NCBI RefSeq assembly: GCF_009668025.1
Contig: NZ_WJXZ01000012.1
Span: 186,001 to 250,000, forward strand
DNA: 64,000 nucleotides
Source: Larkinella terrae
GTDB lineage: Bacteria; Bacteroidota; Bacteroidia; Cytophagales; Spirosomataceae
Direction: 5' to 3'
The notes under the pieces were generated by a model. The model was not told the origin of the DNA, ran no database searches, and saw nothing but the letters and a program-made list of their open reading frames with translations. Within the stretch, counting starts at the first letter, position 1, and each line of letters opens with the position of its first letter. The translations under genes were made by a program, and so were the position numbers. Below, piece after piece: positions 1 through 64,000 of the stretch.

Positions 1-1
1 T

Positions 2-46
2 GACGAATTAAAAGACGTCTTACAAAAAATCAGTAAAAGAGAATAA
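2..46 (+). CDS. 3' end of an upstream gene (partial)
   Basis: An open frame enters from the window edge and closes at a TAA at 44-46. The last 14 residues read DELKDVLQKISKRE, a charged helix-like tail that looks like a real protein C-terminus. Too little is present to name a product. It could be a chance frame; the composition and the hairpin some 50 bp downstream are the only support. Confidence 0.35.
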   Translation, partial: DELKDVLQKISKRE

Positions 47-93
47 CGTTGAGTAAATCAGCGGCAACGCTTGCAACTTCCTGAAAAACAAAA

Positions 94-111
94 CCCCGGA
101 AAGCACCGGGG
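94..111. terminator. GC-rich hairpin, possible terminator
   Basis: CCCCGG and CCGGGG form a 6-bp stem around a 6-nt loop. The T-rich tract expected after a terminator lies on the minus-strand side (the plus strand has an A-rich tract just upstream), so it best fits transcription from right to left, although the only nearby gene end is on the plus strand. It may be a bidirectional or decayed terminator of the gene ending at 46, or the end of an unrecognised minus-strand transcript. Confidence 0.4.
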
Positions 112-377
112 CATGTAATTCTAACCTTTTTATCTATTACTTGAAAGTACGCAAGATGTCGAAAAAGTGTTGCAGTTGGTTATTTTACGGGGAATACTTT
201 ATTTTTTGCGCACATGCTTCCCTTCCAGTGCCTTCTACAGCCTCAAGTCTGCCGGAATAGAAAGGAGAACCCGGTTTTTATGGCATCCCGTCAACCGGAG
301 TCAGAAAAGCGCTTCTTCCTTTTCGGGAAGACAAAAGTCCATTCTTTACTATCCGTTTCGATAGTATATTTGGCCCG
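112..377. other. upstream gap before the first lipoprotein gene
   Basis: No convincing gene lies here; a 65-codon plus-strand frame at 167-364 looks random. Just before the next start codon, TATATTTG at 366-373 matches the Bacteroidota -7 box TAnnTTTG. If used, it would give an almost leaderless transcript for the gene at 378. I found no tRNA and no complete riboswitch. Confidence 0.4.
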
Positions 378-1490
378 ATGAAAAAATATGCTTTGCTCAG
401 CCTGCTGGCGCTGTTTTTATTGACCGAATGTAAAACCGGTCGGAACGCAACCGGAAAAACCGCTTCGGTTCTGACGGCTTCGGTTGAAACCGAAAACCTG
501 CTTTCCTGCTGCGATTTCGGCACGAAAATGCCCGACGGCAACCCGGTCTGGTGCGAAGCCTCGTCGGTTTTGTTCGATAACGGTACGGTTTTCGTCGCCA
601 ACGACAAGGACATGCCCGCCGGATTGAGCCCGGTGTTTACGAAGCCCTGGAAAACCCTGGCCGATACCACCGTCCGGCCCACGCCCCTGCTCGCGGAAAC
701 CTTTCGGACCACCCGCAAATACGAAGATTTTGCCACCAACGGCGATTATGTTTTCCTGACCACGGCGTTCGACCGCGTCAAACCGGGTTCGACGGACTGG
801 GATAGTTACAACACGATTTTGTACTGGAAAAAGGGCCAGGAAGCCAATCCGCAGGTGCTGGCTCCGCAACCCGACGCGAAAAATTCCGTGGCACTCCGCG
901 AACAACTCAGCAAAGTCTTATCGCAAAACCGCCCGGCCTATCCCAACGGAATGCCGTATTTCAAGGTGGAAGGGCTGGCCGTGATGGATTCGCTGCTGCT
1001 GCTCGGAATTCGGGAAGAAGGCGAAAAATACGACAGGTTCGACTACAGGGTTCGGATTGTAACCGTGCCGTTTTTCGTGGAAAAAACCGCCAACGGTGAG
1101 CGCCTGGCGTTGCGCAACAACTGGCGGGTGGTGGCTGATTTCGACCCTTCGACGGTCCCCGATCTTCCCAAACCGCTGGCCTTGTCGAGCATTGAATACG
1201 ACCGAAACCGCAAGCTGTTCTGGCTCCTGACCTCCATCGAAATCAATGGCCAACTCGACGCCTACCTCTGGACGGCCACGCCAGACGCCGTTCTGAACAA
1301 CCGCCCGTTTACCGTCGTCCGCGACGCGGCTGGCCAGCCGGTTCATTTCAATCACAAAGCCGAAGATCTGACGTTCGTCGACGCCAATCATTTGCTGGTC
1401 ATTCACGACGACGACCGCACCGCTACGAAAGTGGGCACGAAAACCCGCCAGCCCAATCAGGCGGCTTATACGGTTTTGAAAATCAACTGA
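378..1490 (+). CDS. putative lipoprotein of unknown function
   Basis: A 370-residue protein with a lipoprotein signal: a hydrophobic stretch ending LLTEC, with the lipid-accepting Cys at residue 18, so it should be anchored in the outer membrane or periplasmic face. The mature part has short strand-rich blocks and phrases such as KVEGLAV, LLLGIR and HKAEDLTF that recall beta-propeller proteins of the DUF3616/phytase-like type. That similarity is only an impression. The start is the ATG directly after the signal-peptide-compatible reading, with a TAnnTTTG-like box immediately upstream. Its stop overlaps the pirin gene's stop tail-to-tail by 8 bp, leaving no room for a terminator between them. 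Confidence 0.75.
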   Translation: MKKYALLSLLALFLLTECKTGRNATGKTASVLTASVETENLLSCCDFGTKMPDGNPVWCEASSVLFDNGTVFVANDKDMPAGLSPVFTKPWKTLADTTVRPTPLLAETFRTTRKYEDFATNGDYVFLTTAFDRVKPGSTDWDSYNTILYWKKGQEANPQVLAPQPDAKNSVALREQLSKVLSQNRPAYPNGMPYFKVEGLAVMDSLLLLGIREEGEKYDRFDYRVRIVTVPFFVEKTANGERLALRNNWRVVADFDPSTVPDLPKPLALSSIEYDRNRKLFWLLTSIEINGQLDAYLWTATPDAVLNNRPFTVVRDAAGQPVHFNHKAEDLTFVDANHLLVIHDDDRTATKVGTKTRQPNQAAYTVLKIN

Positions 1491-2334
1491 GGTGGCCCAT
1501 CCGCCCGCTTTGATAGTCGGAAATGGCCTGCCGGATTTCCTGTTGGGTGTTCATCACAAACGGCCCGTACGACACCACCGGTTCGTTAATCGGTACGGCC
1601 GAGCCCAGCAGAATCCGGGAATCGTCGGTGGCGCGAACGTCGATTTCATCGCCGTCATTTTCAAAAATCACCAGCGACCGGCCGCTGATTTCCTGACCGT
1701 TGACGACAATTGCGCCATTTAACAGATAAAACAGAATCGTGCGCGGAGCCTCGATCCGGCGCGTAAACGAACCACCCGCCGACAGCGAAACATTCGCCAG
1801 CTCCACATCGTAAACCGGCTGAACCGGCCCGACAACGTCGTTCCAGACGCCGGACGTAACGGCCACCGTTCCTTTTCCGTCCGCCAGTGCCACCTCCGGA
1901 ATCGCGTTTTTCTGCAAACCGACGTAATGCGGTTTTACCATCTTCAACCGGGCTGGCAGGTTGGTCCAGAGCTGGATGAGCTCGACCATGCCGCCCTGCT
2001 CCTGAAATGCCTCCGACGAACTTTCCGAATGCACCAGCCCACTGCCGGTGGTCATCCATTGAATGCCTCCGCCTTCGATGGTGCTGGCAAAACCGCTGCT
2101 ATCGCGGTGCTGCACGTCGCCCTGGTAAATAAACGTCACGGTTTCGAAGCCCCGGTGCGGGTGTGGCCCAAAAGGTAAACCGCTGTTGTGGGCCGAAAAC
2201 CGGGTTGGGCCGTGGTGGTGCAGCAGCAAAAAAGGATCGAGTTGGTCGACGCCATTGGCGGGCAACGGCTGGTACATCGTCAGCGGCCCCAATTGCTGGC
2301 CCTGCGGCTTGATAACAGTCTGAATCGTTCGCAT
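1483..2334 (-). CDS. pirin family protein
   Basis: A pirin-type bicupin of about 283 residues. The N-terminal cupin has the metal-binding phrase PHPHRGFET followed by GLVHSE, which supplies the His-x-His and His-x-Glu ligands known for iron in pirins. Family members act as cytoplasmic quercetin dioxygenases or redox-sensing regulators; which applies here cannot be read from sequence. I chose the ATG at 2334 (MRTIQTV), because the 8 extra residues from the ATG at 2358 are not family-like. The gene is divergent from the sulfatase gene and converges with the lipoprotein gene. Confidence 0.9.
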   Translation of the reverse strand: MRTIQTVIKPQGQQLGPLTMYQPLPANGVDQLDPFLLLHHHGPTRFSAHNSGLPFGPHPHRGFETVTFIYQGDVQHRDSSGFASTIEGGGIQWMTTGSGLVHSESSSEAFQEQGGMVELIQLWTNLPARLKMVKPHYVGLQKNAIPEVALADGKGTVAVTSGVWNDVVGPVQPVYDVELANVSLSAGGSFTRRIEAPRTILFYLLNGAIVVNGQEISGRSLVIFENDGDEIDVRATDDSRILLGSAVPINEPVVSYGPFVMNTQQEIRQAISDYQSGRMGHLS

Positions 2335-2404
2335 ACTGTAAAAGTAGTTAGTATCCATCTACTTTTGCTACCTTTACTGATTATTGCGACACCTCTATAA
2401 ATTC

Positions 2405-4318
2405 ATGAAAAAATGCTATAGCCTGTGGCTTCAACGGCTCGGGCTGCTGTGGCTTGCCTATACGGTTTGCCGGTTCGTTTTCTGGTATTTTAACCGTGAT
2501 GCCTTTCAACAGGCTTCGTTTCAGGAAATTGGCCGGTCGTTTCTGCTTGGCATCCGCTTCGATTGGTCGATCATTGCCCTCAGCAACATTTTCTTCACGC
2601 TCCTTTCGCTCCTGCCGCTCCGCTGGGTGGCCACAACGGTCTGGCAACGCATGCTGAAAACGGTGTATCTGGCGGTCAACCTGCCGCTGTTGCTGTTGAA
2701 TCTGATCGATGCCGAATATTACCCGTTTACGGGCCGCCGGACGATCATCAGCCTCCTGGAACTGGGGGGCGACATCACCGATCAACTACCTTCGCTGGTT
2801 ATTCATTTCTGGTATTTACTGCTCATTTTTGCGGGAATAACGTACGGTCTGGTCCGGTTTTACCCCAACCAGAAACCGCTCGAACCGTCGAATCGCGTGG
2901 CGACGTGGCCGGGCTGGGTCGGGCTGGCGTCCGCGCTGGGCTTGAGCATTATCCTCTTTCGGGGCGGTTTTCAGGAAAAACCGTTGCGCGCCAATCAGGC
3001 TTTCCGCCAGAACGACGCGGGTTTAGGCAATCTTACGCTGAATTCGTCCTTTACTTTTTTGACTTCCATCGACGCAGTCGGTACCAAACGGCTCGCGTTT
3101 TTTGCCGATCAGAAAACCGCCTGGTCGCTCATCTGTCATCCGTCGCCAGCCCCGCTTCAATTGCCCGCTCAGCCTCCGCAGAACGTCGTTGTGATTATTC
3201 TCGAAAGTTTTGCGAAAGAGTATATGGGCTACGGCAATCCGTACCGCGGCTACACGCCTTTTCTGGATTCGCTGGCACGGCAAAGCGTTTTTTTTACCAA
3301 CGGTTTTGCCAACGGCCGGGAGTCGATCATGGCGGTTCCGGCCATTACAGCGTCCATTCCGCAGCTCATGGACGAGCCTTTTATTACCTCGACCTACCAA
3401 TCGAACCGGTTTTCGGGGCTCGGTACGCTGCTGCATCGGCACGGGTATCAAACCCACTTTTTCCACGCGGCCCGCAACGGCTCGATGGGCTTCGAAGGTT
3501 TTTCACAACAGGCTGGCTTTCAAAACTATTACGGCCTGAACGAATACCCGGATTCACTCCGGGAACGGGATTTTGACGGCAACTGGGGCATTTTCGACGA
3601 GCCTTATTTACAATATGTTTCCCAACAACTGAGCCAGTCGAAACAGCCGTTCGGCGCGGTGCTTTTTACGCTCAGTTCGCATATGCCCTACACATTTCCG
3701 GCTCAACACAAAAACCGCTTTCCGAAGGGCAAATTGGAAGTTCACGAAAGTATTGGGTATGCGGATTATGCGCTGCGGGAATTTTTCAAAACCGCCCAAC
3801 AACAGCCGTGGTTCCGGCAAACCTTGTTTGTCATCACCGCCGATCATACGCAGGAAACCACCGAAACGAGTTATGCCAATCCGCTGGGGGCCTATCGCGT
3901 ACCCATCATGCTTTTCCACGCTGATCCTCAGGTTGTTCAGGCGCTTAAGCAGCAAACGGACACCGACCGGATTTGTCAGCATACGGACCTGATGCCTTCG
4001 GTTCTGCATTACCTCAATCTAAATGAAAAACCGGTGTTGCCGTTTGGGCAATCGGTTTTTGATACCGAACCCGGCGAAGCCGTTCAGTATGCGGCCGGGC
4101 GGTTTCGGCTGGTCGAAAAAGATATTTACCTGGAAATGCCGCTCGATGGCACCGGCGTTCTTTACGATTCCCGAACCTATCAGCCGATCCGGGATGAAGC
4201 CCGTCGGCAGCAACTCCAGCAGCGCCTGCAAGCCACGCTGCAAGCCTACCGGAATGGCCTGATCGACAACCGGTTTCTGGACCCGAATGCCGGTGAAAAA
4301 CCGCTCGCGTTCCGGTGA
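2405..4318 (+). CDS. LTA synthase family sulfatase / phosphoglycerol transferase
   Basis: An integral membrane enzyme of about 637 residues. The first 190 or so residues hold four to five membrane segments, and the rest is an extracytoplasmic alkaline-phosphatase-superfamily (sulfatase) domain. Visible motifs are VVVIILESFAKEYMG (metal site), NGRES (position of the Ser/Thr nucleophile) and ITADHTQE (metal ligands). Relatives transfer phosphoglycerol or phosphoethanolamine to surface glycans or lipids; in a Gram-negative the substrate is unknown, and lipoteichoic acid is not expected. The ATG at 2405 (MKKCYSLW) is preferred to the upstream one at 2384, which adds seven poor residues. A short hairpin terminator follows. 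Confidence 0.88.
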   Translation: MKKCYSLWLQRLGLLWLAYTVCRFVFWYFNRDAFQQASFQEIGRSFLLGIRFDWSIIALSNIFFTLLSLLPLRWVATTVWQRMLKTVYLAVNLPLLLLNLIDAEYYPFTGRRTIISLLELGGDITDQLPSLVIHFWYLLLIFAGITYGLVRFYPNQKPLEPSNRVATWPGWVGLASALGLSIILFRGGFQEKPLRANQAFRQNDAGLGNLTLNSSFTFLTSIDAVGTKRLAFFADQKTAWSLICHPSPAPLQLPAQPPQNVVVIILESFAKEYMGYGNPYRGYTPFLDSLARQSVFFTNGFANGRESIMAVPAITASIPQLMDEPFITSTYQSNRFSGLGTLLHRHGYQTHFFHAARNGSMGFEGFSQQAGFQNYYGLNEYPDSLRERDFDGNWGIFDEPYLQYVSQQLSQSKQPFGAVLFTLSSHMPYTFPAQHKNRFPKGKLEVHESIGYADYALREFFKTAQQQPWFRQTLFVITADHTQETTETSYANPLGAYRVPIMLFHADPQVVQALKQQTDTDRICQHTDLMPSVLHYLNLNEKPVLPFGQSVFDTEPGEAVQYAAGRFRLVEKDIYLEMPLDGTGVLYDSRTYQPIRDEARRQQLQQRLQATLQAYRNGLIDNRFLDPNAGEKPLAFR

Positions 4319-4319
4319 T

Positions 4320-4341
4320 CGTTCCTTTGGAACGTAATTTT
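4320..4341 (+). terminator. short intrinsic terminator
   Basis: CGTTCC-TTT-GGAACG (4320-4334) makes a 6-bp stem directly after the sulfatase stop and is followed by TAATTTTTG. It separates that gene from the convergent murI gene. Short but well placed. Confidence 0.55.
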
Positions 4342-4401
4342 TGTAACAAGCGGAAAATGAGTAGAGTAGTTATTTGCTAAGGCGGTTTTGATACTCATCC
4401 C

Positions 4402-5238
4402 TTACAACGCCAACCGCTCCGCCCGCACCGGATCGCCCCAGAATAAACCGGCTTTCTGCTCAAATTCTTCCGCCGAATCAGTCGTGTAAAATTTCAAGCT
4501 CTGGCCTTTGCTACACTGAGCGTCGATTTCAGGATGGCGATGGAGGTAATCCTCCAGACTGTTGGCGACAATCTCGCCCTGCCCCAGAATGGTGCGATTG
4601 CCGGGGAGGAATTGCCGGATTTTGGGCAGCAGCAGCGGATAATGCGTGCAGGCCAGCAAAACCGTATCGATCTCCGGCGACTGATTCAGCAGCCGGTCGA
4701 GGTGTTTTTGGACGAAATAATCCGCCCCGGGGTCCGTGTGTTCGCCATTTTCGACCAGCGGCACCCACATCGGACACGCTTCCTGGTATACGTTCAGGTT
4801 CGGGAAAAACTTTTCGATTTCGACCACGTACGATTCCGAGGTCACGGTTCCGCGCGTGGCCAGAATCCCGATATGACCGGTTTTGGAGTAATTTCCAATC
4901 ACTTCCGTCGTGGGCCGGATGACGCCTAAAACCCGGCGATCGGGCGCAATGCGGTGCAAATCGAGTTGCTGAATATTGCGTAAGGCCTTGGCAGAAGCCG
5001 TGTTACAGGCCAGCACGACCAACCGGCAACCCATCGCGAACAGGTGCTGAACGCACTCCAGGGTGTAATGATAAACCGTGTCGAACGAACGCGTTCCGTA
5101 GGGCGTGCGGGCGTTGTCGCCCAGATAGACGTAATCATACTGCGGCAATTGCCGGACAATCGATTTCAAAACCGTCAGACCGCCATAACCGGAATCGAAG
5201 ACGCCAATGGGCTGGTAACTATTCTTCCCGCTGTTCAC
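4402..5238 (-). CDS. murI: glutamate racemase
   Basis: A cytoplasmic enzyme of 278 residues that makes D-glutamate for peptidoglycan. The family pattern is complete: IGVFDSGYGGLTVL near residues 11-24, the first catalytic cysteine in VVLACNTAS (Cys78) and the second in LLACTHYPLL near residue 200. The start is a GTG at 5236-5238, placed one base after the stop of the DUF1330 gene, so translation is probably coupled to it. The length is normal for MurI. Confidence 0.97.
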   Translation of the reverse strand: MNSGKNSYQPIGVFDSGYGGLTVLKSIVRQLPQYDYVYLGDNARTPYGTRSFDTVYHYTLECVQHLFAMGCRLVVLACNTASAKALRNIQQLDLHRIAPDRRVLGVIRPTTEVIGNYSKTGHIGILATRGTVTSESYVVEIEKFFPNLNVYQEACPMWVPLVENGEHTDPGADYFVQKHLDRLLNQSPEIDTVLLACTHYPLLLPKIRQFLPGNRTILGQGEIVANSLEDYLHRHPEIDAQCSKGQSLKFYTTDSAEEFEQKAGLFWGDPVRAERLAL

Positions 5239-5239
5239 G

Positions 5240-5545
5240 TCAGGATAGCTGTTCGCCCTTGATCAACAATACCTTAGCGATGGACTGGTTTTTCAGGGGC
5301 ATATGCTGTAGCCGCTCCGGATCGTCGCGATACGCTTCAAAATCCGCCATCGTCGGAAAAGTAACCAGATGGACTTCGTACGGATACCCCATAGCCGTGG
5401 CCACTACCGCCGGTTTGAGCGGGCGAACCCGGTACAGTAATTCGCCCCGATGGCGTTGCAAAAGGGGCAAAACGCGATCTTCAAACGAGTGAAAAACCGC
5501 TTCCTGCCCTTCATTTACAAATAAAATCTGCGTGAAATACAACAT
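5240..5545 (-). CDS. DUF1330 family protein
   Basis: A small ferredoxin-like alpha/beta barrel protein, 101 residues from the ATG at 5545 (MLYFTQILFVNEG); the upstream frame to 5572 adds nine residues that do not look coding. Phrases such as FHSFEDRVLPLL, YRVRPLKP and FEAYRDDPERL fit the dimeric DUF1330/NIPSNAP-like group, whose function is undefined. It sits one base upstream of murI on the same strand and is most likely its operon partner. Confidence 0.8.
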   Translation of the reverse strand: MLYFTQILFVNEGQEAVFHSFEDRVLPLLQRHRGELLYRVRPLKPAVVATAMGYPYEVHLVTFPTMADFEAYRDDPERLQHMPLKNQSIAKVLLIKGEQLS

Positions 5546-5590
5546 GGTACGTCCGTCAAAATCCGGGCGCAAAGATAGGGATTGATCCCG

Positions 5591-6637
5591 TTACTTCTGC
5601 ACGCTGGTGTCGGTGGTAGCCGTTGCCGTGGTGGCCGCTTCTTTTTGTTTGGCCTGCTCTTTGGCCCGGCGACGGAAAAAACCGCGCAGCAGGAAGTTGT
5701 GCTGCAGGGCTTCCAGGTTTTCGTCGAGCTTGTAGCTGCTGCTTTCCACGTTCCGGATCGTATTTTTCAGGTTTTTGTTCACGGCCTGGTCGTTGAGCAG
5801 AATGCCAATGGCGTTATCGCTGCTGTTGAGCTTGTCGCTCGCCTTTTTAATGTTTTCGGTGGCATCAACCGCCGTGCTCGATACCTGCCGCAACCGCGCC
5901 GATGACACGCGCAAGTCGTGGAAAATAACCGTGTCGGACACCAGGTCGTTTGCCAGCGTTCCTTTGGTGTTCAGTTTGCCCGCATACTGATTCAATGAAC
6001 TCGAAATTTGAGTCAGCGATTTCGTTGCCTGAGCCGCCCCGCTCGAAGCCGCCTGCAAATTGGCAACGGTATTTTTGAAGCGATCGGCCAGCGTCGAATC
6101 CCGCAAAACCGCCCCCGCAACGCCTTTTCCTTTCAATACTTCGTCCAGAATATTTTTGGCGTCGGTGGTCACCCGGAGCAGGTTGTTGTTATTTTTCTGC
6201 AAAGTCGCCATGATTTCGTCGGTATTTAAAGCCGCTTTGGCGTGCAGAATATCGCCGTCTTCCACGGTGGCAGCCTGCACACTTCCCCCAACGATTTCCA
6301 CGATTTTATTACCGATTAACCCGTCGGTGCTCAGGGCCGCCAGAGCATCCTTGCGGATATACTGCTGCACCGACTCTTCGATGTTCATGGTGACTTCGAC
6401 CTGCGAGTTGCCGTAGAACTGGATCTTGCGAACAGTCCCGATTTTCACGCCGGAAAACCAGACATTTGCTCCGGCCTGTAATCCGCCTACATTATCGAAA
6501 ATGGCGTTTACCCGGATGCTTTTCACAAACCGTTTCTGTTGTCCGCCCAGCACCATGATTCCGGTAACCAGAATGACAATGCCAATAAAGACAAAAATAC
6601 CGACGGTTATGGCTCGTTTATTTTCAGCAGCTTTCAT
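5591..6637 (-). CDS. MCE/MlaD family lipid-transport protein
   Basis: A 348-residue protein with one N-terminal membrane anchor (about residues 9-31) and an MCE domain (about 36-115: FDNVGGLQAGANVWFSGVKIG, then GLIGNKIVEI). A long helical part follows and the C-terminus is rich in Lys, Ala and Thr. MlaD-type proteins form hexameric rings that ferry phospholipids between inner and outer membranes. It is the last gene of a permease-ATPase-MCE operon, 51 bp after the ATPase gene. The long helical tail resembles the needle-forming helices of larger MCE proteins. The transport direction is not known. Confidence 0.92.
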   Translation of the reverse strand: MKAAENKRAITVGIFVFIGIVILVTGIMVLGGQQKRFVKSIRVNAIFDNVGGLQAGANVWFSGVKIGTVRKIQFYGNSQVEVTMNIEESVQQYIRKDALAALSTDGLIGNKIVEIVGGSVQAATVEDGDILHAKAALNTDEIMATLQKNNNNLLRVTTDAKNILDEVLKGKGVAGAVLRDSTLADRFKNTVANLQAASSGAAQATKSLTQISSSLNQYAGKLNTKGTLANDLVSDTVIFHDLRVSSARLRQVSSTAVDATENIKKASDKLNSSDNAIGILLNDQAVNKNLKNTIRNVESSSYKLDENLEALQHNFLLRGFFRRRAKEQAKQKEAATTATATTDTSVQK

Positions 6638-6688
6638 TTAATGGCTATTTTGAGGTATGGATTTCTGATCTATTGGTTAGCTAAATCC

Positions 6689-7465
6689 TTAATTTACAAA
6701 GTTGTACTCATAGAACTGTTTTGCGCGCTCATCGTTCGAATCTTCGAAAACTTCGTCGAATGTGCCCTGCCGTTCAAACCGCCCGTCGAGCAACATTGCA
6801 ATGCGGTCGCCGACGGTTTTGGCGCAGGTCAAATCGTGGGTAATGATGATCGAAGACGTATTATGGCGCTCCTGAACTTCGTTGATCAGGTGGTTGATTT
6901 CATTGGACGTGATCGGGTCCAGCCCGGCCGTTGGCTCATCGTAGAGCATAATTTCCGGTTTCAGAATCAGCGTTCGGGCAATTCCGATCCGCTTTCGCTG
7001 CCCGCCCGACAGCTCCGACGGCATCTGGTTGATGGTCTGGCTGAGTCCTACGTCGGCCAGGGCTTCCTCAACGGCTTTGTCGATGTCGGCGCGACTCAGG
7101 TTCCGGACGTTGCGAATCAGCGGAAACTCCAGATTCTCGCGAACGGTCATGCTGTCGTACAGGGCGCTGTTCTGAAACGAAAAGCCCAGTTTCAGCCGCA
7201 GAGCGTCCAGTTCCCGCTTATTCAGTTGACGAACGTCTTCGCCCAGCACCGTAACCGAACCCTGATCCGGCTCCAGCAAACCGGCAATAATCTTAATCAG
7301 AACGGACTTTCCCGTTCCCGAACGGCCTAAAACCACCAGGTTTTCACCCTGATACAGATCCAGATCGACGCCCCGCAATACGTGCAGATCGCCAAACGAT
7401 ATTTTCAGGTCGCGGATGGTGATAACGGCTTCTTTCGGGCCTTTGACCGGTTTTTTCGGATTCAT
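6689..7465 (-). CDS. ABC transporter ATPase, MlaF type
   Basis: A 258-residue ABC ATPase with Walker A GRSGTGKS at residues 47-54, signature LSGGQRKRI, Walker B IMLYDEPTAGLD and a switch histidine in IIITHD. The GRSGTGKS and EPTAGLDP phrasing is typical of MlaF/Ttg2A ATPases that drive lipid transport between membranes. It begins 3 bp after the permease stop and precedes the MCE gene, so all three parts of the inner-membrane lipid machine lie in one operon. Confidence 0.95.
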   Translation of the reverse strand: MNPKKPVKGPKEAVITIRDLKISFGDLHVLRGVDLDLYQGENLVVLGRSGTGKSVLIKIIAGLLEPDQGSVTVLGEDVRQLNKRELDALRLKLGFSFQNSALYDSMTVRENLEFPLIRNVRNLSRADIDKAVEEALADVGLSQTINQMPSELSGGQRKRIGIARTLILKPEIMLYDEPTAGLDPITSNEINHLINEVQERHNTSSIIITHDLTCAKTVGDRIAMLLDGRFERQGTFDEVFEDSNDERAKQFYEYNFVN

Positions 7466-7468
7466 ACG

Positions 7469-8284
7469 TTAGGCAGCGCGAATGGCATTTATGACTTGGA
7501 GGAAGAGAAGTTCTTCGATAAAAACCAGAAACATGGAGGTCACCACGGACGCATTGGCCGCCTTGCCGACCCCTTCGGTTCCTTTCGACGAATTATAGCC
7601 TTTATAACAGCCGACAATGCCAATCGTAAACCCGAAAATAATCGATTTAATGACGGTTGAATTAATATCCAGAAAGGTGATCGAGCTGAAAAACGTCTCG
7701 ATGAAGGACATGAAGCTGGTTTTTTCGTTCTGAGCTACGTTCACGTAAGAACCCAGGACGCCCAGAAAAACGAAGAACATGGCAAGCGTCGGAATCATGA
7801 ACGTGGTGGCAATGACGCGCGACACCACCAGAAATTTGAACGGGTTGGTGCCCGAAACTTCCATGGCCTCGATCTGCTCCGTGACGCGCATGGAACCCAG
7901 CTCCGCGCCGATGTTGGAACCCACCCGGCCCGACGCAATCAGGGCCGTAACGAGTGGGGCCAGCGCCCGAACCAGCGCAATGGAAATCAGCGACGGCAAC
8001 CAGGACGTGGCCCCGAACGTCGCCAGCGACGGCCGCGACTGGTTGGTGAAAACGATGCCCGTGATAAAACCGGTCAGCGAAATCAGCGGCAGGGAGCGCA
8101 CCCCCACTTCGTAACATTGCCGGACGATTTCCTTCCATTCGTAGGGCGGCATAAAAACTTCTTTGAAAAACTGCGCGACAAACGACGCAACGTCGCTGAG
8201 GGCCAGAAAAATGCGGTCGAGCCGCCGGGAAATGACCGGTTTTTCGGTCGTTTCAGTAGATGAAGAAGTCGAGCTGGCTTGCAT
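7469..8284 (-). CDS. MlaE family ABC permease
   Basis: A 271-residue membrane protein of the MlaE/YrbE family with about five to six hydrophobic segments and the conserved block GRVGSNIGAELGSMRVTEQI, followed by EAMEVSGTNPFKFL. It forms the membrane core that works with the downstream ATPase and MCE protein. It is the first gene of the operon. Its upstream gap, shared with a divergent ceramidase-domain gene, contains a heptad-phased inverted repeat. Confidence 0.94.
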   Translation of the reverse strand: MQASSTSSSTETTEKPVISRRLDRIFLALSDVASFVAQFFKEVFMPPYEWKEIVRQCYEVGVRSLPLISLTGFITGIVFTNQSRPSLATFGATSWLPSLISIALVRALAPLVTALIASGRVGSNIGAELGSMRVTEQIEAMEVSGTNPFKFLVVSRVIATTFMIPTLAMFFVFLGVLGSYVNVAQNEKTSFMSFIETFFSSITFLDINSTVIKSIIFGFTIGIVGCYKGYNSSKGTEGVGKAANASVVTSMFLVFIEELLFLQVINAIRAA

Positions 8285-8320
8285 TATAAAAATGAATGGT
8301 ATCAGGCAAAATGGGCATAC

Positions 8321-8424
8321 GTTTTTTAATTTACCATTTACAGTTTCAATCGTACTAAACTCATAATCAGAACGATACCTTAAATCCGCAAACCATATAC
8401 GCTAAACCGTAAACGATAAACTAA
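8321..8424. repeat. heptad-phased inverted repeat in a divergent promoter region
   Basis: The left arm has TTT at 8323, 8330, 8337 and 8344, exactly 7 bp apart. The right arm has AAAC at 8390, 8404, 8411 and 8418, again multiples of 7. The arms are imperfect reverse complements. The element lies between the divergent mlaE-type and ceramidase-domain genes, so it cannot be a terminator for either. Confidence 0.7.
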
Positions 8425-8486
8425 TACTATTAACTTGATTTGACGATACAAGGTTAGATTTTGTTAGTTTTGGTCAACGAAAAATC

Positions 8487-9836
8487 ATGAAATTCCTCCG
8501 TATCGCCTTCAAAATAGTGCTGGGACTGATCGCAGCCATTCTCCTTTTTCTGGCCGTTAGCCTGGCTCCGGTCGATGATCAGCCGTACCGAAAAACCGAC
8601 TATTACCACTACACGCGGCAGCAACTGCTCGACCTGGCTCCTCCGCCCAATCCAACGGCCGGGTTGCGGGCGGGTTGGGCCAAAGTCAATCTGACGCCCT
8701 CGTTCACGACGCCCACCGGCGGTTATGGCGCCCGAAAAGGCAAACACTGGACCACCGTCAGCGACTCCATTTACGTTCGAACTTTTGTTTTGAACAATGG
8801 TAACACCAAAGTGGCTGTTATTGCGCTCGATTTGCTGATTACGCCCCCCACGGTAACAGAACAACTCAAAAAAAGATTACCGGAAATCGGTTTTCGGTGG
8901 GAGAATGTGTTCACGGGCGCTATTCACAGCCACAACACGCTGGGCGGCTGGGCTCCGGGGCTGGTTGGCGAACTGTTTGCGGGCGATTTTGATCAGCGGG
9001 TTGTCGATCACATTACCGATGCGGTTTTGAAATCCATCGTACTGGCCGAGAAGCAGTTGGCACCGGTGGAAGTTGGTTTTTCCGAAATCGACGCGCCCGA
9101 TCTGGTTTATAACCGCATGAACGATGAAGGGAAAGTCGACGGTGAAATCCGGCTTCTGAAGCTCAAAAAAAATACCGGCGAATCGGCGCTGCTCTGCACG
9201 TTTGGGGGACACGCGACGATTTTCCGGGCCGCTGATTACCAGTATTTAAGTCGGGATTATCCGGGCGCACTGGTCGATCGGCTGGAAAAACAATCGGGCG
9301 GTTTTGTGGCTTTCATGGCCGGATCGGTCGGTAGCACCGGCTCGAAAACCAAACCCGGTAAAGATGAGTTTGCGACCATCCGAACGTATGCCGATACGCT
9401 GACGGCGCGGATTTCGCCCACCTTGCCCAAACTGAAAACCAAACCGGACAGTACGCTCGAACTGCTGACGTTGCCGCTGCAACTTCGCGAACCGCAGGCC
9501 CGCGTCACCGACGACTGGCGGGTGCGCGGCTGGTTCTTTCATACCGTTTACGGCGATTATCCTTCCGACCTGAAGGCGTTGCGCATTGGCCGGACGGTTT
9601 TGCTCGGAACGCCCTGCGATTTTTCGGGAGAACTGGTCGCCGAACTCCGGCAGCAGGCCGACCGGAAAGGGTTGAATCTCATGGTAACGAGTTTTAACGG
9701 CGGGTACGTCGGTTACATTACGCCCGACAAATACTACCACAAGGAAGCGTACGAAACGCTGACGATGAACTGGTTCGGGCCGGAAAACGGCGCGTATTTT
9801 GTGGAAATGATGAAAGGGTTGCTGGACCGGATGTAG
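8487..9836 (+). CDS. neutral/alkaline ceramidase-domain protein
   Basis: A 449-residue protein with one N-terminal hydrophobic segment (signal or anchor), then a neutral-ceramidase N-terminal type domain: RAGWAKVNLTPS, TPTGGYGAR, FTGAIHSHNTLGG (metal-binding histidines) and FGGHATIF. Full neutral ceramidases hydrolyse ceramide to sphingosine and fatty acid and are about 650 residues; this one is shorter and lacks their C-terminal immunoglobulin-like domain. The substrate may therefore be another N-acyl lipid. It is followed tail-to-tail by a NAPE-PLD-like hydrolase and is divergent from a lipid transporter. Confidence 0.82.
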   Translation: MKFLRIAFKIVLGLIAAILLFLAVSLAPVDDQPYRKTDYYHYTRQQLLDLAPPPNPTAGLRAGWAKVNLTPSFTTPTGGYGARKGKHWTTVSDSIYVRTFVLNNGNTKVAVIALDLLITPPTVTEQLKKRLPEIGFRWENVFTGAIHSHNTLGGWAPGLVGELFAGDFDQRVVDHITDAVLKSIVLAEKQLAPVEVGFSEIDAPDLVYNRMNDEGKVDGEIRLLKLKKNTGESALLCTFGGHATIFRAADYQYLSRDYPGALVDRLEKQSGGFVAFMAGSVGSTGSKTKPGKDEFATIRTYADTLTARISPTLPKLKTKPDSTLELLTLPLQLREPQARVTDDWRVRGWFFHTVYGDYPSDLKALRIGRTVLLGTPCDFSGELVAELRQQADRKGLNLMVTSFNGGYVGYITPDKYYHKEAYETLTMNWFGPENGAYFVEMMKGLLDRM

Positions 9837-9837
9837 G

Positions 9838-10971
9838 TTACGGCATGGTTTCCCACCAGTGCGCAGTCGGAATGTCCGATCCCAAAACCGTTACTTCGCC
9901 AATCCGGGGCGTGGCAATTTTGGTCCCCAGCGCCGCCGATTTTTTCATAAGCCGCTGGATTGGGTCGCGCCAGGTGTGCAGCGCCAGATTGAATTTTCCC
10001 CAGTGAATCGGAATCAGCAGATCGGCTTTCACATCCAGTTGAGCCTGAGCGGTTTGTTCGGGCATCATGTGAATATCGATCCAGTCTTCGTTGTAAGCGC
10101 CACACTCCAGCAGCGCAATATCGAACGGGCCGTATTTCTCGCCGACCATTTTCAGGCCGGGATAATAACCGGTATCTCCGCCGTAGTACACCCGCTTCTG
10201 CGTTCCCAGCAACGCCCACGAACACCACAGCGTGCCGTTTCGATTGGTCAATCCGCGACCGGAGAAATGCCGGGCGGGGGCGCAAACCAGCGTCAGATCG
10301 TCGAATTTCGCGGATTCGTGCCAGTCGAGTTCCGTAATCTGACTCGGCGCAATGCCCCACTTTTCCAGGTGAGCGCCAACGCCCAGCGGCACAAAAAACC
10401 GGTCGACTTTTCCTTTTAATCGCGTGAACGTTCCGTAATCCAGGTGATCATAATGGTCGTGCGACAGCACGACGGCGTCGACGTGCGGCAACTCATCCAC
10501 GTCCATGTAGTGATCGAACGGAAACCGCTTGGGGCCCGAGAACGACGCAAAGGACGCCCGTTCGCTGAAAACCGGGTCGGTCAGCAGGGTTTTCCCCTGA
10601 ATCCGGATCAGCAGCGTCGAATGCCCAAACCAACCGATGGCAACCTGCTCCGGTCCGCCGTTGCCCTCAAACAGTTTGACATCGAAGGGTACAGTTTTGA
10701 TGGTATCAGTCGGCTCGGCGCCCGGCACGCCGGTGAGCATTTTCCAGGTGGCCGACACCATTTTACCCGCCGACATATTGAGGCTCGTCGGCACCAGGTT
10801 CTGGAAGGTTCCGTCTTTAAAATTGGGTGAATTCTGAATGCGTTTCAGCCGCTCGCCGGTCGGTGTTTCGCCGAATTGCGGAGACAGGTTCACAAACGCA
10901 ACAGCGGCAATGACAAGGAGTACGATCAGCGAAACGATTACGAGGGCCATTCTTTTCAGGAATTTTTTCAT
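9838..10971 (-). CDS. MBL-fold hydrolase, NAPE-PLD-like
   Basis: A 377-residue protein starting at the ATG at 10971 (MKKFLKRM), which gives a clean N-terminal membrane segment; the longer frame to 11052 adds poor sequence. The metallo-beta-lactamase site HxHxDH is seen as SHDHYDHLD, with further ligands in APARHFSGRG, YGGDTGYYP and IPIHWGKF. The phrase GHSTLLIRIQGKTLLTDPVFS is typical of the group that includes N-acyl-phosphatidylethanolamine phospholipase D and UlaG. The exact substrate is unknown. Its stop is one base from that of the ceramidase-domain gene. Confidence 0.85.
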   Translation of the reverse strand: MKKFLKRMALVIVSLIVLLVIAAVAFVNLSPQFGETPTGERLKRIQNSPNFKDGTFQNLVPTSLNMSAGKMVSATWKMLTGVPGAEPTDTIKTVPFDVKLFEGNGGPEQVAIGWFGHSTLLIRIQGKTLLTDPVFSERASFASFSGPKRFPFDHYMDVDELPHVDAVVLSHDHYDHLDYGTFTRLKGKVDRFFVPLGVGAHLEKWGIAPSQITELDWHESAKFDDLTLVCAPARHFSGRGLTNRNGTLWCSWALLGTQKRVYYGGDTGYYPGLKMVGEKYGPFDIALLECGAYNEDWIDIHMMPEQTAQAQLDVKADLLIPIHWGKFNLALHTWRDPIQRLMKKSAALGTKIATPRIGEVTVLGSDIPTAHWWETMP

Positions 10972-11056
10972 TCGTGCAAACGGGGTGGGTTGTCGCCCGA
11001 TAAACGGGCTTCCCGTCTGCAACACGCCGGGCCCTTTGTGTAGTTCCACCAATGAC

Positions 11057-11587
11057 TTACTTCACCCGGTCAAACACGAACAGATCAGCGAAAACCCATT
11101 TACCGTCTTTCTGATTGCCGCGCTGAATGACCAGCTGGTTGTCCGACCGTTTTTCGTAAATAATTCGGATGGAACCGTCCGATTTTTCAAACAGTGCCTG
11201 GTTCTTTTTGGCTTCAATGAACGAATACCGGTCCGAGACGTCTTTTTCTTCCGACCCGATCAGGCCCGGTTTGAAATGTTTCACCAATACAATGGGGCCT
11301 TTTTCGGTTTGTTCAAAGATGAGCAGTTCGTACATCGTCACTTTACCGTCCTTCATCATGCGCATAAAACCGGCCAGGTTGTCGCCCTGCGGAGCGGCCC
11401 AGGCGGCATCGATCGGACCGCCGTTAAAGGTTCCTTTCCAGCGGCCTTCCATAAAACTAACATCGGTGAGCGAGCCTTTGGATTGGGCGTGACCCGCCAG
11501 GTTTACCAATAAATAGAGAGCAATAAGAATGGAAAAAGGAGCGGAATCGCGCAGCTTTCCGAAACGGAGAGTCTTAAATCGGTTCAT
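11057..11587 (-). CDS. secreted DUF6265-like protein
   Basis: A 176-residue protein from the ATG at 11587 (MNRFKTLRFG). It has an N-terminal hydrophobic segment ending in HAQS, probably a signal peptide, then FMEGRWKGTF and GDNLAGFMRMMKDGKV, which fit a small lipocalin-like beta-barrel family (DUF6265). Function unknown. It is the likely first gene of a pair with the MBL-fold hydrolase on the same strand, though 85 bp separate the stop from that start. Confidence 0.75.
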   Translation of the reverse strand: MNRFKTLRFGKLRDSAPFSILIALYLLVNLAGHAQSKGSLTDVSFMEGRWKGTFNGGPIDAAWAAPQGDNLAGFMRMMKDGKVTMYELLIFEQTEKGPIVLVKHFKPGLIGSEEKDVSDRYSFIEAKKNQALFEKSDGSIRIIYEKRSDNQLVIQRGNQKDGKWVFADLFVFDRVK

Positions 11588-11671
11588 GGGGAATAGGTTT
11601 ATGGATCGGCAAGATACTAAAATCCCGCTGACGAGCGGCAACGATTCGTCGTTTTGAAAAAGCCGGGAGAT

Positions 11672-12694
11672 TTACGAAATGGCATCCTGCTGTCGTACAA
11701 TTAATTCCGGTTCGAGGATCACTTTTTGCAAATCCGTCGGCGCAATAACCCCGTTGATCACATTAAGCAGAATTTCAGCTGCCATAAATCCGATTTGGTA
11801 GGGATGCTGTTCAACGGAAGCCAATGGGGGATGTTCCAGATACATATTCAGCGGCAGGTTGGCAAAACTGACAAAGGAAATATCCTGATTGACAACCAGC
11901 CCGTAACTGCGGCAAACCTGCATGGCATCCAGTGCCACGTAATCATTGAACGTCAGCACGGCGTCCGGCCGGGTTGCCGATGACAAAAGCTGATTCATTT
12001 TCAGGGCGGTTTCCTGCGTGGTGAGGTCGCTGCGCTTGATCAGGGCATTTTCAACGGGTAAACCTTCTTCCACCAAGGCCGTGATGTAACCCCGATACCG
12101 TTCCTCGCTGGCGATCAGCGCGTGCGGGCCGTTCAGCAGTGCGATGCGCCGGTGACCGCGCCGGGCCAGCCATTTGGTAGCTTCGTACGCGCCTTTTTCC
12201 ATGTTACACTCCACCTGATGCGCGGCAATATGGGGTGGAATGCGGTCGAAAAGCACCAGCGGAATCTGGCGATCCAATAGTTCCTGAATGTGGTGAATCT
12301 GCTGCGTTTCTTTGGCAACCGACAACAACACCCCATCGACCCGATTGGAAGCCAAAACCGTCAGAATCTGCTTTTCCCGATCAAACCGGTCGTGTGATTG
12401 ATACAGCGCCACCGTAACCTGGTGCTCGAACGCCAGTTCTTCCACGCCATTGATGACCTCCGAAAAAAAGTTCTCCCGGATTTCCGGCAACACCATGCCG
12501 ATCACGCCCGTTCGGCCCCGCTGGAGATTGCGGGCTGTCGTACTGGGCAGGTATTTCAACTGATTGGCCAGTGCATGAACGGCCTCGCGGGTATGGGAAC
12601 TGATGCGCGGATGGTTTTGTAAAGCCCTGGATACCGTAGATGGCGATACATTTAACTGACGGGCAATCTCTTTAATTGTAACAACATCTTTCAT
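11672..12694 (-). CDS. LacI family transcriptional regulator
   Basis: A 340-residue LacI/GalR-type regulator. Residues 4-25 form the helix-turn-helix (IKEIARQLNVSPSTVSRAL), followed by the hinge and a periplasmic-binding-protein-like sugar sensor domain (GVIGMVLPEI through VILEPELIVR). It is divergent from the GH109/SusCD locus, and the shared promoter holds two identical 10-bp palindromes of the kind LacI-family proteins bind. Autoregulation and control of the neighbouring glycan locus are therefore likely. LacI-type control is less common for Sus loci than hybrid two-component or sigma/anti-sigma control. Confidence 0.95.
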   Translation of the reverse strand: MKDVVTIKEIARQLNVSPSTVSRALQNHPRISSHTREAVHALANQLKYLPSTTARNLQRGRTGVIGMVLPEIRENFFSEVINGVEELAFEHQVTVALYQSHDRFDREKQILTVLASNRVDGVLLSVAKETQQIHHIQELLDRQIPLVLFDRIPPHIAAHQVECNMEKGAYEATKWLARRGHRRIALLNGPHALIASEERYRGYITALVEEGLPVENALIKRSDLTTQETALKMNQLLSSATRPDAVLTFNDYVALDAMQVCRSYGLVVNQDISFVSFANLPLNMYLEHPPLASVEQHPYQIGFMAAEILLNVINGVIAPTDLQKVILEPELIVRQQDAIS

Positions 12695-12763
12695 GTTGAT
12701 TCGCAGTCTGCCTTACAATTTACTCTTTTTATCCATTATCCCGAAATTTTCTTCGGTTTTGCA

Positions 12764-12795
12764 CAAACGTTTGCACACCTCAGAACAAACGTTTG
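12764..12795. promoter_or_regulatory. twin LacI-type operators
   Basis: The 10-bp perfect palindrome CAAACGTTTG occurs at 12764-12773 and 12786-12795, 22 bp centre to centre, that is two helical turns on the same DNA face. The central CG and overall form match LacI/GalR-family operators. They sit between the divergent regulator gene and the GH109 gene, a placement suited to control of both. Confidence 0.8.
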
Positions 12796-12923
12796 CGCAA
12801 ATCAAAACCGTCAGAATCAGGTTTATCGGTTCCCGATTTTGGTTGATCAATTGTTACCTTTTCTTCAATTTTCGTCATCAACTAACTCAAATTCCTTCAC
12901 AAAAGGCAACCCCATCTTAAGCC

Positions 12924-14300
12924 ATGCCAACCTCTTCACGCCGAAATTTCCTGCGTACCGCTGCCCTCAGCACGGCGACCGCCCCATTTATTCCTTCGTT
13001 ATTCGAATCGGCTGTAGCTGCTTCAAAACCGTCGGCTTTGTCGCAGGTTCGGCTGGCTTTTATTGGTGTCGGCTCGCGGGGGCGCAGTCACGTTCGCCAG
13101 GCGCTCCTGCGCGATGATGTGGTCATTACGGCCATTTGTGATCCAGACCCGGAAGCCATCAGCCGGACCAACGCCATGATCGAAAAAAGTGGTAAAAAAA
13201 CGCCGGTCGCTTACACCAAAGGCGGGGAAGATTTTGTGAATATGCTCAAACGCGACGACATCGACGGCGTCGTGATCGCGACGCCCTGGGAGTGGCACGT
13301 TCCGATGGCGGTTGCTACGATGAAAGCGGGGAAATATGCCGGGGTGGAAGTTTCGGCGACCGTAACGCTGAAAGAATCCTGGGATCTGGTGAACACGTTC
13401 GAGAAAACCGGGTCGCACTGCATGATTCTGGAAAACGTCTGCTACCGGCGCGACGTGCTGGCGGTTTTGAACATGATCCGGCAGGGCATGTTTGGCGAAA
13501 TGCTGTACGCGCACTGCGGGTATCAGCACGATTTGCGGAATATCAAGTTCAACGACGGCAAATCCATCGGTGGCGTTGGAGCCGAATTTGGTGCCAAAGG
13601 CTATTCCGAGGCCAAGTGGCGGACACAACATTCCGTCGATCGGAACGGCGATTTGTATCCGACCCACGGCCTCGGTCCCGTGGCCCACTGGCTGAACATC
13701 AACCGGGGAAACCGCTTCACGCACCTGACGTCGATGGCAACGCAGTCGCGCGGACTGCATAAATACGTGGTCGACAAAGGCGGAAAAGATCACCCCAATG
13801 CCAAGGTAAACTTCAAACTGGGCGACGTCGTCACGACAATGGTGCAGTGTGCCAACGGTGAAAACATCGTCATCATGCACGATACGAACTCGCCCCGGCC
13901 GTACTCACTCGGTTTTCGGGCGCAGGGAACGCAGGGTATCTGGATGGACGACGGCAAAACGATTTACCTGGAAGGAACAAGCCCGAAACCGCACCAGTGG
14001 GAACCGTTCAATTCGTATCAGGAAAAATACGACCATCCGCTTTGGAAACAACACGGCCCAACCGCTCAGAGTGGTGGCCACGGCGGTATTGATTTCTTCG
14101 TGATGCGGGCTTTCATCGAATCCATCAAAGCCCAAACCGCGCCACCGATCGACGTCTACGATGCAGCCGCCTGGAGCGCCATCAGCCCACTGTCGGAACA
14201 GTCTATTGCGCAGGGCAGCAAACCGATTGAAATCCCGGATTTCACGCGGGGCAAATGGAAGACAAACCGCCCCATTTTCGGCCTGAACGAGATTTATTAA
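12924..14300 (+). CDS. GH109-type NAD-dependent glycosidase (Gfo/Idh/MocA fold)
   Basis: A 458-residue exported protein with a twin-arginine signal (SRRNFLRTAA, residues 5-14) and a Rossmann domain (LAFIGVGSRGRSH). Instead of the Lys of the usual EKP dehydrogenase motif it has GVEVSATVTLKESWDL, then LENVCYRRDVLAVLNMIRQG and YPTHGLGPVAHWL, which are hallmarks of GH109. Founding GH109 members are alpha-N-acetylgalactosaminidases that use a bound NAD in an oxidation-elimination-addition cycle and can remove the blood-group A sugar. Actual specificity here is inferred. It is the first gene after the twin operators and precedes susC by 148 bp. Confidence 0.85.
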   Translation: MPTSSRRNFLRTAALSTATAPFIPSLFESAVAASKPSALSQVRLAFIGVGSRGRSHVRQALLRDDVVITAICDPDPEAISRTNAMIEKSGKKTPVAYTKGGEDFVNMLKRDDIDGVVIATPWEWHVPMAVATMKAGKYAGVEVSATVTLKESWDLVNTFEKTGSHCMILENVCYRRDVLAVLNMIRQGMFGEMLYAHCGYQHDLRNIKFNDGKSIGGVGAEFGAKGYSEAKWRTQHSVDRNGDLYPTHGLGPVAHWLNINRGNRFTHLTSMATQSRGLHKYVVDKGGKDHPNAKVNFKLGDVVTTMVQCANGENIVIMHDTNSPRPYSLGFRAQGTQGIWMDDGKTIYLEGTSPKPHQWEPFNSYQEKYDHPLWKQHGPTAQSGGHGGIDFFVMRAFIESIKAQTAPPIDVYDAAAWSAISPLSEQSIAQGSKPIEIPDFTRGKWKTNRPIFGLNEIY

Positions 14301-14325
14301 TTCGATTTACTCAACAACCCGACCG

Positions 14326-14366
14326 GGTAGTCCCTACCGTCTCAGAACCGTCTGGTTCTGAGACGG
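14326..14366. repeat. tandem hairpins between GH109 and susC genes
   Basis: A perfect 13-bp stem (14337-14349 with 14354-14366, loop GTCT) follows a smaller stem GGTAG-TCC-CTACC at 14326-14338 that shares two bases with it. No T-run follows, so it looks more like an mRNA-stabilising or processing hairpin, or a REP-like palindrome, than a terminator. It could set different levels for the GH109 and SusC messages. Confidence 0.65.
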
Positions 14367-14448
14367 CCACCCTTTCTTTGCCTTCACTTAATCCCCTAAG
14401 CCCTTTCCTTCTGCTTCTTAATCTCCACTTTATCAATAACCTAAAAAC

Positions 14449-17376
14449 ATGAAACAGCTTTCCGTGAGTTTACTTTTCTGGCTGTCGGTAACCGTTTGTG
14501 GTTATGCCCAGTCAAGCCTTCGCGGTACGGTTCGCGACGATGCCGGACAACCGCTGCCGGGTGCTACCATCATTGTCCGTGGAACGACACAAGGCACCAC
14601 CACCGACGACAAAGGCGCTTTCTCCGTTCGTGCAACACCAGCCGATGTGCTGGAAATCAGCTCAATTGGGTATCAGGGAACGACCGTCACGGTCGGGAAC
14701 CAGACCTCGGTCGAAATTTCGCTCAAGAAAGCCGACACCATGCTGGATGAGGTCGTCGTGATGGGCTATACCACGACCAATCAGCGTAATCTGGCCGGTT
14801 CGGCGCAGGTCGTAACGGCCAAAGAACTGAAAGACGTAACGGCCAACAACGTCGGGCAGATGTTGCAGGGCAAGGCCGCCGGGGTGTTTGTCGGCAACAG
14901 TTCCGGTGATCCGCGTACGCCCCCCAAAGTGTTGATCCGGGGTGTTGGTACGCTGACCGCCAGTTCCAATCCGCTCTATGTGGTCGATGGCGTCATTGGC
15001 GGTATTCCGAACCCCAGCGACATCGAATCCATGACGGTTTTGAAAGATGCTTCCGCAACTGCGCTGTACGGCGCGCGGGCGTCCAACGGCGTTATTGTGA
15101 TCACGACCCGCCGGGGTGCTTCCGGAAAAACCCGCATGACGGCCCGTTTGAATCAGGGCGTTGGCACCTTGAGTCTGGGGAATTTTCGATTGCTGGACGG
15201 TCCGCAACTGTATGATTTACAGAAGAAAGTATTCCAGCGCGACCGGCCAACGGGCGTTTTGAATGACTATTTGCCCACACCCGAAGCGAATGCCAATACC
15301 AACTGGTTCGATCAGGCGTTTCGGACGGCCACCAATACGCTGGCCGAACTGAGTGCATCGGGGGGGAGCGACAAAACCAAGTTTTTCCTGAGCGGAAACT
15401 ACTACAAGGAACAGGGTATTTTGCAGGGAACCGGCCTCGACCGGTTTGGCGGACGGCTGAATTTCAGCCATAACATCAGCGACAAATTTCGGGTGAGCCT
15501 GAATACCGCCGGGCTGTATACACGCGGGTACGACAACAGCAACGGCGGGCTTTATGCGGCTTACACCTACCTGCCTTACGACGATCCGTACTACAACGGA
15601 CAACCGTATAATCCGGTAACGGGGGCTAAAAAATGGTATGGCCGCGATAACGCCAACTTCATTTACAACCGCCAGTTTAATACGTTCAAGGAAAACACCA
15701 TGTCAGCGGATGTGCTTTTTAAAGCCGAATACGATCTGTTGCCCTGGCTGACCCTGACGACGACCAACCGCGGACAGACCACTTATTACGGTAGCCAGAG
15801 CAGTCAGGATATGCGCGGCCCCAGTGCGCTGGATGTGCAGGGGCGGCTTTCCCGAACCAATACGCGCGAGTATACCTTGCTGACTTCGAACCTGTTGCGG
15901 TTTAAACATAGTTTCAAGGGCGGGCATACGCTGGACGGTTTGGCCGGTTACGAATTCCAGAATTATTACTACGAATCCCTGGCGGCCACCGGAAAAGGCA
16001 TTTTCTCCGGCCTGAGCATTCTGGACGCGACTTCGCAGCCCGAAACCATCGGTGGAACCAAAACCGACAATGCGTTCTCGTCGTATCTGTTTCAGGCCAA
16101 TTACGGCTATCAGGACAAATACCTCGTTACGACCTCGTTCCGCCGGGACGGTTCGTCCAAGTTTGGCCGGGATAGCAAATACGGAAATTTTTACGCGGTT
16201 GGCCTGACCTGGAATGCCTCGAATGAAGCCTTTCTGCGCAGCAATCCGTTGCTGACAAACCTCAAATTCCGGCTGAGTTACGGAACCACCGGGAATGCCG
16301 ATGGGATCAATGATTATGCCGCGCAGGGCTTGTATAACCTGACGGGCCAGTACGCCGGTATTCCGTCGGCGTATCCAACCCGGATCGAAAACCCGAACCT
16401 GTCGTGGGAGGTGTCGAACAACGCCAACTTTGGGATCGATGCCAGTTTATGGAACCGGCTTTCAATCACGGTAGATCTTTATAACCGACTGACCAACAAC
16501 CTGTTGTTTAATCGTCCCTTGCAGGCAACCAGCGGTTATTCATTCATTACCGAAAACGTAGGTGCGGTTCGAAACAAAGGGCTGGAAGTGGTTTTGTCGG
16601 CGGATATTTTGCAGAAAACCGCCCTGAAATGGCGCATGGACATTAACGCCGGAATAAACCGGAACCAGGTAACCCAGCTCTACGGCGACCGGACGCTGAT
16701 TGCCAACGGCCAGCGTCCGTATGCCCTCGATCAACCGCTCAACAGTTGGTACCTGCGCCGGTGGATGGGCGTCGATCCGCAAACCGGTGGACCGCTTTGG
16801 GAAAAAGTCGGCACCGACGGCAGCAGCACCACCACGACCAATTACAACGACGCAACGATTCAGTTCATCGGCAACAACGCCAACCCCAAGTTGTTCGGCG
16901 GTTTTCGTCAGGTGTTGAGCTGGAAAGGGCTGGAACTGAACGCGTTCTTTACGTACAGCACCGGGGCCATTTTGTATAACGGCGACCGGAACCTGTTCGA
17001 CAACGACGGCGCTTACGACCGCTACAACCTCATGGCCTTGCAGGATGGCTGGAGCCGCTGGGAACAACCCGGCGACATTGCCACGCATCCGAAGTACGTG
17101 ATCGGCGGGAACAACAACGCCCAGCGTCCGTCGTCCCGGTTTCTGGAGAACGGCAATTACCTCCGGCTGCGCAACATCAGTTTGACGTATGATTTGCCAG
17201 CGGCTTTGGTCAGCAGAGCCAAACTGGATGGGGTCCGGCTGTCGATTTCGGCGGATAACGTGTTCACAATCACGAAGTTTTCGGGTATTGATCCCGACGT
17301 AACCGAGACAGGTGAAGTGGGTACAAAATACCCGTTCAGCCGGAAATTGGTTTTTGGTCTCCAGTTTAACTTTTAA
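14449..17376 (+). CDS. SusC/RagA-type TonB-dependent transporter
   Basis: A 975-residue outer-membrane protein. It has a signal peptide (residues 1-21, ending GYAQS), a carboxypeptidase-regulatory-like domain (LRGTVRDDAGQPLPGATIIV), a TonB-box-like stretch (LDEVVVMGYTT), a plug with VDGVIGGIPNPSDIESMTVL and LYGARASNGVIVITT, then a long barrel ending in the C-terminal aromatic FGLQFNF used for outer-membrane insertion. SusC proteins import glycans or other large substrates captured by the partner SusD lipoprotein, which is encoded 12 bp downstream. Confidence 0.97.
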   Translation: MKQLSVSLLFWLSVTVCGYAQSSLRGTVRDDAGQPLPGATIIVRGTTQGTTTDDKGAFSVRATPADVLEISSIGYQGTTVTVGNQTSVEISLKKADTMLDEVVVMGYTTTNQRNLAGSAQVVTAKELKDVTANNVGQMLQGKAAGVFVGNSSGDPRTPPKVLIRGVGTLTASSNPLYVVDGVIGGIPNPSDIESMTVLKDASATALYGARASNGVIVITTRRGASGKTRMTARLNQGVGTLSLGNFRLLDGPQLYDLQKKVFQRDRPTGVLNDYLPTPEANANTNWFDQAFRTATNTLAELSASGGSDKTKFFLSGNYYKEQGILQGTGLDRFGGRLNFSHNISDKFRVSLNTAGLYTRGYDNSNGGLYAAYTYLPYDDPYYNGQPYNPVTGAKKWYGRDNANFIYNRQFNTFKENTMSADVLFKAEYDLLPWLTLTTTNRGQTTYYGSQSSQDMRGPSALDVQGRLSRTNTREYTLLTSNLLRFKHSFKGGHTLDGLAGYEFQNYYYESLAATGKGIFSGLSILDATSQPETIGGTKTDNAFSSYLFQANYGYQDKYLVTTSFRRDGSSKFGRDSKYGNFYAVGLTWNASNEAFLRSNPLLTNLKFRLSYGTTGNADGINDYAAQGLYNLTGQYAGIPSAYPTRIENPNLSWEVSNNANFGIDASLWNRLSITVDLYNRLTNNLLFNRPLQATSGYSFITENVGAVRNKGLEVVLSADILQKTALKWRMDINAGINRNQVTQLYGDRTLIANGQRPYALDQPLNSWYLRRWMGVDPQTGGPLWEKVGTDGSSTTTTNYNDATIQFIGNNANPKLFGGFRQVLSWKGLELNAFFTYSTGAILYNGDRNLFDNDGAYDRYNLMALQDGWSRWEQPGDIATHPKYVIGGNNNAQRPSSRFLENGNYLRLRNISLTYDLPAALVSRAKLDGVRLSISADNVFTITKFSGIDPDVTETGEVGTKYPFSRKLVFGLQFNF

Positions 17377-17388
17377 TCATCAACACCC

Positions 17389-18840
17389 ATGAAATTCACT
17401 CTTTCGCGTTTTTTGTTACTGGGTTGTGTGGTGGTAACCACCTCCTGCGAAATTGATACAACACCGTATAACGGTTTATCCGAATCAGCCATCCTGCAAG
17501 GCGCACAGGGCCTGCGGGCGGCAACCGACGGGAATTATACGTTCCTGAAAGAATCCGACTATACCCGTAACCTGTTCATTATGAACGAATATCCGGGAGA
17601 CAACCTGACACTCAGCGGAACAACCACGGATGCGCTTTTCCTGACGTACACCTACCGGCACACCTCCGATCAGGCCAATGCGCTCCAGATTTACCGGAAA
17701 GCCTACCAGATTATCGTCGGTGCCAATAAAGTGATTGGGGCCGTTCAGGAAGGAACCTCGAAAGAAATGGATCAGATTCTGGGCGAGAATATTTTCCTGC
17801 GTGCCAGTGTCCATTTCGATCTGGTCCGACTTTTCGGACGGCCTTACAACCAGAGCCCGGAAACGAATCTCGGCGTAATCATCAAAACCGATACGAAGGC
17901 TGACGACAATGCCAGCCGCGCTACCGTCAAAGAAGTGTACGCGTTTGTGGTGAGTGAGTTACAGAAAGCCGCCAAACTGATGACGGTTTCGCGAACCAGC
18001 AGTTATGCCACGGCTGCGGCTGCCAACGCGCTGCTTTCGCGGGTGTATCTGTACATGAACGACAATGCCAATGCCATTAAATACGCCGACCTGGTGATTA
18101 CCGAAAACCGGTTTACGCTGGCAACACCCACACAGGTTCCGGACTTTTACACGGTGGAAAATGAGCAGAACAAAGAAGTCATTCTGGCGATCAAACATAC
18201 GCTGAAAGACGACCGCGCCTGGAGTTCGCTGGGTTCGATGCTGTACACGTCGCCGGGCGGGGTGGGCTGGGGTGAAGTGTATGCCTCGCAGGATTACCAG
18301 GATCTGGTGAACAAATTTCCGAATGACAAACGGCGGTCTTTTCTGGTGCGGAAGCTCACCGCGCAGGGCGCGCAGGAAAAGCGGAACGGCATCGATAAGG
18401 TGTACGTCACGAAGTTTTCCAATCAGGGCAGTATCGCGACGCTTAGCTCACCGATTCTGCTGCGGCTTTCGGAAGTGTACCTGAACCGGGCCGAAGCCTA
18501 CGCCAAAACCGGTGCGCCGGACAAAGCTATCGCGGATGTGAACCTGATTCGCCAGCGGGCAGGCCTGACCGGAACCGAGTTGTATTCGACCGCCGATCTG
18601 AAAGGCTTGCCAACGGTTTTGGATGTGGTTTTGCAGGAACGTCGGCTGGAACTGGCGTTTGAAGGCCACCGGGCGTACGATTTGTACCGCAACGGCCGGA
18701 GTCTGGTCCGGAATTATCCCGGTTTTCACAACACCACGGACGGCAAGCAAACCGTTCCGGCCGACGACAAACAAGTGGTTCATCTGATTCCGGAAGCCGA
18801 AATTGTCTTAAATTCCAACCTGAAACAGAACCCTCTGTAG
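17389..18840 (+). CDS. SusD/RagB-type surface glycan-binding lipoprotein
   Basis: A 483-residue lipoprotein with lipid-accepting Cys20 in VVTTSC. It has the helical TPR scaffold typical of SusD and the C-terminal signature block VLDVVLQERRLELAFEGHR followed by AYDLYRNG. It lids the SusC channel at the cell surface and delivers substrate to it. The 12-bp spacing from susC and the shared strand support co-transcription. Ligand specificity cannot be read from the sequence. Confidence 0.96.
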   Translation: MKFTLSRFLLLGCVVVTTSCEIDTTPYNGLSESAILQGAQGLRAATDGNYTFLKESDYTRNLFIMNEYPGDNLTLSGTTTDALFLTYTYRHTSDQANALQIYRKAYQIIVGANKVIGAVQEGTSKEMDQILGENIFLRASVHFDLVRLFGRPYNQSPETNLGVIIKTDTKADDNASRATVKEVYAFVVSELQKAAKLMTVSRTSSYATAAAANALLSRVYLYMNDNANAIKYADLVITENRFTLATPTQVPDFYTVENEQNKEVILAIKHTLKDDRAWSSLGSMLYTSPGGVGWGEVYASQDYQDLVNKFPNDKRRSFLVRKLTAQGAQEKRNGIDKVYVTKFSNQGSIATLSSPILLRLSEVYLNRAEAYAKTGAPDKAIADVNLIRQRAGLTGTELYSTADLKGLPTVLDVVLQERRLELAFEGHRAYDLYRNGRSLVRNYPGFHNTTDGKQTVPADDKQVVHLIPEAEIVLNSNLKQNPL

Positions 18841-18850
18841 TGATTTACTG

Positions 18851-20146
18851 ATGAATCTCCTGACCCCGATCCTTTTTTTAGTAAGCTGGTTGATTACCCC
18901 GCCAACCGGTTCGCACGACGCAAACCGGTTGGCGGTTCCCCTCGGCGGCAACGCCTGGGTGTCGAATTCGCCCGATCGCTCGACCAAAATTACCAACGAC
19001 GGCCTGACTGGCTGGTCTGCTTCGGAAAGTGTAGTTTCTACTTATGTGCGCTTCGATCGCGCCGGAACCCTGAAGCTCTCAGCCACACTCAGCGTTCCCG
19101 AAGGCGAAAGCAAAATACGCGTCAGTTTGCCAGGGAAATCAGCCGAATTTTCGGCCAGTGGCAGCGCGGAAAAGGAATATTTTCTGGGCGAGTGGACGAT
19201 TCAAAAACCGGGTTATGTCAAAATTGATATACAGGGTTTGACTAAATCCGGTACAACTTTTGGACAACTTCGGGAACTGGGCATTAGCGGGGATGTGATT
19301 GACGAAAAAACCGCATTTGTCCGCAATAATCAGGGCAATTATTTTCACTGGGGTCGGCGCGGGCCGTCGGTTCACCTGAAATATACGACTCCGGACAATA
19401 CCGATTCCGAGTGGTTTTACAACGAAATCACCGTTCCCGAAGGCAATGACGTGCTGGGTTCCTACTTCATGGCCACCGGTTTTGCCGAAGGGTATTTTGG
19501 GATGCAGGTCAATTCGCCGACCGAGCGCCGGATTCTGTTTTCGGTCTGGAGTCCGTTCAAAACTGACAATCCGAAAGAGATTCCGGACGATCAGAAAATT
19601 TTGCTGGAGAAAAAAGGCGAGGGTGTAACGACCAACGATTTCGGCAACGAAGGTTCGGGAGGGCAAAGCTACCTCCGCTACAACTGGAAAGCGGGCCGCA
19701 CCTACCGGTTTTTGCTCCGGGGCCGACCAACGGAGAACGGTTACACCACTTACACAGCGTATTTTTCGGATTCCGAAGACAAAGACTGGCAGTTGATCGC
19801 GAGTTTCAAGCGGCCCAAAACCACGACCTACTTAAAATCTTTTCACTCTTTTCTGGAGAATTTCATGCCCAACACGGGTAATACAACCCGGCAGGTAACC
19901 TTTGGGAATCAATGGGTTCGGAGTAAGGAAGGAAACTGGCAGGAAATTGTCAATGCCAAATTTACCGGCGACGCCACCGCCCGGGCGGGATTTCGGCAGG
20001 ATTACGCGGGCGGTTTAAACGCCAACGAAAAGCAGTTCTTCCTGAAAAACTGCGGTTTTTTTGACGACAATGTTCTGCTCAATACCGACTTTACCCGAAA
20101 ACCGCTCAAAAAAGCACCTTCGATTGATTTTTCCCGATTACCGTAA
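18851..20146 (+). CDS. secreted DUF5077/DUF3472 protein
   Basis: A 431-residue protein with an N-terminal signal peptide, an N-terminal beta-sandwich region (about 25-130, LAVPLGGNAWVSNSPD) of the DUF5077 type and a DUF3472 domain (about 150-380: HWGRRGPSVHLKY, EWFYNEITVPEGNDVLGSYF, MATGFAEGYFGMQ). Such proteins are common in polysaccharide-utilisation loci and are thought to bind carbohydrate, but no activity is established. It starts 10 bp after susD and is part of the same operon. Confidence 0.82.
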   Translation: MNLLTPILFLVSWLITPPTGSHDANRLAVPLGGNAWVSNSPDRSTKITNDGLTGWSASESVVSTYVRFDRAGTLKLSATLSVPEGESKIRVSLPGKSAEFSASGSAEKEYFLGEWTIQKPGYVKIDIQGLTKSGTTFGQLRELGISGDVIDEKTAFVRNNQGNYFHWGRRGPSVHLKYTTPDNTDSEWFYNEITVPEGNDVLGSYFMATGFAEGYFGMQVNSPTERRILFSVWSPFKTDNPKEIPDDQKILLEKKGEGVTTNDFGNEGSGGQSYLRYNWKAGRTYRFLLRGRPTENGYTTYTAYFSDSEDKDWQLIASFKRPKTTTYLKSFHSFLENFMPNTGNTTRQVTFGNQWVRSKEGNWQEIVNAKFTGDATARAGFRQDYAGGLNANEKQFFLKNCGFFDDNVLLNTDFTRKPLKKAPSIDFSRLP

Positions 20147-20159
20147 TTCGTGATTGATT

Positions 20160-21257
20160 ATGTCTTTCTCACTTTCTATATCCACGCCCGGTCGTATCTG
20201 TTTGTTTGGAGAACACCAGGATTACCTCGGTTTACCCGTGATTGCCGCGGCCATTTCCAGGCGAATTCAGATTACCGCCGAGCCCACCACCCAACCAGAG
20301 GTTCGACTGTTTTTGCCCGACATCGACGCCGAAGAGCGGTTTTCACTGGCGACGCTGCCGCTGACCTACGAACGCGACCGGGATTATTTCCGCAGTGCGG
20401 TCAATATCCTTTTACGCGAAGGCTTCCGGTTTTCGGTGGGTATTCAGGGCGAAGTTCGTGGAAATATTCCCATCAATTCCGGTACCTCCAGCTCGTCCGC
20501 CCTGTTGATTACCTGGTTAGCCATTCTGAGCCAACTGGCCGATAACCCCCAACAACTGTCGGCCCGGCGGCTGGCCGAACTCGCGTATATGGCGGAAATT
20601 CTGGAATTTGGCGAACCCGGCGGCATGATGGATCATTATGCAACGGCGGTCGGCGGGATCATTTATCTCGAATCGAAACCGGCCATTCACCTCGAGTCGT
20701 TTCAGTGCCGGTTGGGCTCGTTTGTGCTGGGTGATTCGTGCCAGCCGAAAGATACTATTGGGGTGTTGCGGCACGTCAAATTCGGTATGCTGGGCGCGAT
20801 GGAGAAAATCAGGCAGTACGATCCCGGTTTTTCCCTTGATTCGTGTCCGCAGGAAAAAGCGGACGACTACCGCCATTTGCTGACGTCGGACGAAACCGCG
20901 CTGCTGAAAGGCAACCTGTCCGACCGCGATGTGCTGCGGGAAGCGCTGACCATGTTCAAAAGTGGCGTCATCGATCACCAGCGGCTGGGTACGTTGCTAA
21001 CGATTCACCAGACCAGCCTGCGGGAAGCCAAGCGCGTTTCGACGCCCAGGATCGATCGCATGATTGAGGAAGCCATTAAAGCGGGGGCTTACGGCGGAAA
21101 AATCAATGGTTCCGGCGGTGGCGGCTGCATGTTTGCCTATGCCCCCGAAAATCCGGAAGTCGTGGCCGAAGTCATCGAGCGTGCGGGCGGAAAAGCCTAC
21201 ATCATCCGGGTGGATCAGGGGGTTTCAGTTCGCCCGGCCCACGAATACAGTTTATAA
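20160..21257 (+). CDS. GHMP family sugar kinase, galactokinase-like
   Basis: A 365-residue cytoplasmic kinase. The three GHMP motifs are present: PGRICLFGEHQDYLG near the N-terminus (sugar and phosphate contacts), the ATP loop INSGTSSSSALL near residue 105, and KINGSGGGGCMFAY near residue 320. GEHQDY is close to the galactokinase GEHTDY motif, so the substrate is probably galactose, GalNAc, fucose or a related sugar freed by the neighbouring hydrolases. I take the ATG at 20160 rather than a TTG at 20154. It starts 13 bp after the DUF3472 gene. Confidence 0.85.
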   Translation: MSFSLSISTPGRICLFGEHQDYLGLPVIAAAISRRIQITAEPTTQPEVRLFLPDIDAEERFSLATLPLTYERDRDYFRSAVNILLREGFRFSVGIQGEVRGNIPINSGTSSSSALLITWLAILSQLADNPQQLSARRLAELAYMAEILEFGEPGGMMDHYATAVGGIIYLESKPAIHLESFQCRLGSFVLGDSCQPKDTIGVLRHVKFGMLGAMEKIRQYDPGFSLDSCPQEKADDYRHLLTSDETALLKGNLSDRDVLREALTMFKSGVIDHQRLGTLLTIHQTSLREAKRVSTPRIDRMIEEAIKAGAYGGKINGSGGGGCMFAYAPENPEVVAEVIERAGGKAYIIRVDQGVSVRPAHEYSL

Positions 21258-21357
21258 ACCATTGAAAAACTTGAATTTATTGCGGGGAAGTTGCCGAAAA
21301 TTCCCAATTTGAGGGCGCTGAATACTATCTCCAAACTCTACGGGTTTTCAATTTCTT

Positions 21358-23670
21358 ATGACCATCAAACTTGTCGGCAGAAGTTTTCTTTGCCGGTTGC
21401 TGACCGGAATCGGTTGCGGTTTTCTGCTGGGAACTTCCCTGGCCATCGCCCAACCGCTTCAGCCCGGCCCGCACGACCTCCGGTTTGCGCAACTTCCAAC
21501 CCGCTGGGACGAAGCCCTGCCGCTGGGAAATGGTGTTTTGGGCGCGCTCATCTGGCAGAAAAATCAGCGGTTGCGGTTTTCGCTGGATCGTGCCGATCTG
21601 TGGGATCTGCGCCCAATGAAGGGACTAGACCGGCCCGAATTCAGCTACCAGTGGGTGCAGGATCAGGTCCGGAAAAAAGAATACAAAATCGTTCAGGAGT
21701 ATTTCGATAAACCGTACGACACGGAGCCGGGCCCGACCAAAATTCCAGGCGCGGCTCTGGAGTTCAATACGGCGGCTTTGGGTCCGGTAACCTCGGCCCG
21801 CCTGATCATTCAGAATGCCGTTGCGGAAGTAAAATGGCAGAATGGAGCGGTTTTGCGTTCATTTGTCCACGCGACCGAACCGGTTGGCTGGTTCCGTTTC
21901 GAACAGATTCCGGCTGATTTTTCCTTCGAACTCCTGCCGCCCGCGTACGGGAAAGCCATTGAGGAAAAAGCCGAAAACGCCGTTGTCGATGGCGACGATC
22001 TGGTGCGGCTTGGCTATGCACAGGGAAACGTCGTTCGACAGAAAAACAAAATCACGTATCATCAAACCGGCTGGGGCGGTTTTTCCTACGACGTGACCAT
22101 TCAGTGGACGCAGAAAGGAACAACGCTGGAAGGAACCTGGACGATCGCTTCGCACTTTCCCGAAAAGAAAAAAAACGCTGTTTCGGCCAAAACCGGTCCC
22201 CAAACCTATGCCGCCGATCTGGCTGCGCACCGCAGCTGGTGGCAGCGGTTTTGGGCTAAATCGGCCGTTCAGGTGCCCGATTCGTTGCTGCAAAAACAGT
22301 GGTATCTCGAAACCTATAAATTTGGCGCTACCGCCCGCGCCGACGCTCCCCCGATTTCGCTGCAGGCCGTCTGGACCGCCGACAACGGCCGCATTCCGCC
22401 CTGGAAGGGTGATTATCACCACGATTTAAACACGCAATTGAGTTACTGGCCGAGCTACAGTGGGAATCACCTGACGGAAAGCATCGGTTACCTCAATCAC
22501 CTGGAAGAAAATTTGCCGGTTTACCGCGCTTACACGAAGCGGTATTTCGGAACGGATGGTCTTGCGGTGCCCGGCGTAACGACGCTGACGGGCAAGGAAA
22601 TGGGCGGCTGGATTCAGTATTCGCTCTCGCCCACGGTTTCGTCCTGGCTCGCGCACCATTATTATTTGCAGTGGAAATATAGTCAGGATGCGGTTTTTCT
22701 GCGTCAGAAAGCTTATCCGTGGCTGAAAGGCGTGGCCCGGCATCTGGAGCAGCTCACGGTGCTGGATGAAAGCGGCAAACGCAAATTACCCATTAGTTCC
22801 AGCCCGGAAATCAAGAACAACAGCCTGGAAGCCTGGTTTCCGACCAACACCAATTACGATCTTTCGCTGATGAAGTTCGTCTTCAAAGCCGCCACGGAAA
22901 TGGCAACGGTTTTGGGCAATCAGTCCGACGCCCAACACTGGCAAACAATTCAGAATCAGTTCAGTGATTTTGCGATGAGTGACCAGAAAGAACTGATGTT
23001 TGCCGCCAGTTTGCCCTATAACGAGTCGCACCGGCACTTTTCACACCTCATGGCGATCCATCCGCTGGGGCTGATTCGGTGGGAAGACGGGGAAAACGCG
23101 CAGCAGATTATTAAAAATTCGCTGGCGCTGCTCGACCGCGTCGGGCCGGACTGGTGGTGCGGTTATTCCTACGCCTGGCTGGGCAGTTTGAAAGCGCGGG
23201 CCAAAGACGGATCGGGAGCCGCCGAAGCCCTGCAGACCTTTGCTTCCGCGTTTTGTTCCGTCAATTCCTTCCATTTGAACGGCGATCAGACCAAATCGGG
23301 GAAATCGAAGTTTACGTACCGGCCATTTACGCTGGAAGGCAATTTTGCGTTTGCCGCCGGTTTGCAGGAAATGTTGCTGCAAAGTTATGCCGGTTTTATC
23401 GAGGTGTTTCCGGCCATTCCTGCAAGCTGGAAAAACGTCGGTTTCACGGACTTACGAACCGAAGGGGCTTTTCTGGTCAGTGCCAGACGGGCCGCCGGAA
23501 AACCGGATGGCGTCACGGTCAAATCGGAGAAAGGCGGGACGGCCCGATTAAAATTACCGTTTAAAAATTACGTCGTCAAAGCGTCGCAACGGGCGTCGGT
23601 CGAAAAAAGCGAAACCGGTTTTGTCACAATTAAGCTGCAACCGGGTGGTTCGGTAACATTCGGTAATTAA
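21358..23670 (+). CDS. GH95-like glycoside hydrolase
   Basis: A 770-residue secreted protein (signal peptide to about residue 31, LAIAQPL). It has the GH95-type N-terminal beta domain (PLGNGVLGALIWQKN, LDRADLWDLRP) and an (alpha/alpha)6 catalytic domain. SSSPE fits the position of the general acid. Where canonical GH95 enzymes have NxN, this one has DLN (HHDLNTQLSYW), and in the usual QIDGNFG segment it has TLEGNFA, an Asp-to-Glu change. GH95 enzymes are alpha-1,2-L-fucosidases or alpha-L-galactosidases; the changes suggest a separate subgroup with uncertain specificity. It lies 100 bp after the kinase gene, within the glycan locus. Confidence 0.8.
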   Translation: MTIKLVGRSFLCRLLTGIGCGFLLGTSLAIAQPLQPGPHDLRFAQLPTRWDEALPLGNGVLGALIWQKNQRLRFSLDRADLWDLRPMKGLDRPEFSYQWVQDQVRKKEYKIVQEYFDKPYDTEPGPTKIPGAALEFNTAALGPVTSARLIIQNAVAEVKWQNGAVLRSFVHATEPVGWFRFEQIPADFSFELLPPAYGKAIEEKAENAVVDGDDLVRLGYAQGNVVRQKNKITYHQTGWGGFSYDVTIQWTQKGTTLEGTWTIASHFPEKKKNAVSAKTGPQTYAADLAAHRSWWQRFWAKSAVQVPDSLLQKQWYLETYKFGATARADAPPISLQAVWTADNGRIPPWKGDYHHDLNTQLSYWPSYSGNHLTESIGYLNHLEENLPVYRAYTKRYFGTDGLAVPGVTTLTGKEMGGWIQYSLSPTVSSWLAHHYYLQWKYSQDAVFLRQKAYPWLKGVARHLEQLTVLDESGKRKLPISSSPEIKNNSLEAWFPTNTNYDLSLMKFVFKAATEMATVLGNQSDAQHWQTIQNQFSDFAMSDQKELMFAASLPYNESHRHFSHLMAIHPLGLIRWEDGENAQQIIKNSLALLDRVGPDWWCGYSYAWLGSLKARAKDGSGAAEALQTFASAFCSVNSFHLNGDQTKSGKSKFTYRPFTLEGNFAFAAGLQEMLLQSYAGFIEVFPAIPASWKNVGFTDLRTEGAFLVSARRAAGKPDGVTVKSEKGGTARLKLPFKNYVVKASQRASVEKSETGFVTIKLQPGGSVTFGN

Positions 23671-23676
23671 GCCGCT

Positions 23677-23757
23677 TTTGCCCCTAAATCCCCTAAAGGG
23701 ACTTGGGCGCTCAAGTATCCTGATTTAAAAGTCCCCTTTAGGGGATTTAGGGGCAAA
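23677..23757. terminator. bidirectional terminator / long palindrome
   Basis: Left arm 23677-23704 and right arm 23729-23757 are near-perfect reverse complements built on TTTGCCCCTAAATCCCC, with one unpaired G. It lies between the convergent ends of the GH95-like gene and the small secreted-protein gene and can stop transcription from both sides. Confidence 0.75.
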
Positions 23758-23761
23758 CTAA

Positions 23762-24070
23762 TCAGTTGTCTTTTCGCCGGGTGGTGTCTTTCTTTTCCAG
23801 CGAAACCCCTACCCCGAAGGCATTCGGATCGCTCGGCGGCCGAACCCGGACTTTGCGTTTGCCCCGGTTTTCGCGCGCATTGATCACCGTGCCGGGCGTC
23901 GATACCGGGTCTACGGCGGGCGTCGTCAGGGGTGCGCTGTTCGAGGGTGCCACAATGGGCGAAATGGTTGTCGGCAACTGTTGCGGTTTTTGCCGTACGG
24001 TATCGCTCTGTCCATAACCAACAACGGCCGAAAAGCAGCAGGCAAGAAGTATTAAAACCGGGCGTTTCAT
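23762..24070 (-). CDS. small secreted protein of unknown function
   Basis: A 102-residue protein with a clear signal peptide (residues 1-20, ending VVGYGQS). The mature part is low in complexity, rich in Pro, Thr and Ser, with a basic stretch ENRGKRKVRVRPP and a charged tail. It is probably disordered in the periplasm or outside. I recognise no family. It stands alone, convergent with the glycan locus and divergent from the aldo/keto reductase gene. Confidence 0.65.
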   Translation of the reverse strand: MKRPVLILLACCFSAVVGYGQSDTVRQKPQQLPTTISPIVAPSNSAPLTTPAVDPVSTPGTVINARENRGKRKVRVRPPSDPNAFGVGVSLEKKDTTRRKDN

Positions 24071-24187
24071 AAAAAGATCATTTGCTCAATGAAACGAATT
24101 GTGCCCGGTTTTGTTAGAATCAACGGTATTGCGCTTCCGAAAACCGCATAAAGCGTGAACCGACAAACCCAAAAATCATCACACAAC

Positions 24188-25219
24188 ATGAAGTACAACC
24201 TATTGGGAAACACCGGATTATTGGTTTCCGAACTCTGCCTGGGCACCATGACGTTTGGAGGCAGCGGAGGAGGTATGTGGGGCGCGATTGGTCAACTGGA
24301 TCAGGAACCGGTCGATCAACTTCTCAAACGCTCGGTCGATGCGGGCATCAATTTTATCGATACGGCCAATGTCTACGCCGAAGGGAAATCGGAACAACTG
24401 ACGGGGCAGGCCATCCGGAACCTCGGGCTGAAACGCGACGATCTGGTGCTGGCCACCAAAGTGCGGGGAAAAATGGGCGAAGGCCCGAACCAGATCGGGT
24501 TGAGCCGCAAACACATTCTGCAACAGGCCGAAGAAAGCCTGCGCCGACTGAATACCGACTACATCGACCTCTACCAGATTCACGGTTTTGATTTTCTGAC
24601 GCCCCTGGAAGAAACGCTCCGGGCGCTCGACGATCTGGTCAAAAGCGGCAAAGTTCGCTACATCGGCTGCAGCAACCTCGCAGCCTGGCACCTGATGAAA
24701 GCCCTGTCATATTCCGATCACAAGGATCTGGCCCGGTTCGTGTCGCTGCAGGCGTATTATACCATTGCCGGGCGAGATCTGGAGCGCGAAGTGGTGCCGC
24801 TGTTGCTCGACCAGAAAGTAGGTTTGATGGTGTGGAGTCCGCTGGCGGGCGGTTTTCTGAGCGGCAAATACGGTCGGAATAAACAGCCGGACGATGCGCG
24901 TCGGGTGAACTTTGATTTCCCGCCGGTCAACAAGGAAAAAGCGTACGACATCATCGATGTCATGGAGTCGATAGCCGCCGAAAAAGGCGTTTCGGTCGCG
25001 CAGATCGCCCTGGCCTGGCTGCTGCACCAACCCGCCGTTACGACGGTGATCATCGGTGCCAAAAAACCGGAACAGCTCGACGACAACCTCAAAGCCGTCG
25101 ACGTGGTGCTGAGTGCCGACGACCTGAAAAAGCTGGATGAAATCAGCCAGCTGACGCCCGAATATCCGGGCTGGATGGTAAACCGTCAGGCAGCCGATCG
25201 AAAAAAATACGTGCAATAA
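24188..25219 (+). CDS. aldo/keto reductase
   Basis: A 343-residue NADPH-dependent oxidoreductase of the aldo/keto reductase barrel fold. The catalytic tetrad can be placed: Asp and Tyr in FIDTANVYAEGKSE, Lys in LATKVRGK and His in YQIHGFDFL. The C-terminal IIGAKKPEQLDDNL forms the cofactor phosphate site. The start is the ATG at 24188 (MKYNLLGNTG); an upstream ATG at 24155 adds 11 unlikely residues. Substrate unknown. A strong terminator follows. Confidence 0.93.
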   Translation: MKYNLLGNTGLLVSELCLGTMTFGGSGGGMWGAIGQLDQEPVDQLLKRSVDAGINFIDTANVYAEGKSEQLTGQAIRNLGLKRDDLVLATKVRGKMGEGPNQIGLSRKHILQQAEESLRRLNTDYIDLYQIHGFDFLTPLEETLRALDDLVKSGKVRYIGCSNLAAWHLMKALSYSDHKDLARFVSLQAYYTIAGRDLEREVVPLLLDQKVGLMVWSPLAGGFLSGKYGRNKQPDDARRVNFDFPPVNKEKAYDIIDVMESIAAEKGVSVAQIALAWLLHQPAVTTVIIGAKKPEQLDDNLKAVDVVLSADDLKKLDEISQLTPEYPGWMVNRQAADRKKYVQ

Positions 25220-25223
25220 CGCA

Positions 25224-25252
25224 AAAAAGGCCAGGTCGATCCTGGCCTTTTT
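25224..25252. terminator. intrinsic terminator, bidirectional
   Basis: AAAAAGGCCAGG and CCTGGCCTTTTT form a 12-bp stem around a TCGAT loop just after the aldo/keto reductase stop. A-run and T-run flank it on both strands, so it can also serve the convergent gene ending at 25277. Confidence 0.9.
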
Positions 25253-25276
25253 CAATTTCGGAAAACCGGAATTTCC

Positions 25277-25651
25277 TTATTTCATCACAACCAGCCGCGT
25301 GGGGGTTTCAACCGGGACCGAGCCCAGATTCACTTCTTTGCGGATGCTGCCTTCATTCGATTTTACTTCCAGTTCATACTTTCCATCCGGCAACTCTGCC
25401 ACGTTCAGTTTAACGGCATACTTCTGTTCTTTTTTACCCACGTATTGCTGAAACATCACCCGGTTGCTGGCGTCGCGCAACAGAATCTGTACGGGCTCCA
25501 GCGTTGATTTTTCGACCGCAACCCGGATCTGGCTGTTGACGGTTACGTAGGCGCTGGCGTCGAACGAAAGGGTTTTGGGGGCGTTGCCATTGTCGACGGG
25601 AGTGGTGCTCAAAATGGCGGTGCAGATCAGGTTACTCAGTAAGTTCATCAT
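25277..25651 (-). CDS. small secreted beta-sandwich-like protein
   Basis: A 124-residue protein with a short N-terminal hydrophobic stretch (probable signal peptide). The body reads like one immunoglobulin-type beta domain: VQILLRDASNRVMFQQYVG, then LNVAELPDGKYELEV. Its pattern of a D-x-x-N/H-x-V-x strand followed by a DG-K/S-Y-x-x-x-x strand is shared with the 141-residue protein at 37455-37880, so the two look paralogous. Similar domains occur in T9SS-tail-like and DUF3244-like proteins. Function unknown. Two adjacent ATGs (25651, 25648) are possible. Confidence 0.7.
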   Translation of the reverse strand: MMNLLSNLICTAILSTTPVDNGNAPKTLSFDASAYVTVNSQIRVAVEKSTLEPVQILLRDASNRVMFQQYVGKKEQKYAVKLNVAELPDGKYELEVKSNEGSIRKEVNLGSVPVETPTRLVVMK

Positions 25652-25946
25652 GATATTTGTTGTTTAGTATGTGTTGTTATGTCTTAGAGTTGTTGTTTAC
25701 ATGTTCGATTATCTAATATGCCAACGCCGTGCCAACGAAATTTAAATTTCGCAACTAATTGATAATCAGCGAACGAATAAAATGTGCCAACCTTTTAAGT
25801 GTACGCAGCCGGACAGTTACTGTTCAGTTGCGGACAAAACCGTACACATTCTGAAAAACTAACCTCCTTTTAATGGTATTGATGTTTGTAAAAACATTAA
25901 CTTTCTGCCTGCTTACAAATTACCTTGAAAACCATAGGAATACACC
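25652..25946. promoter_or_regulatory. long divergent control region with phased TGCCAAC repeats
   Basis: TGCCAAC occurs at 25719, 25730 and 25785, spaced 11 and 55 bp, so all lie on one helical face. A perfect 16-nt palindrome CGAAATTTAAATTTCG spans 25736-25751, and inverted GTGTACG/CGTACAC boxes lie at 25799-25805 and 25841-25847. The region separates two divergent genes for secreted proteins and looks like a regulated promoter. No protein-coding frame is convincing here. Confidence 0.5.
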
Positions 25947-26570
25947 ATGAAAAAAATCCTTCTCTGCCTGACTGTCTCGCTAGTAACCGCCGGTTTTTCC
26001 GCTCATGCAGTTGCCGCATTTCCTTCCTCTGCTCCCACTGCAATTGTTCTGATTGATGCTGATTCAACGGCCGCCCTGCTCGACAAAGCCGTGACGGCCA
26101 ACGCCAAAGGTGCCAAAGCCGAAACCGTTCAGGCGCTGCAGGCCGGAACCGCAGCCCTCGAAACCGAAGCGAAAAGTACTACGGGCAGTTTCAAAGACAA
26201 ATTGCTGGCGCAGGTGGCCAATCTGAAAAAATTGCTGCCGTTGGCACAGAGCGGTTTATTGAAAGGCGATGTTTTGCAAAAAGCCGTCAGTCTGGCGAAA
26301 ACCGCCCTCGGTGCCGGTCAAATCGAAAAACTGATGGGGGGCGGCAATCTGGTCTCGAAAGTGGCCAGTTTGACCAGCAATCTGAATCTGGTGAAAACCG
26401 GTCTGTCCGTATTGGGTGGCAGCAATGCCAGCACCGGCAACTCGCTCGTCACAACGGCGCTGGGCGGCCTTTCGAAACTGAGTAAAGGGGGCGTAGTGGC
26501 CAAAGCTGCCGAACCCGCCGTGAAAGGCCAACTCGATAGTGTCCTGGGCTTTGTCAAAGGCATTTTATAA
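25947..26570 (+). CDS. secreted helical protein of unknown function
   Basis: A 207-residue protein with a signal peptide (residues 1-24, ending AVAAFPS). The mature chain is Ala-, Lys- and Leu-rich and almost entirely helix-forming, with a small GGSNAS-type linker and repeated LSKLSKGG/LTSNLNLVKTG-like segments. It contains no Cys after the signal. No family is recognised. It is monocistronic, with its own long upstream region and a strong terminator. Confidence 0.7.
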   Translation: MKKILLCLTVSLVTAGFSAHAVAAFPSSAPTAIVLIDADSTAALLDKAVTANAKGAKAETVQALQAGTAALETEAKSTTGSFKDKLLAQVANLKKLLPLAQSGLLKGDVLQKAVSLAKTALGAGQIEKLMGGGNLVSKVASLTSNLNLVKTGLSVLGGSNASTGNSLVTTALGGLSKLSKGGVVAKAAEPAVKGQLDSVLGFVKGIL

Positions 26571-26596
26571 AACCGCCATTCGCCCAAAACCATCAA

Positions 26597-26626
26597 AAAA
26601 GCCCGGTGCAGACGCCCCGGGCTTTT
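26597..26626. terminator. intrinsic terminator
   Basis: AAAAGCCCGG (26597-26606) pairs with CCGGGCTTTT (26617-26626), a 10-bp stem with T-run, 26 bp after the stop of the helical secreted protein. Confidence 0.88.
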
Positions 26627-26673
26627 CCAGTTCAACTCTAACCCTTAAACACACACAAACTGACTTTGATTGA

Positions 26674-26774
26674 ATTAATATCGAACACTGAATAGCGAAT
26701 AAAGAATAACGAAGTGGCCTCGCAGATTACACTATTTCGTTTTCGCTATTCAGTGTTCGATATTCGTTATTAAT
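26674..26774. repeat. heptad-phased inverted repeat between convergent genes
   Basis: The left arm carries GAA at 26683, 26690, 26697, 26704 and 26711, exactly every 7 bp. The right arm carries TTC-type cores about every 7 bp. Within it, 26680-26699 and 26742-26761 form a perfect 20-bp inverted repeat. It lies downstream of the strong terminator at 26597 and before the convergent barrel gene, so transcription stop alone does not explain it. Confidence 0.85.
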
Positions 26775-26780
26775 TTCTCT

Positions 26781-27473
26781 TCACTGGCCAATCGTAAACG
26801 CATATCCAATCGAGGCACTCAGCCCGCGGTTGCGGATGGGGAGTTGGATGAACGGCAGATCATACTGACGCGAAAAACCGTGTTCGTAGCGCGATTCAAC
26901 AAAGAACTTCCCGGGGCCTACTTCGGCGCTCAGACCGAGCCCGCCAATGGCGCTGAAATCCCAGCGGTTGTAACCGATCGTGTTCATATTCATGTCAACA
27001 TCAATCGGTTGGCTCCGGAAAATACCGCTGGTTCGGGTCCGAATGCGACCGTTTATGGCGTAACCGGCCGCGGCCCCCGCCAGCATATAGACCTGAACCG
27101 GGCCCTCGTTCAGATTGATTTTGGCCAGAACCGGCAGTTCCAGGTAGCGCGTCTGATAGGCTACCCGCGCACCCAAAGGCAAATCCCAGTTGCCAATCGG
27201 CAGATTAAATCCTTCGTCAATCACGAATCCTTTCTGAACATACGAAACTTCGGTGCGGATACTGACGCGGTTGCCGACCGGTGCTTCCAGGAAAATCGCC
27301 CCCGTCGGGCCGGGCGACAGACGGAATTTCGGCGAGAAACTGTCTAAAAATTCGGGTTTGGAAACCGCTCCCCAATTGGCTCCCGCCCGGAAACCGACCT
27401 GCACCTGAGCCGAAGCGGTTTGAAGAATGAAAAAGGTTAGTGCGGCTATGCCTGCCAGTGTAAATCGTTTCAT
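26781..27473 (-). CDS. PorT-type outer membrane beta-barrel protein
   Basis: A 230-residue protein with a signal peptide (to about residue 22, TASAQ) and alternating beta strands: VGFRAGANWGAV, VSIRTEVSYVQKGF, YLELPVLAKINL and a closing SIGYAFTIGQ. This is the usual small Bacteroidota outer-membrane barrel with the KGF and LELPVL patterns of the PorT/OMP_b-brl_2 group. Its specific role is unknown. It is monocistronic. Confidence 0.88.
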   Translation of the reverse strand: MKRFTLAGIAALTFFILQTASAQVQVGFRAGANWGAVSKPEFLDSFSPKFRLSPGPTGAIFLEAPVGNRVSIRTEVSYVQKGFVIDEGFNLPIGNWDLPLGARVAYQTRYLELPVLAKINLNEGPVQVYMLAGAAAGYAINGRIRTRTSGIFRSQPIDVDMNMNTIGYNRWDFSAIGGLGLSAEVGPGKFFVESRYEHGFSRQYDLPFIQLPIRNRGLSASIGYAFTIGQ

Positions 27474-27710
27474 GATCGGTAAAATATAGGTTGGTTGTCC
27501 GATGGCAAACCGCTAGTTTACGTTCTGATTTCTGCGTTGTCGGCTGGTTGTGCAATCTGGCTCTTGGACAGGCGTCGGCAACAATGGATTAATACGGCAG
27601 TTTATTTTATTCGCATTTATTTCCAATTTCGTATGCGTATAGTACTTTTTACCGAAAACATTGTATTGCTTTTGTAGCTTTATAGATTGGTATCGCCCGA
27701 CTTACTTCGT

Positions 27711-28520
27711 ATGATGTACAAGAAGCCAACCCGGTATAGCTTTCTGCCAAGACCGCTCGATAGGCTGGATTTTATCGGTATTTTCGAACGGGACCCATTC
27801 GGTAATTCGCTGTTTATCAAGCGGATTCTGATGGCTATTGTCGGCTGGGTTACCTATTTCCGGTATACGCTCTACAATAAATTAAAGATTGAAGGAACGG
27901 AATACCTGGAGAACCTGCCCGTCAACAATGTGATTTTCCTTTCTAACCACCAGACTTACTTTGCCGATGTCATTGCCTTTTACCACATTTTCTGCAGTGT
28001 GAAATGGGGCTTCCGAAACTCGATCGTTCTGCCGGTTTACCTGCTCTGGCCCCGCGCCCGGAGTTATTACGTAGCGGCCAGCGAAACGATGAATGGCGGT
28101 TTTGTCCCCCGCGTTTTCGCCCTGGGTGGGGCAATTCAGGTAGAACGTTCCTGGCGGGCGAAGGGGCAGGACGTCAAACGGGAAGTGGATAATACAGCCA
28201 ACGACCGGATCGCGATGGCGCTCGAACACGGCTGGGTGATCAGTTTTCCGCAGGGGACCACCAGTCCTTACGCGCCAATCCGGAAAGGCACGGCGCATAT
28301 TCTGAAAAACAACAATCCGATTGTAATCCCGGTGGTGATCAACGGTTTTCGACGAGCCTTTGACAAAAAAGGGCTGCGGTTTAAAAAGCGGAACACGGAA
28401 TTGAGCGTGCGCTTCAAACCGCCACTGGAATACAGCGTCGATGAATCGGTGGAGTCGCTGGTCGATAAAGTGCGCGAAGCCATCGAGCAGGACGTCCCGA
28501 AAGAAATGACGTGGCTTTAA
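27711..28520 (+). CDS. PlsC-type lysophospholipid acyltransferase
   Basis: A 269-residue membrane-associated acyltransferase from the ATG at 27711; a TTG at 27687 is less likely. Motif I is SNHQTYFADV: the His and Asp are separated by five residues rather than the usual four (HX4D). The later motif is FPQGTTSPYAPIRKGTAHI, in place of FPEGTRS, and IPVVINGF fits the last motif. It should acylate a lysophospholipid or an aminolipid; substrate uncertain. The gene ends 1 bp before the stop of the convergent phosphate transporter gene. Confidence 0.85.
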   Translation: MMYKKPTRYSFLPRPLDRLDFIGIFERDPFGNSLFIKRILMAIVGWVTYFRYTLYNKLKIEGTEYLENLPVNNVIFLSNHQTYFADVIAFYHIFCSVKWGFRNSIVLPVYLLWPRARSYYVAASETMNGGFVPRVFALGGAIQVERSWRAKGQDVKREVDNTANDRIAMALEHGWVISFPQGTTSPYAPIRKGTAHILKNNNPIVIPVVINGFRRAFDKKGLRFKKRNTELSVRFKPPLEYSVDESVESLVDKVREAIEQDVPKEMTWL

Positions 28521-29936
28521 CTAGTCAAAAATCCAGCGGAAGAGCAGATACAGCGTAAAGGACAGGATAATCGAAACCGGCAAGGTCATCACCCAGGCGA
28601 GGGCAATGTTCCGAACCGTGCCGCCCTGCAGGTTTTTGATCCCTTTGCTGGCCACCATACTTCCGGCAATCCCCGACGACAGCATGTGGGTTGTACTGAC
28701 CGGGGCTTTGTAGAGCGTGGCCAGGGCAATCGTCGTAGCGGCCACCAACTCCGCCGAAGCTCCCTGGGCGTAGGTCAAATGCTGTTTCCCGATTTTTTCG
28801 CCAATCGTCACCACAATCCGCTTCCAGCCGACCATCGTTCCTAAACCGAGCGAGAGGGCAATCATCAGAATCACCCAAAGGGGCGCGTAATCCGTAAACC
28901 GGCGTAGCCCGGCTTTTTCGTTCAGGTTGGTCGTCAGCGTCGTGATATCCGTCGCGCTCAGATCCACATCTTCGCTTTCGATCAGTTTCTTCACATTGTT
29001 GTTAATCAACAGCAAATCCCGGCGAATCTGTAACCGCTCGTCGGCTTTGAATTTACCATCGACAAGCGGAAGCGAGATAACCTGCTGCAAATCAGCAATC
29101 TCGGTTTTTGTACTAACCAACCGACCCCGATCGGTATCGGACAAACCGGTCGTGTCGATTTTGTTGACGATCTGCGAAATCTGTACCAGATTTCCCCGCA
29201 TCGTCGTCGGGTCGATGTTGTTATTGAGTGCAAAATAAGCCGGAGTAATTCCGATCAGAATCAGCATGATCAGGCCGACGCCTTTCTGCCCGTCGTTCGA
29301 GCCGTGGAAAAAACTAACGCCCGTACAGGTCAATATCAGAATGGAGCGAATCCAGGTCGGCGGTGGCGCATTTTTCTTGGGTTCCTTGAAAAGGTCTTTG
29401 TTACCCACCAGTTTCCGCAGCAAATACATCAGAATAATGGCGAGGCTAAAACCGATCAGCGGAGAAAGCAGCAGCGCTTTCCCGATTTTTTCGGCTTCCT
29501 CCCAGTTCACCCCGCCCCGCTCGCCAGCCGCGCCCATCGTCGAAAAAGCCAGGCCAACGCCCAGAATCGAACCAATGAGGGTGTGGGAGCTGGAGCTGGG
29601 CAGACCGAAATACCAGGTACCCAAATTCCAGATAATGGCACTGAACAGCAATGCCAGCACCATCGCAATGCTGTGGTAGACGTTCTGATCGACGAGCAAT
29701 TCGACGGGGAGCAGGTTGACAATCCCCATGGCGACACCAATTCCGCCCATTAATACGCCCACAAAGTTGCAGATGCCCGACCAGACGACGGCGATGTTGG
29801 GCTTCAGGGAGTTGGTGTAAATAACCGTTGCGACGGCGTTGGCTGTATCGTGAAAACCGTTGACAAATTCAAATGCGCAGGCAGCGAAGAGACAAAGAGC
29901 GAGGAGGATAAAAATATCCGTTTCTAATCCGAACAT
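28521..29936 (-). CDS. PiT-type inorganic phosphate transporter
   Basis: A 471-residue membrane protein of the PHO4/PiT family with about ten membrane segments. The duplicated family signature is seen as FVNGFHDTANAVATV near the N-terminus and PVSTTHMLSSGIAGSMVA near the C-terminus, with GLPSSSSHTLIGS between. A soluble loop of about 130 residues (around 225-355) splits the two halves. It imports phosphate by proton or sodium symport. A Pho-box-like direct repeat lies upstream at 30021-30037. Confidence 0.95.
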   Translation of the reverse strand: MFGLETDIFILLALCLFAACAFEFVNGFHDTANAVATVIYTNSLKPNIAVVWSGICNFVGVLMGGIGVAMGIVNLLPVELLVDQNVYHSIAMVLALLFSAIIWNLGTWYFGLPSSSSHTLIGSILGVGLAFSTMGAAGERGGVNWEEAEKIGKALLLSPLIGFSLAIILMYLLRKLVGNKDLFKEPKKNAPPPTWIRSILILTCTGVSFFHGSNDGQKGVGLIMLILIGITPAYFALNNNIDPTTMRGNLVQISQIVNKIDTTGLSDTDRGRLVSTKTEIADLQQVISLPLVDGKFKADERLQIRRDLLLINNNVKKLIESEDVDLSATDITTLTTNLNEKAGLRRFTDYAPLWVILMIALSLGLGTMVGWKRIVVTIGEKIGKQHLTYAQGASAELVAATTIALATLYKAPVSTTHMLSSGIAGSMVASKGIKNLQGGTVRNIALAWVMTLPVSIILSFTLYLLFRWIFD

Positions 29937-30020
29937 GCAGATACAAGTCTGTAGTACTGAGTCTTATTGAAAAGCTCAATCAAAATATGCCTCAAAAGTA
30001 CGGGAAACTTTCGAGGGCAA

Positions 30021-30037
30021 TGTTAACTAAATGTTAA
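30021..30037 (-). promoter_or_regulatory. Pho-box-like direct repeat
   Basis: On the minus strand, TTAACA-TTTAG-TTAACA gives two hexamers at 11-bp period, the form known for PhoP boxes in Bacillus. It sits 85-101 bp upstream of the phosphate transporter start, which makes phosphate control plausible. Only two copies are seen, and Bacteroidota PhoB sites are not well defined to me. Confidence 0.45.
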
Positions 30038-30129
30038 GCAATAACCGCTACGGTTTGTAAAATTGTCTGTGTTTGTACTTAATTCTGAATGATTTGGAGC
30101 CTGCTTAGTTCACAAAACCAGATGCAACG

Positions 30130-31185
30130 TTATTGCTTCCCGGCCAGTTGTCCGCAGGCTGCATCGATGTCTTTGCCCCGGCTCCGACGAATATTGACGA
30201 TGACGCCCCGGTCTTCCAGAAAACCGGCAAAGTGATCAAGCTTATCGGCATCCGTATTGGTAAAATCCGCTTCGGAAATCGGGTTGTATTCGATGATGTT
30301 GACTTTTGCGGGTACTTTTTTGGTAAACTGCCACAATTCCTTGGCGTCCTGCAAGGTATCGTTAAAATTGTTGAACACGATGTATTCAAACGTCACCCGC
30401 GTACCGGTTTTTTTGTAGAAATAATTCAGAGCCTCGGCCAGCGCGGGCAGCGAATTGCTTTCGTTGATGGGCATAATCTGGTTCCGCTTGTCGTCGTTGG
30501 CGGCATGCAACGACAACGCCAGGTTGAATTTTACCTGATCGTCACCCAGTTTTTTGATCATTTTAGCTATTCCGGCGGTCGAAACCGTAATCCGTTTGGC
30601 GGCCATGCCCAACCCGTTCGGCGAGGTAATCCGCTCGACGGACTCCAGCATGTTCGCGTAGTTGAGCAGCGGTTCGCCCATGCCCATATACACGATGTTG
30701 GTCAAACCGGTTCCGTAGGCTTCTTTGGCCTGCTGATCGATGGCCACCACCTGATCCACCATTTCGCTGGCTTCCAGGTTGCGTTTGCGATCCATGTAGC
30801 CCGTTGCGCAGAACTTGCAGGTCAGCGAGCAGCCCACCTGCGACGAAATACAGGCCGTCATGCGGTTATCCTCATCCTTCCGCAAGGCCGGAATCAAGAC
30901 GCCCTCGACCAGATTGCCGTCATACAGCCGGAAGGAGGATTTGATCGTTCCGTCGTCGCTTTGTTGTTGTTTGGAAACCGCCAGCGTGCGCACCTCAAAA
31001 TGTTCGGCCAGCAATTGCCGCGTTTTCAGCGACAGGTTGGTCATCTCGTCAAACGTTCGCACTGAGCGTTTCCAGAGCCATTCCTGAATTTGTTTCGACC
31101 GAAAACCCTGTTCACCGTGGCCGGTCAGCCAGGTTTTGAGTTGGTCTTCGTTGAGTTTTCGTATATCCTGCTTCGTCGTAATCAT
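30130..31185 (-). CDS. rlmN: 23S rRNA/tRNA adenine-C2 methyltransferase
   Basis: A 351-residue radical-SAM enzyme that methylates A2503 of 23S rRNA and A37 of some tRNAs. The cluster motif is CSLTCKFC, followed by ATGYMDRKRNL; the GMGEPLLN motif binds SAM, and a C-terminal GKDIDAACGQL segment holds the second catalytic Cys. The length is normal. Its start overlaps the cvpA-like stop by 4 bp (ATGA), so the two are translationally coupled. Confidence 0.96.
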   Translation of the reverse strand: MITTKQDIRKLNEDQLKTWLTGHGEQGFRSKQIQEWLWKRSVRTFDEMTNLSLKTRQLLAEHFEVRTLAVSKQQQSDDGTIKSSFRLYDGNLVEGVLIPALRKDEDNRMTACISSQVGCSLTCKFCATGYMDRKRNLEASEMVDQVVAIDQQAKEAYGTGLTNIVYMGMGEPLLNYANMLESVERITSPNGLGMAAKRITVSTAGIAKMIKKLGDDQVKFNLALSLHAANDDKRNQIMPINESNSLPALAEALNYFYKKTGTRVTFEYIVFNNFNDTLQDAKELWQFTKKVPAKVNIIEYNPISEADFTNTDADKLDHFAGFLEDRGVIVNIRRSRGKDIDAACGQLAGKQ

Positions 31186-31766
31186 CCTTCTTTTTCTTCT
31201 TCCGCCCCGGCATCTTCCGTGTCGGCATCGCCGAAATTCCGCGAGAATTCTTCCTTTTGTTTGCGAATCCAGTTCGTACCGATGGGAATCCAGCCCGAGG
31301 TTACGTCCATCACTTTCGGCGCAACCGGTTTGATCACCGGATACAGGTACGTTTCCTGGGTGTGTTTCACGGGCATCCGTACGCCCATCCAGGTTAACAA
31401 CCAGAGCATTACACTAATTCCGAAAACCCAGGTAAAAATTCCGACGGCGGCCCCGGCCAGGCTGTCGAAGGTACCCAAAAGCGTGTATCTGAGCGATTGG
31501 CGCAACGAAATGCCGATGCGATTGATCAGAAAAACCGTCGGAAAAAAGATGATGGAAAAACCCAGCCACGGCAACAGCCGCCGGGCTACTTCCATGCTGA
31601 TGTACGGCGCCAGCAAATCGATGCCAAATCCCAAAAACTTAAATCCCACGATCATGGCCACGATGAACGCCACAATGGCGACAATTTCCACCAGCAACCC
31701 CTTGCGGTAGCCGTTGAAAGCACCATACAGCAGCGTAATCAGGATGACAATGTCGAGAATTTTCAA
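31182..31766 (-). CDS. CvpA family membrane protein
   Basis: A 194-residue inner-membrane protein with four hydrophobic segments (ILDIVILITLLYGAFNGYRKG onward) and an acidic tail. The opening helix with GAFNGYRKGLL is typical of CvpA/colicin-V-production proteins, whose role in envelope homeostasis is poorly defined. It overlaps rlmN by 4 bp. An inverted-repeat block fills the gap to the upstream yqeY-like gene. Confidence 0.9.
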   Translation of the reverse strand: MKILDIVILITLLYGAFNGYRKGLLVEIVAIVAFIVAMIVGFKFLGFGIDLLAPYISMEVARRLLPWLGFSIIFFPTVFLINRIGISLRQSLRYTLLGTFDSLAGAAVGIFTWVFGISVMLWLLTWMGVRMPVKHTQETYLYPVIKPVAPKVMDVTSGWIPIGTNWIRKQKEEFSRNFGDADTEDAGAEEEKEG

Positions 31767-31772
31767 ATTATT

Positions 31773-31916
31773 AAATGGTTCTGGTGGCTAAAATGGTTTG
31801 ATGGTTAAATGGTTGAAAATGGTTTGATGGTTAAAAATGGTTAGGCGGTTTTTAAACCATTTAACCATTTTTAGCCATCAGAGCCATTCAACCATCAAAA
31901 CCATTCAAATCATCTA
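31773..31916. repeat. irregular ATGGTT-word inverted repeat
   Basis: The left half holds at least seven copies of ATGGTT or TGGTT at 6-12 bp spacing; the right half holds the complementary AACCAT words at 8-10 bp. The halves can fold into a long imperfect hairpin. It fills the whole gap between two same-strand genes (yqeY-like and cvpA-like) and reaches the yqeY-like stop codon. It resembles the heptad class but is not strictly 7-phased. Confidence 0.75.
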
Positions 31917-32369
31917 AGCAGTTAGCAAATTCTTTACCAAAGCTGAAATGGCTTTTCCTTCGGCCTGTCCGGCCAGTTCTTTCGTCGCAACGCCCATCAC
32001 TTTGCCCAGATCCTGGGGTCCTTTGGCGCCAACCTTTTCAATAATAGCCTGCACGCGGGTTTTCAGCTCGTCTTCCGAAAGTTGTTTCGGCAGGTAATGT
32101 TCAATGATGGCAATTTCGGCCAGCTCGGCCTGCAAAAGGTCTTCGCGGCCCTGCGTACGGTAAATTTCCGCCGAATCCCGGCGCTGTTTGACGGCTTTGG
32201 TCAGCAGTTTCAGCTCGTCTTCGGGCTTGATGTCGCCCCCGGCCGATCCGTCTTTGGTTTCTTCCAGCAAAATCAGCGATTTAATCGCCCGCAAAGCCCG
32301 CAACCGATCCTGTTCCCGGGCTTTCATGGCCTCCTTGATATCGGTATCGATTTGTTGTTTCAGCGCCAT
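31914..32369 (-). CDS. GatB/YqeY domain protein
   Basis: A 151-residue cytoplasmic protein. The whole length fits the YqeY family: MKAREQDRLRALRAIKSLI, then YLPKQLSEDELKTRVQAII and GKVMGVATKELAGQAEGKAIS. The domain is shared with the C-terminus of the GatB subunit of the tRNA amidotransferase and with GlnRS and is thought to bind tRNA. A free-standing role is not established. Confidence 0.92.
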   Translation of the reverse strand: MALKQQIDTDIKEAMKAREQDRLRALRAIKSLILLEETKDGSAGGDIKPEDELKLLTKAVKQRRDSAEIYRTQGREDLLQAELAEIAIIEHYLPKQLSEDELKTRVQAIIEKVGAKGPQDLGKVMGVATKELAGQAEGKAISALVKNLLTA

Positions 32370-32380
32370 TATGTTAGCTA

Positions 32381-32495
32381 AGAATTAAGAGTGATGAGTT
32401 AAGAGTTGCTTAACCCGGAACCAATAAAAGTTTGGCAAAGTTACAAAAACGACTTGTTACAACTCATCACTCTTAACTCTTAATTCATAACTCAG
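32381..32495. repeat. heptad-phased inverted repeat in a divergent promoter region
   Basis: The left arm splits into AGAATTA, AGAGTGA, TGAGTTA and AGAGTTG. The right arm has CTC at 32463, 32470, 32477 and 32491 and TTC at 32484, exactly every 7 bp. Bases 32385-32400 and 32461-32476 form a perfect 16-bp inverted repeat. It lies between the divergent yqeY-like and pdxJ genes, ending 3 bp before the pdxJ start codon. Confidence 0.85.
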
Positions 32496-32498
32496 CAA

Positions 32499-33212
32499 AT
32501 GACTCGTTTGAGTGTTAATATCAATAAAATTGCCACGTTGCGAAACTCGCGGGGTGGGAATAATCCGGATGTTGTCAAGGTGGCTCTCGACTGCGAGCGG
32601 TTCGGCGCACAGGGCATTACGGTTCATCCACGCCCCGACGAGCGGCACATCCGCTACAACGACGTGCTGCATCTCAAAAAAGTCGTAACAACCGAGTTCA
32701 ACATCGAGGGCAATCCCGACGAGCGGTTTATCGAACTGGTGACGCGCGTCCGGCCCGAGCAGGTGACGCTCGTTCCCGATGCCGTCGATGCCATTACCTC
32801 GAACGCGGGCTGGGATACCGTCAAACACCGGGTTCACCTGACGAATCTGGTGAATCATTTTCGGGCGCTGAGTATTCGCGTCTCCATTTTCGTCGATGCC
32901 GACGAAGCGATGGTGCGGGGCGCGAAAGCAACCGGTACTGACCGGATCGAACTCTACACCGAACCGTATGCCGCCCATTACGCCGAAAACCGGGAAGCCG
33001 CCATTGCGCCCTTTGTGCAAGCTGCTAACGTGGCCAACGAACTGGGACTGGGGCTTAACGCCGGTCACGATTTAAGTCTGGAAAATCTGCGGTATTTTCA
33101 CCAGAACATCCCCGGTTTGCTGGAAGTGTCGATCGGCCACGCGCTGATCAGCGATGCCTTGTACCTGGGCCTGGAAAACACCATTCAGCTGTACCTAAAA
33201 GAATTGGAATAA
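32499..33212 (+). CDS. pdxJ: pyridoxine 5'-phosphate synthase
   Basis: A 237-residue cytoplasmic barrel enzyme that joins 1-deoxy-D-xylulose 5-phosphate with 3-amino-1-hydroxyacetone phosphate to form pyridoxine phosphate. Diagnostic stretches are [30 protein letters not shown] and [15 protein letters not shown], with [13 protein letters not shown] closing the phosphate site. The length is normal. The start codon abuts a heptad repeat arm, which leaves little room for a normal ribosome-binding site. Confidence 0.96.
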
Positions 33213-33224
33213 ACTAGAGTAAAG

Positions 33225-33296
33225 AAGTGAGACAAGAGAAGTGAGACAGAAGTCTTATTCCCTGTCTCACCTCTCTTGTCTTACCTCTCTTGTCCA
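33225..33296. repeat. heptad-phased inverted repeat between pdxJ and ridA-like genes
   Basis: The left arm splits into AAGTGAG, ACAAGAG, AAGTGAG and ACAGAAG; the right arm into CTGTCTC, ACCTCTC, TTGTCTT, ACCTCTC and TTGTCCA. Bases 33231-33249 pair with 33262-33280 with one mismatch in 19. It ends 4 bp before the ridA-like start. Confidence 0.85.
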
Positions 33297-33300
33297 TTTC

Positions 33301-33687
33301 ATGATTCAACTCATCGAAACGCCCAACGCTCCGCTGGCAGCCGGGCACTATGCGCAGGCTACGGTCTGGAACGACCTGATTTTTGTATCCGGCCAATTGC
33401 CGATTCATCCCGTAACCAAAGAAAAACTGACCGGGCCGATCGACGAGCAAACCCGGCAGGTGCTGGAAAACGTCAAAGCGATTCTGGAAGCCGCGGGCAG
33501 TGACCTCTCCCACGTACTGAAAACGACGGTTTACATTGCCGACATCGCGCTCTGGGATCAGGTCAACGCCATTTACGCCGTTTTTTTCGGTGATCACAAA
33601 CCCGCCCGCGCCGTAGTGCCTACCAATAAGCTGCACTACGGCTTTTTGATCGAAATCGAAGCGATTGCGGTGCGGAAATCACCCTGA
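33301..33687 (+). CDS. RidA family protein
   Basis: A 128-residue protein of the RidA/YjgF family, which hydrolyses reactive enamine/imine intermediates made by PLP-dependent enzymes. Family phrases are APLAAGHYAQATVWND, FVSGQLPI, QTRQVLENVKAIL and PARAVVPTNKL, the last with the catalytic Arg. The ATG at 33301 is the start; an upstream in-frame ATG at 33241 would translate the repeat element. Placement after the PLP biosynthesis gene pdxJ is suggestive. Confidence 0.93.
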   Translation: MIQLIETPNAPLAAGHYAQATVWNDLIFVSGQLPIHPVTKEKLTGPIDEQTRQVLENVKAILEAAGSDLSHVLKTTVYIADIALWDQVNAIYAVFFGDHKPARAVVPTNKLHYGFLIEIEAIAVRKSP

Positions 33688-33786
33688 CAGCGGTTGAAAA
33701 CCCTGTCAGCGGTGGTAGTGTCATCTATTCCAATTTCACCGCTGACAGGGTTTTCAACCGTATCGACGGCCCGGCGCTGTCAGGGT
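33681..33786. repeat. nested four-part palindrome
   Basis: A perfect 24-bp inverted repeat (33691-33714 with 33737-33760) is enclosed by a second one of 12 bp (33681-33692 with 33775-33786). Both use the same word, CCCTGNCAG/CTGNCAGGG. It starts inside the last codons of the ridA-like gene and ends at the stop of the convergent oxidoreductase gene. The word period is about 18 bp, not 7. Confidence 0.85.
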
Positions 33787-33787
33787 G

Positions 33788-35230
33788 TTACAACGAATAA
33801 TTCCCGCGATACTGCCGTTTCACGAACTGGTTGGCGTAATCGAAGTTGGTGATTTTCATAGTTGCGCCGTCCCAGAACAGCTTTTTACGACCGGGGAAAT
33901 TAAAACCGCCCCCGGTTTTCGCTTCCCGCGCCAGATAGCTGCGCGTTGCCAGATTGCCCATTAGAACGGTTTCGGTCAGCGGCCCCGATTCTTCAAACGA
34001 CGAACTGGTGTAAGCGCCGTAGCCCTGTTTGCAGGCCTTGACCCATTGCTGCTGATGCCCCTCGGTTTTGCCTTCGACGAACGGTTTTTCCGCATCAGGC
34101 AACTTCTTATCCCCAAATTTTTCTTCCGGAAACAGACGCGGATTATTGCCAAACAGTTCGGCCACCAGAATGCCTTTGCTGCCGATAAACATCATTCCGC
34201 CGTCGATGTTTGAAAACACCTTTTCGTAAGGAAGTCCTTCGGGAAGCTCCGGACGAATACCGCCGTCGTACCACGAAAACTTAATTTCTTTCACCCTCCT
34301 GTCGTCCGACGGAAACGTCAGGTGAATCGCCGACGAAGGCGGGCAAACGTCGTCGTAGAAAGCTTCCTTGAAAAAGTCGGCGTAAACCGATCCCACGCTG
34401 CACTCGACCGAAGTGGGGTATTTCAGTTTCAATGCCCGGAATGGCACATCCATGAAGTGGCAGCCCATGTCGCCCAGCGCGCCGGTTCCGAAGTCCCAAT
34501 AGCCCCGCCAGCGGGTCGGCATATAGGCTTCGTGGTAGTTGCGAAGCGGAGCGGTTCCGAGCCACAAATCCCAATCCACTTCCGACGGTACCGGCTGCGA
34601 TTCGCCTTTGTCTTTCGGCGAGCGAACGCCCTGCGGCCAAACCGGGCGGTTTGTCCAGCAATTAACTGTGTGAACGTGTCCAATAACGCCTTTCTGAATC
34701 CAGGTTTCGATTTTCCGGGTATCGTCACCGCTGCTTCCCTGATTGCCCATCTGGGTAACAACCTTGTATTTTCGGGCAGCTTCGGTCAGCATCCGGGCTT
34801 CGTAAATGTCGTGCGTCAGCGGTTTTTCGCAGTAAACGTGCTTGCCGAGTTGCATGGCCGCCATGGCAATGGGTGCGTGCATGTGATCGGGCGTCGAAAC
34901 AATAACCGCATCGAAGTTCTTCGCTTCCTTATCAAATAGCTGGCGGTAATCCTTGAAATACGGCGCGTTGGGAAACTGGGCGCGAAACTTCTTCGCCTGC
35001 CGGTCATCAACATCGCACAGCGCGACAAAATTGTCCGACCCTTTGTTATAAGCCAGCCGAATATTCACATCCGCCTTTCCACCGCAGCCCACGGCGGCCA
35101 TATTCAGTTTATCGCTGGGTGCAAAAAAACCGGGGCCGCCCAGCACATGACGCGGCACAATCGTAAAACCGGCGGCCGCCAGGGCGCTGCCCTGCAAGAA
35201 TTTCCGACGGGAAAGAGCGGTGAATTTCAT
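33788..35230 (-). CDS. Gfo/Idh/MocA family oxidoreductase, exported
   Basis: A 480-residue protein with a twin-arginine signal (SRRKFLQGSALAAAG) and a Rossmann domain (MAAVGCGGKADVNI). The dehydrogenase motif GKHVYCEKPLTHD is intact, unlike in the GH109-type protein of this window. The C-terminal alpha/beta domain has the phrase WRGYWDFGTGALGDMGCHFMD. It likely oxidises or isomerises a sugar in the periplasm; the substrate is unknown. Monocistronic. Confidence 0.9.
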   Translation of the reverse strand: MKFTALSRRKFLQGSALAAAGFTIVPRHVLGGPGFFAPSDKLNMAAVGCGGKADVNIRLAYNKGSDNFVALCDVDDRQAKKFRAQFPNAPYFKDYRQLFDKEAKNFDAVIVSTPDHMHAPIAMAAMQLGKHVYCEKPLTHDIYEARMLTEAARKYKVVTQMGNQGSSGDDTRKIETWIQKGVIGHVHTVNCWTNRPVWPQGVRSPKDKGESQPVPSEVDWDLWLGTAPLRNYHEAYMPTRWRGYWDFGTGALGDMGCHFMDVPFRALKLKYPTSVECSVGSVYADFFKEAFYDDVCPPSSAIHLTFPSDDRRVKEIKFSWYDGGIRPELPEGLPYEKVFSNIDGGMMFIGSKGILVAELFGNNPRLFPEEKFGDKKLPDAEKPFVEGKTEGHQQQWVKACKQGYGAYTSSSFEESGPLTETVLMGNLATRSYLAREAKTGGGFNFPGRKKLFWDGATMKITNFDYANQFVKRQYRGNYSL

Positions 35231-35280
35231 GATGCATTCAGGAATTTAAGGGTTAGGAAAGATTGGGAACGACCCGAAAA

Positions 35281-35577
35281 CTAGCTCAGTTTCTGCCCGA
35301 TTTTCATGGCAAGCGCCATATCTCCCTGGACTTTCAGTTTACCAAACATAAAAGCCGTCATCGGGTTCAGTTCGCCGGTTCCTAATTTCTGTAAATCGCT
35401 CAGGGAGACTTTAATGGTACAATCAGCTTCCGCATCCTCGTTGGAAACAACGGCCGGGGTTTGTCGGCCATCGATATAAATACTGCCCTGATCCGTAGCC
35501 AGTTTAACGGTTGCGTCAAACCCGCTGTCGGTGCCGATCCGTCGGCGAATCTGTTCCGTGAAATCCTGTAAATTCAT
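35281..35577 (-). CDS. SCP2 sterol-binding domain protein
   Basis: A 98-residue single-domain protein. DATVKLATDQGSIYIDG and CTIKVSLSDLQKLGTGELNP, followed by AFMFGKLKVQGDMALAMK, match the SCP2 fold, a hydrophobic pocket that binds lipids or acyl-CoAs. It stands alone, 50 bp upstream of the start of the Gfo/Idh/MocA gene on the same strand, and may share its transcript. Confidence 0.9.
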   Translation of the reverse strand: MNLQDFTEQIRRRIGTDSGFDATVKLATDQGSIYIDGRQTPAVVSNEDAEADCTIKVSLSDLQKLGTGELNPMTAFMFGKLKVQGDMALAMKIGQKLS

Positions 35578-36013
35578 ACTCTGTGGTTTGTTGTAGACCC
35601 AAAATAGGACAATTACCGCTAAAACTAGGCGGTTTTTTCGTTAAAAGTATACAGAATCCCGAAAAAATTAGTAAGTTCAAACCCGTTAATTAGCGCCTGA
35701 ACTAATCTGAATTTTTCTGTACTGATGGAACGGTCTTCCACCGCTTTGGTTTACTTAACGGTAAACCAAATTCCTGCATTTCTGACAATTCTGTGTATAT
35801 TTACCTTCTCATTCTATTCCATCAGCATAGAAGATAAGCGCCCAACGTCTTCACCGACTGTCGTTACCAGTTTAGTTTGCCGGGAGGTTCTTACAAATAC
35901 GCAGGAGCAGATCCAGAACCGGAGTATTCGAAATTTGCCGACTGAGTCAGGTCCTCACTGTGTCTGATAACTAACGCATAACGATCCGGTTACTGTCAAA
36001 AAACGTGTAAAGA
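35578..36013 (+). other. 436-bp gap with one doubtful small frame
   Basis: An 80-codon frame at 35725-35967 (ATG start) would encode a small protein with one strongly hydrophobic segment near residues 9-33 and a polar tail. Its base composition is more AT-rich than the neighbours, and no family is recognised. It could be a small membrane protein or chance. The rest of the gap should contain the promoters of the SCP2 and sigma-factor genes. Confidence 0.3.
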
Positions 36014-36556
36014 ATGCAGGCTGAACAAACACTTCTCCGACAACTACGGAACGCCGACCCGACTGCTTTTCGCCGGGTTTACGACCGGTATGTTCAACGG
36101 ATTTATTATTTTACAGTAAGCTTTCTTAAATCGCCGGAAGCCGCCCAGCAAATCGTACGCGATGTGTTTACCACTCTTTGGGAGCGCCGGAGCACGCTTG
36201 ACGAAGATATTCCCCTGAATGGCTATTTATTTACGATGACCTATGGATTGGTGCTGTCGGCTTTTCGCGAGCGGCACAGCCAGTGTCAGCCGCAGGAAAT
36301 TCTGCAACGCTTAACCACGCAATCGGGCACCGACACCGAGGAACAGGTGCTGTATCAGGAACTGGAACTGCTGTATCAACAGGCGGTTGCCCAACTTCCC
36401 CCGCGCCGTCGCGAAATCTACCTGCTCAGCCGCCACGAGGGCTATACTTCCCAGCAGATTGCGGATCGCATGAACCTGTCAACCCGAACCATCGAAGAGC
36501 ACCTGGCCCAATCCTACGATACCTTAGGCACTTATTTTCAACGACATACGTATTAA
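36014..36556 (+). CDS. ECF-type RNA polymerase sigma factor
   Basis: A 180-residue sigma-70 family protein of the Bacteroidota FecI-like group. Region 2 spans about residues 14-80 (FRRVYDRYVQRIYYF, VFTTLWERR) and region 4 about 120-170 (LPPRRREIYLLSRHEGYTS, then IADRMNLSTRTIEEHL). It should direct transcription of a small regulon when released by its partner. The FecR-like gene follows 48 bp downstream. There is no SusC/TonB receptor gene next to the pair, which is unusual. Confidence 0.94.
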   Translation: MQAEQTLLRQLRNADPTAFRRVYDRYVQRIYYFTVSFLKSPEAAQQIVRDVFTTLWERRSTLDEDIPLNGYLFTMTYGLVLSAFRERHSQCQPQEILQRLTTQSGTDTEEQVLYQELELLYQQAVAQLPPRRREIYLLSRHEGYTSQQIADRMNLSTRTIEEHLAQSYDTLGTYFQRHTY

Positions 36557-36601
36557 TTGAGCGAATGAGCGGTTTCCGTCCAATCACTCAATCACTCAAT
36601 T
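36555..36601. repeat. short inverted repeat between sigma and FecR genes
   Basis: AATTGAGCGAATGAG (36555-36569) and CTCAATCACTCAATT (36587-36601) are reverse complements with two mismatches. The arms use GAG/CTC words 7-8 bp apart and resemble the heptad class. The element overlaps the last two bases of the sigma stop codon and ends 3 bp before the FecR start. Confidence 0.5.
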
Positions 36602-36604
36602 AGA

Positions 36605-37384
36605 ATGGAGGAATTGCTGGTTAAATACGTCCGGAACGAGTGCAGCCCCGAAGAAGAACAGTGGGTGATTGGCTGGTTGCAGAATCCGGACAATGAATCA
36701 CGGCTGCGCGGACTGATGCGGAAGCAGTGGAGTAATCCATCGGTTTCCGGGGTCGAGTCGCCCGATTGGCAGCAAATGTGGTTAGGAATCACCCGGCAAT
36801 CCAAAGATTTACCCGCCGAGCCCGAACCTCCGCTGTACCGTACGGTATGGCGGCAGATCGCCCGAATTGCCGTCTGGATCGGTTGCATCATCATTTTTGG
36901 GCTCAGCATCCGGTTTCTGCGCGAAGCCCAACTACCCGCCAATGTCATTTACCAATCCGGAGCCGACCAGTATATGCGGGTGGAATTGACCGACCGTTCG
37001 GCGGTTATCCTGAATAAAAATTCAAAATTAATCGTTTCCTCCGACTGGTCGGGGCCAAATCGTCGCATCTGGCTGGAAGGCGAAGCCGTCGTGTTGGTTG
37101 CCGAACAACCCATCGGTTTTCGGTTGTCCATTCATACCGCCGACCACGTGGTCACAGAAGCCCAGAAAGCCCGGATTTACGTCAAAAATCAAAATAAAAA
37201 GATTCGGGTCGTTGTCGAACAAGGACAGGCCAACTTCATCATCTATTACGCGGGGATGCTGGGCGAAATGAAAAAATACGCGCTGCAACCGGGCGGAATG
37301 GCGGAATACACCGAAAAATCGACCCAACTCATCCGGCGACAGGTTAACCCGCAGGCCTACACCTCCTGGGCAAGAAATGAGTGA
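36605..37384 (+). CDS. FecR family anti-sigma factor
   Basis: A 259-residue protein. The cytoplasmic N-terminus (about 1-78) opens with LLVKYVRNECSPEEEQWVIG, the usual sigma-binding start; one membrane segment follows (about 80-101, AVWIGCIIIFGLSIRFL), then a periplasmic FecR domain with LTDRSAVILNKNSKLIV and a DHVVTEAQKARIYV segment. It should hold the upstream sigma factor until a periplasmic signal arrives. Short for the family (usually about 320), and the C-terminal receptor-contact domain seems reduced. Confidence 0.92.
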   Translation: MEELLVKYVRNECSPEEEQWVIGWLQNPDNESRLRGLMRKQWSNPSVSGVESPDWQQMWLGITRQSKDLPAEPEPPLYRTVWRQIARIAVWIGCIIIFGLSIRFLREAQLPANVIYQSGADQYMRVELTDRSAVILNKNSKLIVSSDWSGPNRRIWLEGEAVVLVAEQPIGFRLSIHTADHVVTEAQKARIYVKNQNKKIRVVVEQGQANFIIYYAGMLGEMKKYALQPGGMAEYTEKSTQLIRRQVNPQAYTSWARNE

Positions 37385-37448
37385 AGGAATGAATAGGTTA
37401 CGGTTTCGCTGGTAACCCCTTATTCACTCCTCCCTGCTCTCATTCCTT
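37379..37448. repeat. weak heptad-like inverted repeat
   Basis: GAGTGAAGGAATGAATAGG on the left and matching CCTTATTCACTC...CATTCC words on the right form an imperfect hairpin between the convergent FecR gene and the small secreted-protein gene. The 7-bp phasing can be drawn but is weaker than at the other loci. Confidence 0.4.
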
Positions 37449-37454
37449 TATTTT

Positions 37455-37880
37455 TTACATTCCCGTTGGCGGTTCGGCAACCGGAACCACGGTCAGCAGC
37501 CGCTGCGTTGTCCGTTGTTGAATACCCGCCGTTTTTAACTGGAATGATTTTTCGACGGTTTCTTTCCCGTTCGTGATCTGAAAGGTATACGAGCCATCGG
37601 TCATTTCGCTCATATCGAACCGCTGACGGTATTTATCCAGGTGCCGGGGCATGCTTCCCGCATAGACGATGTGGTTGTCTTTATCGCGCAGCCGAACGAC
37701 GATTTTGCTTTTTGGATCGTTGTTCTGGATGTTCACCCATACTTTCAGGGGATTTGCCGATGGATAGGTAGCGACCTGGAAGGGTTTGTTTTCAGGCGCC
37801 GATTGTGCAAAAGAAGTCGTTCCAATCAAGAGAAGGGCACCCAGAAGCAGGGCACTTGCGGTGCGGGCAATCGTTTTCAT
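37455..37880 (-). CDS. small secreted beta-sandwich-like protein
   Basis: A 141-residue protein with a clear signal peptide (residues 1-26, ending TTSFAQS) and one predicted beta-sandwich domain: LKVWVNIQNND, VVRLRDKDNHIVYAGS and MSEMTDGSYTFQI. The strand pattern matches the 124-residue protein at 25277-25651, so they are probably paralogues. A Pro-rich tail follows. Function unknown; possibly a surface or periplasmic accessory protein. Monocistronic. Confidence 0.72.
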   Translation of the reverse strand: MKTIARTASALLLGALLLIGTTSFAQSAPENKPFQVATYPSANPLKVWVNIQNNDPKSKIVVRLRDKDNHIVYAGSMPRHLDKYRQRFDMSEMTDGSYTFQITNGKETVEKSFQLKTAGIQQRTTQRLLTVVPVAEPPTGM

Positions 37881-37989
37881 GGTGTTTAACAGGTTTGTTG
37901 TTTACTGTTCAGATTCACCAGAAAGAGGTAAGAGCCCCACCGCCGAAACGGCGAATTGGGAGAAAAGGCAGAAAAAAAGGATAAACGGG

Positions 37990-38052
37990 ACTATGATTAC
38001 AGTGATGGTTATGATAGCCTATGATTATCATAACCATCACTGTAATCATAGT
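37990..38052. repeat. perfect 26-bp inverted repeat abutting an MFS gene
   Basis: 37990-38015 and 38027-38052 are perfect reverse complements around an 11-nt loop. TGAT recurs every 9-10 bp inside the arm and loop. It lies immediately after the stop codon of the MFS gene (38053-38055 on the minus strand). No T-run follows, so it is at best an unusual terminator or an mRNA 3'-end stabiliser. Confidence 0.9.
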
Positions 38053-39288
38053 TCAGGGTTCCGTGTAATTGAGGTCCTTCCCGTACGTCTCGTCCAATGT
38101 GAGTAACGACCAGAAACTGATGACAAAGCAAATAGCGCCGACAAGGGCTGCCGCCTGGATGACGCCGAAAGATACCTTGAGCGCCTGGAAAAGCGGAATG
38201 GTTAACAGGGTTGTGGCCCGAACGTTGTTGGCGATGGACGTGGTGGCGGTGGCCCGCAGGTTGGTGCCGAAATGTTCAGCCGAAACCGTCAGGAACAGGG
38301 CAATATAGCCAATGGAAAAACCGAGGCCGACGCAAACCGCGTAGAAAACCGGGATTGAGGAAATACCGGCAAACAAATAAACCGCTACAAAGACCAGATT
38401 CATCGCCATCAGCGCCCCGATGGCCTGCCGCCGGGAATGAAACCACTGGCTGAGCGGGCCGCTGACCAGATCGCCGACCGCCATACCAATATACGTAAAC
38501 ATCACCACCCGGCCCGGCGCAATGGGTTCGGCAATGCCCAGCGCCTTGCCAAATTCGTTGCTGAACGTGGCCAGAATGCCAATGACAAAATACGTCGGAA
38601 CGGCCAGGCCCATGCAGCGGAGATAGGTCAAAAAACGTTTTCTGTTGGAAAACAGCGACCAGAAGTTGCCGCGCTGCACGGTTTGTTCCTTGATTTTCAG
38701 AAACATACCCGATTCAAAAACCGATACACGCAACAGCAGTAGCAGCAATCCCAAACCGCCACCGATGAAATAGGTAGTCCGCCAGTCAAACAGCACTACC
38801 GTAAAATAAGCGACAACGGCCCCAAACAGGCCCACACCGGCAATCAGCGAGGTTCCGTAACCACGGAGTTCTTTCGGCAAAATTTCGGAAACGAGCGTGA
38901 TGCCCGCGCCCAGCTCGCCCGCCAGCCCCAGGCCAGCCACGAAACGCAAAACCGCATAGATGTTAGCGTCCTGCACAAAACCGCAGGCAATGTTAGCTAC
39001 GGAATACGTAATAATAGAGCCGAATAATACCGAAAGCCGCCCGCGTTTATCGCCCAGAATGCCCCACAAAATACCGCCAATGAGCAGACCAGCCTGTTGC
39101 CAGTTCAAAACCGTACCACCAACCACCGACACCTGTTTTTCGTCCAGACCCAGATCCTTCAGGCTGGGAACGCGTACGATGTTGAACAACAGCAAATCGT
39201 AGACATCCACGAAATAGCCCAAAGCGGCCACAATAACCGGCAAGGTGAACAGCGGACGATACGATACGGAAGGAGAAGCAGAAGTCAT
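38053..39288 (-). CDS. MFS transporter (metabolite:H+ symporter type)
   Basis: A 411-residue protein with about 12 membrane segments. The loop motif GDKRGRLSVLFGS is the classic MFS motif A; FVAGLGLAGELGAGI and LPKELRGYGTSLIAGVG fit the sugar-porter/aromatic-acid:H+ symporter branch. The substrate is likely an organic acid or sugar acid; not determinable. It is the second of two tandem paralogues, separated by a heptad repeat element. Confidence 0.9.
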   Translation of the reverse strand: MTSASPSVSYRPLFTLPVIVAALGYFVDVYDLLLFNIVRVPSLKDLGLDEKQVSVVGGTVLNWQQAGLLIGGILWGILGDKRGRLSVLFGSIITYSVANIACGFVQDANIYAVLRFVAGLGLAGELGAGITLVSEILPKELRGYGTSLIAGVGLFGAVVAYFTVVLFDWRTTYFIGGGLGLLLLLLRVSVFESGMFLKIKEQTVQRGNFWSLFSNRKRFLTYLRCMGLAVPTYFVIGILATFSNEFGKALGIAEPIAPGRVVMFTYIGMAVGDLVSGPLSQWFHSRRQAIGALMAMNLVFVAVYLFAGISSIPVFYAVCVGLGFSIGYIALFLTVSAEHFGTNLRATATTSIANNVRATTLLTIPLFQALKVSFGVIQAAALVGAICFVISFWSLLTLDETYGKDLNYTEP

Positions 39289-39335
39289 ACGAGAAGAAAT
39301 GGCGTTCTTGAAATGGCAGGTAAATTCTAGTAAAG

Positions 39336-39425
39336 AATGATAAATGTAGAATATTGAATGTAAAAGTAGCTAGGCGCTTCTGAAACCCTCTTACATTCAG
39401 CATTTTACATTTATCATTTAAAATT
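39336..39425. repeat. heptad-phased inverted repeat between tandem MFS genes
   Basis: The left arm has AATG at 39336, 39343 and 39357 with AATA at 39350. The right arm has CATT at 39394, 39401, 39408 and 39415 and AATT at 39422, all exactly 7 bp apart. 39336-39363 pairs with 39391-39418 with a few mismatches. Both flanking genes run leftward, so the element is intergenic within a same-strand pair. Confidence 0.88.
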
Positions 39426-39435
39426 CCCTACCTCC

Positions 39436-40701
39436 TCACTCCTCCAGGTAATTCAGGTCTTTGCCGTGCGTTTCGGGAATGGTCAGAATGGAGTAAAAGC
39501 CAATGGCGAAGCAGAGTAGCCCGACGGCAACTCCGGCATTGATAACCGCCAGCGAAGGTTTGAAATAAGCGTAGAGGCTCGTCATCAGAATAACCGTTCC
39601 GCGCACCATGTTGGGCACAGTCGTGGCGGCAGTGGCCCGCAGGTTCGTTCCAAACTGTTCGGCACCGATGGTAACAAACATGGCCCAGTAACCAATGCCA
39701 AAGCCCATTGCCAGAAAATACATGTATAGACTCGTGACGGTTTTTGGCGTCACATAGACGTAGATCAGGCTGACAAGCAGCGTAAAACCCATCAACAGAG
39801 CGACGGCTTTTTTACGAGATTCCAAGCCTTGACTGATCAAACCACTCGCTAAGTCACCGATGGCAAGGCCGATGTAACACCACATGATGGTCAGACCCGG
39901 TTTGACGGGTTCGGCAATGCCGAATGCTTTTCCGAACTCGTTGCTGAACGTCGCCAGAATGCCGATGACGAACCAGGTAGGCAGACCGATTCCGATGCAT
40001 TTCATGTAGCGCGAAAACCGCTCCCAATTGGTAAAAAAGGCGAAGAAATTTCCTTTCTGAACGTGTTTCTGCTCTGACACTTCCGTAAACATTCCGGATT
40101 CGATGACCCCAATCCGGAGCAGCAACAGGCCAATTCCCATCGCTCCGCCGATCAGAAAAGCGTTCTGCCAGTTGAATAATTCGACGGTGAAATAGGCCAC
40201 AACCGCCCCAAACAGGCCGATTCCGGCCACGAGCGAAGTGCCGATGGCCCGCAGTTGTTTCGGCAATACTTCGGAAACGAGTGTGATGCCCGCGCCCAGT
40301 TCGCCCGCCAGCCCGACACCGGCAACAAACCGCATGGCTGCGTAATAATCGACCGGATTCATGAAGGTGACGCGATCAATAAAACCGCAGGCAATGTTGG
40401 CAATGGAATAGGTGATGATGGAACCGAAGAGCACCGAAAGTCGCCCGCGTTTGTCGCCCAAAACGCCCCACAAAATACCGCCAATGAGCAAACCGCCCAT
40501 TTGCCAGTTCAGAATAGTGGCGCCAACGTTGGAAATTTGCTCGTCGTTCAGCCCCAGATCTTTCAGGCTGGGAACGCGAACAATACCAAACAGGAGCAGA
40601 TCGTAGATGTCGACAAAGTAGCCCAAAGCGGCCACAATGACGGGCAAGCCAAATAAAGATTTATACGAAAGTTTCGGCGGGGGAGGAATAGTTGACTGCA
40701 T
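39436..40701 (-). CDS. MFS transporter, paralogue of the downstream gene
   Basis: A 421-residue protein with about 12 membrane segments. It aligns along its whole length with its neighbour: LPVIVAALGYFVD, IVRVPSLKDLGL, GGILWGVLGDKRGRLSVLFG and ending TIPETHGKDLNYLEE (compare LDETYGKDLNYTEP). It is a recent tandem duplicate by that likeness. The two may differ in substrate or expression. The substrate class (organic or sugar acid) is inferred from the family only. Confidence 0.9.
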   Translation of the reverse strand: MQSTIPPPPKLSYKSLFGLPVIVAALGYFVDIYDLLLFGIVRVPSLKDLGLNDEQISNVGATILNWQMGGLLIGGILWGVLGDKRGRLSVLFGSIITYSIANIACGFIDRVTFMNPVDYYAAMRFVAGVGLAGELGAGITLVSEVLPKQLRAIGTSLVAGIGLFGAVVAYFTVELFNWQNAFLIGGAMGIGLLLLRIGVIESGMFTEVSEQKHVQKGNFFAFFTNWERFSRYMKCIGIGLPTWFVIGILATFSNEFGKAFGIAEPVKPGLTIMWCYIGLAIGDLASGLISQGLESRKKAVALLMGFTLLVSLIYVYVTPKTVTSLYMYFLAMGFGIGYWAMFVTIGAEQFGTNLRATAATTVPNMVRGTVILMTSLYAYFKPSLAVINAGVAVGLLCFAIGFYSILTIPETHGKDLNYLEE

Positions 40702-40803
40702 TCGTTTGGTAAAAGGATGTTAGGAAAAAATATTACATGGCAAGTTACCGATTTAGCCACATTTGACCAAGTTAATCCGCAAAGGTAGTCAGGACAAGGG
40801 CAT

Positions 40804-41697
40804 TTAAATCGGTTGATAAGAAGTTGATTGCGTTTCGTGACGAATAAAAACCGTCAGGGCGGTGGTCAGTGTCCAGACTTTCAGAAACACCCTTGAAAAA
40901 ATGAGCAATTGCTGAAAAACAAACAAGACCGCAATGCCCGCCCAACCGCTCGTTACGATCAACGATTCAATCAGGAAGTAGATAGCAAAACAAACCGCTC
41001 CTATACTCAGTAACAGCAGATATAATCCGAAAATAAGTCGGAAATGGGCGAACACGAACCGCATGGCCTGCGTGAACGCCAAAAACGCCCGTTTTTCGTC
41101 CCGGCGAAACAGCAGCACTTTGGCGTAATCGCCCGCGCAAAGCAGCAGCAAAACCAAAAAACCAAAGACCAGAAGGCAGCCCAGCAGGAGATAAATGACC
41201 GATTCTTCGTTCGATATTTCGCTCAAACTATAACCGGCTAACGCACCAATGAACAGCCCGATAAAGGCAATGACCAGAATCGCGCTCAACACGCACAGAA
41301 ACAACCGGAAAAACCGGCCGAAGAAGTGAACACAGGCGGGAAAAAACCGGCTCAGTTGAAACGGTTGCCGGATGGGTCCGGAGGGAGAAACCTCCAGCAG
41401 AATACCGCCCGAAAAAAACACGCTGACAACCAGGTAGAAACCGCCCAGCCAGCGCCCAACCGCCAGCAGCGAATCGATCGCCGGGCCGCTGGTGTGTCTG
41501 AAATCGGTGTAAACCGTGTAGTCGAAATGATTCAGTAATTTCAGGTATTCCAGCGAAGAACCCGCTTCGCCCCGGAGCGTCGCATAAGCGGGTAACAACA
41601 CCAGCAAACCCAGCCCGGCATTCATCCAATAAAGCCACCAAACCATCCGCCAAGACCGAATAACCAGGCGAAAGGTGCTAAAAATCAGCATAATCAT
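40804..41697 (-). CDS. integral membrane protein of unknown function
   Basis: A 297-residue protein with about six hydrophobic segments, one long periplasmic or cytoplasmic loop near residues 45-75 and very few charged residues in the core. Phrases such as LRGEAGSSLEYLKLLNHFDY are not tied to a family I know. It starts 29 bp after the M1 peptidase stop on the same strand and probably ends an operon of DUF2911 protein, peptidase and this protein. Confidence 0.7.
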   Translation of the reverse strand: MIMLIFSTFRLVIRSWRMVWWLYWMNAGLGLLVLLPAYATLRGEAGSSLEYLKLLNHFDYTVYTDFRHTSGPAIDSLLAVGRWLGGFYLVVSVFFSGGILLEVSPSGPIRQPFQLSRFFPACVHFFGRFFRLFLCVLSAILVIAFIGLFIGALAGYSLSEISNEESVIYLLLGCLLVFGFLVLLLLCAGDYAKVLLFRRDEKRAFLAFTQAMRFVFAHFRLIFGLYLLLLSIGAVCFAIYFLIESLIVTSGWAGIAVLFVFQQLLIFSRVFLKVWTLTTALTVFIRHETQSTSYQPI

Positions 41698-41726
41698 TCA
41701 AACATCCATCGTTCATCTTTCCAATA

Positions 41727-43682
41727 TCAAACCAGCCACGTCAGCCATTGCATCCAGTTTTGCACCCAGAACATCAGCTTAGCCGCATACTTAGCCGCCG
41801 GACTGCGGGGCGGGTGAACCGCAAAGCTGTTGTTGTTCAGGTTGATATCGATGTATATTTTTTGTTGCGGATCAATCCGGGCCCATTCGGCGCGGGTCTG
41901 CTGCGTGACGGTAAAGGTGTGGGAGCGAGCCTTGCCATCCCAGTGCAGAAGCTGTTCGTTTCCATCCCCGAAATGCACCAGCACCTCGACCGGCAGTTGG
42001 GCGTCGCCCTTGCGGTAAACCGTCACCGCCGACTGATAGCCACTCCCCTGCCGGACGCTGGTAACCGAATGTAGTTCATAATCACAAACCTGGCTACCGT
42101 ACAAAACCTGATCGAAAAACCAGTTCATGTTCGAGCCAAACCGGTTGCCGTGTCGTTTGGTAACCACCTCATTGACAATGGCAATGAAATTTTTGGCGTT
42201 GGGATGTTTGAATTTCCAGCGTTCAAAATACGTCCGCATGATTTCGTCCATCACCGACCGACCCACCAAGCCGTCGAGCGTCCGCATCCAGGTGGCCGGT
42301 TTGAAATAAACCAGTTCGCCGTAGTAGTCATCAGGTAATTGCCAGACGTTGTTGAAAGAGGGCGCAATCGCCGGAAAATCGAGGTGAACATAGAAATTAC
42401 GGGACAATTCGAGGTTGCCGACCCGGTAGCCAAGCAGTTCCACGATCGACGATTTCGGGCCGTAGGTTTCGTCCATGATCCGGCCTTCGTAATACTGGTT
42501 GAACCCCTCATCCATCCAGGCTTCTTCAAACTCATTGGTCGCCAGCAACTGCATAAAGTACTGATGGCCAAACTCGTGAATCGTTACCTGCTCCGGCAAC
42601 CGAAGGGTCGGGGGCATTCCCCAGCTCGTTCCGGCGGTGATGAACGTCGGGTATTCCATGCCCGCTGCGCCCATCGCCCAAACGGGCGGATCGACGATGG
42701 TCAGCGTTGTAAACGGATACCGGCCCAGGTGTTTGTCAAAGTAAGCCAAAGCGGTTTTGGCGGCTTCGATGTGTCGTTTGGCCTGACTCGCGTGTTCGGG
42801 CTGCATCAGTGCGCGGATGGCAACGTGTCGCCAGCGATCGTCGAAAATCTCGAAATCCGGGGACGCCGTACAGGCAAAATCAACCACATCTTCGGCGTGC
42901 CAGCGGAGTGTTTTGGTACCGTTCGGATTCTGTCGCTCACTTTTCAGCAAACCGGTTGCCCCGATGCGGAAATTTTTGGGCGTCGTGATGGCCACATCAT
43001 AAACCCCATAATCCGCGTAAAACTCCGAATGGGCGTGAAACTGATGGCAATTCCATTGACCGCTGGTGGCATACCGGGTTCCGGCCGGTTCGTAGACCCC
43101 AATTTTGGGAAACCATTGCGCCACCAGAAAAAAGTCGCGGCTGTAGCCCGTACGGGCAAAAATCTGGGGAAGTTTGGCTTGAAAGGTAATGTCGAGCGTA
43201 ATGCTCTGACCGGGTGCCAGGGGCTGGCTGAGCGGTACGCGAATGACGGTTCGGTCGTCGGAATTGGCATCGTCGGGCTGAAAAAACCGGTATTTGCCCG
43301 TCAGATTCTCCGCTGCGCCCGATGGTCCGGCGCGGGTTTTCAGCGACAGAATATCAATCTGCCCGTACGATTCCGGATTATCCCGATCGATAAAGTCGCC
43401 CCGCAACTGCCCGCCCGACTCGCGCATGAATGTCGACTGATCGTTTCGAAAGGCGTTCAGGTACAAATGAAACTGTAACTCCCGAATGACGTCGTTCGAG
43501 GAATTTTTCCAAACCAGCGTCTCCTTCCCCTCCAGCCGCTTCGTTTCCGTATTCAACTGAACCTCAATCTGATAATTCGCAATTCGCGGACTGAACGGCA
43601 CCGACTGCGCCGACGCAATCCGGACGAAAAGAATCAGGAGCAGAGGGCAAAGGGCAGGGGGCAGAGGGTGTGGGGTCACCAT
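41727..43682 (-). CDS. M1 family metallopeptidase (aminopeptidase N-like)
   Basis: A 651-residue secreted zinc peptidase. The gluzincin site is HEFGH with the third ligand in EEAWMDEGFNQYYEG. The exopeptidase motif is AMGAAGMEYP, close to the canonical GAMEN region but altered. A beta-rich N-terminal domain precedes it (YQIEVQLNTETKRLEGKETL). I use the ATG at 43682, because the open frame upstream to 44129 is antisense-like sequence overlapping the DUF2911 gene. The signal peptide VTPHPLPPALCPLLLILF is encoded largely by an arm of a heptad repeat. Confidence 0.88.
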   Translation of the reverse strand: MVTPHPLPPALCPLLLILFVRIASAQSVPFSPRIANYQIEVQLNTETKRLEGKETLVWKNSSNDVIRELQFHLYLNAFRNDQSTFMRESGGQLRGDFIDRDNPESYGQIDILSLKTRAGPSGAAENLTGKYRFFQPDDANSDDRTVIRVPLSQPLAPGQSITLDITFQAKLPQIFARTGYSRDFFLVAQWFPKIGVYEPAGTRYATSGQWNCHQFHAHSEFYADYGVYDVAITTPKNFRIGATGLLKSERQNPNGTKTLRWHAEDVVDFACTASPDFEIFDDRWRHVAIRALMQPEHASQAKRHIEAAKTALAYFDKHLGRYPFTTLTIVDPPVWAMGAAGMEYPTFITAGTSWGMPPTLRLPEQVTIHEFGHQYFMQLLATNEFEEAWMDEGFNQYYEGRIMDETYGPKSSIVELLGYRVGNLELSRNFYVHLDFPAIAPSFNNVWQLPDDYYGELVYFKPATWMRTLDGLVGRSVMDEIMRTYFERWKFKHPNAKNFIAIVNEVVTKRHGNRFGSNMNWFFDQVLYGSQVCDYELHSVTSVRQGSGYQSAVTVYRKGDAQLPVEVLVHFGDGNEQLLHWDGKARSHTFTVTQQTRAEWARIDPQQKIYIDINLNNNSFAVHPPRSPAAKYAAKLMFWVQNWMQWLTWLV

Positions 43683-43725
43683 TTTACCCTCTGCCCCTTG
43701 CCCCATGCCCCACACCCTCTGCAAA
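43640..43725. repeat. heptad-phased inverted repeat overlapping a signal-peptide coding region
   Basis: The left arm splits into GCAGAGG, GCAAAGG, GCAGGGG, GCAGAGG and GTGTGGG from 43640; the right arm into CTGCCCC, TTGCCCC, ATGCCCC, ACACCCT and CTGCAAA from 43691. 43661-43675 and 43708-43722 form a perfect 15-bp inverted repeat. The left arm lies inside the M1 peptidase gene (codons 2-14) and the loop contains its start codon. Confidence 0.9.
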
Positions 43726-43728
43726 CCC

Positions 43729-44265
43729 CTACTCATTTTCCCGCAGCCGAATGGGCACCACGGCTTCGGTTTGGTCCCAGGCCAGAACCATGTCGCTGCC
43801 GCCCGATTGCGGGGCAAAGCTGATGTAGAACTGCTCGGCAACGGCATTGCGTTTGCGGGCGATGACCGGAACCCGCAACACATCCTTCGTCTGGTCGTAA
43901 TTGGTGCCCCACTGACCGGTTTCCTTATTGAAAATGACGATCCAATTACCCGGCGACGGAATCGTCCAGAGCGAATACTTGCCTTCGTCCAGCGGTTGTC
44001 CGGCCACGGTGACGTTCTGATCGAAGGAAATGACCGTGGCTTCGTTCGCGCCGGTCCGCCAGACTTCGCCGTAAGGCACCAAATCACCAAAAATCTTGCG
44101 GCCTTTTTTATACGGCTGACAATATTCAACTTTCACCTGAACCCCGTTCTGGTCGATTTGAGCAGTAGCCTCCGGGCTGGCTGATTTAGTGTAGGTACGA
44201 AATCCGAAAAAACCGATGAGCAGTACAACTGCGAGAATGCCGATGATCCACAGGACTTTTTTCAT
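43729..44265 (-). CDS. DUF2911 family protein
   Basis: A 178-residue protein with an N-terminal membrane anchor (MKKVLWIIGILAVVLLIGFF) and a DUF2911 domain: VEYCQPYKKGRKIFGDLVPY, EVWRTGANEATVISF and EGKYSLWTIPSPGNW. The domain is widespread in Bacteroidota with no known activity. The ATG at 44265 is the start; the 44 residues from the longer frame are not credible. It precedes the M1 peptidase gene on the same strand by 46 bp. Confidence 0.88.
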   Translation of the reverse strand: MKKVLWIIGILAVVLLIGFFGFRTYTKSASPEATAQIDQNGVQVKVEYCQPYKKGRKIFGDLVPYGEVWRTGANEATVISFDQNVTVAGQPLDEGKYSLWTIPSPGNWIVIFNKETGQWGTNYDQTKDVLRVPVIARKRNAVAEQFYISFAPQSGGSDMVLAWDQTEAVVPIRLRENE

Positions 44266-44435
44266 AAAACGGACGTTTTGTAAGGAAAGCGGGAAAGATA
44301 TAAAAATTTGTTTGGTTGCGGGTTTCCAACTTATTATAACTTGCAACTCCGGCAGCGAGTCCTTGAACGATAGCAAACCGTACGGATGCCAGCGCAACCC
44401 GGTGGATCATCCGGCAAAAAATAAACCAATACCGT

Positions 44436-45620
44436 TTGAAACCGAATAAATACCTGCTTTTCCTGCTTACAACCGTCGTGGCCTACGGGCTGTTTGAATA
44501 TTACCGCCCCAAACCTATCAACTGGAATCCGACCTACATCAATAAGGACAAGATTCCGTTCGGGACGAAGGTAGTGTTCGATCTGTTGCCGGATGTCATG
44601 AACCAAAAACCGGTGAAGAGTCTGCGGCTACCGGTTTATAACCACCTGTCGGATAGCACCTTGCCCACCCGCAGCAATTACATTTTTGTTTGCCACACCC
44701 TGAATCTCACGACCGCTGATCGCCAGAAACTCCTGGCGTACGTTCAGCGCGGCAATACGGTTTTTGTTTCAGCCTACGAATTTCCGGATACCCTGACCGC
44801 GCTGTTGGGTTTCCGCGCCGATCTGAAAGCGCCCTCCTTGCGCGACACGGCTTTGGGCGTCAACTTCACCAATCCGGCGCTGAAAGCCCCGGCCGATTAC
44901 CATTTCCGGCACGATGACGGGCGAAATTTCCTGATCACGAAGAAGGCCAATGCCACCACGGTTTTGGGCCGAAACGCCCGGAATGAACCGATTTTCCTGA
45001 AAATTCACTACGGAAAAGGCGATTTTTACATCCATAATCTGCCGCTGGCCTTCACGAATTTTTACGTTCTCGACTCATCGACAACGGATTATGCTTACAA
45101 AGCCCTGTCGTATCTGCCTCCGCAGCCAACCTACTGGGACGAATACCAGAAACAGGGCCGTTTCGACGAAGATGAGCAGTCGCTCCTGCGTTACGTCCTG
45201 ACGCAGCCGCCCCTGGCCTGGGCCTATTACCTCAGCGTTGCGGGTCTGTTGCTGTACCTGATTTTTGCGGGCAAGCGAACGCAGCGGATTATTCCGGTGA
45301 TCGAGCCGCTCAAAAACACGTCGCTGGCGTTTGTGCAGAACGTCGGTCGGCTGTATTTTCAGCGGGCCGATCACGGGAACCTGGCCCAGAAGAAAATTCA
45401 GTATTTTCTGGCGTACGTCCGCGAGCAGTTTGGGCTGAACACGGCGGTTCCCGACGAAGAATTCAAGCAGGCGCTGGCCCGAAAAAGTGGCGTCCCGGAG
45501 CAGGATATTCACGATTTATTTCGCCAAATTGCTTTTTCGCAGCAACAGGTCATGGCCGAATACGACCTGCTGCGCCTGAATGAGCTGATTGAAAATTTTT
45601 ATACCACTGCGAAAGCGTAA
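44436..45620 (+). CDS. DUF4350 domain protein
   Basis: A 394-residue protein with an N-terminal hydrophobic segment (KYLLFLLTTVVAYGLFEYY), a Rossmann-like DUF4350 domain (FVCHTLNLTTADRQKLLAYV, RGNTVFVSA) and a second membrane segment near residues 260-280 followed by a cytoplasmic helical tail. The only usable start is a TTG at 44436. It heads an operon with a MoxR ATPase and a DUF58 protein, a common trio thought to handle envelope or protein-complex assembly. Confidence 0.85.
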   Translation: MKPNKYLLFLLTTVVAYGLFEYYRPKPINWNPTYINKDKIPFGTKVVFDLLPDVMNQKPVKSLRLPVYNHLSDSTLPTRSNYIFVCHTLNLTTADRQKLLAYVQRGNTVFVSAYEFPDTLTALLGFRADLKAPSLRDTALGVNFTNPALKAPADYHFRHDDGRNFLITKKANATTVLGRNARNEPIFLKIHYGKGDFYIHNLPLAFTNFYVLDSSTTDYAYKALSYLPPQPTYWDEYQKQGRFDEDEQSLLRYVLTQPPLAWAYYLSVAGLLLYLIFAGKRTQRIIPVIEPLKNTSLAFVQNVGRLYFQRADHGNLAQKKIQYFLAYVREQFGLNTAVPDEEFKQALARKSGVPEQDIHDLFRQIAFSQQQVMAEYDLLRLNELIENFYTTAKA

Positions 45621-45635
45621 TCCCGATTGCACACC

Positions 45636-46610
45636 ATGTCCCCCTACGAAAACCGCCTGGATTTAACCGAATTAAAAGCTACCGTTGATGCCATCCGGGC
45701 CGAAATCGGGAAGGTCATTGTCGGACAGCAGCAAACCATCGATCTGCTCCTGACGGCCTTGCTGGCCGATGGCCACGTGCTGATCGAGGGCGTGCCGGGT
45801 GTGGCCAAAACGCTGATTGCCAAACTGCTGGCCAAAACCATCTCGGTCGATTTCAGCCGGATTCAGTTTACGCCCGACCTCATGCCGTCCGACGTGTTGG
45901 GAACGTCCATTTTTAATCCGAAAACCACCGAATTTGAATACCGCCGGGGACCGATTTTCTCCAACATCGTGCTCATCGACGAAATCAACCGCGCTCCGGC
46001 CAAAACGCAGGCAGCTTTGTTCGAGGTGATGGAAGAGCGGCAGGCCACCAACGACGGCATTACGTACCTGCTGGCGGACCCGTTTCTGGTGCTGGCAACG
46101 CAAAATCCCGTCGAGCAGGAAGGAACGTACCGGCTGCCCGAAGCCCAGCTCGACCGGTTTTTGTTCAAGGTGGTGGTGGGTTATCCCAACATGATCGAGG
46201 AAATCAACATCCTGAAAGGACACCACGAACGCCGGAATTTGTCAGACGCCATCGAGGCCATTCAACCCACGCTGACGGCGGAACAATTGCAGGCACTGCG
46301 GGCGCAGGTTCACCGCGTGCACATCGAAGAAAAACTGCTTGAATACATCGCCCAGTTGGTACAGAACACGCGCACCAACAAATCGCTGTTTCTGGGCGCA
46401 TCGCCCCGGGCGTCGGTGGCACTCCTGAACAGTTCCAAAGCCCTTGCCACGCTCCGGGGCCGCGATTTTGTGACGCCCGAAGACGTGCAGGAACTGGCCG
46501 CACCGGTTTTACGCCACCGCGTGTTGCTCACGCCCGAACGTGAAATGGAAGGCGGCACGGCCGATGAAGTCATCGGTCAGGTGGTGCAGAAGATCGAAGT
46601 GCCGCGATGA
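45636..46610 (+). CDS. MoxR family AAA+ ATPase
   Basis: A 324-residue cytoplasmic AAA+ ATPase. Walker A is GVPGVAKT, with the Ala typical of MoxR; Walker B is IVLIDEINRAP, and the sensor region LATQNPVEQEGTYRLPEAQ is highly conserved. MoxR proteins act as chaperones, often with DUF58/VWA proteins. The ATG at 45636 is used. The last 4 bp overlap the next start. Confidence 0.95.
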   Translation: MSPYENRLDLTELKATVDAIRAEIGKVIVGQQQTIDLLLTALLADGHVLIEGVPGVAKTLIAKLLAKTISVDFSRIQFTPDLMPSDVLGTSIFNPKTTEFEYRRGPIFSNIVLIDEINRAPAKTQAALFEVMEERQATNDGITYLLADPFLVLATQNPVEQEGTYRLPEAQLDRFLFKVVVGYPNMIEEINILKGHHERRNLSDAIEAIQPTLTAEQLQALRAQVHRVHIEEKLLEYIAQLVQNTRTNKSLFLGASPRASVALLNSSKALATLRGRDFVTPEDVQELAAPVLRHRVLLTPEREMEGGTADEVIGQVVQKIEVPR

Positions 46611-47947
46611 AAACCGTCCGCGCGCTCTACGTCTCCACCCGCGTCTGGCTGCTGCTGATCGCGTTCGTTTTGCTGTTCGTGCTGGCGTACGTGTTCCCGG
46701 TTTTATTCCCGATTGTGAAACTGACGCTGGCGGTTTTTGTGGCGCTGTGCGTGCTGGATGCAGTTTTTCTGTTCCGAAACCGGTCCGAACGGGCGGCTTT
46801 TTTTGCCCGGCGCGAAGTGCCCGACCGCCTGTCGAACGGCGACGAAAATCCGGTGACGATTTACCTGGAAAACCGCTACCCATTCCAGACGCAGGTAGAG
46901 GTGATCGATGAAATACCGTTCCAGTTTCAGAAACGCGACGTGCTGTTTTCGGCCACGCTGAAGCCCAACGAAACCAAAACGCTGCGCTACGAACTGCGGC
47001 CCACCAAGCGCGGGGAATACAGTTTCGGAGCAGTCAACGTTTACGCGATGACGTCGTTGGGATTGCTGAAACGGCGGTATCAGTTTTCGCAGAACAAGAT
47101 GGTGGCGGTTTTTCCGTCGTTTTTGCAGATGCGGCAGTACGAATTGCTGGCCATTTCCAACCGGCTGACCGAACTTGGTATCAAAAAAGTCCGCCGTATC
47201 GGGCACAGCATGGAGTTTGAGCAGGTGCGGGCCTACAACCGGGGCGACGACGTCCGGACGATCAACTGGAAAGCCACTGCCCGGCGTAGTGACCTGATGG
47301 TGAACGCGTTCCGCGACGAACGCTCGCAGGCCATTTACTGCATTATCGACAAAGGTCGCGTCATGAAATCGCCGTTTGAAGGCCTGAGTTTGCTCGATTA
47401 CGCCGTCAATGCGTCGCTGGTGCTGAGTAACATTGCGCTGCTGAAACAGGACCGGGCCGGTATTCTGACGTTCTCCGACCAGATCGGGCAAATGGTGGCC
47501 GCCGAGCGTCGGCCGGGGCATATCCAGAAAATTCTGGAAGTGTTATACCGCCAGAAAACCCGGTTTTTGGAGTCGGATTATGAAGCCTTGTACACGAACG
47601 TTCGCAAGCAGATTCGCCAGCGGAGTTTGCTGCTACTTTTCACGAACTTCGAAACGGTCAACGGCCTCCATCGCCAGCTTTCCTACTTGCGTCGGCTGGC
47701 CAAAGAGCATTTGCTGATTGTGGTTTTCTTTGAAAATACGGAGTTAAAAAGTTTACTGAACAATCCGGCAACCACAACGGAAGAAATCTACCAGAAAACC
47801 ATTGCCGAGAAGTTTTATTACGAGAAGAAACAGATTGTCAAGGAATTAAAACAATACGGCATTCAGACGATCCTGACCGCTCCGCAGAATCTGACGGCCG
47901 ACACCGTGAACAAATACCTCGAATTGAAAGCCCGGGGAATGATTTAA
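46607..47947 (+). CDS. DUF58 domain protein
   Basis: A 446-residue protein with two N-terminal membrane segments (about 8-55), a beta-rich region and the DUF58 core EFEQVRAYNRGDDVRTINWK-type motif (seen as FEQVRAYNRGDDVRTI, NWKATARRSDLMV), leading into a VWA-like fold (AIYCIIDKGRVM). Such proteins work with MoxR ATPases. It overlaps the moxR-like gene by 4 bp and is followed after 5 bp by the M20 peptidase gene. Confidence 0.94.
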   Translation: MKTVRALYVSTRVWLLLIAFVLLFVLAYVFPVLFPIVKLTLAVFVALCVLDAVFLFRNRSERAAFFARREVPDRLSNGDENPVTIYLENRYPFQTQVEVIDEIPFQFQKRDVLFSATLKPNETKTLRYELRPTKRGEYSFGAVNVYAMTSLGLLKRRYQFSQNKMVAVFPSFLQMRQYELLAISNRLTELGIKKVRRIGHSMEFEQVRAYNRGDDVRTINWKATARRSDLMVNAFRDERSQAIYCIIDKGRVMKSPFEGLSLLDYAVNASLVLSNIALLKQDRAGILTFSDQIGQMVAAERRPGHIQKILEVLYRQKTRFLESDYEALYTNVRKQIRQRSLLLLFTNFETVNGLHRQLSYLRRLAKEHLLIVVFFENTELKSLLNNPATTTEEIYQKTIAEKFYYEKKQIVKELKQYGIQTILTAPQNLTADTVNKYLELKARGMI

Positions 47948-47952
47948 AGCCC

Positions 47953-49413
47953 ATGAAACGACTCCGCTGGTTACTGATTGGCCTGGTGATACTGGTTGCG
48001 GTTCTGTTGGTGAACATGCTCCGGTTTTCGTCGAAACAACTGACCGATGTTGCCCCACCGGCGGCTGTTTCGGTCGGCGATTCGGCCGTTCACCGGCTGG
48101 TCAAAGCCCTGCAACTGCGGACGGTTTCTTATTCCGATTATTCGCTGACGGACACGACGCAGTTCGAGCAGTTTCTGAAGCTGCTGGAGCAATCGTTTCC
48201 CCGGATTCATCGCCAGCTCAAACGCGAGACGTTTAACCAGTACGGGCTTTTGTACGAATGGAAAGGCCGCAATCCGGCGCTGAAACCGGTTTTATTGACA
48301 GGCCATTACGACGTCGTTCCCGTCATTCAGGGCACGCAGAAAATGTGGAAACGGCCGCCGTTTGGCGGTTTATCCGAAGGCGGTTTTCTATATGGCCGGG
48401 GCACGCTCGACGATAAGAGCAGCGTACTGGCCCAACTCGAAGCCGTTGAATGGCTGCTCGGAACCGGTTTCCAGCCCGAACGAACGATTATGCTGGCTTA
48501 TGGGCAGGACGAAGAAGTGACCGGTTTTCGGGGGGCGCAGACCATCGCAGCCGCCCTCGAACGGCGAAAAATCGCTCTTGAATACGTGCTCGACGAAGGC
48601 GGCATCATTAAAACCGACGGGATTCCGGGCCTGACCAAACCGGTCGCGCTCATTGGCATTGGCGAAAAAGGGTACGCCAGCATCGAGTTGACAACCGTCA
48701 GCAAGGGCGGGCATTCGTCGATGCCGCCGAAACAAACCAGCATCGGGCTGGTAGCCGACGCCGTGAGCAAACTGGAGAAACATCCGTTTCCGGCACGGCT
48801 GGATGCCGGGCTGGATCAGATGTTTACGTTTATCGGTCCCGAAATGCCGTTCGGCCAGCGGATCGTGTTTGCGAATCAATGGTTGTTTGCGCCGATTATC
48901 CGCCGGATTATGGCGCAGTCGAATTCCGGGAACGCCACGCTGCGGACGACGACCGCGCCCACGATTTTTCAGGCTGGCGTGAAAGACAATGTGTTGCCGA
49001 TCGAAGCCACGGCCACGATCAACTTCCGGATTTTGCCGGGCGAAACCGTTGAGTCGGTCGTTGAACACGTCAGGGAAGTCATTGACGATGAGCGCATTCA
49101 GGTTAACGTTCTGAAAAAATTCATTAGCCAGCCCTCGCCCATGTCCGATCCGGCGGCTCTCGGGTTCGAGCGGATTCACCAAACCATCAAAGGCGTTTTT
49201 CCGGAAACCATTGTCACGCCCTATTTAACGCTGGGCGGTACCGATTCGCGGTTTTACGCCCGCGTTTGCCCGCAGATTTACCGGTTTTCGCCCACGCCCA
49301 TGAACGACGAAGACACGCAGCGGATTCACGGCACCAACGAACGCATCAGCCAGAAAGACTACCAGAACATGATCCGGTTTTATGCCACACTGATCAAAAA
49401 CAGCCAGCATTGA
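47953..49413 (+). CDS. M20 family metallopeptidase, membrane-anchored
   Basis: A 486-residue protein with an N-terminal membrane anchor (WLLIGLVILVAVLLVNML). The di-zinc M20 motifs are visible: LLTGHYDVVPV, GRGTLDDKSSV, the catalytic Glu in GQDEEVTGF and LDEGG, plus a dimerisation domain with KGGHSSMPP. The layout resembles PM20D1/carboxypeptidase S relatives, which cleave or form N-acyl amino acids or peptides. It is the last gene of the DUF4350-MoxR-DUF58 operon, 5 bp after DUF58. Confidence 0.92.
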   Translation: MKRLRWLLIGLVILVAVLLVNMLRFSSKQLTDVAPPAAVSVGDSAVHRLVKALQLRTVSYSDYSLTDTTQFEQFLKLLEQSFPRIHRQLKRETFNQYGLLYEWKGRNPALKPVLLTGHYDVVPVIQGTQKMWKRPPFGGLSEGGFLYGRGTLDDKSSVLAQLEAVEWLLGTGFQPERTIMLAYGQDEEVTGFRGAQTIAAALERRKIALEYVLDEGGIIKTDGIPGLTKPVALIGIGEKGYASIELTTVSKGGHSSMPPKQTSIGLVADAVSKLEKHPFPARLDAGLDQMFTFIGPEMPFGQRIVFANQWLFAPIIRRIMAQSNSGNATLRTTTAPTIFQAGVKDNVLPIEATATINFRILPGETVESVVEHVREVIDDERIQVNVLKKFISQPSPMSDPAALGFERIHQTIKGVFPETIVTPYLTLGGTDSRFYARVCPQIYRFSPTPMNDEDTQRIHGTNERISQKDYQNMIRFYATLIKNSQH

Positions 49414-49544
49414 CGGACAGGATTCGGTTGGCGGTTTCTTAGTATACGGTCCATCTATTTAGGGAAGCCTGAATAGAAATAGAGGGTTATTCGTACCTTT
49501 ATCGACGAATCCAACCCTTCACTAAAACCCGGAATCCTGTCTCT

Positions 49545-52358
49545 ATGGCAACGCTACCATCGAACCGGCGCAGGATGTCTTACGCAGCAAAGAGCGCTCT
49601 TCTTTGTATTGCTATCCTACTGAATTCCAGCACTTTTCTACTTGGACAATCGTATTCGACCCGGCTTGACACGAACGGTTTTTACCACATTCAGAAAACC
49701 GCCAGAACCGCGTCTACGGCCGCCCGCAAAGCGCAGTATGCCGTTATGTCATTTACTGCGGACCCCAAACGCCCGGCCGATTTGGTTCGACTGACGATCA
49801 CGATGGATCAAAGCATCAAGCTGGACAACGGCCTGTGGTTTACGTTATCTTACAAAACATCAACCGACCTTCGCGCCCCGAGTAATGAAATTTACATTGC
49901 CAACAAAATGGTCGATCGGATTTCCCGGCGAATGGAAATTCCGATTGGCGGATTACAAGACAATACAACCTATTATTTCACCCTGATTTTTTGGAATGGC
50001 TGCGGTGGAGAGCAGGCCGCTCAGGCGCAGTACAAAACCGGAATTACGCCTAAAAATCCGAAAAAGGTGCTGCTGGTGCTGGATAAACAGTACGAAAATG
50101 ATCCGCAGATGGAGCAGGCATTGGCGGTTTACAAAGCCGATGCAAACCGCGCCGACCCGAATCTGGTTTTCGAATCGTATTACCTGTCGGCCGAACCTGC
50201 GGAGAAAGGGAAACTCTACGAGGCCATCAAGGCCCGGTATAACGCTGCCGACGCGCCCCTTCATTACCTGTTTTTTATTGGGAGAAATGCCAATGTGTAC
50301 GTTCGATCCGACGTTATGGACCCCAAAACCAATCAGGTCCTTCCGGGTAGGCAGACCCAATCTTTCTGTGTCAGTGTTTATGCCAAAATCAATTTGCAGG
50401 ATTTCCCTTTCGATGCGGGCCAGAATACCTTCGTCAATCGCCGGTACGACTGCCAGCTTTACGAAGCCAATTCCCTACCGAACGATCTGAGCAGCGGAAT
50501 TTACCAGTCTTCCGGTATTGATGTTTCATACGGCTCCCTTGTTCCGACCCGGACGGAGGAAGAAAAAGACTACATTTTGCGATATTTTGAAAAATTGCAC
50601 CGGTACAAAACCGGTCAGATTACCTTTGACAAACGGGTGTTGCTGGCCGATACGCAGCTAAACGACGGCACGTATCCCAAAAAAATTGAGCAGTTGATTG
50701 GCCGCTGGAAAAACAACGACACCATCAATGTGCCCCAGAAATTCGGCGGAAATTACCACGGCCCGGACCCGATCTGGCAGGCGGATTACCTGCGCAAACT
50801 GGGTTCCAATTCCTACGAAATCGCGTATTATACGGGGCACGGATCGCCCGGTCTGCATTATTTCGGAATTACGCCCGATGAAATTACCAATCTTCCCCAG
50901 CTCAAAACCCTGCTTTTTGACTTCGCTTCCTGTTCGGTCGGTGACGTCAACGCCCGGGATTATCTGGCGGGCGTTTACCTCAACAAAGGCAACACGCTGT
51001 TTATCAGCGCCTATTCGACACCGATCGGGCTTTTTTCCTACAACAACGAGTCGCCCCTGCTGGCGAAATTTCAGGAAACGCAACCTTTTCATTTCTTCGC
51101 CAATGGCAGCTACAGCAGCGATTCCTATCGGTATGGCGCTAGCACCAATCTGGTTCAGTATTATTTAGGCGACCCGCTCCTGTCGCTCACGACGGCCTGC
51201 GTGCCGGAACCGCTGGTCATTTCGTCGGTCGGATCGCTGTCGCTCTGCCCCGGCGATACCACGACGCTCAGCGTTTCCGGGGGTTTCACCGACATCCGCT
51301 GGTTTCGGAACGGAACGGAAATCAGTCAGGCTAACAAGACCACGCTCAAGGTTGGGCAGGGCGGTTTGTATACCGCCAAAGCCAGACAATGCGGGCAGGA
51401 AATTACGAGCGATCAGGGCGTTACGGTAACCGACAAGCCGGGGCCGGTTCTTCCGGTTTTGACGGTGGAAACCTTGCCGGACCGGTTTCGGCTGCGCGTC
51501 ACCCCGGCGGGGGCGTTCACCGGCGGTTTCAACTGGTTTATCAACGGTGCCCGCTGGCAGGAAACCACGCAGGACACGGTAAAAGCGACTTTGCTGGGTG
51601 CCAGTTATACGGTAAAAGTGTTTCAGAACGAATGTTCGGCGACCTCAAAACCGGTTACGATCCGGATCGACCAGCCGGTTTTGACGATCACCGGAACCAA
51701 TCCGGCCTGTTCGGGCGACAGCATTGTGGTGAAAGCGCCCGAAAATTTCAGTTCGTATGCCTGGCTGACAAAGGGCGGTGCGACGGTGGTTACGACCAGC
51801 AACACGCGGGTTTATAAACAAAATGCCGAAGTGGCCGTCACCCCCAGCCGGGGAAATCTGGAAGGGCCTACGTCGGCGTATATTGCGCTGACGTTCAAGC
51901 CCAAACCGCCGAAGCCGACCATTACGCTGGAAAGCGCCGGATTCCGTTCCAGTAGCGCGGTCAACAATCAGTGGTACCTGAACGGCAATCCGCTGCCGGA
52001 TTCGACGCGGCAGTTGCTGCGCAATCCGGGGGCCGGAACCTACCGCGTCCGCGTGACGGAACAGGGCTGCTTCAGCGATTCGGACCCGATGATCATCACC
52101 GCCGTGGAACCCGCTTTGGGTGAATTGAAGGTCTTTCCCAATCCTTCCAACGGCACCTTCTGGGTCGAGTGGCCAGACTCCTTCCGCTCCGGCAATCTGG
52201 ACGTGGTGGACAATCTGGGCCGGAAGGTTTACAGCCGCTCCTACTCGACCAAACCGGCGGGACCGGTGCCCGTTCGACTGAAAACCGCCCCCGGTCTGTA
52301 CCTGCTGCAGCTTTCCACCGACGGGCAAACGAAAACCGTCAAGTTGCTGGTAGAATGA
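49545..52358 (+). CDS. gingipain-like C25 peptidase with T9SS sorting domain
   Basis: A 937-residue secreted protein. After a signal peptide (to about 45, STFLLGQS) and an N-terminal beta domain lies a caspase-like C25 domain with His432 in YYTGHGSPG and Cys463 in DFASCSVGD; the 31-residue spacing fits the gingipain His/Cys dyad. Two or three Ig-like beta repeats with paired cysteines follow (SLCPGDTTTLSVSGGF-type). The last 75 residues are a type-A T9SS tail (LKVFPNPSNGTFWVE, GLYLLQL, TKTVKLLVE), so it should be exported and surface-attached by the type IX system. The ATG at 49575 is an alternative start. Confidence 0.85.
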   Translation: MATLPSNRRRMSYAAKSALLCIAILLNSSTFLLGQSYSTRLDTNGFYHIQKTARTASTAARKAQYAVMSFTADPKRPADLVRLTITMDQSIKLDNGLWFTLSYKTSTDLRAPSNEIYIANKMVDRISRRMEIPIGGLQDNTTYYFTLIFWNGCGGEQAAQAQYKTGITPKNPKKVLLVLDKQYENDPQMEQALAVYKADANRADPNLVFESYYLSAEPAEKGKLYEAIKARYNAADAPLHYLFFIGRNANVYVRSDVMDPKTNQVLPGRQTQSFCVSVYAKINLQDFPFDAGQNTFVNRRYDCQLYEANSLPNDLSSGIYQSSGIDVSYGSLVPTRTEEEKDYILRYFEKLHRYKTGQITFDKRVLLADTQLNDGTYPKKIEQLIGRWKNNDTINVPQKFGGNYHGPDPIWQADYLRKLGSNSYEIAYYTGHGSPGLHYFGITPDEITNLPQLKTLLFDFASCSVGDVNARDYLAGVYLNKGNTLFISAYSTPIGLFSYNNESPLLAKFQETQPFHFFANGSYSSDSYRYGASTNLVQYYLGDPLLSLTTACVPEPLVISSVGSLSLCPGDTTTLSVSGGFTDIRWFRNGTEISQANKTTLKVGQGGLYTAKARQCGQEITSDQGVTVTDKPGPVLPVLTVETLPDRFRLRVTPAGAFTGGFNWFINGARWQETTQDTVKATLLGASYTVKVFQNECSATSKPVTIRIDQPVLTITGTNPACSGDSIVVKAPENFSSYAWLTKGGATVVTTSNTRVYKQNAEVAVTPSRGNLEGPTSAYIALTFKPKPPKPTITLESAGFRSSSAVNNQWYLNGNPLPDSTRQLLRNPGAGTYRVRVTEQGCFSDSDPMIITAVEPALGELKVFPNPSNGTFWVEWPDSFRSGNLDVVDNLGRKVYSRSYSTKPAGPVPVRLKTAPGLYLLQLSTDGQTKTVKLLVE

Positions 52359-52374
52359 GGTACCTTAAATTATA

Positions 52375-52561
52375 TACACCTCTTTTCTGGTCGCGTAGCG
52401 ACTCAATGTTGATAGCATAAATCCCAGAGCATATCCTTTTGGTCGCGTAGCGATCGAACAAAAGGCGCGTTGTTCGATCGCTACGCGACCAAAGGCAGTG
52501 GAACTGGTTTGGTTTATTTTCTACAAACATTCGGTCGCTATGCGACCAGAAAATAGGTGTA
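52375..52561. repeat. large four-copy palindrome
   Basis: The word GGTCGCNTAGCGA occurs four times. The inner pair 52438-52460 and 52471-52493 is a perfect 23-bp inverted repeat. The outer pair 52375-52402 and 52534-52561 matches 26 of 28. The whole block can fold into one long nested hairpin or cruciform. It lies between same-strand genes, after the C25 peptidase and before the SMR gene, and no transposase is near. Confidence 0.88.
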
Positions 52562-52618
52562 TGTACTTTAGATGACTTAACAGGCTACACATCGAATTTA
52601 GAACTGCTTCACCAAAAC

Positions 52619-52948
52619 ATGAAATACCTGTTTATCGCCATCGCGATTGTTGCGGAAGTCATTGCCACCTCCGCCCTGAACGCTTCCCAGCAATTCAGCA
52701 AATGGCTGCCCAGCGTCATTACGGTGGTGGGTTATTTAACCTCTTTCTACTTTCTGAGTCTGGCGCTGCGCACCATGCCCATTGGCGTAGCGTACGCCAT
52801 CTGGTCGGGGGTGGGCATTGTGTTAACCGCGCTGGCGGGCATTTTTCTGTTCAAACAGATTCCCGACGTTCCGGCGCTCATCGGCATGGCGCTGATCATC
52901 GCCGGGGTGCTGGTGATGAACCTGCTTTCCAAGTCGAGTGTCCACTAA
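52619..52948 (+). CDS. SMR family small multidrug efflux protein
   Basis: A 109-residue inner-membrane protein with four membrane helices. The essential Glu14 is in VAEVIATSAL, and WSGVGIVLTALAGIFLF matches the EmrE/QacE dimer-interface helix. It exports cationic toxicants in exchange for protons; some relatives export guanidinium. No guanidine riboswitch is seen upstream, where a large palindrome lies instead. Confidence 0.93.
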   Translation: MKYLFIAIAIVAEVIATSALNASQQFSKWLPSVITVVGYLTSFYFLSLALRTMPIGVAYAIWSGVGIVLTALAGIFLFKQIPDVPALIGMALIIAGVLVMNLLSKSSVH

Positions 52949-53091
52949 GCGGTAGTTCTGGCGTACCAAACGCCGTACCACAGGCTGAAACGAACCCGAT
53001 AAGTGCGGCAATTGGATTTAACCACTATTTTTTAGTAAATCTATCGTTCTGACTGCTTTAGGAAAGTAAAGCGTCTAAGAAACCCTGCCTT

Positions 53092-53829
53092 ATGACCGTC
53101 GGACTTTTCATCCCGTGTTACGTAAATCAGTTTTACCCGCAGGCCGCCATCGCCACCCTGCAATTGCTGCAAAAACTGGGGCTCCATGTGGTGTATCCGC
53201 CCCGGCAAACCTGCTGCGGACAGCCCATGGCGAACTCCGGTTTTGAGCACCTGACGCAGGAATGCAACGATCTTTTTCTGGAAAACTTTGCCAGTTTTGA
53301 TTACATCGTCGCGCCCTCGGCCAGTTGCGTGCTGCACGTCAAGCAACACCTGCACTCGACGAACGATCCGGCGCTGGCGGAGCGGGTTCGGTCGAAGGTT
53401 TACGAACTGGTGGAATTTCTGACCGATGTCCTGAAAATAGATCATCTGAAGGCCCGGTTTCCGCACAAAGTCGGGATTCACCAGAGTTGCCACGGATTGC
53501 GGGGGCTGTATCTGGCGCAAATGAGCGAACTCAACGCCCGGCCGTTTTCCAAACCGGTTCAGTTGCTCAACATGGTGGACGGCCTGGAACTAATCGATCT
53601 GGACCGCCCCGACGAATGCTGCGGTTTTGGCGGCACGTTTTGCGTGGCCGAAGAAGCGGTTTCGGTCAAAATGGGCCGGGATCGGGTTACTGACCACGTG
53701 AAAAACGGGGCCGAATACATTACCTCCGTCGATCTTTCCTGCCTGATGCACCTCGAAGGCATTCTGCACCGGAACAAGAGCGCCGTAAAGGCCGTACACA
53801 TTGCAGAAATTCTAAATTCGACCTTGTGA
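53092..53829 (+). CDS. lutA: lactate utilisation Fe-S protein LutA
   Basis: A 245-residue cytoplasmic protein with two cysteine-rich CCG domains (PPRQTCCGQP and PDECCGFGG) that bind Fe-S clusters, and the opening VGLFIPCYVNQFYPQ typical of LutA/YkgE. With LutB and LutC it oxidises L-lactate to pyruvate. First gene of a three-gene operon; its TGA overlaps the next ATG by one base. Confidence 0.95.
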   Translation: MTVGLFIPCYVNQFYPQAAIATLQLLQKLGLHVVYPPRQTCCGQPMANSGFEHLTQECNDLFLENFASFDYIVAPSASCVLHVKQHLHSTNDPALAERVRSKVYELVEFLTDVLKIDHLKARFPHKVGIHQSCHGLRGLYLAQMSELNARPFSKPVQLLNMVDGLELIDLDRPDECCGFGGTFCVAEEAVSVKMGRDRVTDHVKNGAEYITSVDLSCLMHLEGILHRNKSAVKAVHIAEILNSTL

Positions 53830-55223
53830 TGGAAACCAAAACGAAAGACCATGCCGCGCTGGCGGAAGCGTTTATCAGGGACGAGGAACACGTCAACTGG
53901 CACGATGGCGCCCTCTGGTGGATTCGGCAAAAGCGGGACATTGCGTCGAAACAAATCCCGGAATGGGAAGCTTTGCGCGAAACCGCTTCCCGAATCAAAA
54001 GCAATGTGTTGTCCAATCTGCACGATTACCTTTTGCAGTTTGAAGCCAATCTGATCAAAAACGGCATCACCGTTCACTGGGCGTCTGACGCGGAGGAGCA
54101 CAACCGCATTGTGTATTCGATCCTGAAAGCGCGGGAGATCAACCAGATGATCAAGAGCAAATCGATGCTCACCGAAGAATGCCACCTGAACGAATACCTG
54201 GCCGAACGCGGCATCGACGTCATCAACTCCGACCTGGGCGAATACATCCAGCAGCTTGATAATGAGCCGCCCAGCCACATTGTATTGCCCTGTATCCACA
54301 AGCGGAAGGAGGAAATCGGCGAGATTTTCCACGAACACCTCGGCACCGAAAAAGGCGTTTCGGACCCGACTACGCTGACCCGGTTTGCCCGGCGGCACCT
54401 CCGCAATGCCTTCATCACCCGTCGTGCGGCCCTCACGGGCGTGAATTTTGCCGTCGCCGAAACCGGTGAATACGTGGTTTGTACCAACGAAGGCAATGCC
54501 GACATGGGCGCGCATTTGTCAGACGTGCAGATTGCGTCAATGGGCCTTGAAAAGATCATTCCGCAGAAGAAACACCTCGGTATTTTTTTACGGCTGCTGG
54601 CCCGCAGCGCCACCGGCCAGCCCATCACGATTTACTCCAGCCATTTCAAAAAACCGCGTGCAGGGCAGGAAATGCACCTGATTCTGGTCGATCTCGGACG
54701 AACCCGCCAACTGGGTCGGCCCGAATTCCGGGAATCGTTGAAATGCATCAAATGCGGGGCCTGCATGAATACCTGCCCGGTTTACCGGAAAAGTGGCGGT
54801 TTGAGTTACCACAACACCATTTCCGGGCCGATCGGCGCCATTCTGGCCCCGAATCTGGACATGAAGAGGCACGCGGACCTGCCGTTTGCGTCAACGCTCT
54901 GCGGTTCCTGCTCCAACGTCTGTCCGGTGAAAATCAACATTCACGATCAGTTGTACCAATGGCGGCAGGTGATCGTGAAAGAAGGCTTTGCCGCCAACAC
55001 CAAAGTACTGGGCATGAAAGCAATGGCTTGGACGTTATCGTCGCCGAACTCGTATACGCGCATGGGCCGGGCGGGGCGGTGGGTGCTGAACAACATCCCG
55101 TTTGCCATCAACAACAAGCTCAATCCCTGGTACAAACAGCGCGAAATGCCGGACGGACCAAAGGAGTCATTTGGGGAATGGTACGCCAAAAACCAGAAAG
55201 AAAACGGTTCCGATAAAAAATAA
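53829..55223 (+). CDS. lutB: lactate utilisation Fe-S protein LutB
   Basis: A 464-residue protein from the ATG at 53829 (TGATG overlap with lutA). It has an N-terminal LUD domain (GVNFAVAETGEYVVCTNEGN) and two 4Fe-4S motifs (CIKCGACMNTCPVYR, and CGSCSNVCPVKINIH). These pass electrons from lactate oxidation. The composition and spacing match the operon. Confidence 0.96.
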   Translation: METKTKDHAALAEAFIRDEEHVNWHDGALWWIRQKRDIASKQIPEWEALRETASRIKSNVLSNLHDYLLQFEANLIKNGITVHWASDAEEHNRIVYSILKAREINQMIKSKSMLTEECHLNEYLAERGIDVINSDLGEYIQQLDNEPPSHIVLPCIHKRKEEIGEIFHEHLGTEKGVSDPTTLTRFARRHLRNAFITRRAALTGVNFAVAETGEYVVCTNEGNADMGAHLSDVQIASMGLEKIIPQKKHLGIFLRLLARSATGQPITIYSSHFKKPRAGQEMHLILVDLGRTRQLGRPEFRESLKCIKCGACMNTCPVYRKSGGLSYHNTISGPIGAILAPNLDMKRHADLPFASTLCGSCSNVCPVKINIHDQLYQWRQVIVKEGFAANTKVLGMKAMAWTLSSPNSYTRMGRAGRWVLNNIPFAINNKLNPWYKQREMPDGPKESFGEWYAKNQKENGSDKK

Positions 55224-55255
55224 AAAACCGCTAATTACTGTAACTGAAAACCGGC

Positions 55256-55840
55256 ATGAGCACCCGAGAAAGTATTCTGGCTGCAGTTTTGAAAAACCAG
55301 CCACCCGCCAGCCCATTGCCCGACATTTCGGCGTTTCAGGGTACCGATCAGGATATCGTTGCCAGATACCGGGCGGTTTTTACCGGCATCGGCGGAAGCG
55401 TTTTTGAAGTGGAAAATTTTGCGGAAATCAACGACCGGATTCGGGAGAATTTTGACGCGACGAAACGCATCCTAACCACCCTGCCCGGCCTGGCCGGTTA
55501 TTTTGAGCAACTGTCTACGACGGCTGATCCGCGCACGTTCGACGATGTGGAACTGGCCGTGATCGAAGCGCAGCTGGCGGTGGCAGAAAACGGGGCGGTT
55601 TGGCTCCCGGAACAACGCATGGGGCAGCGGATTATCCCATATATCTGCCAGCATCTGGCCGTGGTGGTCCCGGTCGCAACCATCGTTCCAACGCTCCACG
55701 AAGCCTACGCGCAGATTGGCGAGGGCGACTACGGTTTCGGCGCATTCATCGGTGGCCCCTCCAAAACCGCCGACATCGAACAGGCCCTCGTCATGGGCGC
55801 CCACGGACCCATTACCATGACGGTTTTTATTTTAAAATGA
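55256..55840 (+). CDS. lutC: lactate utilisation protein LutC
   Basis: A 194-residue protein of the LUD family. TREXXLAAVLKNQP-like opening, then AVIEAQLAVAENGAVWL and a closing GPSKTADIEQALVMGAHGP, all characteristic of LutC/YkgG. It completes the lutABC operon, 32 bp after lutB. A long palindromic terminator follows. Confidence 0.94.
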   Translation: MSTRESILAAVLKNQPPASPLPDISAFQGTDQDIVARYRAVFTGIGGSVFEVENFAEINDRIRENFDATKRILTTLPGLAGYFEQLSTTADPRTFDDVELAVIEAQLAVAENGAVWLPEQRMGQRIIPYICQHLAVVVPVATIVPTLHEAYAQIGEGDYGFGAFIGGPSKTADIEQALVMGAHGPITMTVFILK

Positions 55841-55870
55841 TGAGTCTAAAATAAGATTACACCTATCATC

Positions 55871-55934
55871 GCCCCCCACCCCCAAAAGGGGGCTTAAGTA
55901 CACCGATGCAAGCCCCCTTTAGGGGGTGGGGGGC
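55871..55934. terminator. terminator-like palindrome after lutC
   Basis: GCCCCCCACCCCC... (55871-55895) pairs with 55910-55934 to give a very GC-rich stem of about 25 bp with one or two mismatches and a 14-nt loop. It resembles the palindrome at 23677 in design and lies 30 bp after lutC. Confidence 0.7.
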
Positions 55935-55966
55935 AGAAAGGAAAAATCTAAATTTTAGACATCTCT

Positions 55967-56052
55967 CAATGTTAAATGTACAATGAGGAATGCAAAAGTA
56001 GTCGCCAAATCAGCCTTTTACGGTCTACATTGATCATTTATCATTTCTATTC
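55967..56052. repeat. heptad-phased inverted repeat before the malate synthase gene
   Basis: The left arm has AATG at 55968, 55975, 55982 and 55989 and AAGT at 55996. The right arm has CATT at 56028, 56035 and 56042. All spacings are exactly 7 bp. The arms are imperfect reverse complements. The right arm ends about 27 bp before the start codon at 56072. Confidence 0.85.
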
Positions 56053-56071
56053 TATAGCTAACCTCCTGAAT

Positions 56072-57967
56072 ATGAGCATTATCATTCGTGACAACCTGAA
56101 AGAAACGTACCGGGATGTGTATACCGCCGAAGCGCTTTCGGCGCTTTCGGCGCTGGCTCACTTCAACAAGCGGATTAAAGCGGTGATGGCAACCCGGCTG
56201 AAACGACGGACGGATCGCCGGCAGCAGCACCAGCGGATTACGTTTCTCGATCCGGAAAGTGTCATTCCCGGAACCAGCATCAGGGTTCAGGATGCGCGCG
56301 ACGGCAAGTTTGAGGGCTCACCGATTCCGGCGGATCTGCAACGGCAGTGGATTCAGGGAACGGGACCGGCGGCCAAACCCAACGCACCGGTCGAAAACAG
56401 CATTCGGAACGTGGCCTACGCCCTGCTGTCGGGCGCCGACGGCTGGATGTTCGATGGCGAAGACGCGCTCGGTCAGATCACAACCATGTCGCTCGATAAC
56501 CAGCGCAATTTGAAACTCGCCATTCACAAAGACCCGGTTTTTCTGAAAGCCGCCGAACAGGTTGCGGCCGAAATGAACCGCTGGGCGGTTTCGTTTCTTG
56601 GCCGGGAAATCATTACGGATTGGGGAAACCAGTTGAATTTCACCACCAAAATCTTCCGGGCGCGCGGGCTGCACCTCGACGACCGGCACATCCGGGATGC
56701 GGAAGGAACGGCCCTGGCCGCGTCGATTGTCGACGCGACGCTTTACGTGGTCAATAATTATCAGGCACTGCAACAGGCCGGGTCGTCCGTCGTCCTGTAC
56801 CTGCCCAAAATCCAAACCGCCGAAGAAGCCGCCGTCTGGAACGAGCTGCTCACGGCGCTGGAAAACCACCTGGGGCTCGAAACCGGCACCATCAAAGTCT
56901 ACGTGCTCGTTGAACAGCTCGAAGCGACGCACCAGTTGATGGAAATCCGGGCGGTTTTGGGCAAGCATTTCGTGGGCTACAACACCGGTCGCTGGGACTA
57001 CATCAACAGCGTTTCGGACGCGATGGCGTGGGATAAAACCTTCATCAACCCGAACATCGAAGCCATTACGATGACGTACGGCTACATGCGGAACTACGAA
57101 GACCGGGTTCGCCGGGCGGTCAACACCCCGGATCTTCACGGTAATTTTGCGTTGTGGCAGGGCGGAATGGAACCGAACATTCCGGTGGGTTCGGAAGCAG
57201 GCGTTTCGGCCAGCATGCAGAAGGCGGTGGCGGGTGCCGGTCGCGAGCAACGCGAAGGCGCCAGCGGCAAGTGGGTGGCGCACTGGAAAATGGTGCACAT
57301 TGTCCGACCGGTTTGGGCGGAAATCGGGGCCGCTAACCAGTTGGGCCGGGCGTTTCCGCGACTGACGTACACGCAGGCCGATGCCGACGGACTAATTCTG
57401 ATTGAACCGGCTCCGACCGACATTCGGGGCGCGCGCAACCTGCTGAGTGTGGCCCTCCAATACGGCAATGCGTTCGGGCAGGGCATGCAGGCAGCCGCTT
57501 TGAAACCGGCGGATTTCTTCGGAAACGACGATATTCTGTACTTGATGGAAGACATGGCGACCGGCGAAATTCGGCTGAGTATTCTCTGGGAATGGCTGCA
57601 CAAGGGCGCAACGCTGACCGAAGATGACCCGGAAACCGGCACCAAAGCCGGAGCGGTTTTTTCGGAAGAACTGTACAGGAAACTGCTGGACGAAGAATAC
57701 GAAAAGCTGTTGAAAGCCGCCAGTAAGGATGTTTACGAAAACTCGAAAACCACGACGCTGCCCATTGCCCTGGAAATCGCGAATGTGTATATTCTGAGCG
57801 AAGTAAAACCGCCCTGGTTTATCGACCTGCTGAACATCAACCTCAACAACCTGGATTTAGCCGTGGCGAAAAACCGCATCGGATTGTATATGAACACGCT
57901 CAAAACCGAAGGAAAGCGGATTACCGAAAACCTGGATTTTGCCCCGACGAATCCCGTTGCCAGCTAA
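56072..57967 (+). CDS. malate synthase, divergent
   Basis: A 631-residue protein from the ATG at 56072; the longer frame to 55976 would translate the repeat arm. It has the malate synthase barrel: DGWMFDGEDALGQ (metal-site region), VLVEQLEATHQLMEI, GYNTGRWDYINS and, near the C-terminus, LMEDMATGEIRLSILWEW, which matches the MEDAATAEISR segment with the catalytic Asp. It should condense glyoxylate with acetyl-CoA to malate. It is longer than MalS A (about 530) and diverges in the C-terminal half. No isocitrate lyase gene is in the window. It follows lutABC. Confidence 0.82.
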   Translation: MSIIIRDNLKETYRDVYTAEALSALSALAHFNKRIKAVMATRLKRRTDRRQQHQRITFLDPESVIPGTSIRVQDARDGKFEGSPIPADLQRQWIQGTGPAAKPNAPVENSIRNVAYALLSGADGWMFDGEDALGQITTMSLDNQRNLKLAIHKDPVFLKAAEQVAAEMNRWAVSFLGREIITDWGNQLNFTTKIFRARGLHLDDRHIRDAEGTALAASIVDATLYVVNNYQALQQAGSSVVLYLPKIQTAEEAAVWNELLTALENHLGLETGTIKVYVLVEQLEATHQLMEIRAVLGKHFVGYNTGRWDYINSVSDAMAWDKTFINPNIEAITMTYGYMRNYEDRVRRAVNTPDLHGNFALWQGGMEPNIPVGSEAGVSASMQKAVAGAGREQREGASGKWVAHWKMVHIVRPVWAEIGAANQLGRAFPRLTYTQADADGLILIEPAPTDIRGARNLLSVALQYGNAFGQGMQAAALKPADFFGNDDILYLMEDMATGEIRLSILWEWLHKGATLTEDDPETGTKAGAVFSEELYRKLLDEEYEKLLKAASKDVYENSKTTTLPIALEIANVYILSEVKPPWFIDLLNINLNNLDLAVAKNRIGLYMNTLKTEGKRITENLDFAPTNPVAS

Positions 57968-58028
57968 TTCACGACAATTAGCTGGAAATAAGCCATTTCC
58001 AGAAAACTACGCAGACTACATTTCCGTC

Positions 58029-58072
58029 AGGTGACGTTACGGCTGTCAATGGTCAGTAGCGTCACCTTTTTC
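58029..58072 (+). terminator. intrinsic terminator after malate synthase
   Basis: AGGTGACG (58029-58036) pairs with CGTCACCT (58060-58067) and is followed by TTTTCT. The loop is long, 23 nt. It lies 61 bp after the malate synthase stop. Confidence 0.65.
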
Positions 58073-58147
58073 TCCGATTGACAAGTCCTTTTAGTAGGCC
58101 ACCAGCTTCCCTTTCGCCCGCATTTCCGCAAAATAAAATCGTTAGCA

Positions 58148-58166
58148 GTAACTATTGAATAGTTAC
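58148..58166. promoter_or_regulatory. 19-nt perfect palindrome, possible operator
   Basis: GTAACTATT-G-AATAGTTAC is a perfect inverted repeat with 9-bp arms. It lies about 260 bp upstream of the kinase gene that opens the phospho-signalling cluster. The form suits a dimeric regulator, but nothing identifies which. Confidence 0.4.
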
Positions 58167-58428
58167 GAATTAGCCGGGAAATTGAGCCGCTTAATTCATT
58201 CCATTTTTACGGCCCGGCCGCGCGTTGTTGCAAGCCCGAATTCTTTGCCTTGAAAGGAAATTCCCTGGGCTTTTCTTTCTGTATCTAGTTGATAATCAGG
58301 AATTAGGAAAAAGAATTTTGAGCAATTTTTCAAAATCCGCTGACATTCGCCCGGAAAGATTGATGAACTCAATGACAACGAATTAGCCTGCTCTTTCGCA
58401 GCCTTCATAACCTTTACGTCGGAGTTTT

Positions 58429-60285
58429 ATGCAAACGCAACTTCTTACCTACACATTAAGCCAGAAATTAGGGGAAGGCGGAATGGCCACCGTCTGGTAC
58501 GCCGAGAACGCGCTCGGAAAACGCTTCGCGATCAAAGTGCTGAAGCCGGGGATGGAACTCAAGGAAAAGCTGGCCGAGCGGTTCCGGCTGGAGGCCAAAA
58601 TGATGGTAAGTCTGGAACATCCGCACATCCGTCAGGTGATTGATTATCACGAGGATGCGGGTACGATGGCGATCATTATGGAGTATCTGGAGGGCGAAGA
58701 CCTGGGGCGGTATCTGATCGAACGCGGGCCGGTTTCCGAAGCGCAGGCCCTCAAATGGTTCAACGACATTCTGGATGCGGTGGCGTATGTCCACCAGAAA
58801 AACTACATCCACCGCGACATTAAGCCCTCCAACCTCTTCCTGACCCGCAACGGCCAAATCAAGGTGATGGATTTCGGGATTGCCAAGATCGTCAACGCCA
58901 ATCTGGAACTGACCGAAACGCATACCAACATCGGTTCGCCCCAGTACATGAGCCCGGAGCAGATTACCACGCCCCGATCCATCGATTACCGCACCGATAT
59001 TTACTCGCTGGGCGTCACCCTCTACGCACTTTTAACGGGCAAAAAACCGTATGACGATTCGTACGGATCGGCGTATACCGTTCAGGCCGAGATTGTTAAA
59101 AAACCGCTGCCGTTCATTCCGGGCGTTTCGCAGCGCGTCAACGCGGCCATTCAGAAAGCCACCAGCAAGAATCCCGGCGAGCGGTTTCAGAGTTGTGCGG
59201 CTTTTAAAGAAGCACTGGCCGAACCGCTACCGGTTTTTCCGGGAAATGATGACGACAAAACGCTGATCCGGAACCCGAACCGGGTGAACCTGCCCGACGA
59301 TGTCCGGCCCCGGGAAGTGGTGAAACCGGAGGAGGTGAAAAACGAAATTCCTGACCCGAAAAAACCGGACGATGGTCCGAAGAAACAGACCGAAAAGAAA
59401 TCCCACACGCTCCGGAATGTGCTCATCGGTTTTGTGGCGCTGCTGGTGCTGGGCGGGGGGTTGTTCGCAGCCTGGACGTATTTTGTGAAAGGCGACATCA
59501 CGAAAGGTGTTGAACTGGCCAACAAGGGCGAATACACCGAAGCGTTTTTTCTGCTTTATAAACACCGGAATTCGCCTTTCATGACGCCCGAAGCGATTCA
59601 CCACCTGGGGTACATGTACAACACCGGTACGGGAACGCAGCGGGATTACAGCGAAGCCCTGCGCTGGTACTGGAAAGCCGCCGATCAGGGTTACCTCCTG
59701 AGTCTGAGTAACATCGGGGCGATGTATCAGTTCGGCATGGGCGTGGCCGTCGACCTGCCGAAAGCCCGGGAGTATTACGAAAAAGCCGCAGCGGGCGGTA
59801 TTGCCAAAGCCAAATACAATCTGGGCGAGTTATATTTTAACGGCACCGGCGTAAACCGAAACTATTACGAAGCGATCCGTTATTACCGGGAAGGTGCCGA
59901 AGGCGGTGACGCCGGGGCTCAGTTTAAGCTGGGGCTGTCGTACCAGTACGCCTACGGCGTCAGCAAGGATTATTCGCAGGCCGAATACTGGTTCCGGAAA
60001 GCCGCCAGCCAGAATTACGCGGATGCGCAGAACTCGCTCGGGGTGCTTTATTACGGTGGTTACATCGGCGGCAACGGCGTCGATTATGCAACCGCCCGTT
60101 TCTGGTACCAGAAAGCCGCTGAGCAGAACAACGTCTATTCGCTGTATAACCTGGGTTATCTGCACGATTATGGACAGGGCGTCACCCAGAACTGGACGAT
60201 TGCCGTTGACTATTACAAAAAAGCCGCCCGGCTGGGTTACGCCGATGCCCAGAAGCGATTAAACCAGTTCTCGATACGCTGGTAA
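58429..60285 (+). CDS. membrane Ser/Thr protein kinase with Sel1 repeats
   Basis: A 618-residue eukaryotic-type kinase. The Gly-rich loop is LGEGGMATVWYA (14-25), the catalytic Lys36 is in FAIKVL, the HRD loop HRDIKPSN starts at residue 128, and VMDFGIAKI is the DFG motif. The kinase domain ends near 265. A Lys/Asp/Pro-rich linker leads to one membrane segment (about 328-350) and then at least six Sel1 repeats (AALRWYWKAADQGY-like units) outside the cytoplasm, probably for sensing or partner binding. It opens a cluster with FHA readers and a PP2C phosphatase. Confidence 0.93.
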   Translation: MQTQLLTYTLSQKLGEGGMATVWYAENALGKRFAIKVLKPGMELKEKLAERFRLEAKMMVSLEHPHIRQVIDYHEDAGTMAIIMEYLEGEDLGRYLIERGPVSEAQALKWFNDILDAVAYVHQKNYIHRDIKPSNLFLTRNGQIKVMDFGIAKIVNANLELTETHTNIGSPQYMSPEQITTPRSIDYRTDIYSLGVTLYALLTGKKPYDDSYGSAYTVQAEIVKKPLPFIPGVSQRVNAAIQKATSKNPGERFQSCAAFKEALAEPLPVFPGNDDDKTLIRNPNRVNLPDDVRPREVVKPEEVKNEIPDPKKPDDGPKKQTEKKSHTLRNVLIGFVALLVLGGGLFAAWTYFVKGDITKGVELANKGEYTEAFFLLYKHRNSPFMTPEAIHHLGYMYNTGTGTQRDYSEALRWYWKAADQGYLLSLSNIGAMYQFGMGVAVDLPKAREYYEKAAAGGIAKAKYNLGELYFNGTGVNRNYYEAIRYYREGAEGGDAGAQFKLGLSYQYAYGVSKDYSQAEYWFRKAASQNYADAQNSLGVLYYGGYIGGNGVDYATARFWYQKAAEQNNVYSLYNLGYLHDYGQGVTQNWTIAVDYYKKAARLGYADAQKRLNQFSIRW

Positions 60286-60290
60286 AAAAT

Positions 60291-60412
60291 AGTTTAAGGT
60301 TTGTGGTTTTACGTTTATAGTTTAAGTGACAACGTATTGATAAACAGGGTAATCAATGCAACTATAAACCGCAAACCATAAACACTAAACGGTTAAACCT
60401 CAAACCCTAAAC
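60291..60412. repeat. heptad-phased inverted repeat between kinase and FHA genes
   Basis: The left arm is five exact heptads of form NGTTTNN from 60291 to 60325. The right arm has AAAC at 60366, 60373, 60380, 60387, 60395, 60402 and 60409, spaced 7 bp with one slip to 8. This is the clearest example of the class in the window. It lies between two same-strand genes of one cluster. Confidence 0.92.
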
Positions 60413-60422
60413 TTGCCAAACC

Positions 60423-61118
60423 ATGACGCCCGATGCTTCCCGGCCGACCGCCTTGCGCGTGATCCGGATCGGAAAAAATAAAGACAATGACGTGGTGCTC
60501 GAAAAACCGGGCATCAGTCGCTACCACGCCCGGCTGACGCTGTACACCGACTTTCTGGGTTTGCTCGAAGACCTCGACTCCACCTACGGAACCGAGGTTG
60601 ACGGGCGTCGGATTGTGCAGAAAATGATTACGCCGAGCAGCGACGTGGTGCTGGGAACCATCGCCAAACTGGACGTCAGAACGCTTTTCGAGAAAGTCCG
60701 GCCCCCGGCGTCAATTCCTCCTCCCATTCCCAAACCGCTGCCGAACCAACCGCCCGGCCCGATTCCGCAACCAACCCCCGTGGCACCTGCCGGTAATTTT
60801 GCCGAAGAGCTATCCCGCCTGAGCTGGCACTATGAACAGTATATGACGGCGAAACAGGAAATTCTGACCGGTGATCCGAAGAAAAAAGCCTGGATTCGGG
60901 TCGCCATTGGCTGGGTTCCGTACGCTGGTTTTCCGCTGGCGGCTTTGATCGATGCGTACGTCTTCAATACCACCGAACGGGTTCAGGTGCTGGACGAAGC
61001 GTTCCGGCGCGATTACAAATGCCCGAACCCCGCCTGTCAGCAGTTTCTGGGCTACGTTCCCTACAGCGAACTGGTGCGGCAACGGCAATGTCGGTATTGC
61101 AAATGCCTGTGGGTTTGA
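60423..61118 (+). CDS. FHA domain protein with C-terminal zinc ribbon
   Basis: A 231-residue protein. The FHA domain (about 8-85) shows RIGKNKDNDVVL, ISRYHARL and DLDSTYGTEVDG, the residues that read phosphothreonine. A Pro-rich linker follows, then a helical segment with a short hydrophobic stretch, and a four-Cys ribbon (CPNPACQQF... CRYCKC) at the end. It should bind a phosphorylated target of the upstream kinase. It lies 137 bp after the kinase gene, across a heptad repeat. Confidence 0.9.
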   Translation: MTPDASRPTALRVIRIGKNKDNDVVLEKPGISRYHARLTLYTDFLGLLEDLDSTYGTEVDGRRIVQKMITPSSDVVLGTIAKLDVRTLFEKVRPPASIPPPIPKPLPNQPPGPIPQPTPVAPAGNFAEELSRLSWHYEQYMTAKQEILTGDPKKKAWIRVAIGWVPYAGFPLAALIDAYVFNTTERVQVLDEAFRRDYKCPNPACQQFLGYVPYSELVRQRQCRYCKCLWV

Positions 61119-61243
61119 TCCCCGAAAAAAAATTGAAAAAATTTTTCACTGGGGCACTGACATCCCGCAAGCGGCCCGGATAAAGAAGTAGAAAGCGCAA
61201 CAAAGCGACTCAAAATCAGCTCACATACTAAATCATTCCGACA

Positions 61244-62710
61244 ATGAACCCGACTTCCGAATCCTTCGATCAGCCCACGCAAACCGGAAACGATCAGGCT
61301 ACGCCAGTAGCCAAAACCGGTGGTAAAAAACTGACCGGCAAACAAAAAGCCGCCCTTTTCGCCGGTCTGGGCGGAGCAGCCGCCATCGCCGGTGGCAGCG
61401 CCTTCGCCTGGGGCATGAGCGAAGAAGATGGCAAAGCCAACAACACGCATCCGGAAACCAAACCGGCTACGGAAACGCCTTCCAAAGTGGAAGAACCCAA
61501 ACCGTCGACCGAAACGCCTTCCGATAGCACGCACGTCAGCACCAATCCCCGCCCGGAAGTAACTCCAAATGCGACTCCCTCCTCCCAAACCACTCCTTCA
61601 GAAAACGAAACTTCTAACTCGCACGAACCCATGGTTGCTACCCACGTTACCGACGACATGTCTTTCGAAGACGCTTTCAAAACCGCCCGTGCGGAAGTGG
61701 GCCCTGGCGGTTATTTTGAATGGAACGATCACCTGTACAACACCTACTACAAAGAAGAGTGGGAAGCGATGACCGAAAAGCAACGGGAAGAGTATGCCGC
61801 TTCGCTTCAGGACGAAACCGGCTCGACCCCAATCCATACGGTGAGCAACGAAGCCAGCCAGCCCGATATCAAAGTTGGCGAATACAACGGCCATACCGTT
61901 GCGCTGGGCGATGTGGATCACGACGGCGACTCGGAAGTGATCGTCATTGACGGAACCTCGGGGGCTATCGACCGCGACAACGATGGCATCATGGAAACCC
62001 GCGTTGAATTTGATCCGGAAACCCACAAAGTCACGGCCCAGACTCCGCTGGCGACGACTTTCGAAGCGCCGAAAATGAGCGCACTGGAGTCGAACGAGAC
62101 CCGACTGGTTTCGAACGAAACCGCTTCCGAAAACAAACCGGATGTTGTTACAACTGAATACCAGGGACATACAATCGTCGCCGGAGATACGGATCACGAC
62201 GGCGATGCCGAAGTGGTGATCGTCGACGGAACTTCCGGAGCGGTGGATACCGACAACGACGGTATTCTGGAAACCCGGGTTGAACTAGATCCCAACTCGC
62301 ACGAATTGATTGCCTCCGCGCCAATGACTGATGTCTACCGGTCCCCCGCTCTAAGCGACTTCGGCACCTCCCAAAATCAGTCGACGCCTTCATCAAGCGA
62401 CACGACCCCGGAAGTGGAAGTTGTAACCGTCAGTCAGGATGGCCACGACGTCAAACTGGGCGATTCCAACCAAGATGGGTATGTGGACATTGTGATGCTG
62501 GAGGACGGAAAAACCGTCATCGATGTGGACGGCGACCACCAGTTCGACACCGTTGCGCAGGTTAACATGGAAACCGGCGAAGTTTTAACGGCGGCTCCCC
62601 TGGAGCACCCATTCGAAGCGCCGACGATGGATAGTTTTTCGTCCGATGAAAACCGGATGGCCAGCAACGATTACGACAACAACGCCGACGTCAGCGACTG
62701 GGTTGCCTGA
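61244..62710 (+). CDS. repeat protein with calcium-loop-like motifs
   Basis: A 488-residue protein of no family I can name. One hydrophobic stretch near residues 36-62 (KAALFAGLGGAAAIAGGSAFAW) looks like a membrane anchor; it is followed by a Thr/Pro/Glu-rich linker and then three repeats of about 80-95 residues. Each repeat has two Asp-rich loops, DVDHDGDSEVIVIDG and DRDNDGIMETRV in the first, DTDHDGDAEVVIVDG and DTDNDGILETRV in the second, DSNQDGYVDIVML and DVDGDHQFDTVA in the third, resembling EF-hand/dockerin or VCBS-type calcium sites. It sits between the two FHA genes. Confidence 0.75.
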   Translation: MNPTSESFDQPTQTGNDQATPVAKTGGKKLTGKQKAALFAGLGGAAAIAGGSAFAWGMSEEDGKANNTHPETKPATETPSKVEEPKPSTETPSDSTHVSTNPRPEVTPNATPSSQTTPSENETSNSHEPMVATHVTDDMSFEDAFKTARAEVGPGGYFEWNDHLYNTYYKEEWEAMTEKQREEYAASLQDETGSTPIHTVSNEASQPDIKVGEYNGHTVALGDVDHDGDSEVIVIDGTSGAIDRDNDGIMETRVEFDPETHKVTAQTPLATTFEAPKMSALESNETRLVSNETASENKPDVVTTEYQGHTIVAGDTDHDGDAEVVIVDGTSGAVDTDNDGILETRVELDPNSHELIASAPMTDVYRSPALSDFGTSQNQSTPSSSDTTPEVEVVTVSQDGHDVKLGDSNQDGYVDIVMLEDGKTVIDVDGDHQFDTVAQVNMETGEVLTAAPLEHPFEAPTMDSFSSDENRMASNDYDNNADVSDWVA

Positions 62711-62757
62711 GCGCTTTTGCCCCACTGATTCCGTAAATTGCTTTTTGTCAGACTATT

Positions 62758-63456
62758 ATGAACGTTCAGGAACTCACTCTCACTTGCGGAAATCCGGCCT
62801 GCCGCGCCGGTCTCACCGTCCGGGTCAAAGTCCCCACGCAGGCCAAAGAAGTAAAATGTCCGAAATGTGGTTACTTAAATCCTTTACCCGCGAGTTTGTC
62901 GGCGCCCCAAAAACCGGTCCCGGCGGCTTCGGATGAGGAAACGGCGATCAAGGAGAATGACACCGAGAAAACGTGGATCCAGGGCCTGGGAGATGCCAAA
63001 CCGGCGCTGCCGGAAGTGCTCGGCTGGCTGATCGTTCATGATGAAAAAACGGCCTCACAGACGTTCAATCTGAAAAAAGGGCTCAACACGGTGGGGCGGA
63101 TTTCTCAGAAATCGCCTTCCGATCTGATGATTCAGACGGAAGACCGGTACATGAGCCGCCCGCACTGCACGATTGAAGTGAAAATCAACAAAATGGGGCA
63201 GGTCGATTATGTGCTTCAGGACGGTGCCCGCCAACCCGACGGCACCCGCAAAAAAAGCCAGAACGGAACTTACCTCAACGGCCAGGAACCGGCGCTGCAT
63301 CCTTCGGAACAAATCTACCTGAAAGACGGCGACACCGTTCAGATCGGCGAAACCAAAGTGGTGCTGAAAACCTACCAGATGTCCGAATCCCTCCAGAAAG
63401 CGCACCGCCAGGTGGAGGGCAGCGACTACACCCGCACCATTTTATCCTTCAACTAG
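62758..63456 (+). CDS. FHA domain protein with N-terminal zinc ribbon
   Basis: A 232-residue protein. The N-terminus has a four-Cys ribbon (TCGNPAC, then KCPKCGYLNPL), followed by an acidic linker and an FHA domain (about 85-200: LNTVGRISQKSPSDLMI, MSRPHCTIEV, SQNGTYLNGQEP). Domain order is the reverse of the FHA protein at 60423. It should read phosphothreonine. It is 47 bp after the repeat protein and 20 bp before the phosphatase gene. Confidence 0.92.
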   Translation: MNVQELTLTCGNPACRAGLTVRVKVPTQAKEVKCPKCGYLNPLPASLSAPQKPVPAASDEETAIKENDTEKTWIQGLGDAKPALPEVLGWLIVHDEKTASQTFNLKKGLNTVGRISQKSPSDLMIQTEDRYMSRPHCTIEVKINKMGQVDYVLQDGARQPDGTRKKSQNGTYLNGQEPALHPSEQIYLKDGDTVQIGETKVVLKTYQMSESLQKAHRQVEGSDYTRTILSFN

Positions 63457-63476
63457 TACCAACCGGCCCACTTCCC

Positions 63477-64000
63477 ATGAAACTAACCATTCACCAGCCT
63501 TTGGGGTATTCCTTCCAGGGGGGACGCAGCAATAACGAAGATACCATTTTTCCGCTGGCCGACGACGCTACGCAGCAGCAGCCCTGGTTTATGGTGTGCG
63601 ACGGTGTGGGCGGAGCCGCCCGGGGTGAAATTGCCAGCCACATCGCCGTCGAGGGTTTCAACGACTATTTCATCCGGCATCCCGAACCGGTGGCGACGCC
63701 GGTTTATCTACAAGCTGCGCTGGATTACGTGCAGGCTCAGTTTGACGATTACCTGGCGCGGCACCCGGAAGGCAACGGAATGGCGACTACCCTAACCCTA
63801 CTATATCTGCACGAAGCCGGAGCCAGCGTAGCCCACATCGGCGACAGCCGGGTTTATCATCTCCGCAACGGCAAGGTGATCTGGCGCACGGAAGACCATT
63901 CGCTGGTGAATCAACTGCTGAAAGCCGGGGTTATTTCGCGCGAAGAAGCCCGCGAACATCCCCAGCGCAACGTCATCGAACGGGCTATTCAGGGCAGTAC
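63477..64000 (+). CDS. PP2C family Ser/Thr phosphatase (partial, runs off the window)
   Basis: The first 174 codons of a PP2C phosphatase, open to the window edge. Metal-site motifs are seen: GGRSNNEDTIFP, VCDGVGGAARGE and AHIGDSRVYHLRNG. It should remove phosphates placed by the kinase at 58429, giving the cluster a writer, two readers and an eraser. The C-terminal part is beyond 64000, so further domains cannot be judged. Confidence 0.92.
   Translation, partial: MKLTIHQPLGYSFQGGRSNNEDTIFPLADDATQQQPWFMVCDGVGGAARGEIASHIAVEGFNDYFIRHPEPVATPVYLQAALDYVQAQFDDYLARHPEGNGMATTLTLLYLHEAGASVAHIGDSRVYHLRNGKVIWRTEDHSLVNQLLKAGVISREEAREHPQRNVIERAIQGS

Follow-up and report, generated by a model that had tools for sequence, protein, structure and literature searches.

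The intergenic heptad hairpins of Larkinella terrae are probably gene-less derivatives of elements that encode a protein of the PF05635 family (S23, "23S rRNA-intervening sequence", four-helix-bundle, 4HB) and whose pentameric, Avd-like product would bind the word array. What is new here is what the heptad hairpins belong to, namely S23/PF05635 elements. In this model the gene-bearing form consists of a word array, one S23/PF05635 ORF and the same array inverted, and the hairpins would be its MITE-like gene-less members. The pentameric 4HB ring may bind the array with perhaps one word per subunit (about five words per array), and array binding by the ring would allow its own element and gene-less relatives to be recognised in trans. 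Spread and upkeep could proceed via a single strand folded back on itself, with one arm as the template of the other, and such templating would keep the arms complementary during word drift; the protein would fix the step and the lineage the word. The 4HB link would account for a class of intergenic hairpins in the genus, and 4HB would become a candidate partner of heptamer repeats elsewhere in bacteria. The rule that inverted 7/8-letter word arrays enclose a PF05635 gene also allows direct tests of binding, reading and mobilisation.

The window, meaning the whole stretch of 64,000 nucleotides that was analysed, holds the features collected in Table 1. The original prediction had listed eight gaps with hairpins built from period-7 words. 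Reading the sequence directly, we found the words at 8/8, and the positions given for GAA (26683, 26690, 26697, 26704 and 26711) and AATG (55968, 55975, 55982 and 55989) are exact. Six of the eight hairpins score 17.5-23.5 with our own aligner and those at 8321 and 55967 are imperfect, at 11.0 each. The observation of heptad hairpins in the window is thus confirmed, and the interpretation first placed on it is in part supported. The phasing had been described as strictly 7 bp; seven is the most frequent step, but the step-8 member at 31787-31919 and the period-8 remnant at 36554-36602 make it the commonest rather than the sole one. All the hairpins of the window are placed between protein-coding ORFs and have no ORF of their own, and an Rfam search of the window at gathering scores gave no match.

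Table 1. Hairpins and related arrays of the window, with the best-matching in-genus 4HB array and its word cosine
Position	Strand	Type	Word	Score	Arms or arrays	Best in-genus 4HB array	Remark
8323..8424	.	worn hairpin	TAAACNN/AAACCGT	11.0	arrays: left 8323-8346 (score 8.0), right 8383-8423 (score 12.4)		word family GTTTACG by eye
26677..26775	.	hairpin	GAATANY	23.5	left arm 26677-26706 (array to 26713), right arm 26736-26764 (array to 26775)	L219, 0.54	28/30 columns paired
31787..31919	.	hairpin	ATGGTT	22.5		L303, 0.70	step about 8, spacing variable; absent from the earlier list
32379..32494	.	hairpin around divergent gap	AACTCTT	19.5	left arm 32379-32400, right arm 32461-32482	L306, 0.71	60-base loop conserved
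33223..33288	.	hairpin	GAGACAAGAG	19.5	arms 33223-33249, 33262-33288	L282, 0.60	
36554..36602	.	period-8 remnant	GAATGAGC/ATTGAGTG	11.0			absent from the earlier list; orthologous gap has full hairpins in G002, G003, G006 and G008
39336..39425	.	hairpin	AATGNNA, ending GTAAAAG	21.0	arms 39336-39366, 39388-39418	L309, 0.56	
43638..43717	.	hairpin	GGGCAGA	17.5	arms 43645-43669, 43686-43710	none found with this word (best cosine 0.06)	
55966..56056	.	worn hairpin	AATGNNA	11.0	arms 55968-55998, 56015-56045		23/31 columns paired; below word-comparison strength, family by eye
60291..60413	.	hairpin	GTTTANN / TAAACNN	18.5	arms 60291-60324, 60379-60413	L293, 0.50	

Across the genome, an excess at lag 7 is absent from the average and present in segment scores. 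When the whole of the intergenic DNA is averaged, plain autocorrelation has no lag-7 peak (value 0.269), which indicates that the signal sits in a minority of gaps. Segment scores were compared with shuffles. In 263 intergenic regions, defined by our own ORF caller in 464 kb of the L. terrae genome, 25 lag-7 segments score at least 12, where dinucleotide shuffles (10 rounds, lags 6-8 only) give 0.3. The same regions give 22 segments at lag 14, 0-1 at lags 4-6, 0-5 at lags 8-13 and 2 at lag 15. Inverted repeats scoring at least 13 occur in 108/550 intergenic pieces and in 1/550 shuffled ones.

A protein partner for the arrays had been suggested, and the PF05635 family is tied to them. All four PF05635 matches of the L. 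terrae genome lie between arrays, with four different words; the right array of one (L219) is short and another (L218) has in-frame stops. Of 94 PF05635 loci from Bacteroidota and other phyla, eight on short stretches were dropped, and among the 86 usable loci a period-7 or -8 array is found on at least one flank in 85 and on both flanks in 71, counts that overstate independence because many loci are orthologous and that include 30 Bacteroidota loci taken as best-scoring matches rather than as a random draw. By lag, both-flank arrays number 57 at lag 7, 14 at lag 8 and 0-3 at any other, and windows 700 bp away have none on both sides at lag 7 or 8. The left flank matches the inverted right flank with a score of at least 13 at 61/86 loci and in 4 control windows. 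Outside Bacteroidota, arrays are present on both flanks at 17/19 loci and on either at 19/19; these come from a set of 14 genomes chosen for the GAATA-type 23-mer, two of which (L113, L167) have no PF05635. Of the 22 usable loci of that set 19 are counted as other phyla, since L144 and L106 belong to groups near or inside Bacteroidota, and the genome of L144 duplicates places of one genome of the Bacteroidota set. Among control genes, both-flank arrays were seen at 8/335 of all genes in the 464 kb, at 0/3 RAYT loci and at 0/20 GIY-YIG loci classed as small, where 5/20 had one flank and at least one of the 20 (L382) is a long gene taken in the wrong frame.

In eight genomes, sampled at 100 kb each, heptad density tracks PF05635 copy number in a manner that is suggestive only. 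Genomes with 11-15 copies have 4, 2, 5 and 8 lag-7 segments (shuffled 1.2, 0.6, 1.4 and 3.0), three genomes without PF05635 have 1, 0 and 2 (shuffled 0.2, 0.4 and 1.0), and one with three PF05635 genes (G012) has no arrays in its 100 kb, with 0 segments (shuffled 0.2), a case that counts against the model.

Gene-less hairpins share the words and the polarity of the gene-bearing elements, as MITEs do. Each locus had been thought to carry a private core, and this does not hold: cores recur as dispersed word families, most with an in-genus counterpart beside a 4HB gene. The architecture is common, as proposed, but the words are shared too. A cosine of at least 0.5 to an in-genus 4HB array is reached by 69/89 gene-less periodic hairpins, and to a foreign array by 9/89 (59 foreign reference arrays, minus seven from two neighbouring genera). 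Two points count against the model: in the same word comparison no in-genus 4HB array is a clear partner of GGGCAGA or of the step-10 words, and GAGACAAG, AACTC and similar families are frequent in L. terrae, whose four 4HB matches have other words. G exceeds C in the 5' arm of 70/75 upstream arrays of 4HB genes, 70/74 gene-less arms and 48/138 non-periodic hairpins. Arrays hold a median of 5.1 words beside 4HB genes (156 arrays) and 4.6 in 180 gene-less arms, values that fit a pentamer though they depend on the detection threshold. The stretches G000d-l of the L. terrae genome, having been chosen for holding BLAST hits, are excluded from the word-cosine, gap-type and 3'-distance counts and from the 74 polarity arms, and are included in the set of 246 inverted-repeat hairpins, the 180 gene-less arms and the 138 non-periodic hairpins; hairpins from six related species are non-independent cases.

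The step follows the protein; the word does so only weakly. Mapped onto the protein tree, the step of 7 or 8 changes 7 times against a shuffled mean of 11.9, with 0/500 shuffles as low, for 60 of 79 proteins (L269 and near copies of similarity at least 0.78 left out) and with support below 80 on 25/57 inner branches. Word and protein similarity correlate weakly (Mantel r 0.19; 79 proteins, excluding L218, L264, L273, L288, L292, L301 and L309 for want of a usable frame, and with the frame picked again for L226, L267 and L269). A strict code of one word for one protein is not supported by this correlation, nor by the many similar proteins that have different words and the same step. The best fold matches of the 4HB protein are 2gsc and 2rld (five chains each), followed by Avd of diversity-generating retroelements (DGRs), with TM 0.78-0.80 to 4dwl and 8ube at weak E-values of 0.06-0.08; a sequence-level search for Avd gave no match, so that the likeness is one of fold alone. 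A passage of PMC10053308 likewise notes that PF05635 resembles Avd. The fold is common to both, whereas the 4HB element, unlike a DGR with its reverse transcriptase, template repeat and variable repeat, has no reverse transcriptase. PF00078 matches number 0 in the L. terrae genome, a search that a divergent enzyme could escape, and a general need for a host reverse transcriptase in trans is unlikely, as 16/26 PF05635-bearing genomes have no RVT_1 match.

A broader reading, which we offer tentatively and consider possible rather than probable, is that these are selfish palindromes of several phyla defined by step and polarity, with a pentameric S23/4HB ring that reads an array of its own 7/8-letter word and with the rRNA intervening sequence (IVS) as a branch that landed in rRNA. 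One word would be read per subunit, and the ring would perhaps also lay the array down; the protein clade would fix the step, the word would drift in both arms together, and the dispersed heptad hairpins would be the gene-less cloud of the elements. If true, this would be the first function for the S23 family.

The hairpins had been placed in divergent promoters, convergent ends and operon gaps alike. Divergent gaps are not typical, with 6/79 periodic hairpins against 115/501 of gaps of at least 60 bp, and 19/79 lie in convergent gaps. Distances to a 3' end are 20 bp or less in 75/92 cases, where 54% is expected from random placement in the same gaps. This placement, and the rarity of divergent gaps, would suit an element that acts once transcribed, either because RNase III cuts the operon mRNA there or because 3' ends are stabilised, with 4HB binding the RNA stem or words; copying would then be ordinary recombination, and the hairpins would persist near stop codons because harm there is small. 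The excision of IVS by RNase III, as given in a passage of PMC4990558, and the occurrence of an Avd-like fold in the DGR ribonucleoprotein point the same way. However, non-periodic hairpins also lie near 3' ends (91/150 at 20 bp or less), and therefore the position is not specific to periodic ones. Such a role alone leaves unexplained how words spread between loci, why hairpins nest in one another and why arms match, and we judge it unlikely.

RAYT/REP and IS/MITE pairs comprise one gene between palindromes and a cloud of gene-less palindromes sharing their ends; cyanobacterial STRRs are intergenic 7-bp repeat units. The 4HB elements likewise have a single gene between palindromes and a gene-less cloud, but PF05635 replaces the Y1 transposase, and what the ends have in common is a step and a polarity, not a single sequence. 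An origin from RAYTs was rejected: L. terrae has three PF01797 genes with REP-like palindromes, none of which adjoins a period-7/8 array. Another related system is the S23-encoding IVS of 23S rRNA, for which a passage of PMC4990558 describes an S23 ORF in one species with tandem heptamers next to it whose number varies between strains, states that no function is known for S23 proteins and calls the origin of IVSs unclear. The gene-bearing relatives found here are similarly an S23/PF05635 ORF within a terminal inverted repeat. In contrast to the IVS, which occupies helix 25 or helix 45 within the gene for 23S rRNA, the hairpins of the window lie between protein genes, the cyd example lies between cytochrome bd genes, and each genome has elements of several word families along with numerous gene-less copies. 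Like the TAACTGA heptamers of Beggiatoaceae and the units of five Bacteroidetes (in a passage of PMC4679880), and like repeats of Xanthomonas and Nostoc (in PMC4692102), the arrays here are intergenic tandems of 7-bp units. Those repeats, like STRRs, are mostly exact direct repeats with no protein family linked, whereas the hairpins here have degenerate words, paired inverted arrays and sometimes step 8. Searches of open-licence PubMed Central papers found no link between 4HB and arrays reported beyond the heptamers of one IVS.

Comparison of orthologous gaps in five relatives shows that the hairpin is kept at most sites while its words, and sometimes the whole family, differ, so that these are not conserved ordinary terminators. 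As anticipated, the arms stay matched while the words change: the arm-arm match has a median of 0.93 against 0.68 for adjacent units and is the higher of the two in 73/74. Most arm changes between close relatives are one-sided (95), with 28 two-sided ones that still pair and 11 that do not, which counts against the model. Short hairpin loops flip orientation between relatives, as does the loop of a non-periodic hairpin (G003 vs G006, in the orthologue of the window gap 55841). That last flip, together with the bacterial heptamer repeats which PMC4679880 and PMC4692102 present without a known protein, would be expected if hairpins arose when replication in general slips or switches template, and 4HB genes simply had a preference for sitting in them. 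We find this improbable, given that a lag-7 excess is not clear in the three genomes lacking PF05635 (a small sample), that arrays occur at most 4HB genes and rarely at others, and that the step follows the protein clade. Very improbable indeed are bidirectional transcription terminators selected for structure alone, for all their nearness to stop codons and presence in convergent gaps, because the gap 26571-26780 and its orthologues hold a separate G+C-rich terminator-like stem adjoining the hairpin, and such terminators would explain neither the step nor the shared words, the polarity or the tie to 4HB.

Limited movement of 4HB elements counts against gene-less derivation from them, our preferred reading. 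No ORF flip was seen inside 4HB elements in 44/44 pairs with both sides comparable (pairs not independent), and the elements are often at the same site across genera (53 same-context pairs), which together argue that they are not very mobile. Inspected by eye, the orthologous gaps show replacement and nesting, with no clean empty site carrying a target duplication. Elements nest within and replace each other at the same gaps; at the cydA-cydB gap, three species have a 4HB element, two have gene-less period-8 hairpins and one has a remnant.

The period-7 words of the original prediction were present in all eight places when the sequence was re-examined, at the same positions, with six good hairpins and two worn ones (8321 and 55967). 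In 464 kb of the 7.85 Mb genome that carries the window (C4:186001-250000), 25 segments scored at least 12 at lag 7 against 0.3 in shuffles, with 22 at lag 14 and 0-5 at the remaining lags. The expected lag-7 excess thus holds for segments and not for the autocorrelation averaged over all intergenic DNA, which has no lag-7 peak; the signal is therefore borne by a minority of gaps. Placement in co-directional and convergent gaps was borne out (54 and 19 hairpins), while the proposed divergent sites are rare (6), the gaps of at least 60 bp available being 321, 65 and 115, respectively. For periodic hairpins, 75 of 92 distances to a gene 3' end lie within 20 bp, where hairpins put at random into these gaps would give 54%; non-periodic hairpins reach 91 of 150.

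The idea that each locus has a private core did not survive, as the cores belong to dispersed families. Used as a query against its own genome, the 26674 hairpin gave 29 matches, counted as 20 other places and itself; among six copies viewed whole, five begin AATATCGAA in head-to-head arrangement and one is inside out. Public genomes contain at least 114 stretches with a 23-base pattern from the unit of the 26674 hairpin, where our own arithmetic from base composition gives a chance expectation of about 1. The matches listed include Bacteroidota and contigs labelled Deltaproteobacteria, Gemmatimonadetes, Planctomycetota, Acidobacteria, Anaerolineales and others, labels that may be wrong for metagenome assembly contigs.

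S23 genes can adjoin words of this kind, a lead that prompted a search for PF05635, the S23 four-helix-bundle (4HB) family. Of 296 Bacteroidota genomes, 232 carry a match; 14 well-known genomes that served as controls have none. PF05635 genes are linked to word arrays. All four matches in our genome are flanked by arrays on both sides, with four different words, the exceptions in form being L219 (short right array) and L218 (step 8, in-frame stops). These four were combined with the 30 best-scoring Bacteroidota loci, 30 from 14 genomes reached through the 23-base pattern (12 of which have PF05635) and 30 from three genera, Larkinella and two neighbours; 86 of the 94 loci were usable, many of them orthologous, and independent cases are fewer. 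Arrays scoring at least 9 occurred on both flanks at lag 7 in 57 loci, at lag 8 in 14 and at other lags from 5 to 13 in 0-3. Control windows 700 bp further out gave 0 on both flanks at lags 7 and 8 and 0-1 at other lags; on either side they gave 9 and 4 at lags 7 and 8. Lag 7 or 8 was found on both flanks in 71/86 and on either flank in 85/86, including both flanks in 17 of 19 loci from other phyla. The left flank matched the inverted right flank (score at least 13) at 61 loci, against 4 for control windows. As further controls, 20 GIY-YIG loci classed as small, from 14 genomes, had arrays on both flanks in no case and on one in 5, and all genes in the 464 kb in 8 of 335.

Gene-less hairpins and 4HB arrays have words and polarity in common. 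Of 89 gene-less periodic hairpins from six Larkinella genomes, 69 reached a word-likeness cosine of at least 0.5 to an in-genus 4HB array and 9 to an array from elsewhere (27 and about 52 reference loci); in 73 the larger cosine is that to the in-genus array. Six of the eight predicted places were strong enough for this comparison, and five have an in-genus counterpart (0.50-0.71); the GGGCAGA hairpin at 43640 has none among the 27 loci (0.06). By eye, 8321 belongs to GTTTACG and 55967 to AATG. The 5' arm is G-rich in 70/75 4HB arrays, 70/74 gene-less arms and 48/138 non-periodic hairpins. The cydA-cydB gap, downstream of a Cyt_bd_oxida_I domain match, holds a 4HB element with the word ATGATGAACG in relatives G002, G003 and G005, gene-less period-8 hairpins in our genome (G000) and G006, and a remnant in G008.

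The step clusters by protein and may be set by it: on a quick tree of 60 PF05635 proteins, 7 changes account for the step labels (7 or 8), against a shuffled mean of 11.9, with 0/500 as low. Loci L222 and L238 have related proteins at different sites, with step kept and words different, and the tie between words and protein is only a weak one (Mantel r 0.19, p 0.001). For the predicted model of the L216 protein (pLDDT 94.4), the first structural matches are 2gsc and 2rld, followed by Avd structures, the DGR ribonucleoprotein among them; PMC10053308 likens PF05635 to Avd. Both S23 entries have five chains, the Xanthomonas protein is a homopentamer according to PMC4990558, and arrays beside 4HB genes have a median of 5.1 words; a natural guess is that each subunit would read one word.

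These data allow us to propose that a 4HB ring binds the word array and might act in trans on gene-less copies, with spread or upkeep perhaps proceeding via a folded single strand. The strongest rival is an RNA-level role of the hairpins or the 4HB protein, which accounts equally well for the PF05635-array link. A host reverse transcriptase as a general need seems unneeded, given that 16/26 PF05635-bearing genomes, ours included, have no RVT_1 match.

Arms are matched, loops flip and elements turn over. Across orthologous gaps in five relatives the hairpin is usually kept; its words change, and sometimes its family. The gap at 26571-26780 holds GAATA in G000, G002 and G003, AAATGAT in G006 and AATGAAC in G008, with G005 showing a shortened form; at G003 gaps 75926 and 95541 elements nest inside remnants of others. 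Loops were inverted, the same or unclear in 5, 6 and 6 of 17 comparisons between G003 and G006, in 1, 4 and 5 between G003 and G002, and in 1, 2 and 8 between G006 and G002. Median match was 0.93 between arms and 0.68 between adjacent units, the arms being better in 73/74. As for joint change of cores in both arms, a check named in the original prediction, counts from overlapping pairs of close relatives give 28 two-sided changes that still pair and 11 that no longer do, with 95 one-sided changes and 774 positions unchanged.

Among known systems, PMC4990558 describes an S23-bearing IVS in 23S rRNA whose terminal stem spans 28 bp and whose ORF is adjoined by heptamers in tandem, their number differing between strains; that anatomy equals the elements here, as a single case in rRNA. 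We found no other report of an array-S23 link in the open-licence PubMed Central text that our search covered. TAACTGA heptamers, with five Bacteroidetes included, appear in a section of PMC4679880 that does not mention PF05635 alongside. The three RAYT genes of our genome differ in having REP-like palindromes in place of word arrays.

Word families, further hairpins and minor observations
Feature	Position	Remark
Hairpin, word ATGGTT	window 31787-31919	step about 8, variable; not in the original list
Period-8 remnant	window 36554-36602	not in the original list
Other step-7 families		AATGNNA, AATGAAC, GACCATT, GTTTACG, AACTCTT, GAGACAA, GGGCAGA
Step-8 families		GAATGAGT and ATGGTTNA
Further words		step about 10
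Old-looking site	L228, L229, L232, L234, L236, L247	4HB element in a gene neighbourhood shared across genomes, its words varying
Five GIY-YIG frames	G311:C1:2945594-2947066	315-base repeat
Palindromes with GGTCGCGTAGCGACC	window 52366-52570	look like the REP family of the L099 RAYT gene, because similar ones flank it
Non-periodic palindrome, CCCCAAAAGGGGGCTT type	window 55844-55960	many copies in own genome and relatives; loop at the orthologous gap inverted, G003 vs G006
Palindrome CGGTTGAAAACCCTGTCAGCGGTG	window 33691-33760 and orthologous gaps	tandem in G003, nearly missing in G002 and G008
Loop of 39336 hairpin	window 39367-39387 and orthologues	promoter box like the TAnnTTT consensus; loop inverted in G006 by eye, a pair that the scripted comparison did not score
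Short G+C-rich inserts, e.g. GGGGCCGCCCGTGCGG	orthologues of window 32370 and of G003 gap 91865 in G008 and G002; G006 at 75926	within A+T-rich arrays
Word GGCTGACGC and its inverse	G003 gap at 75926; G000c 153381-153503; G002 and G008 at 91865	recur in hairpin loops across different families
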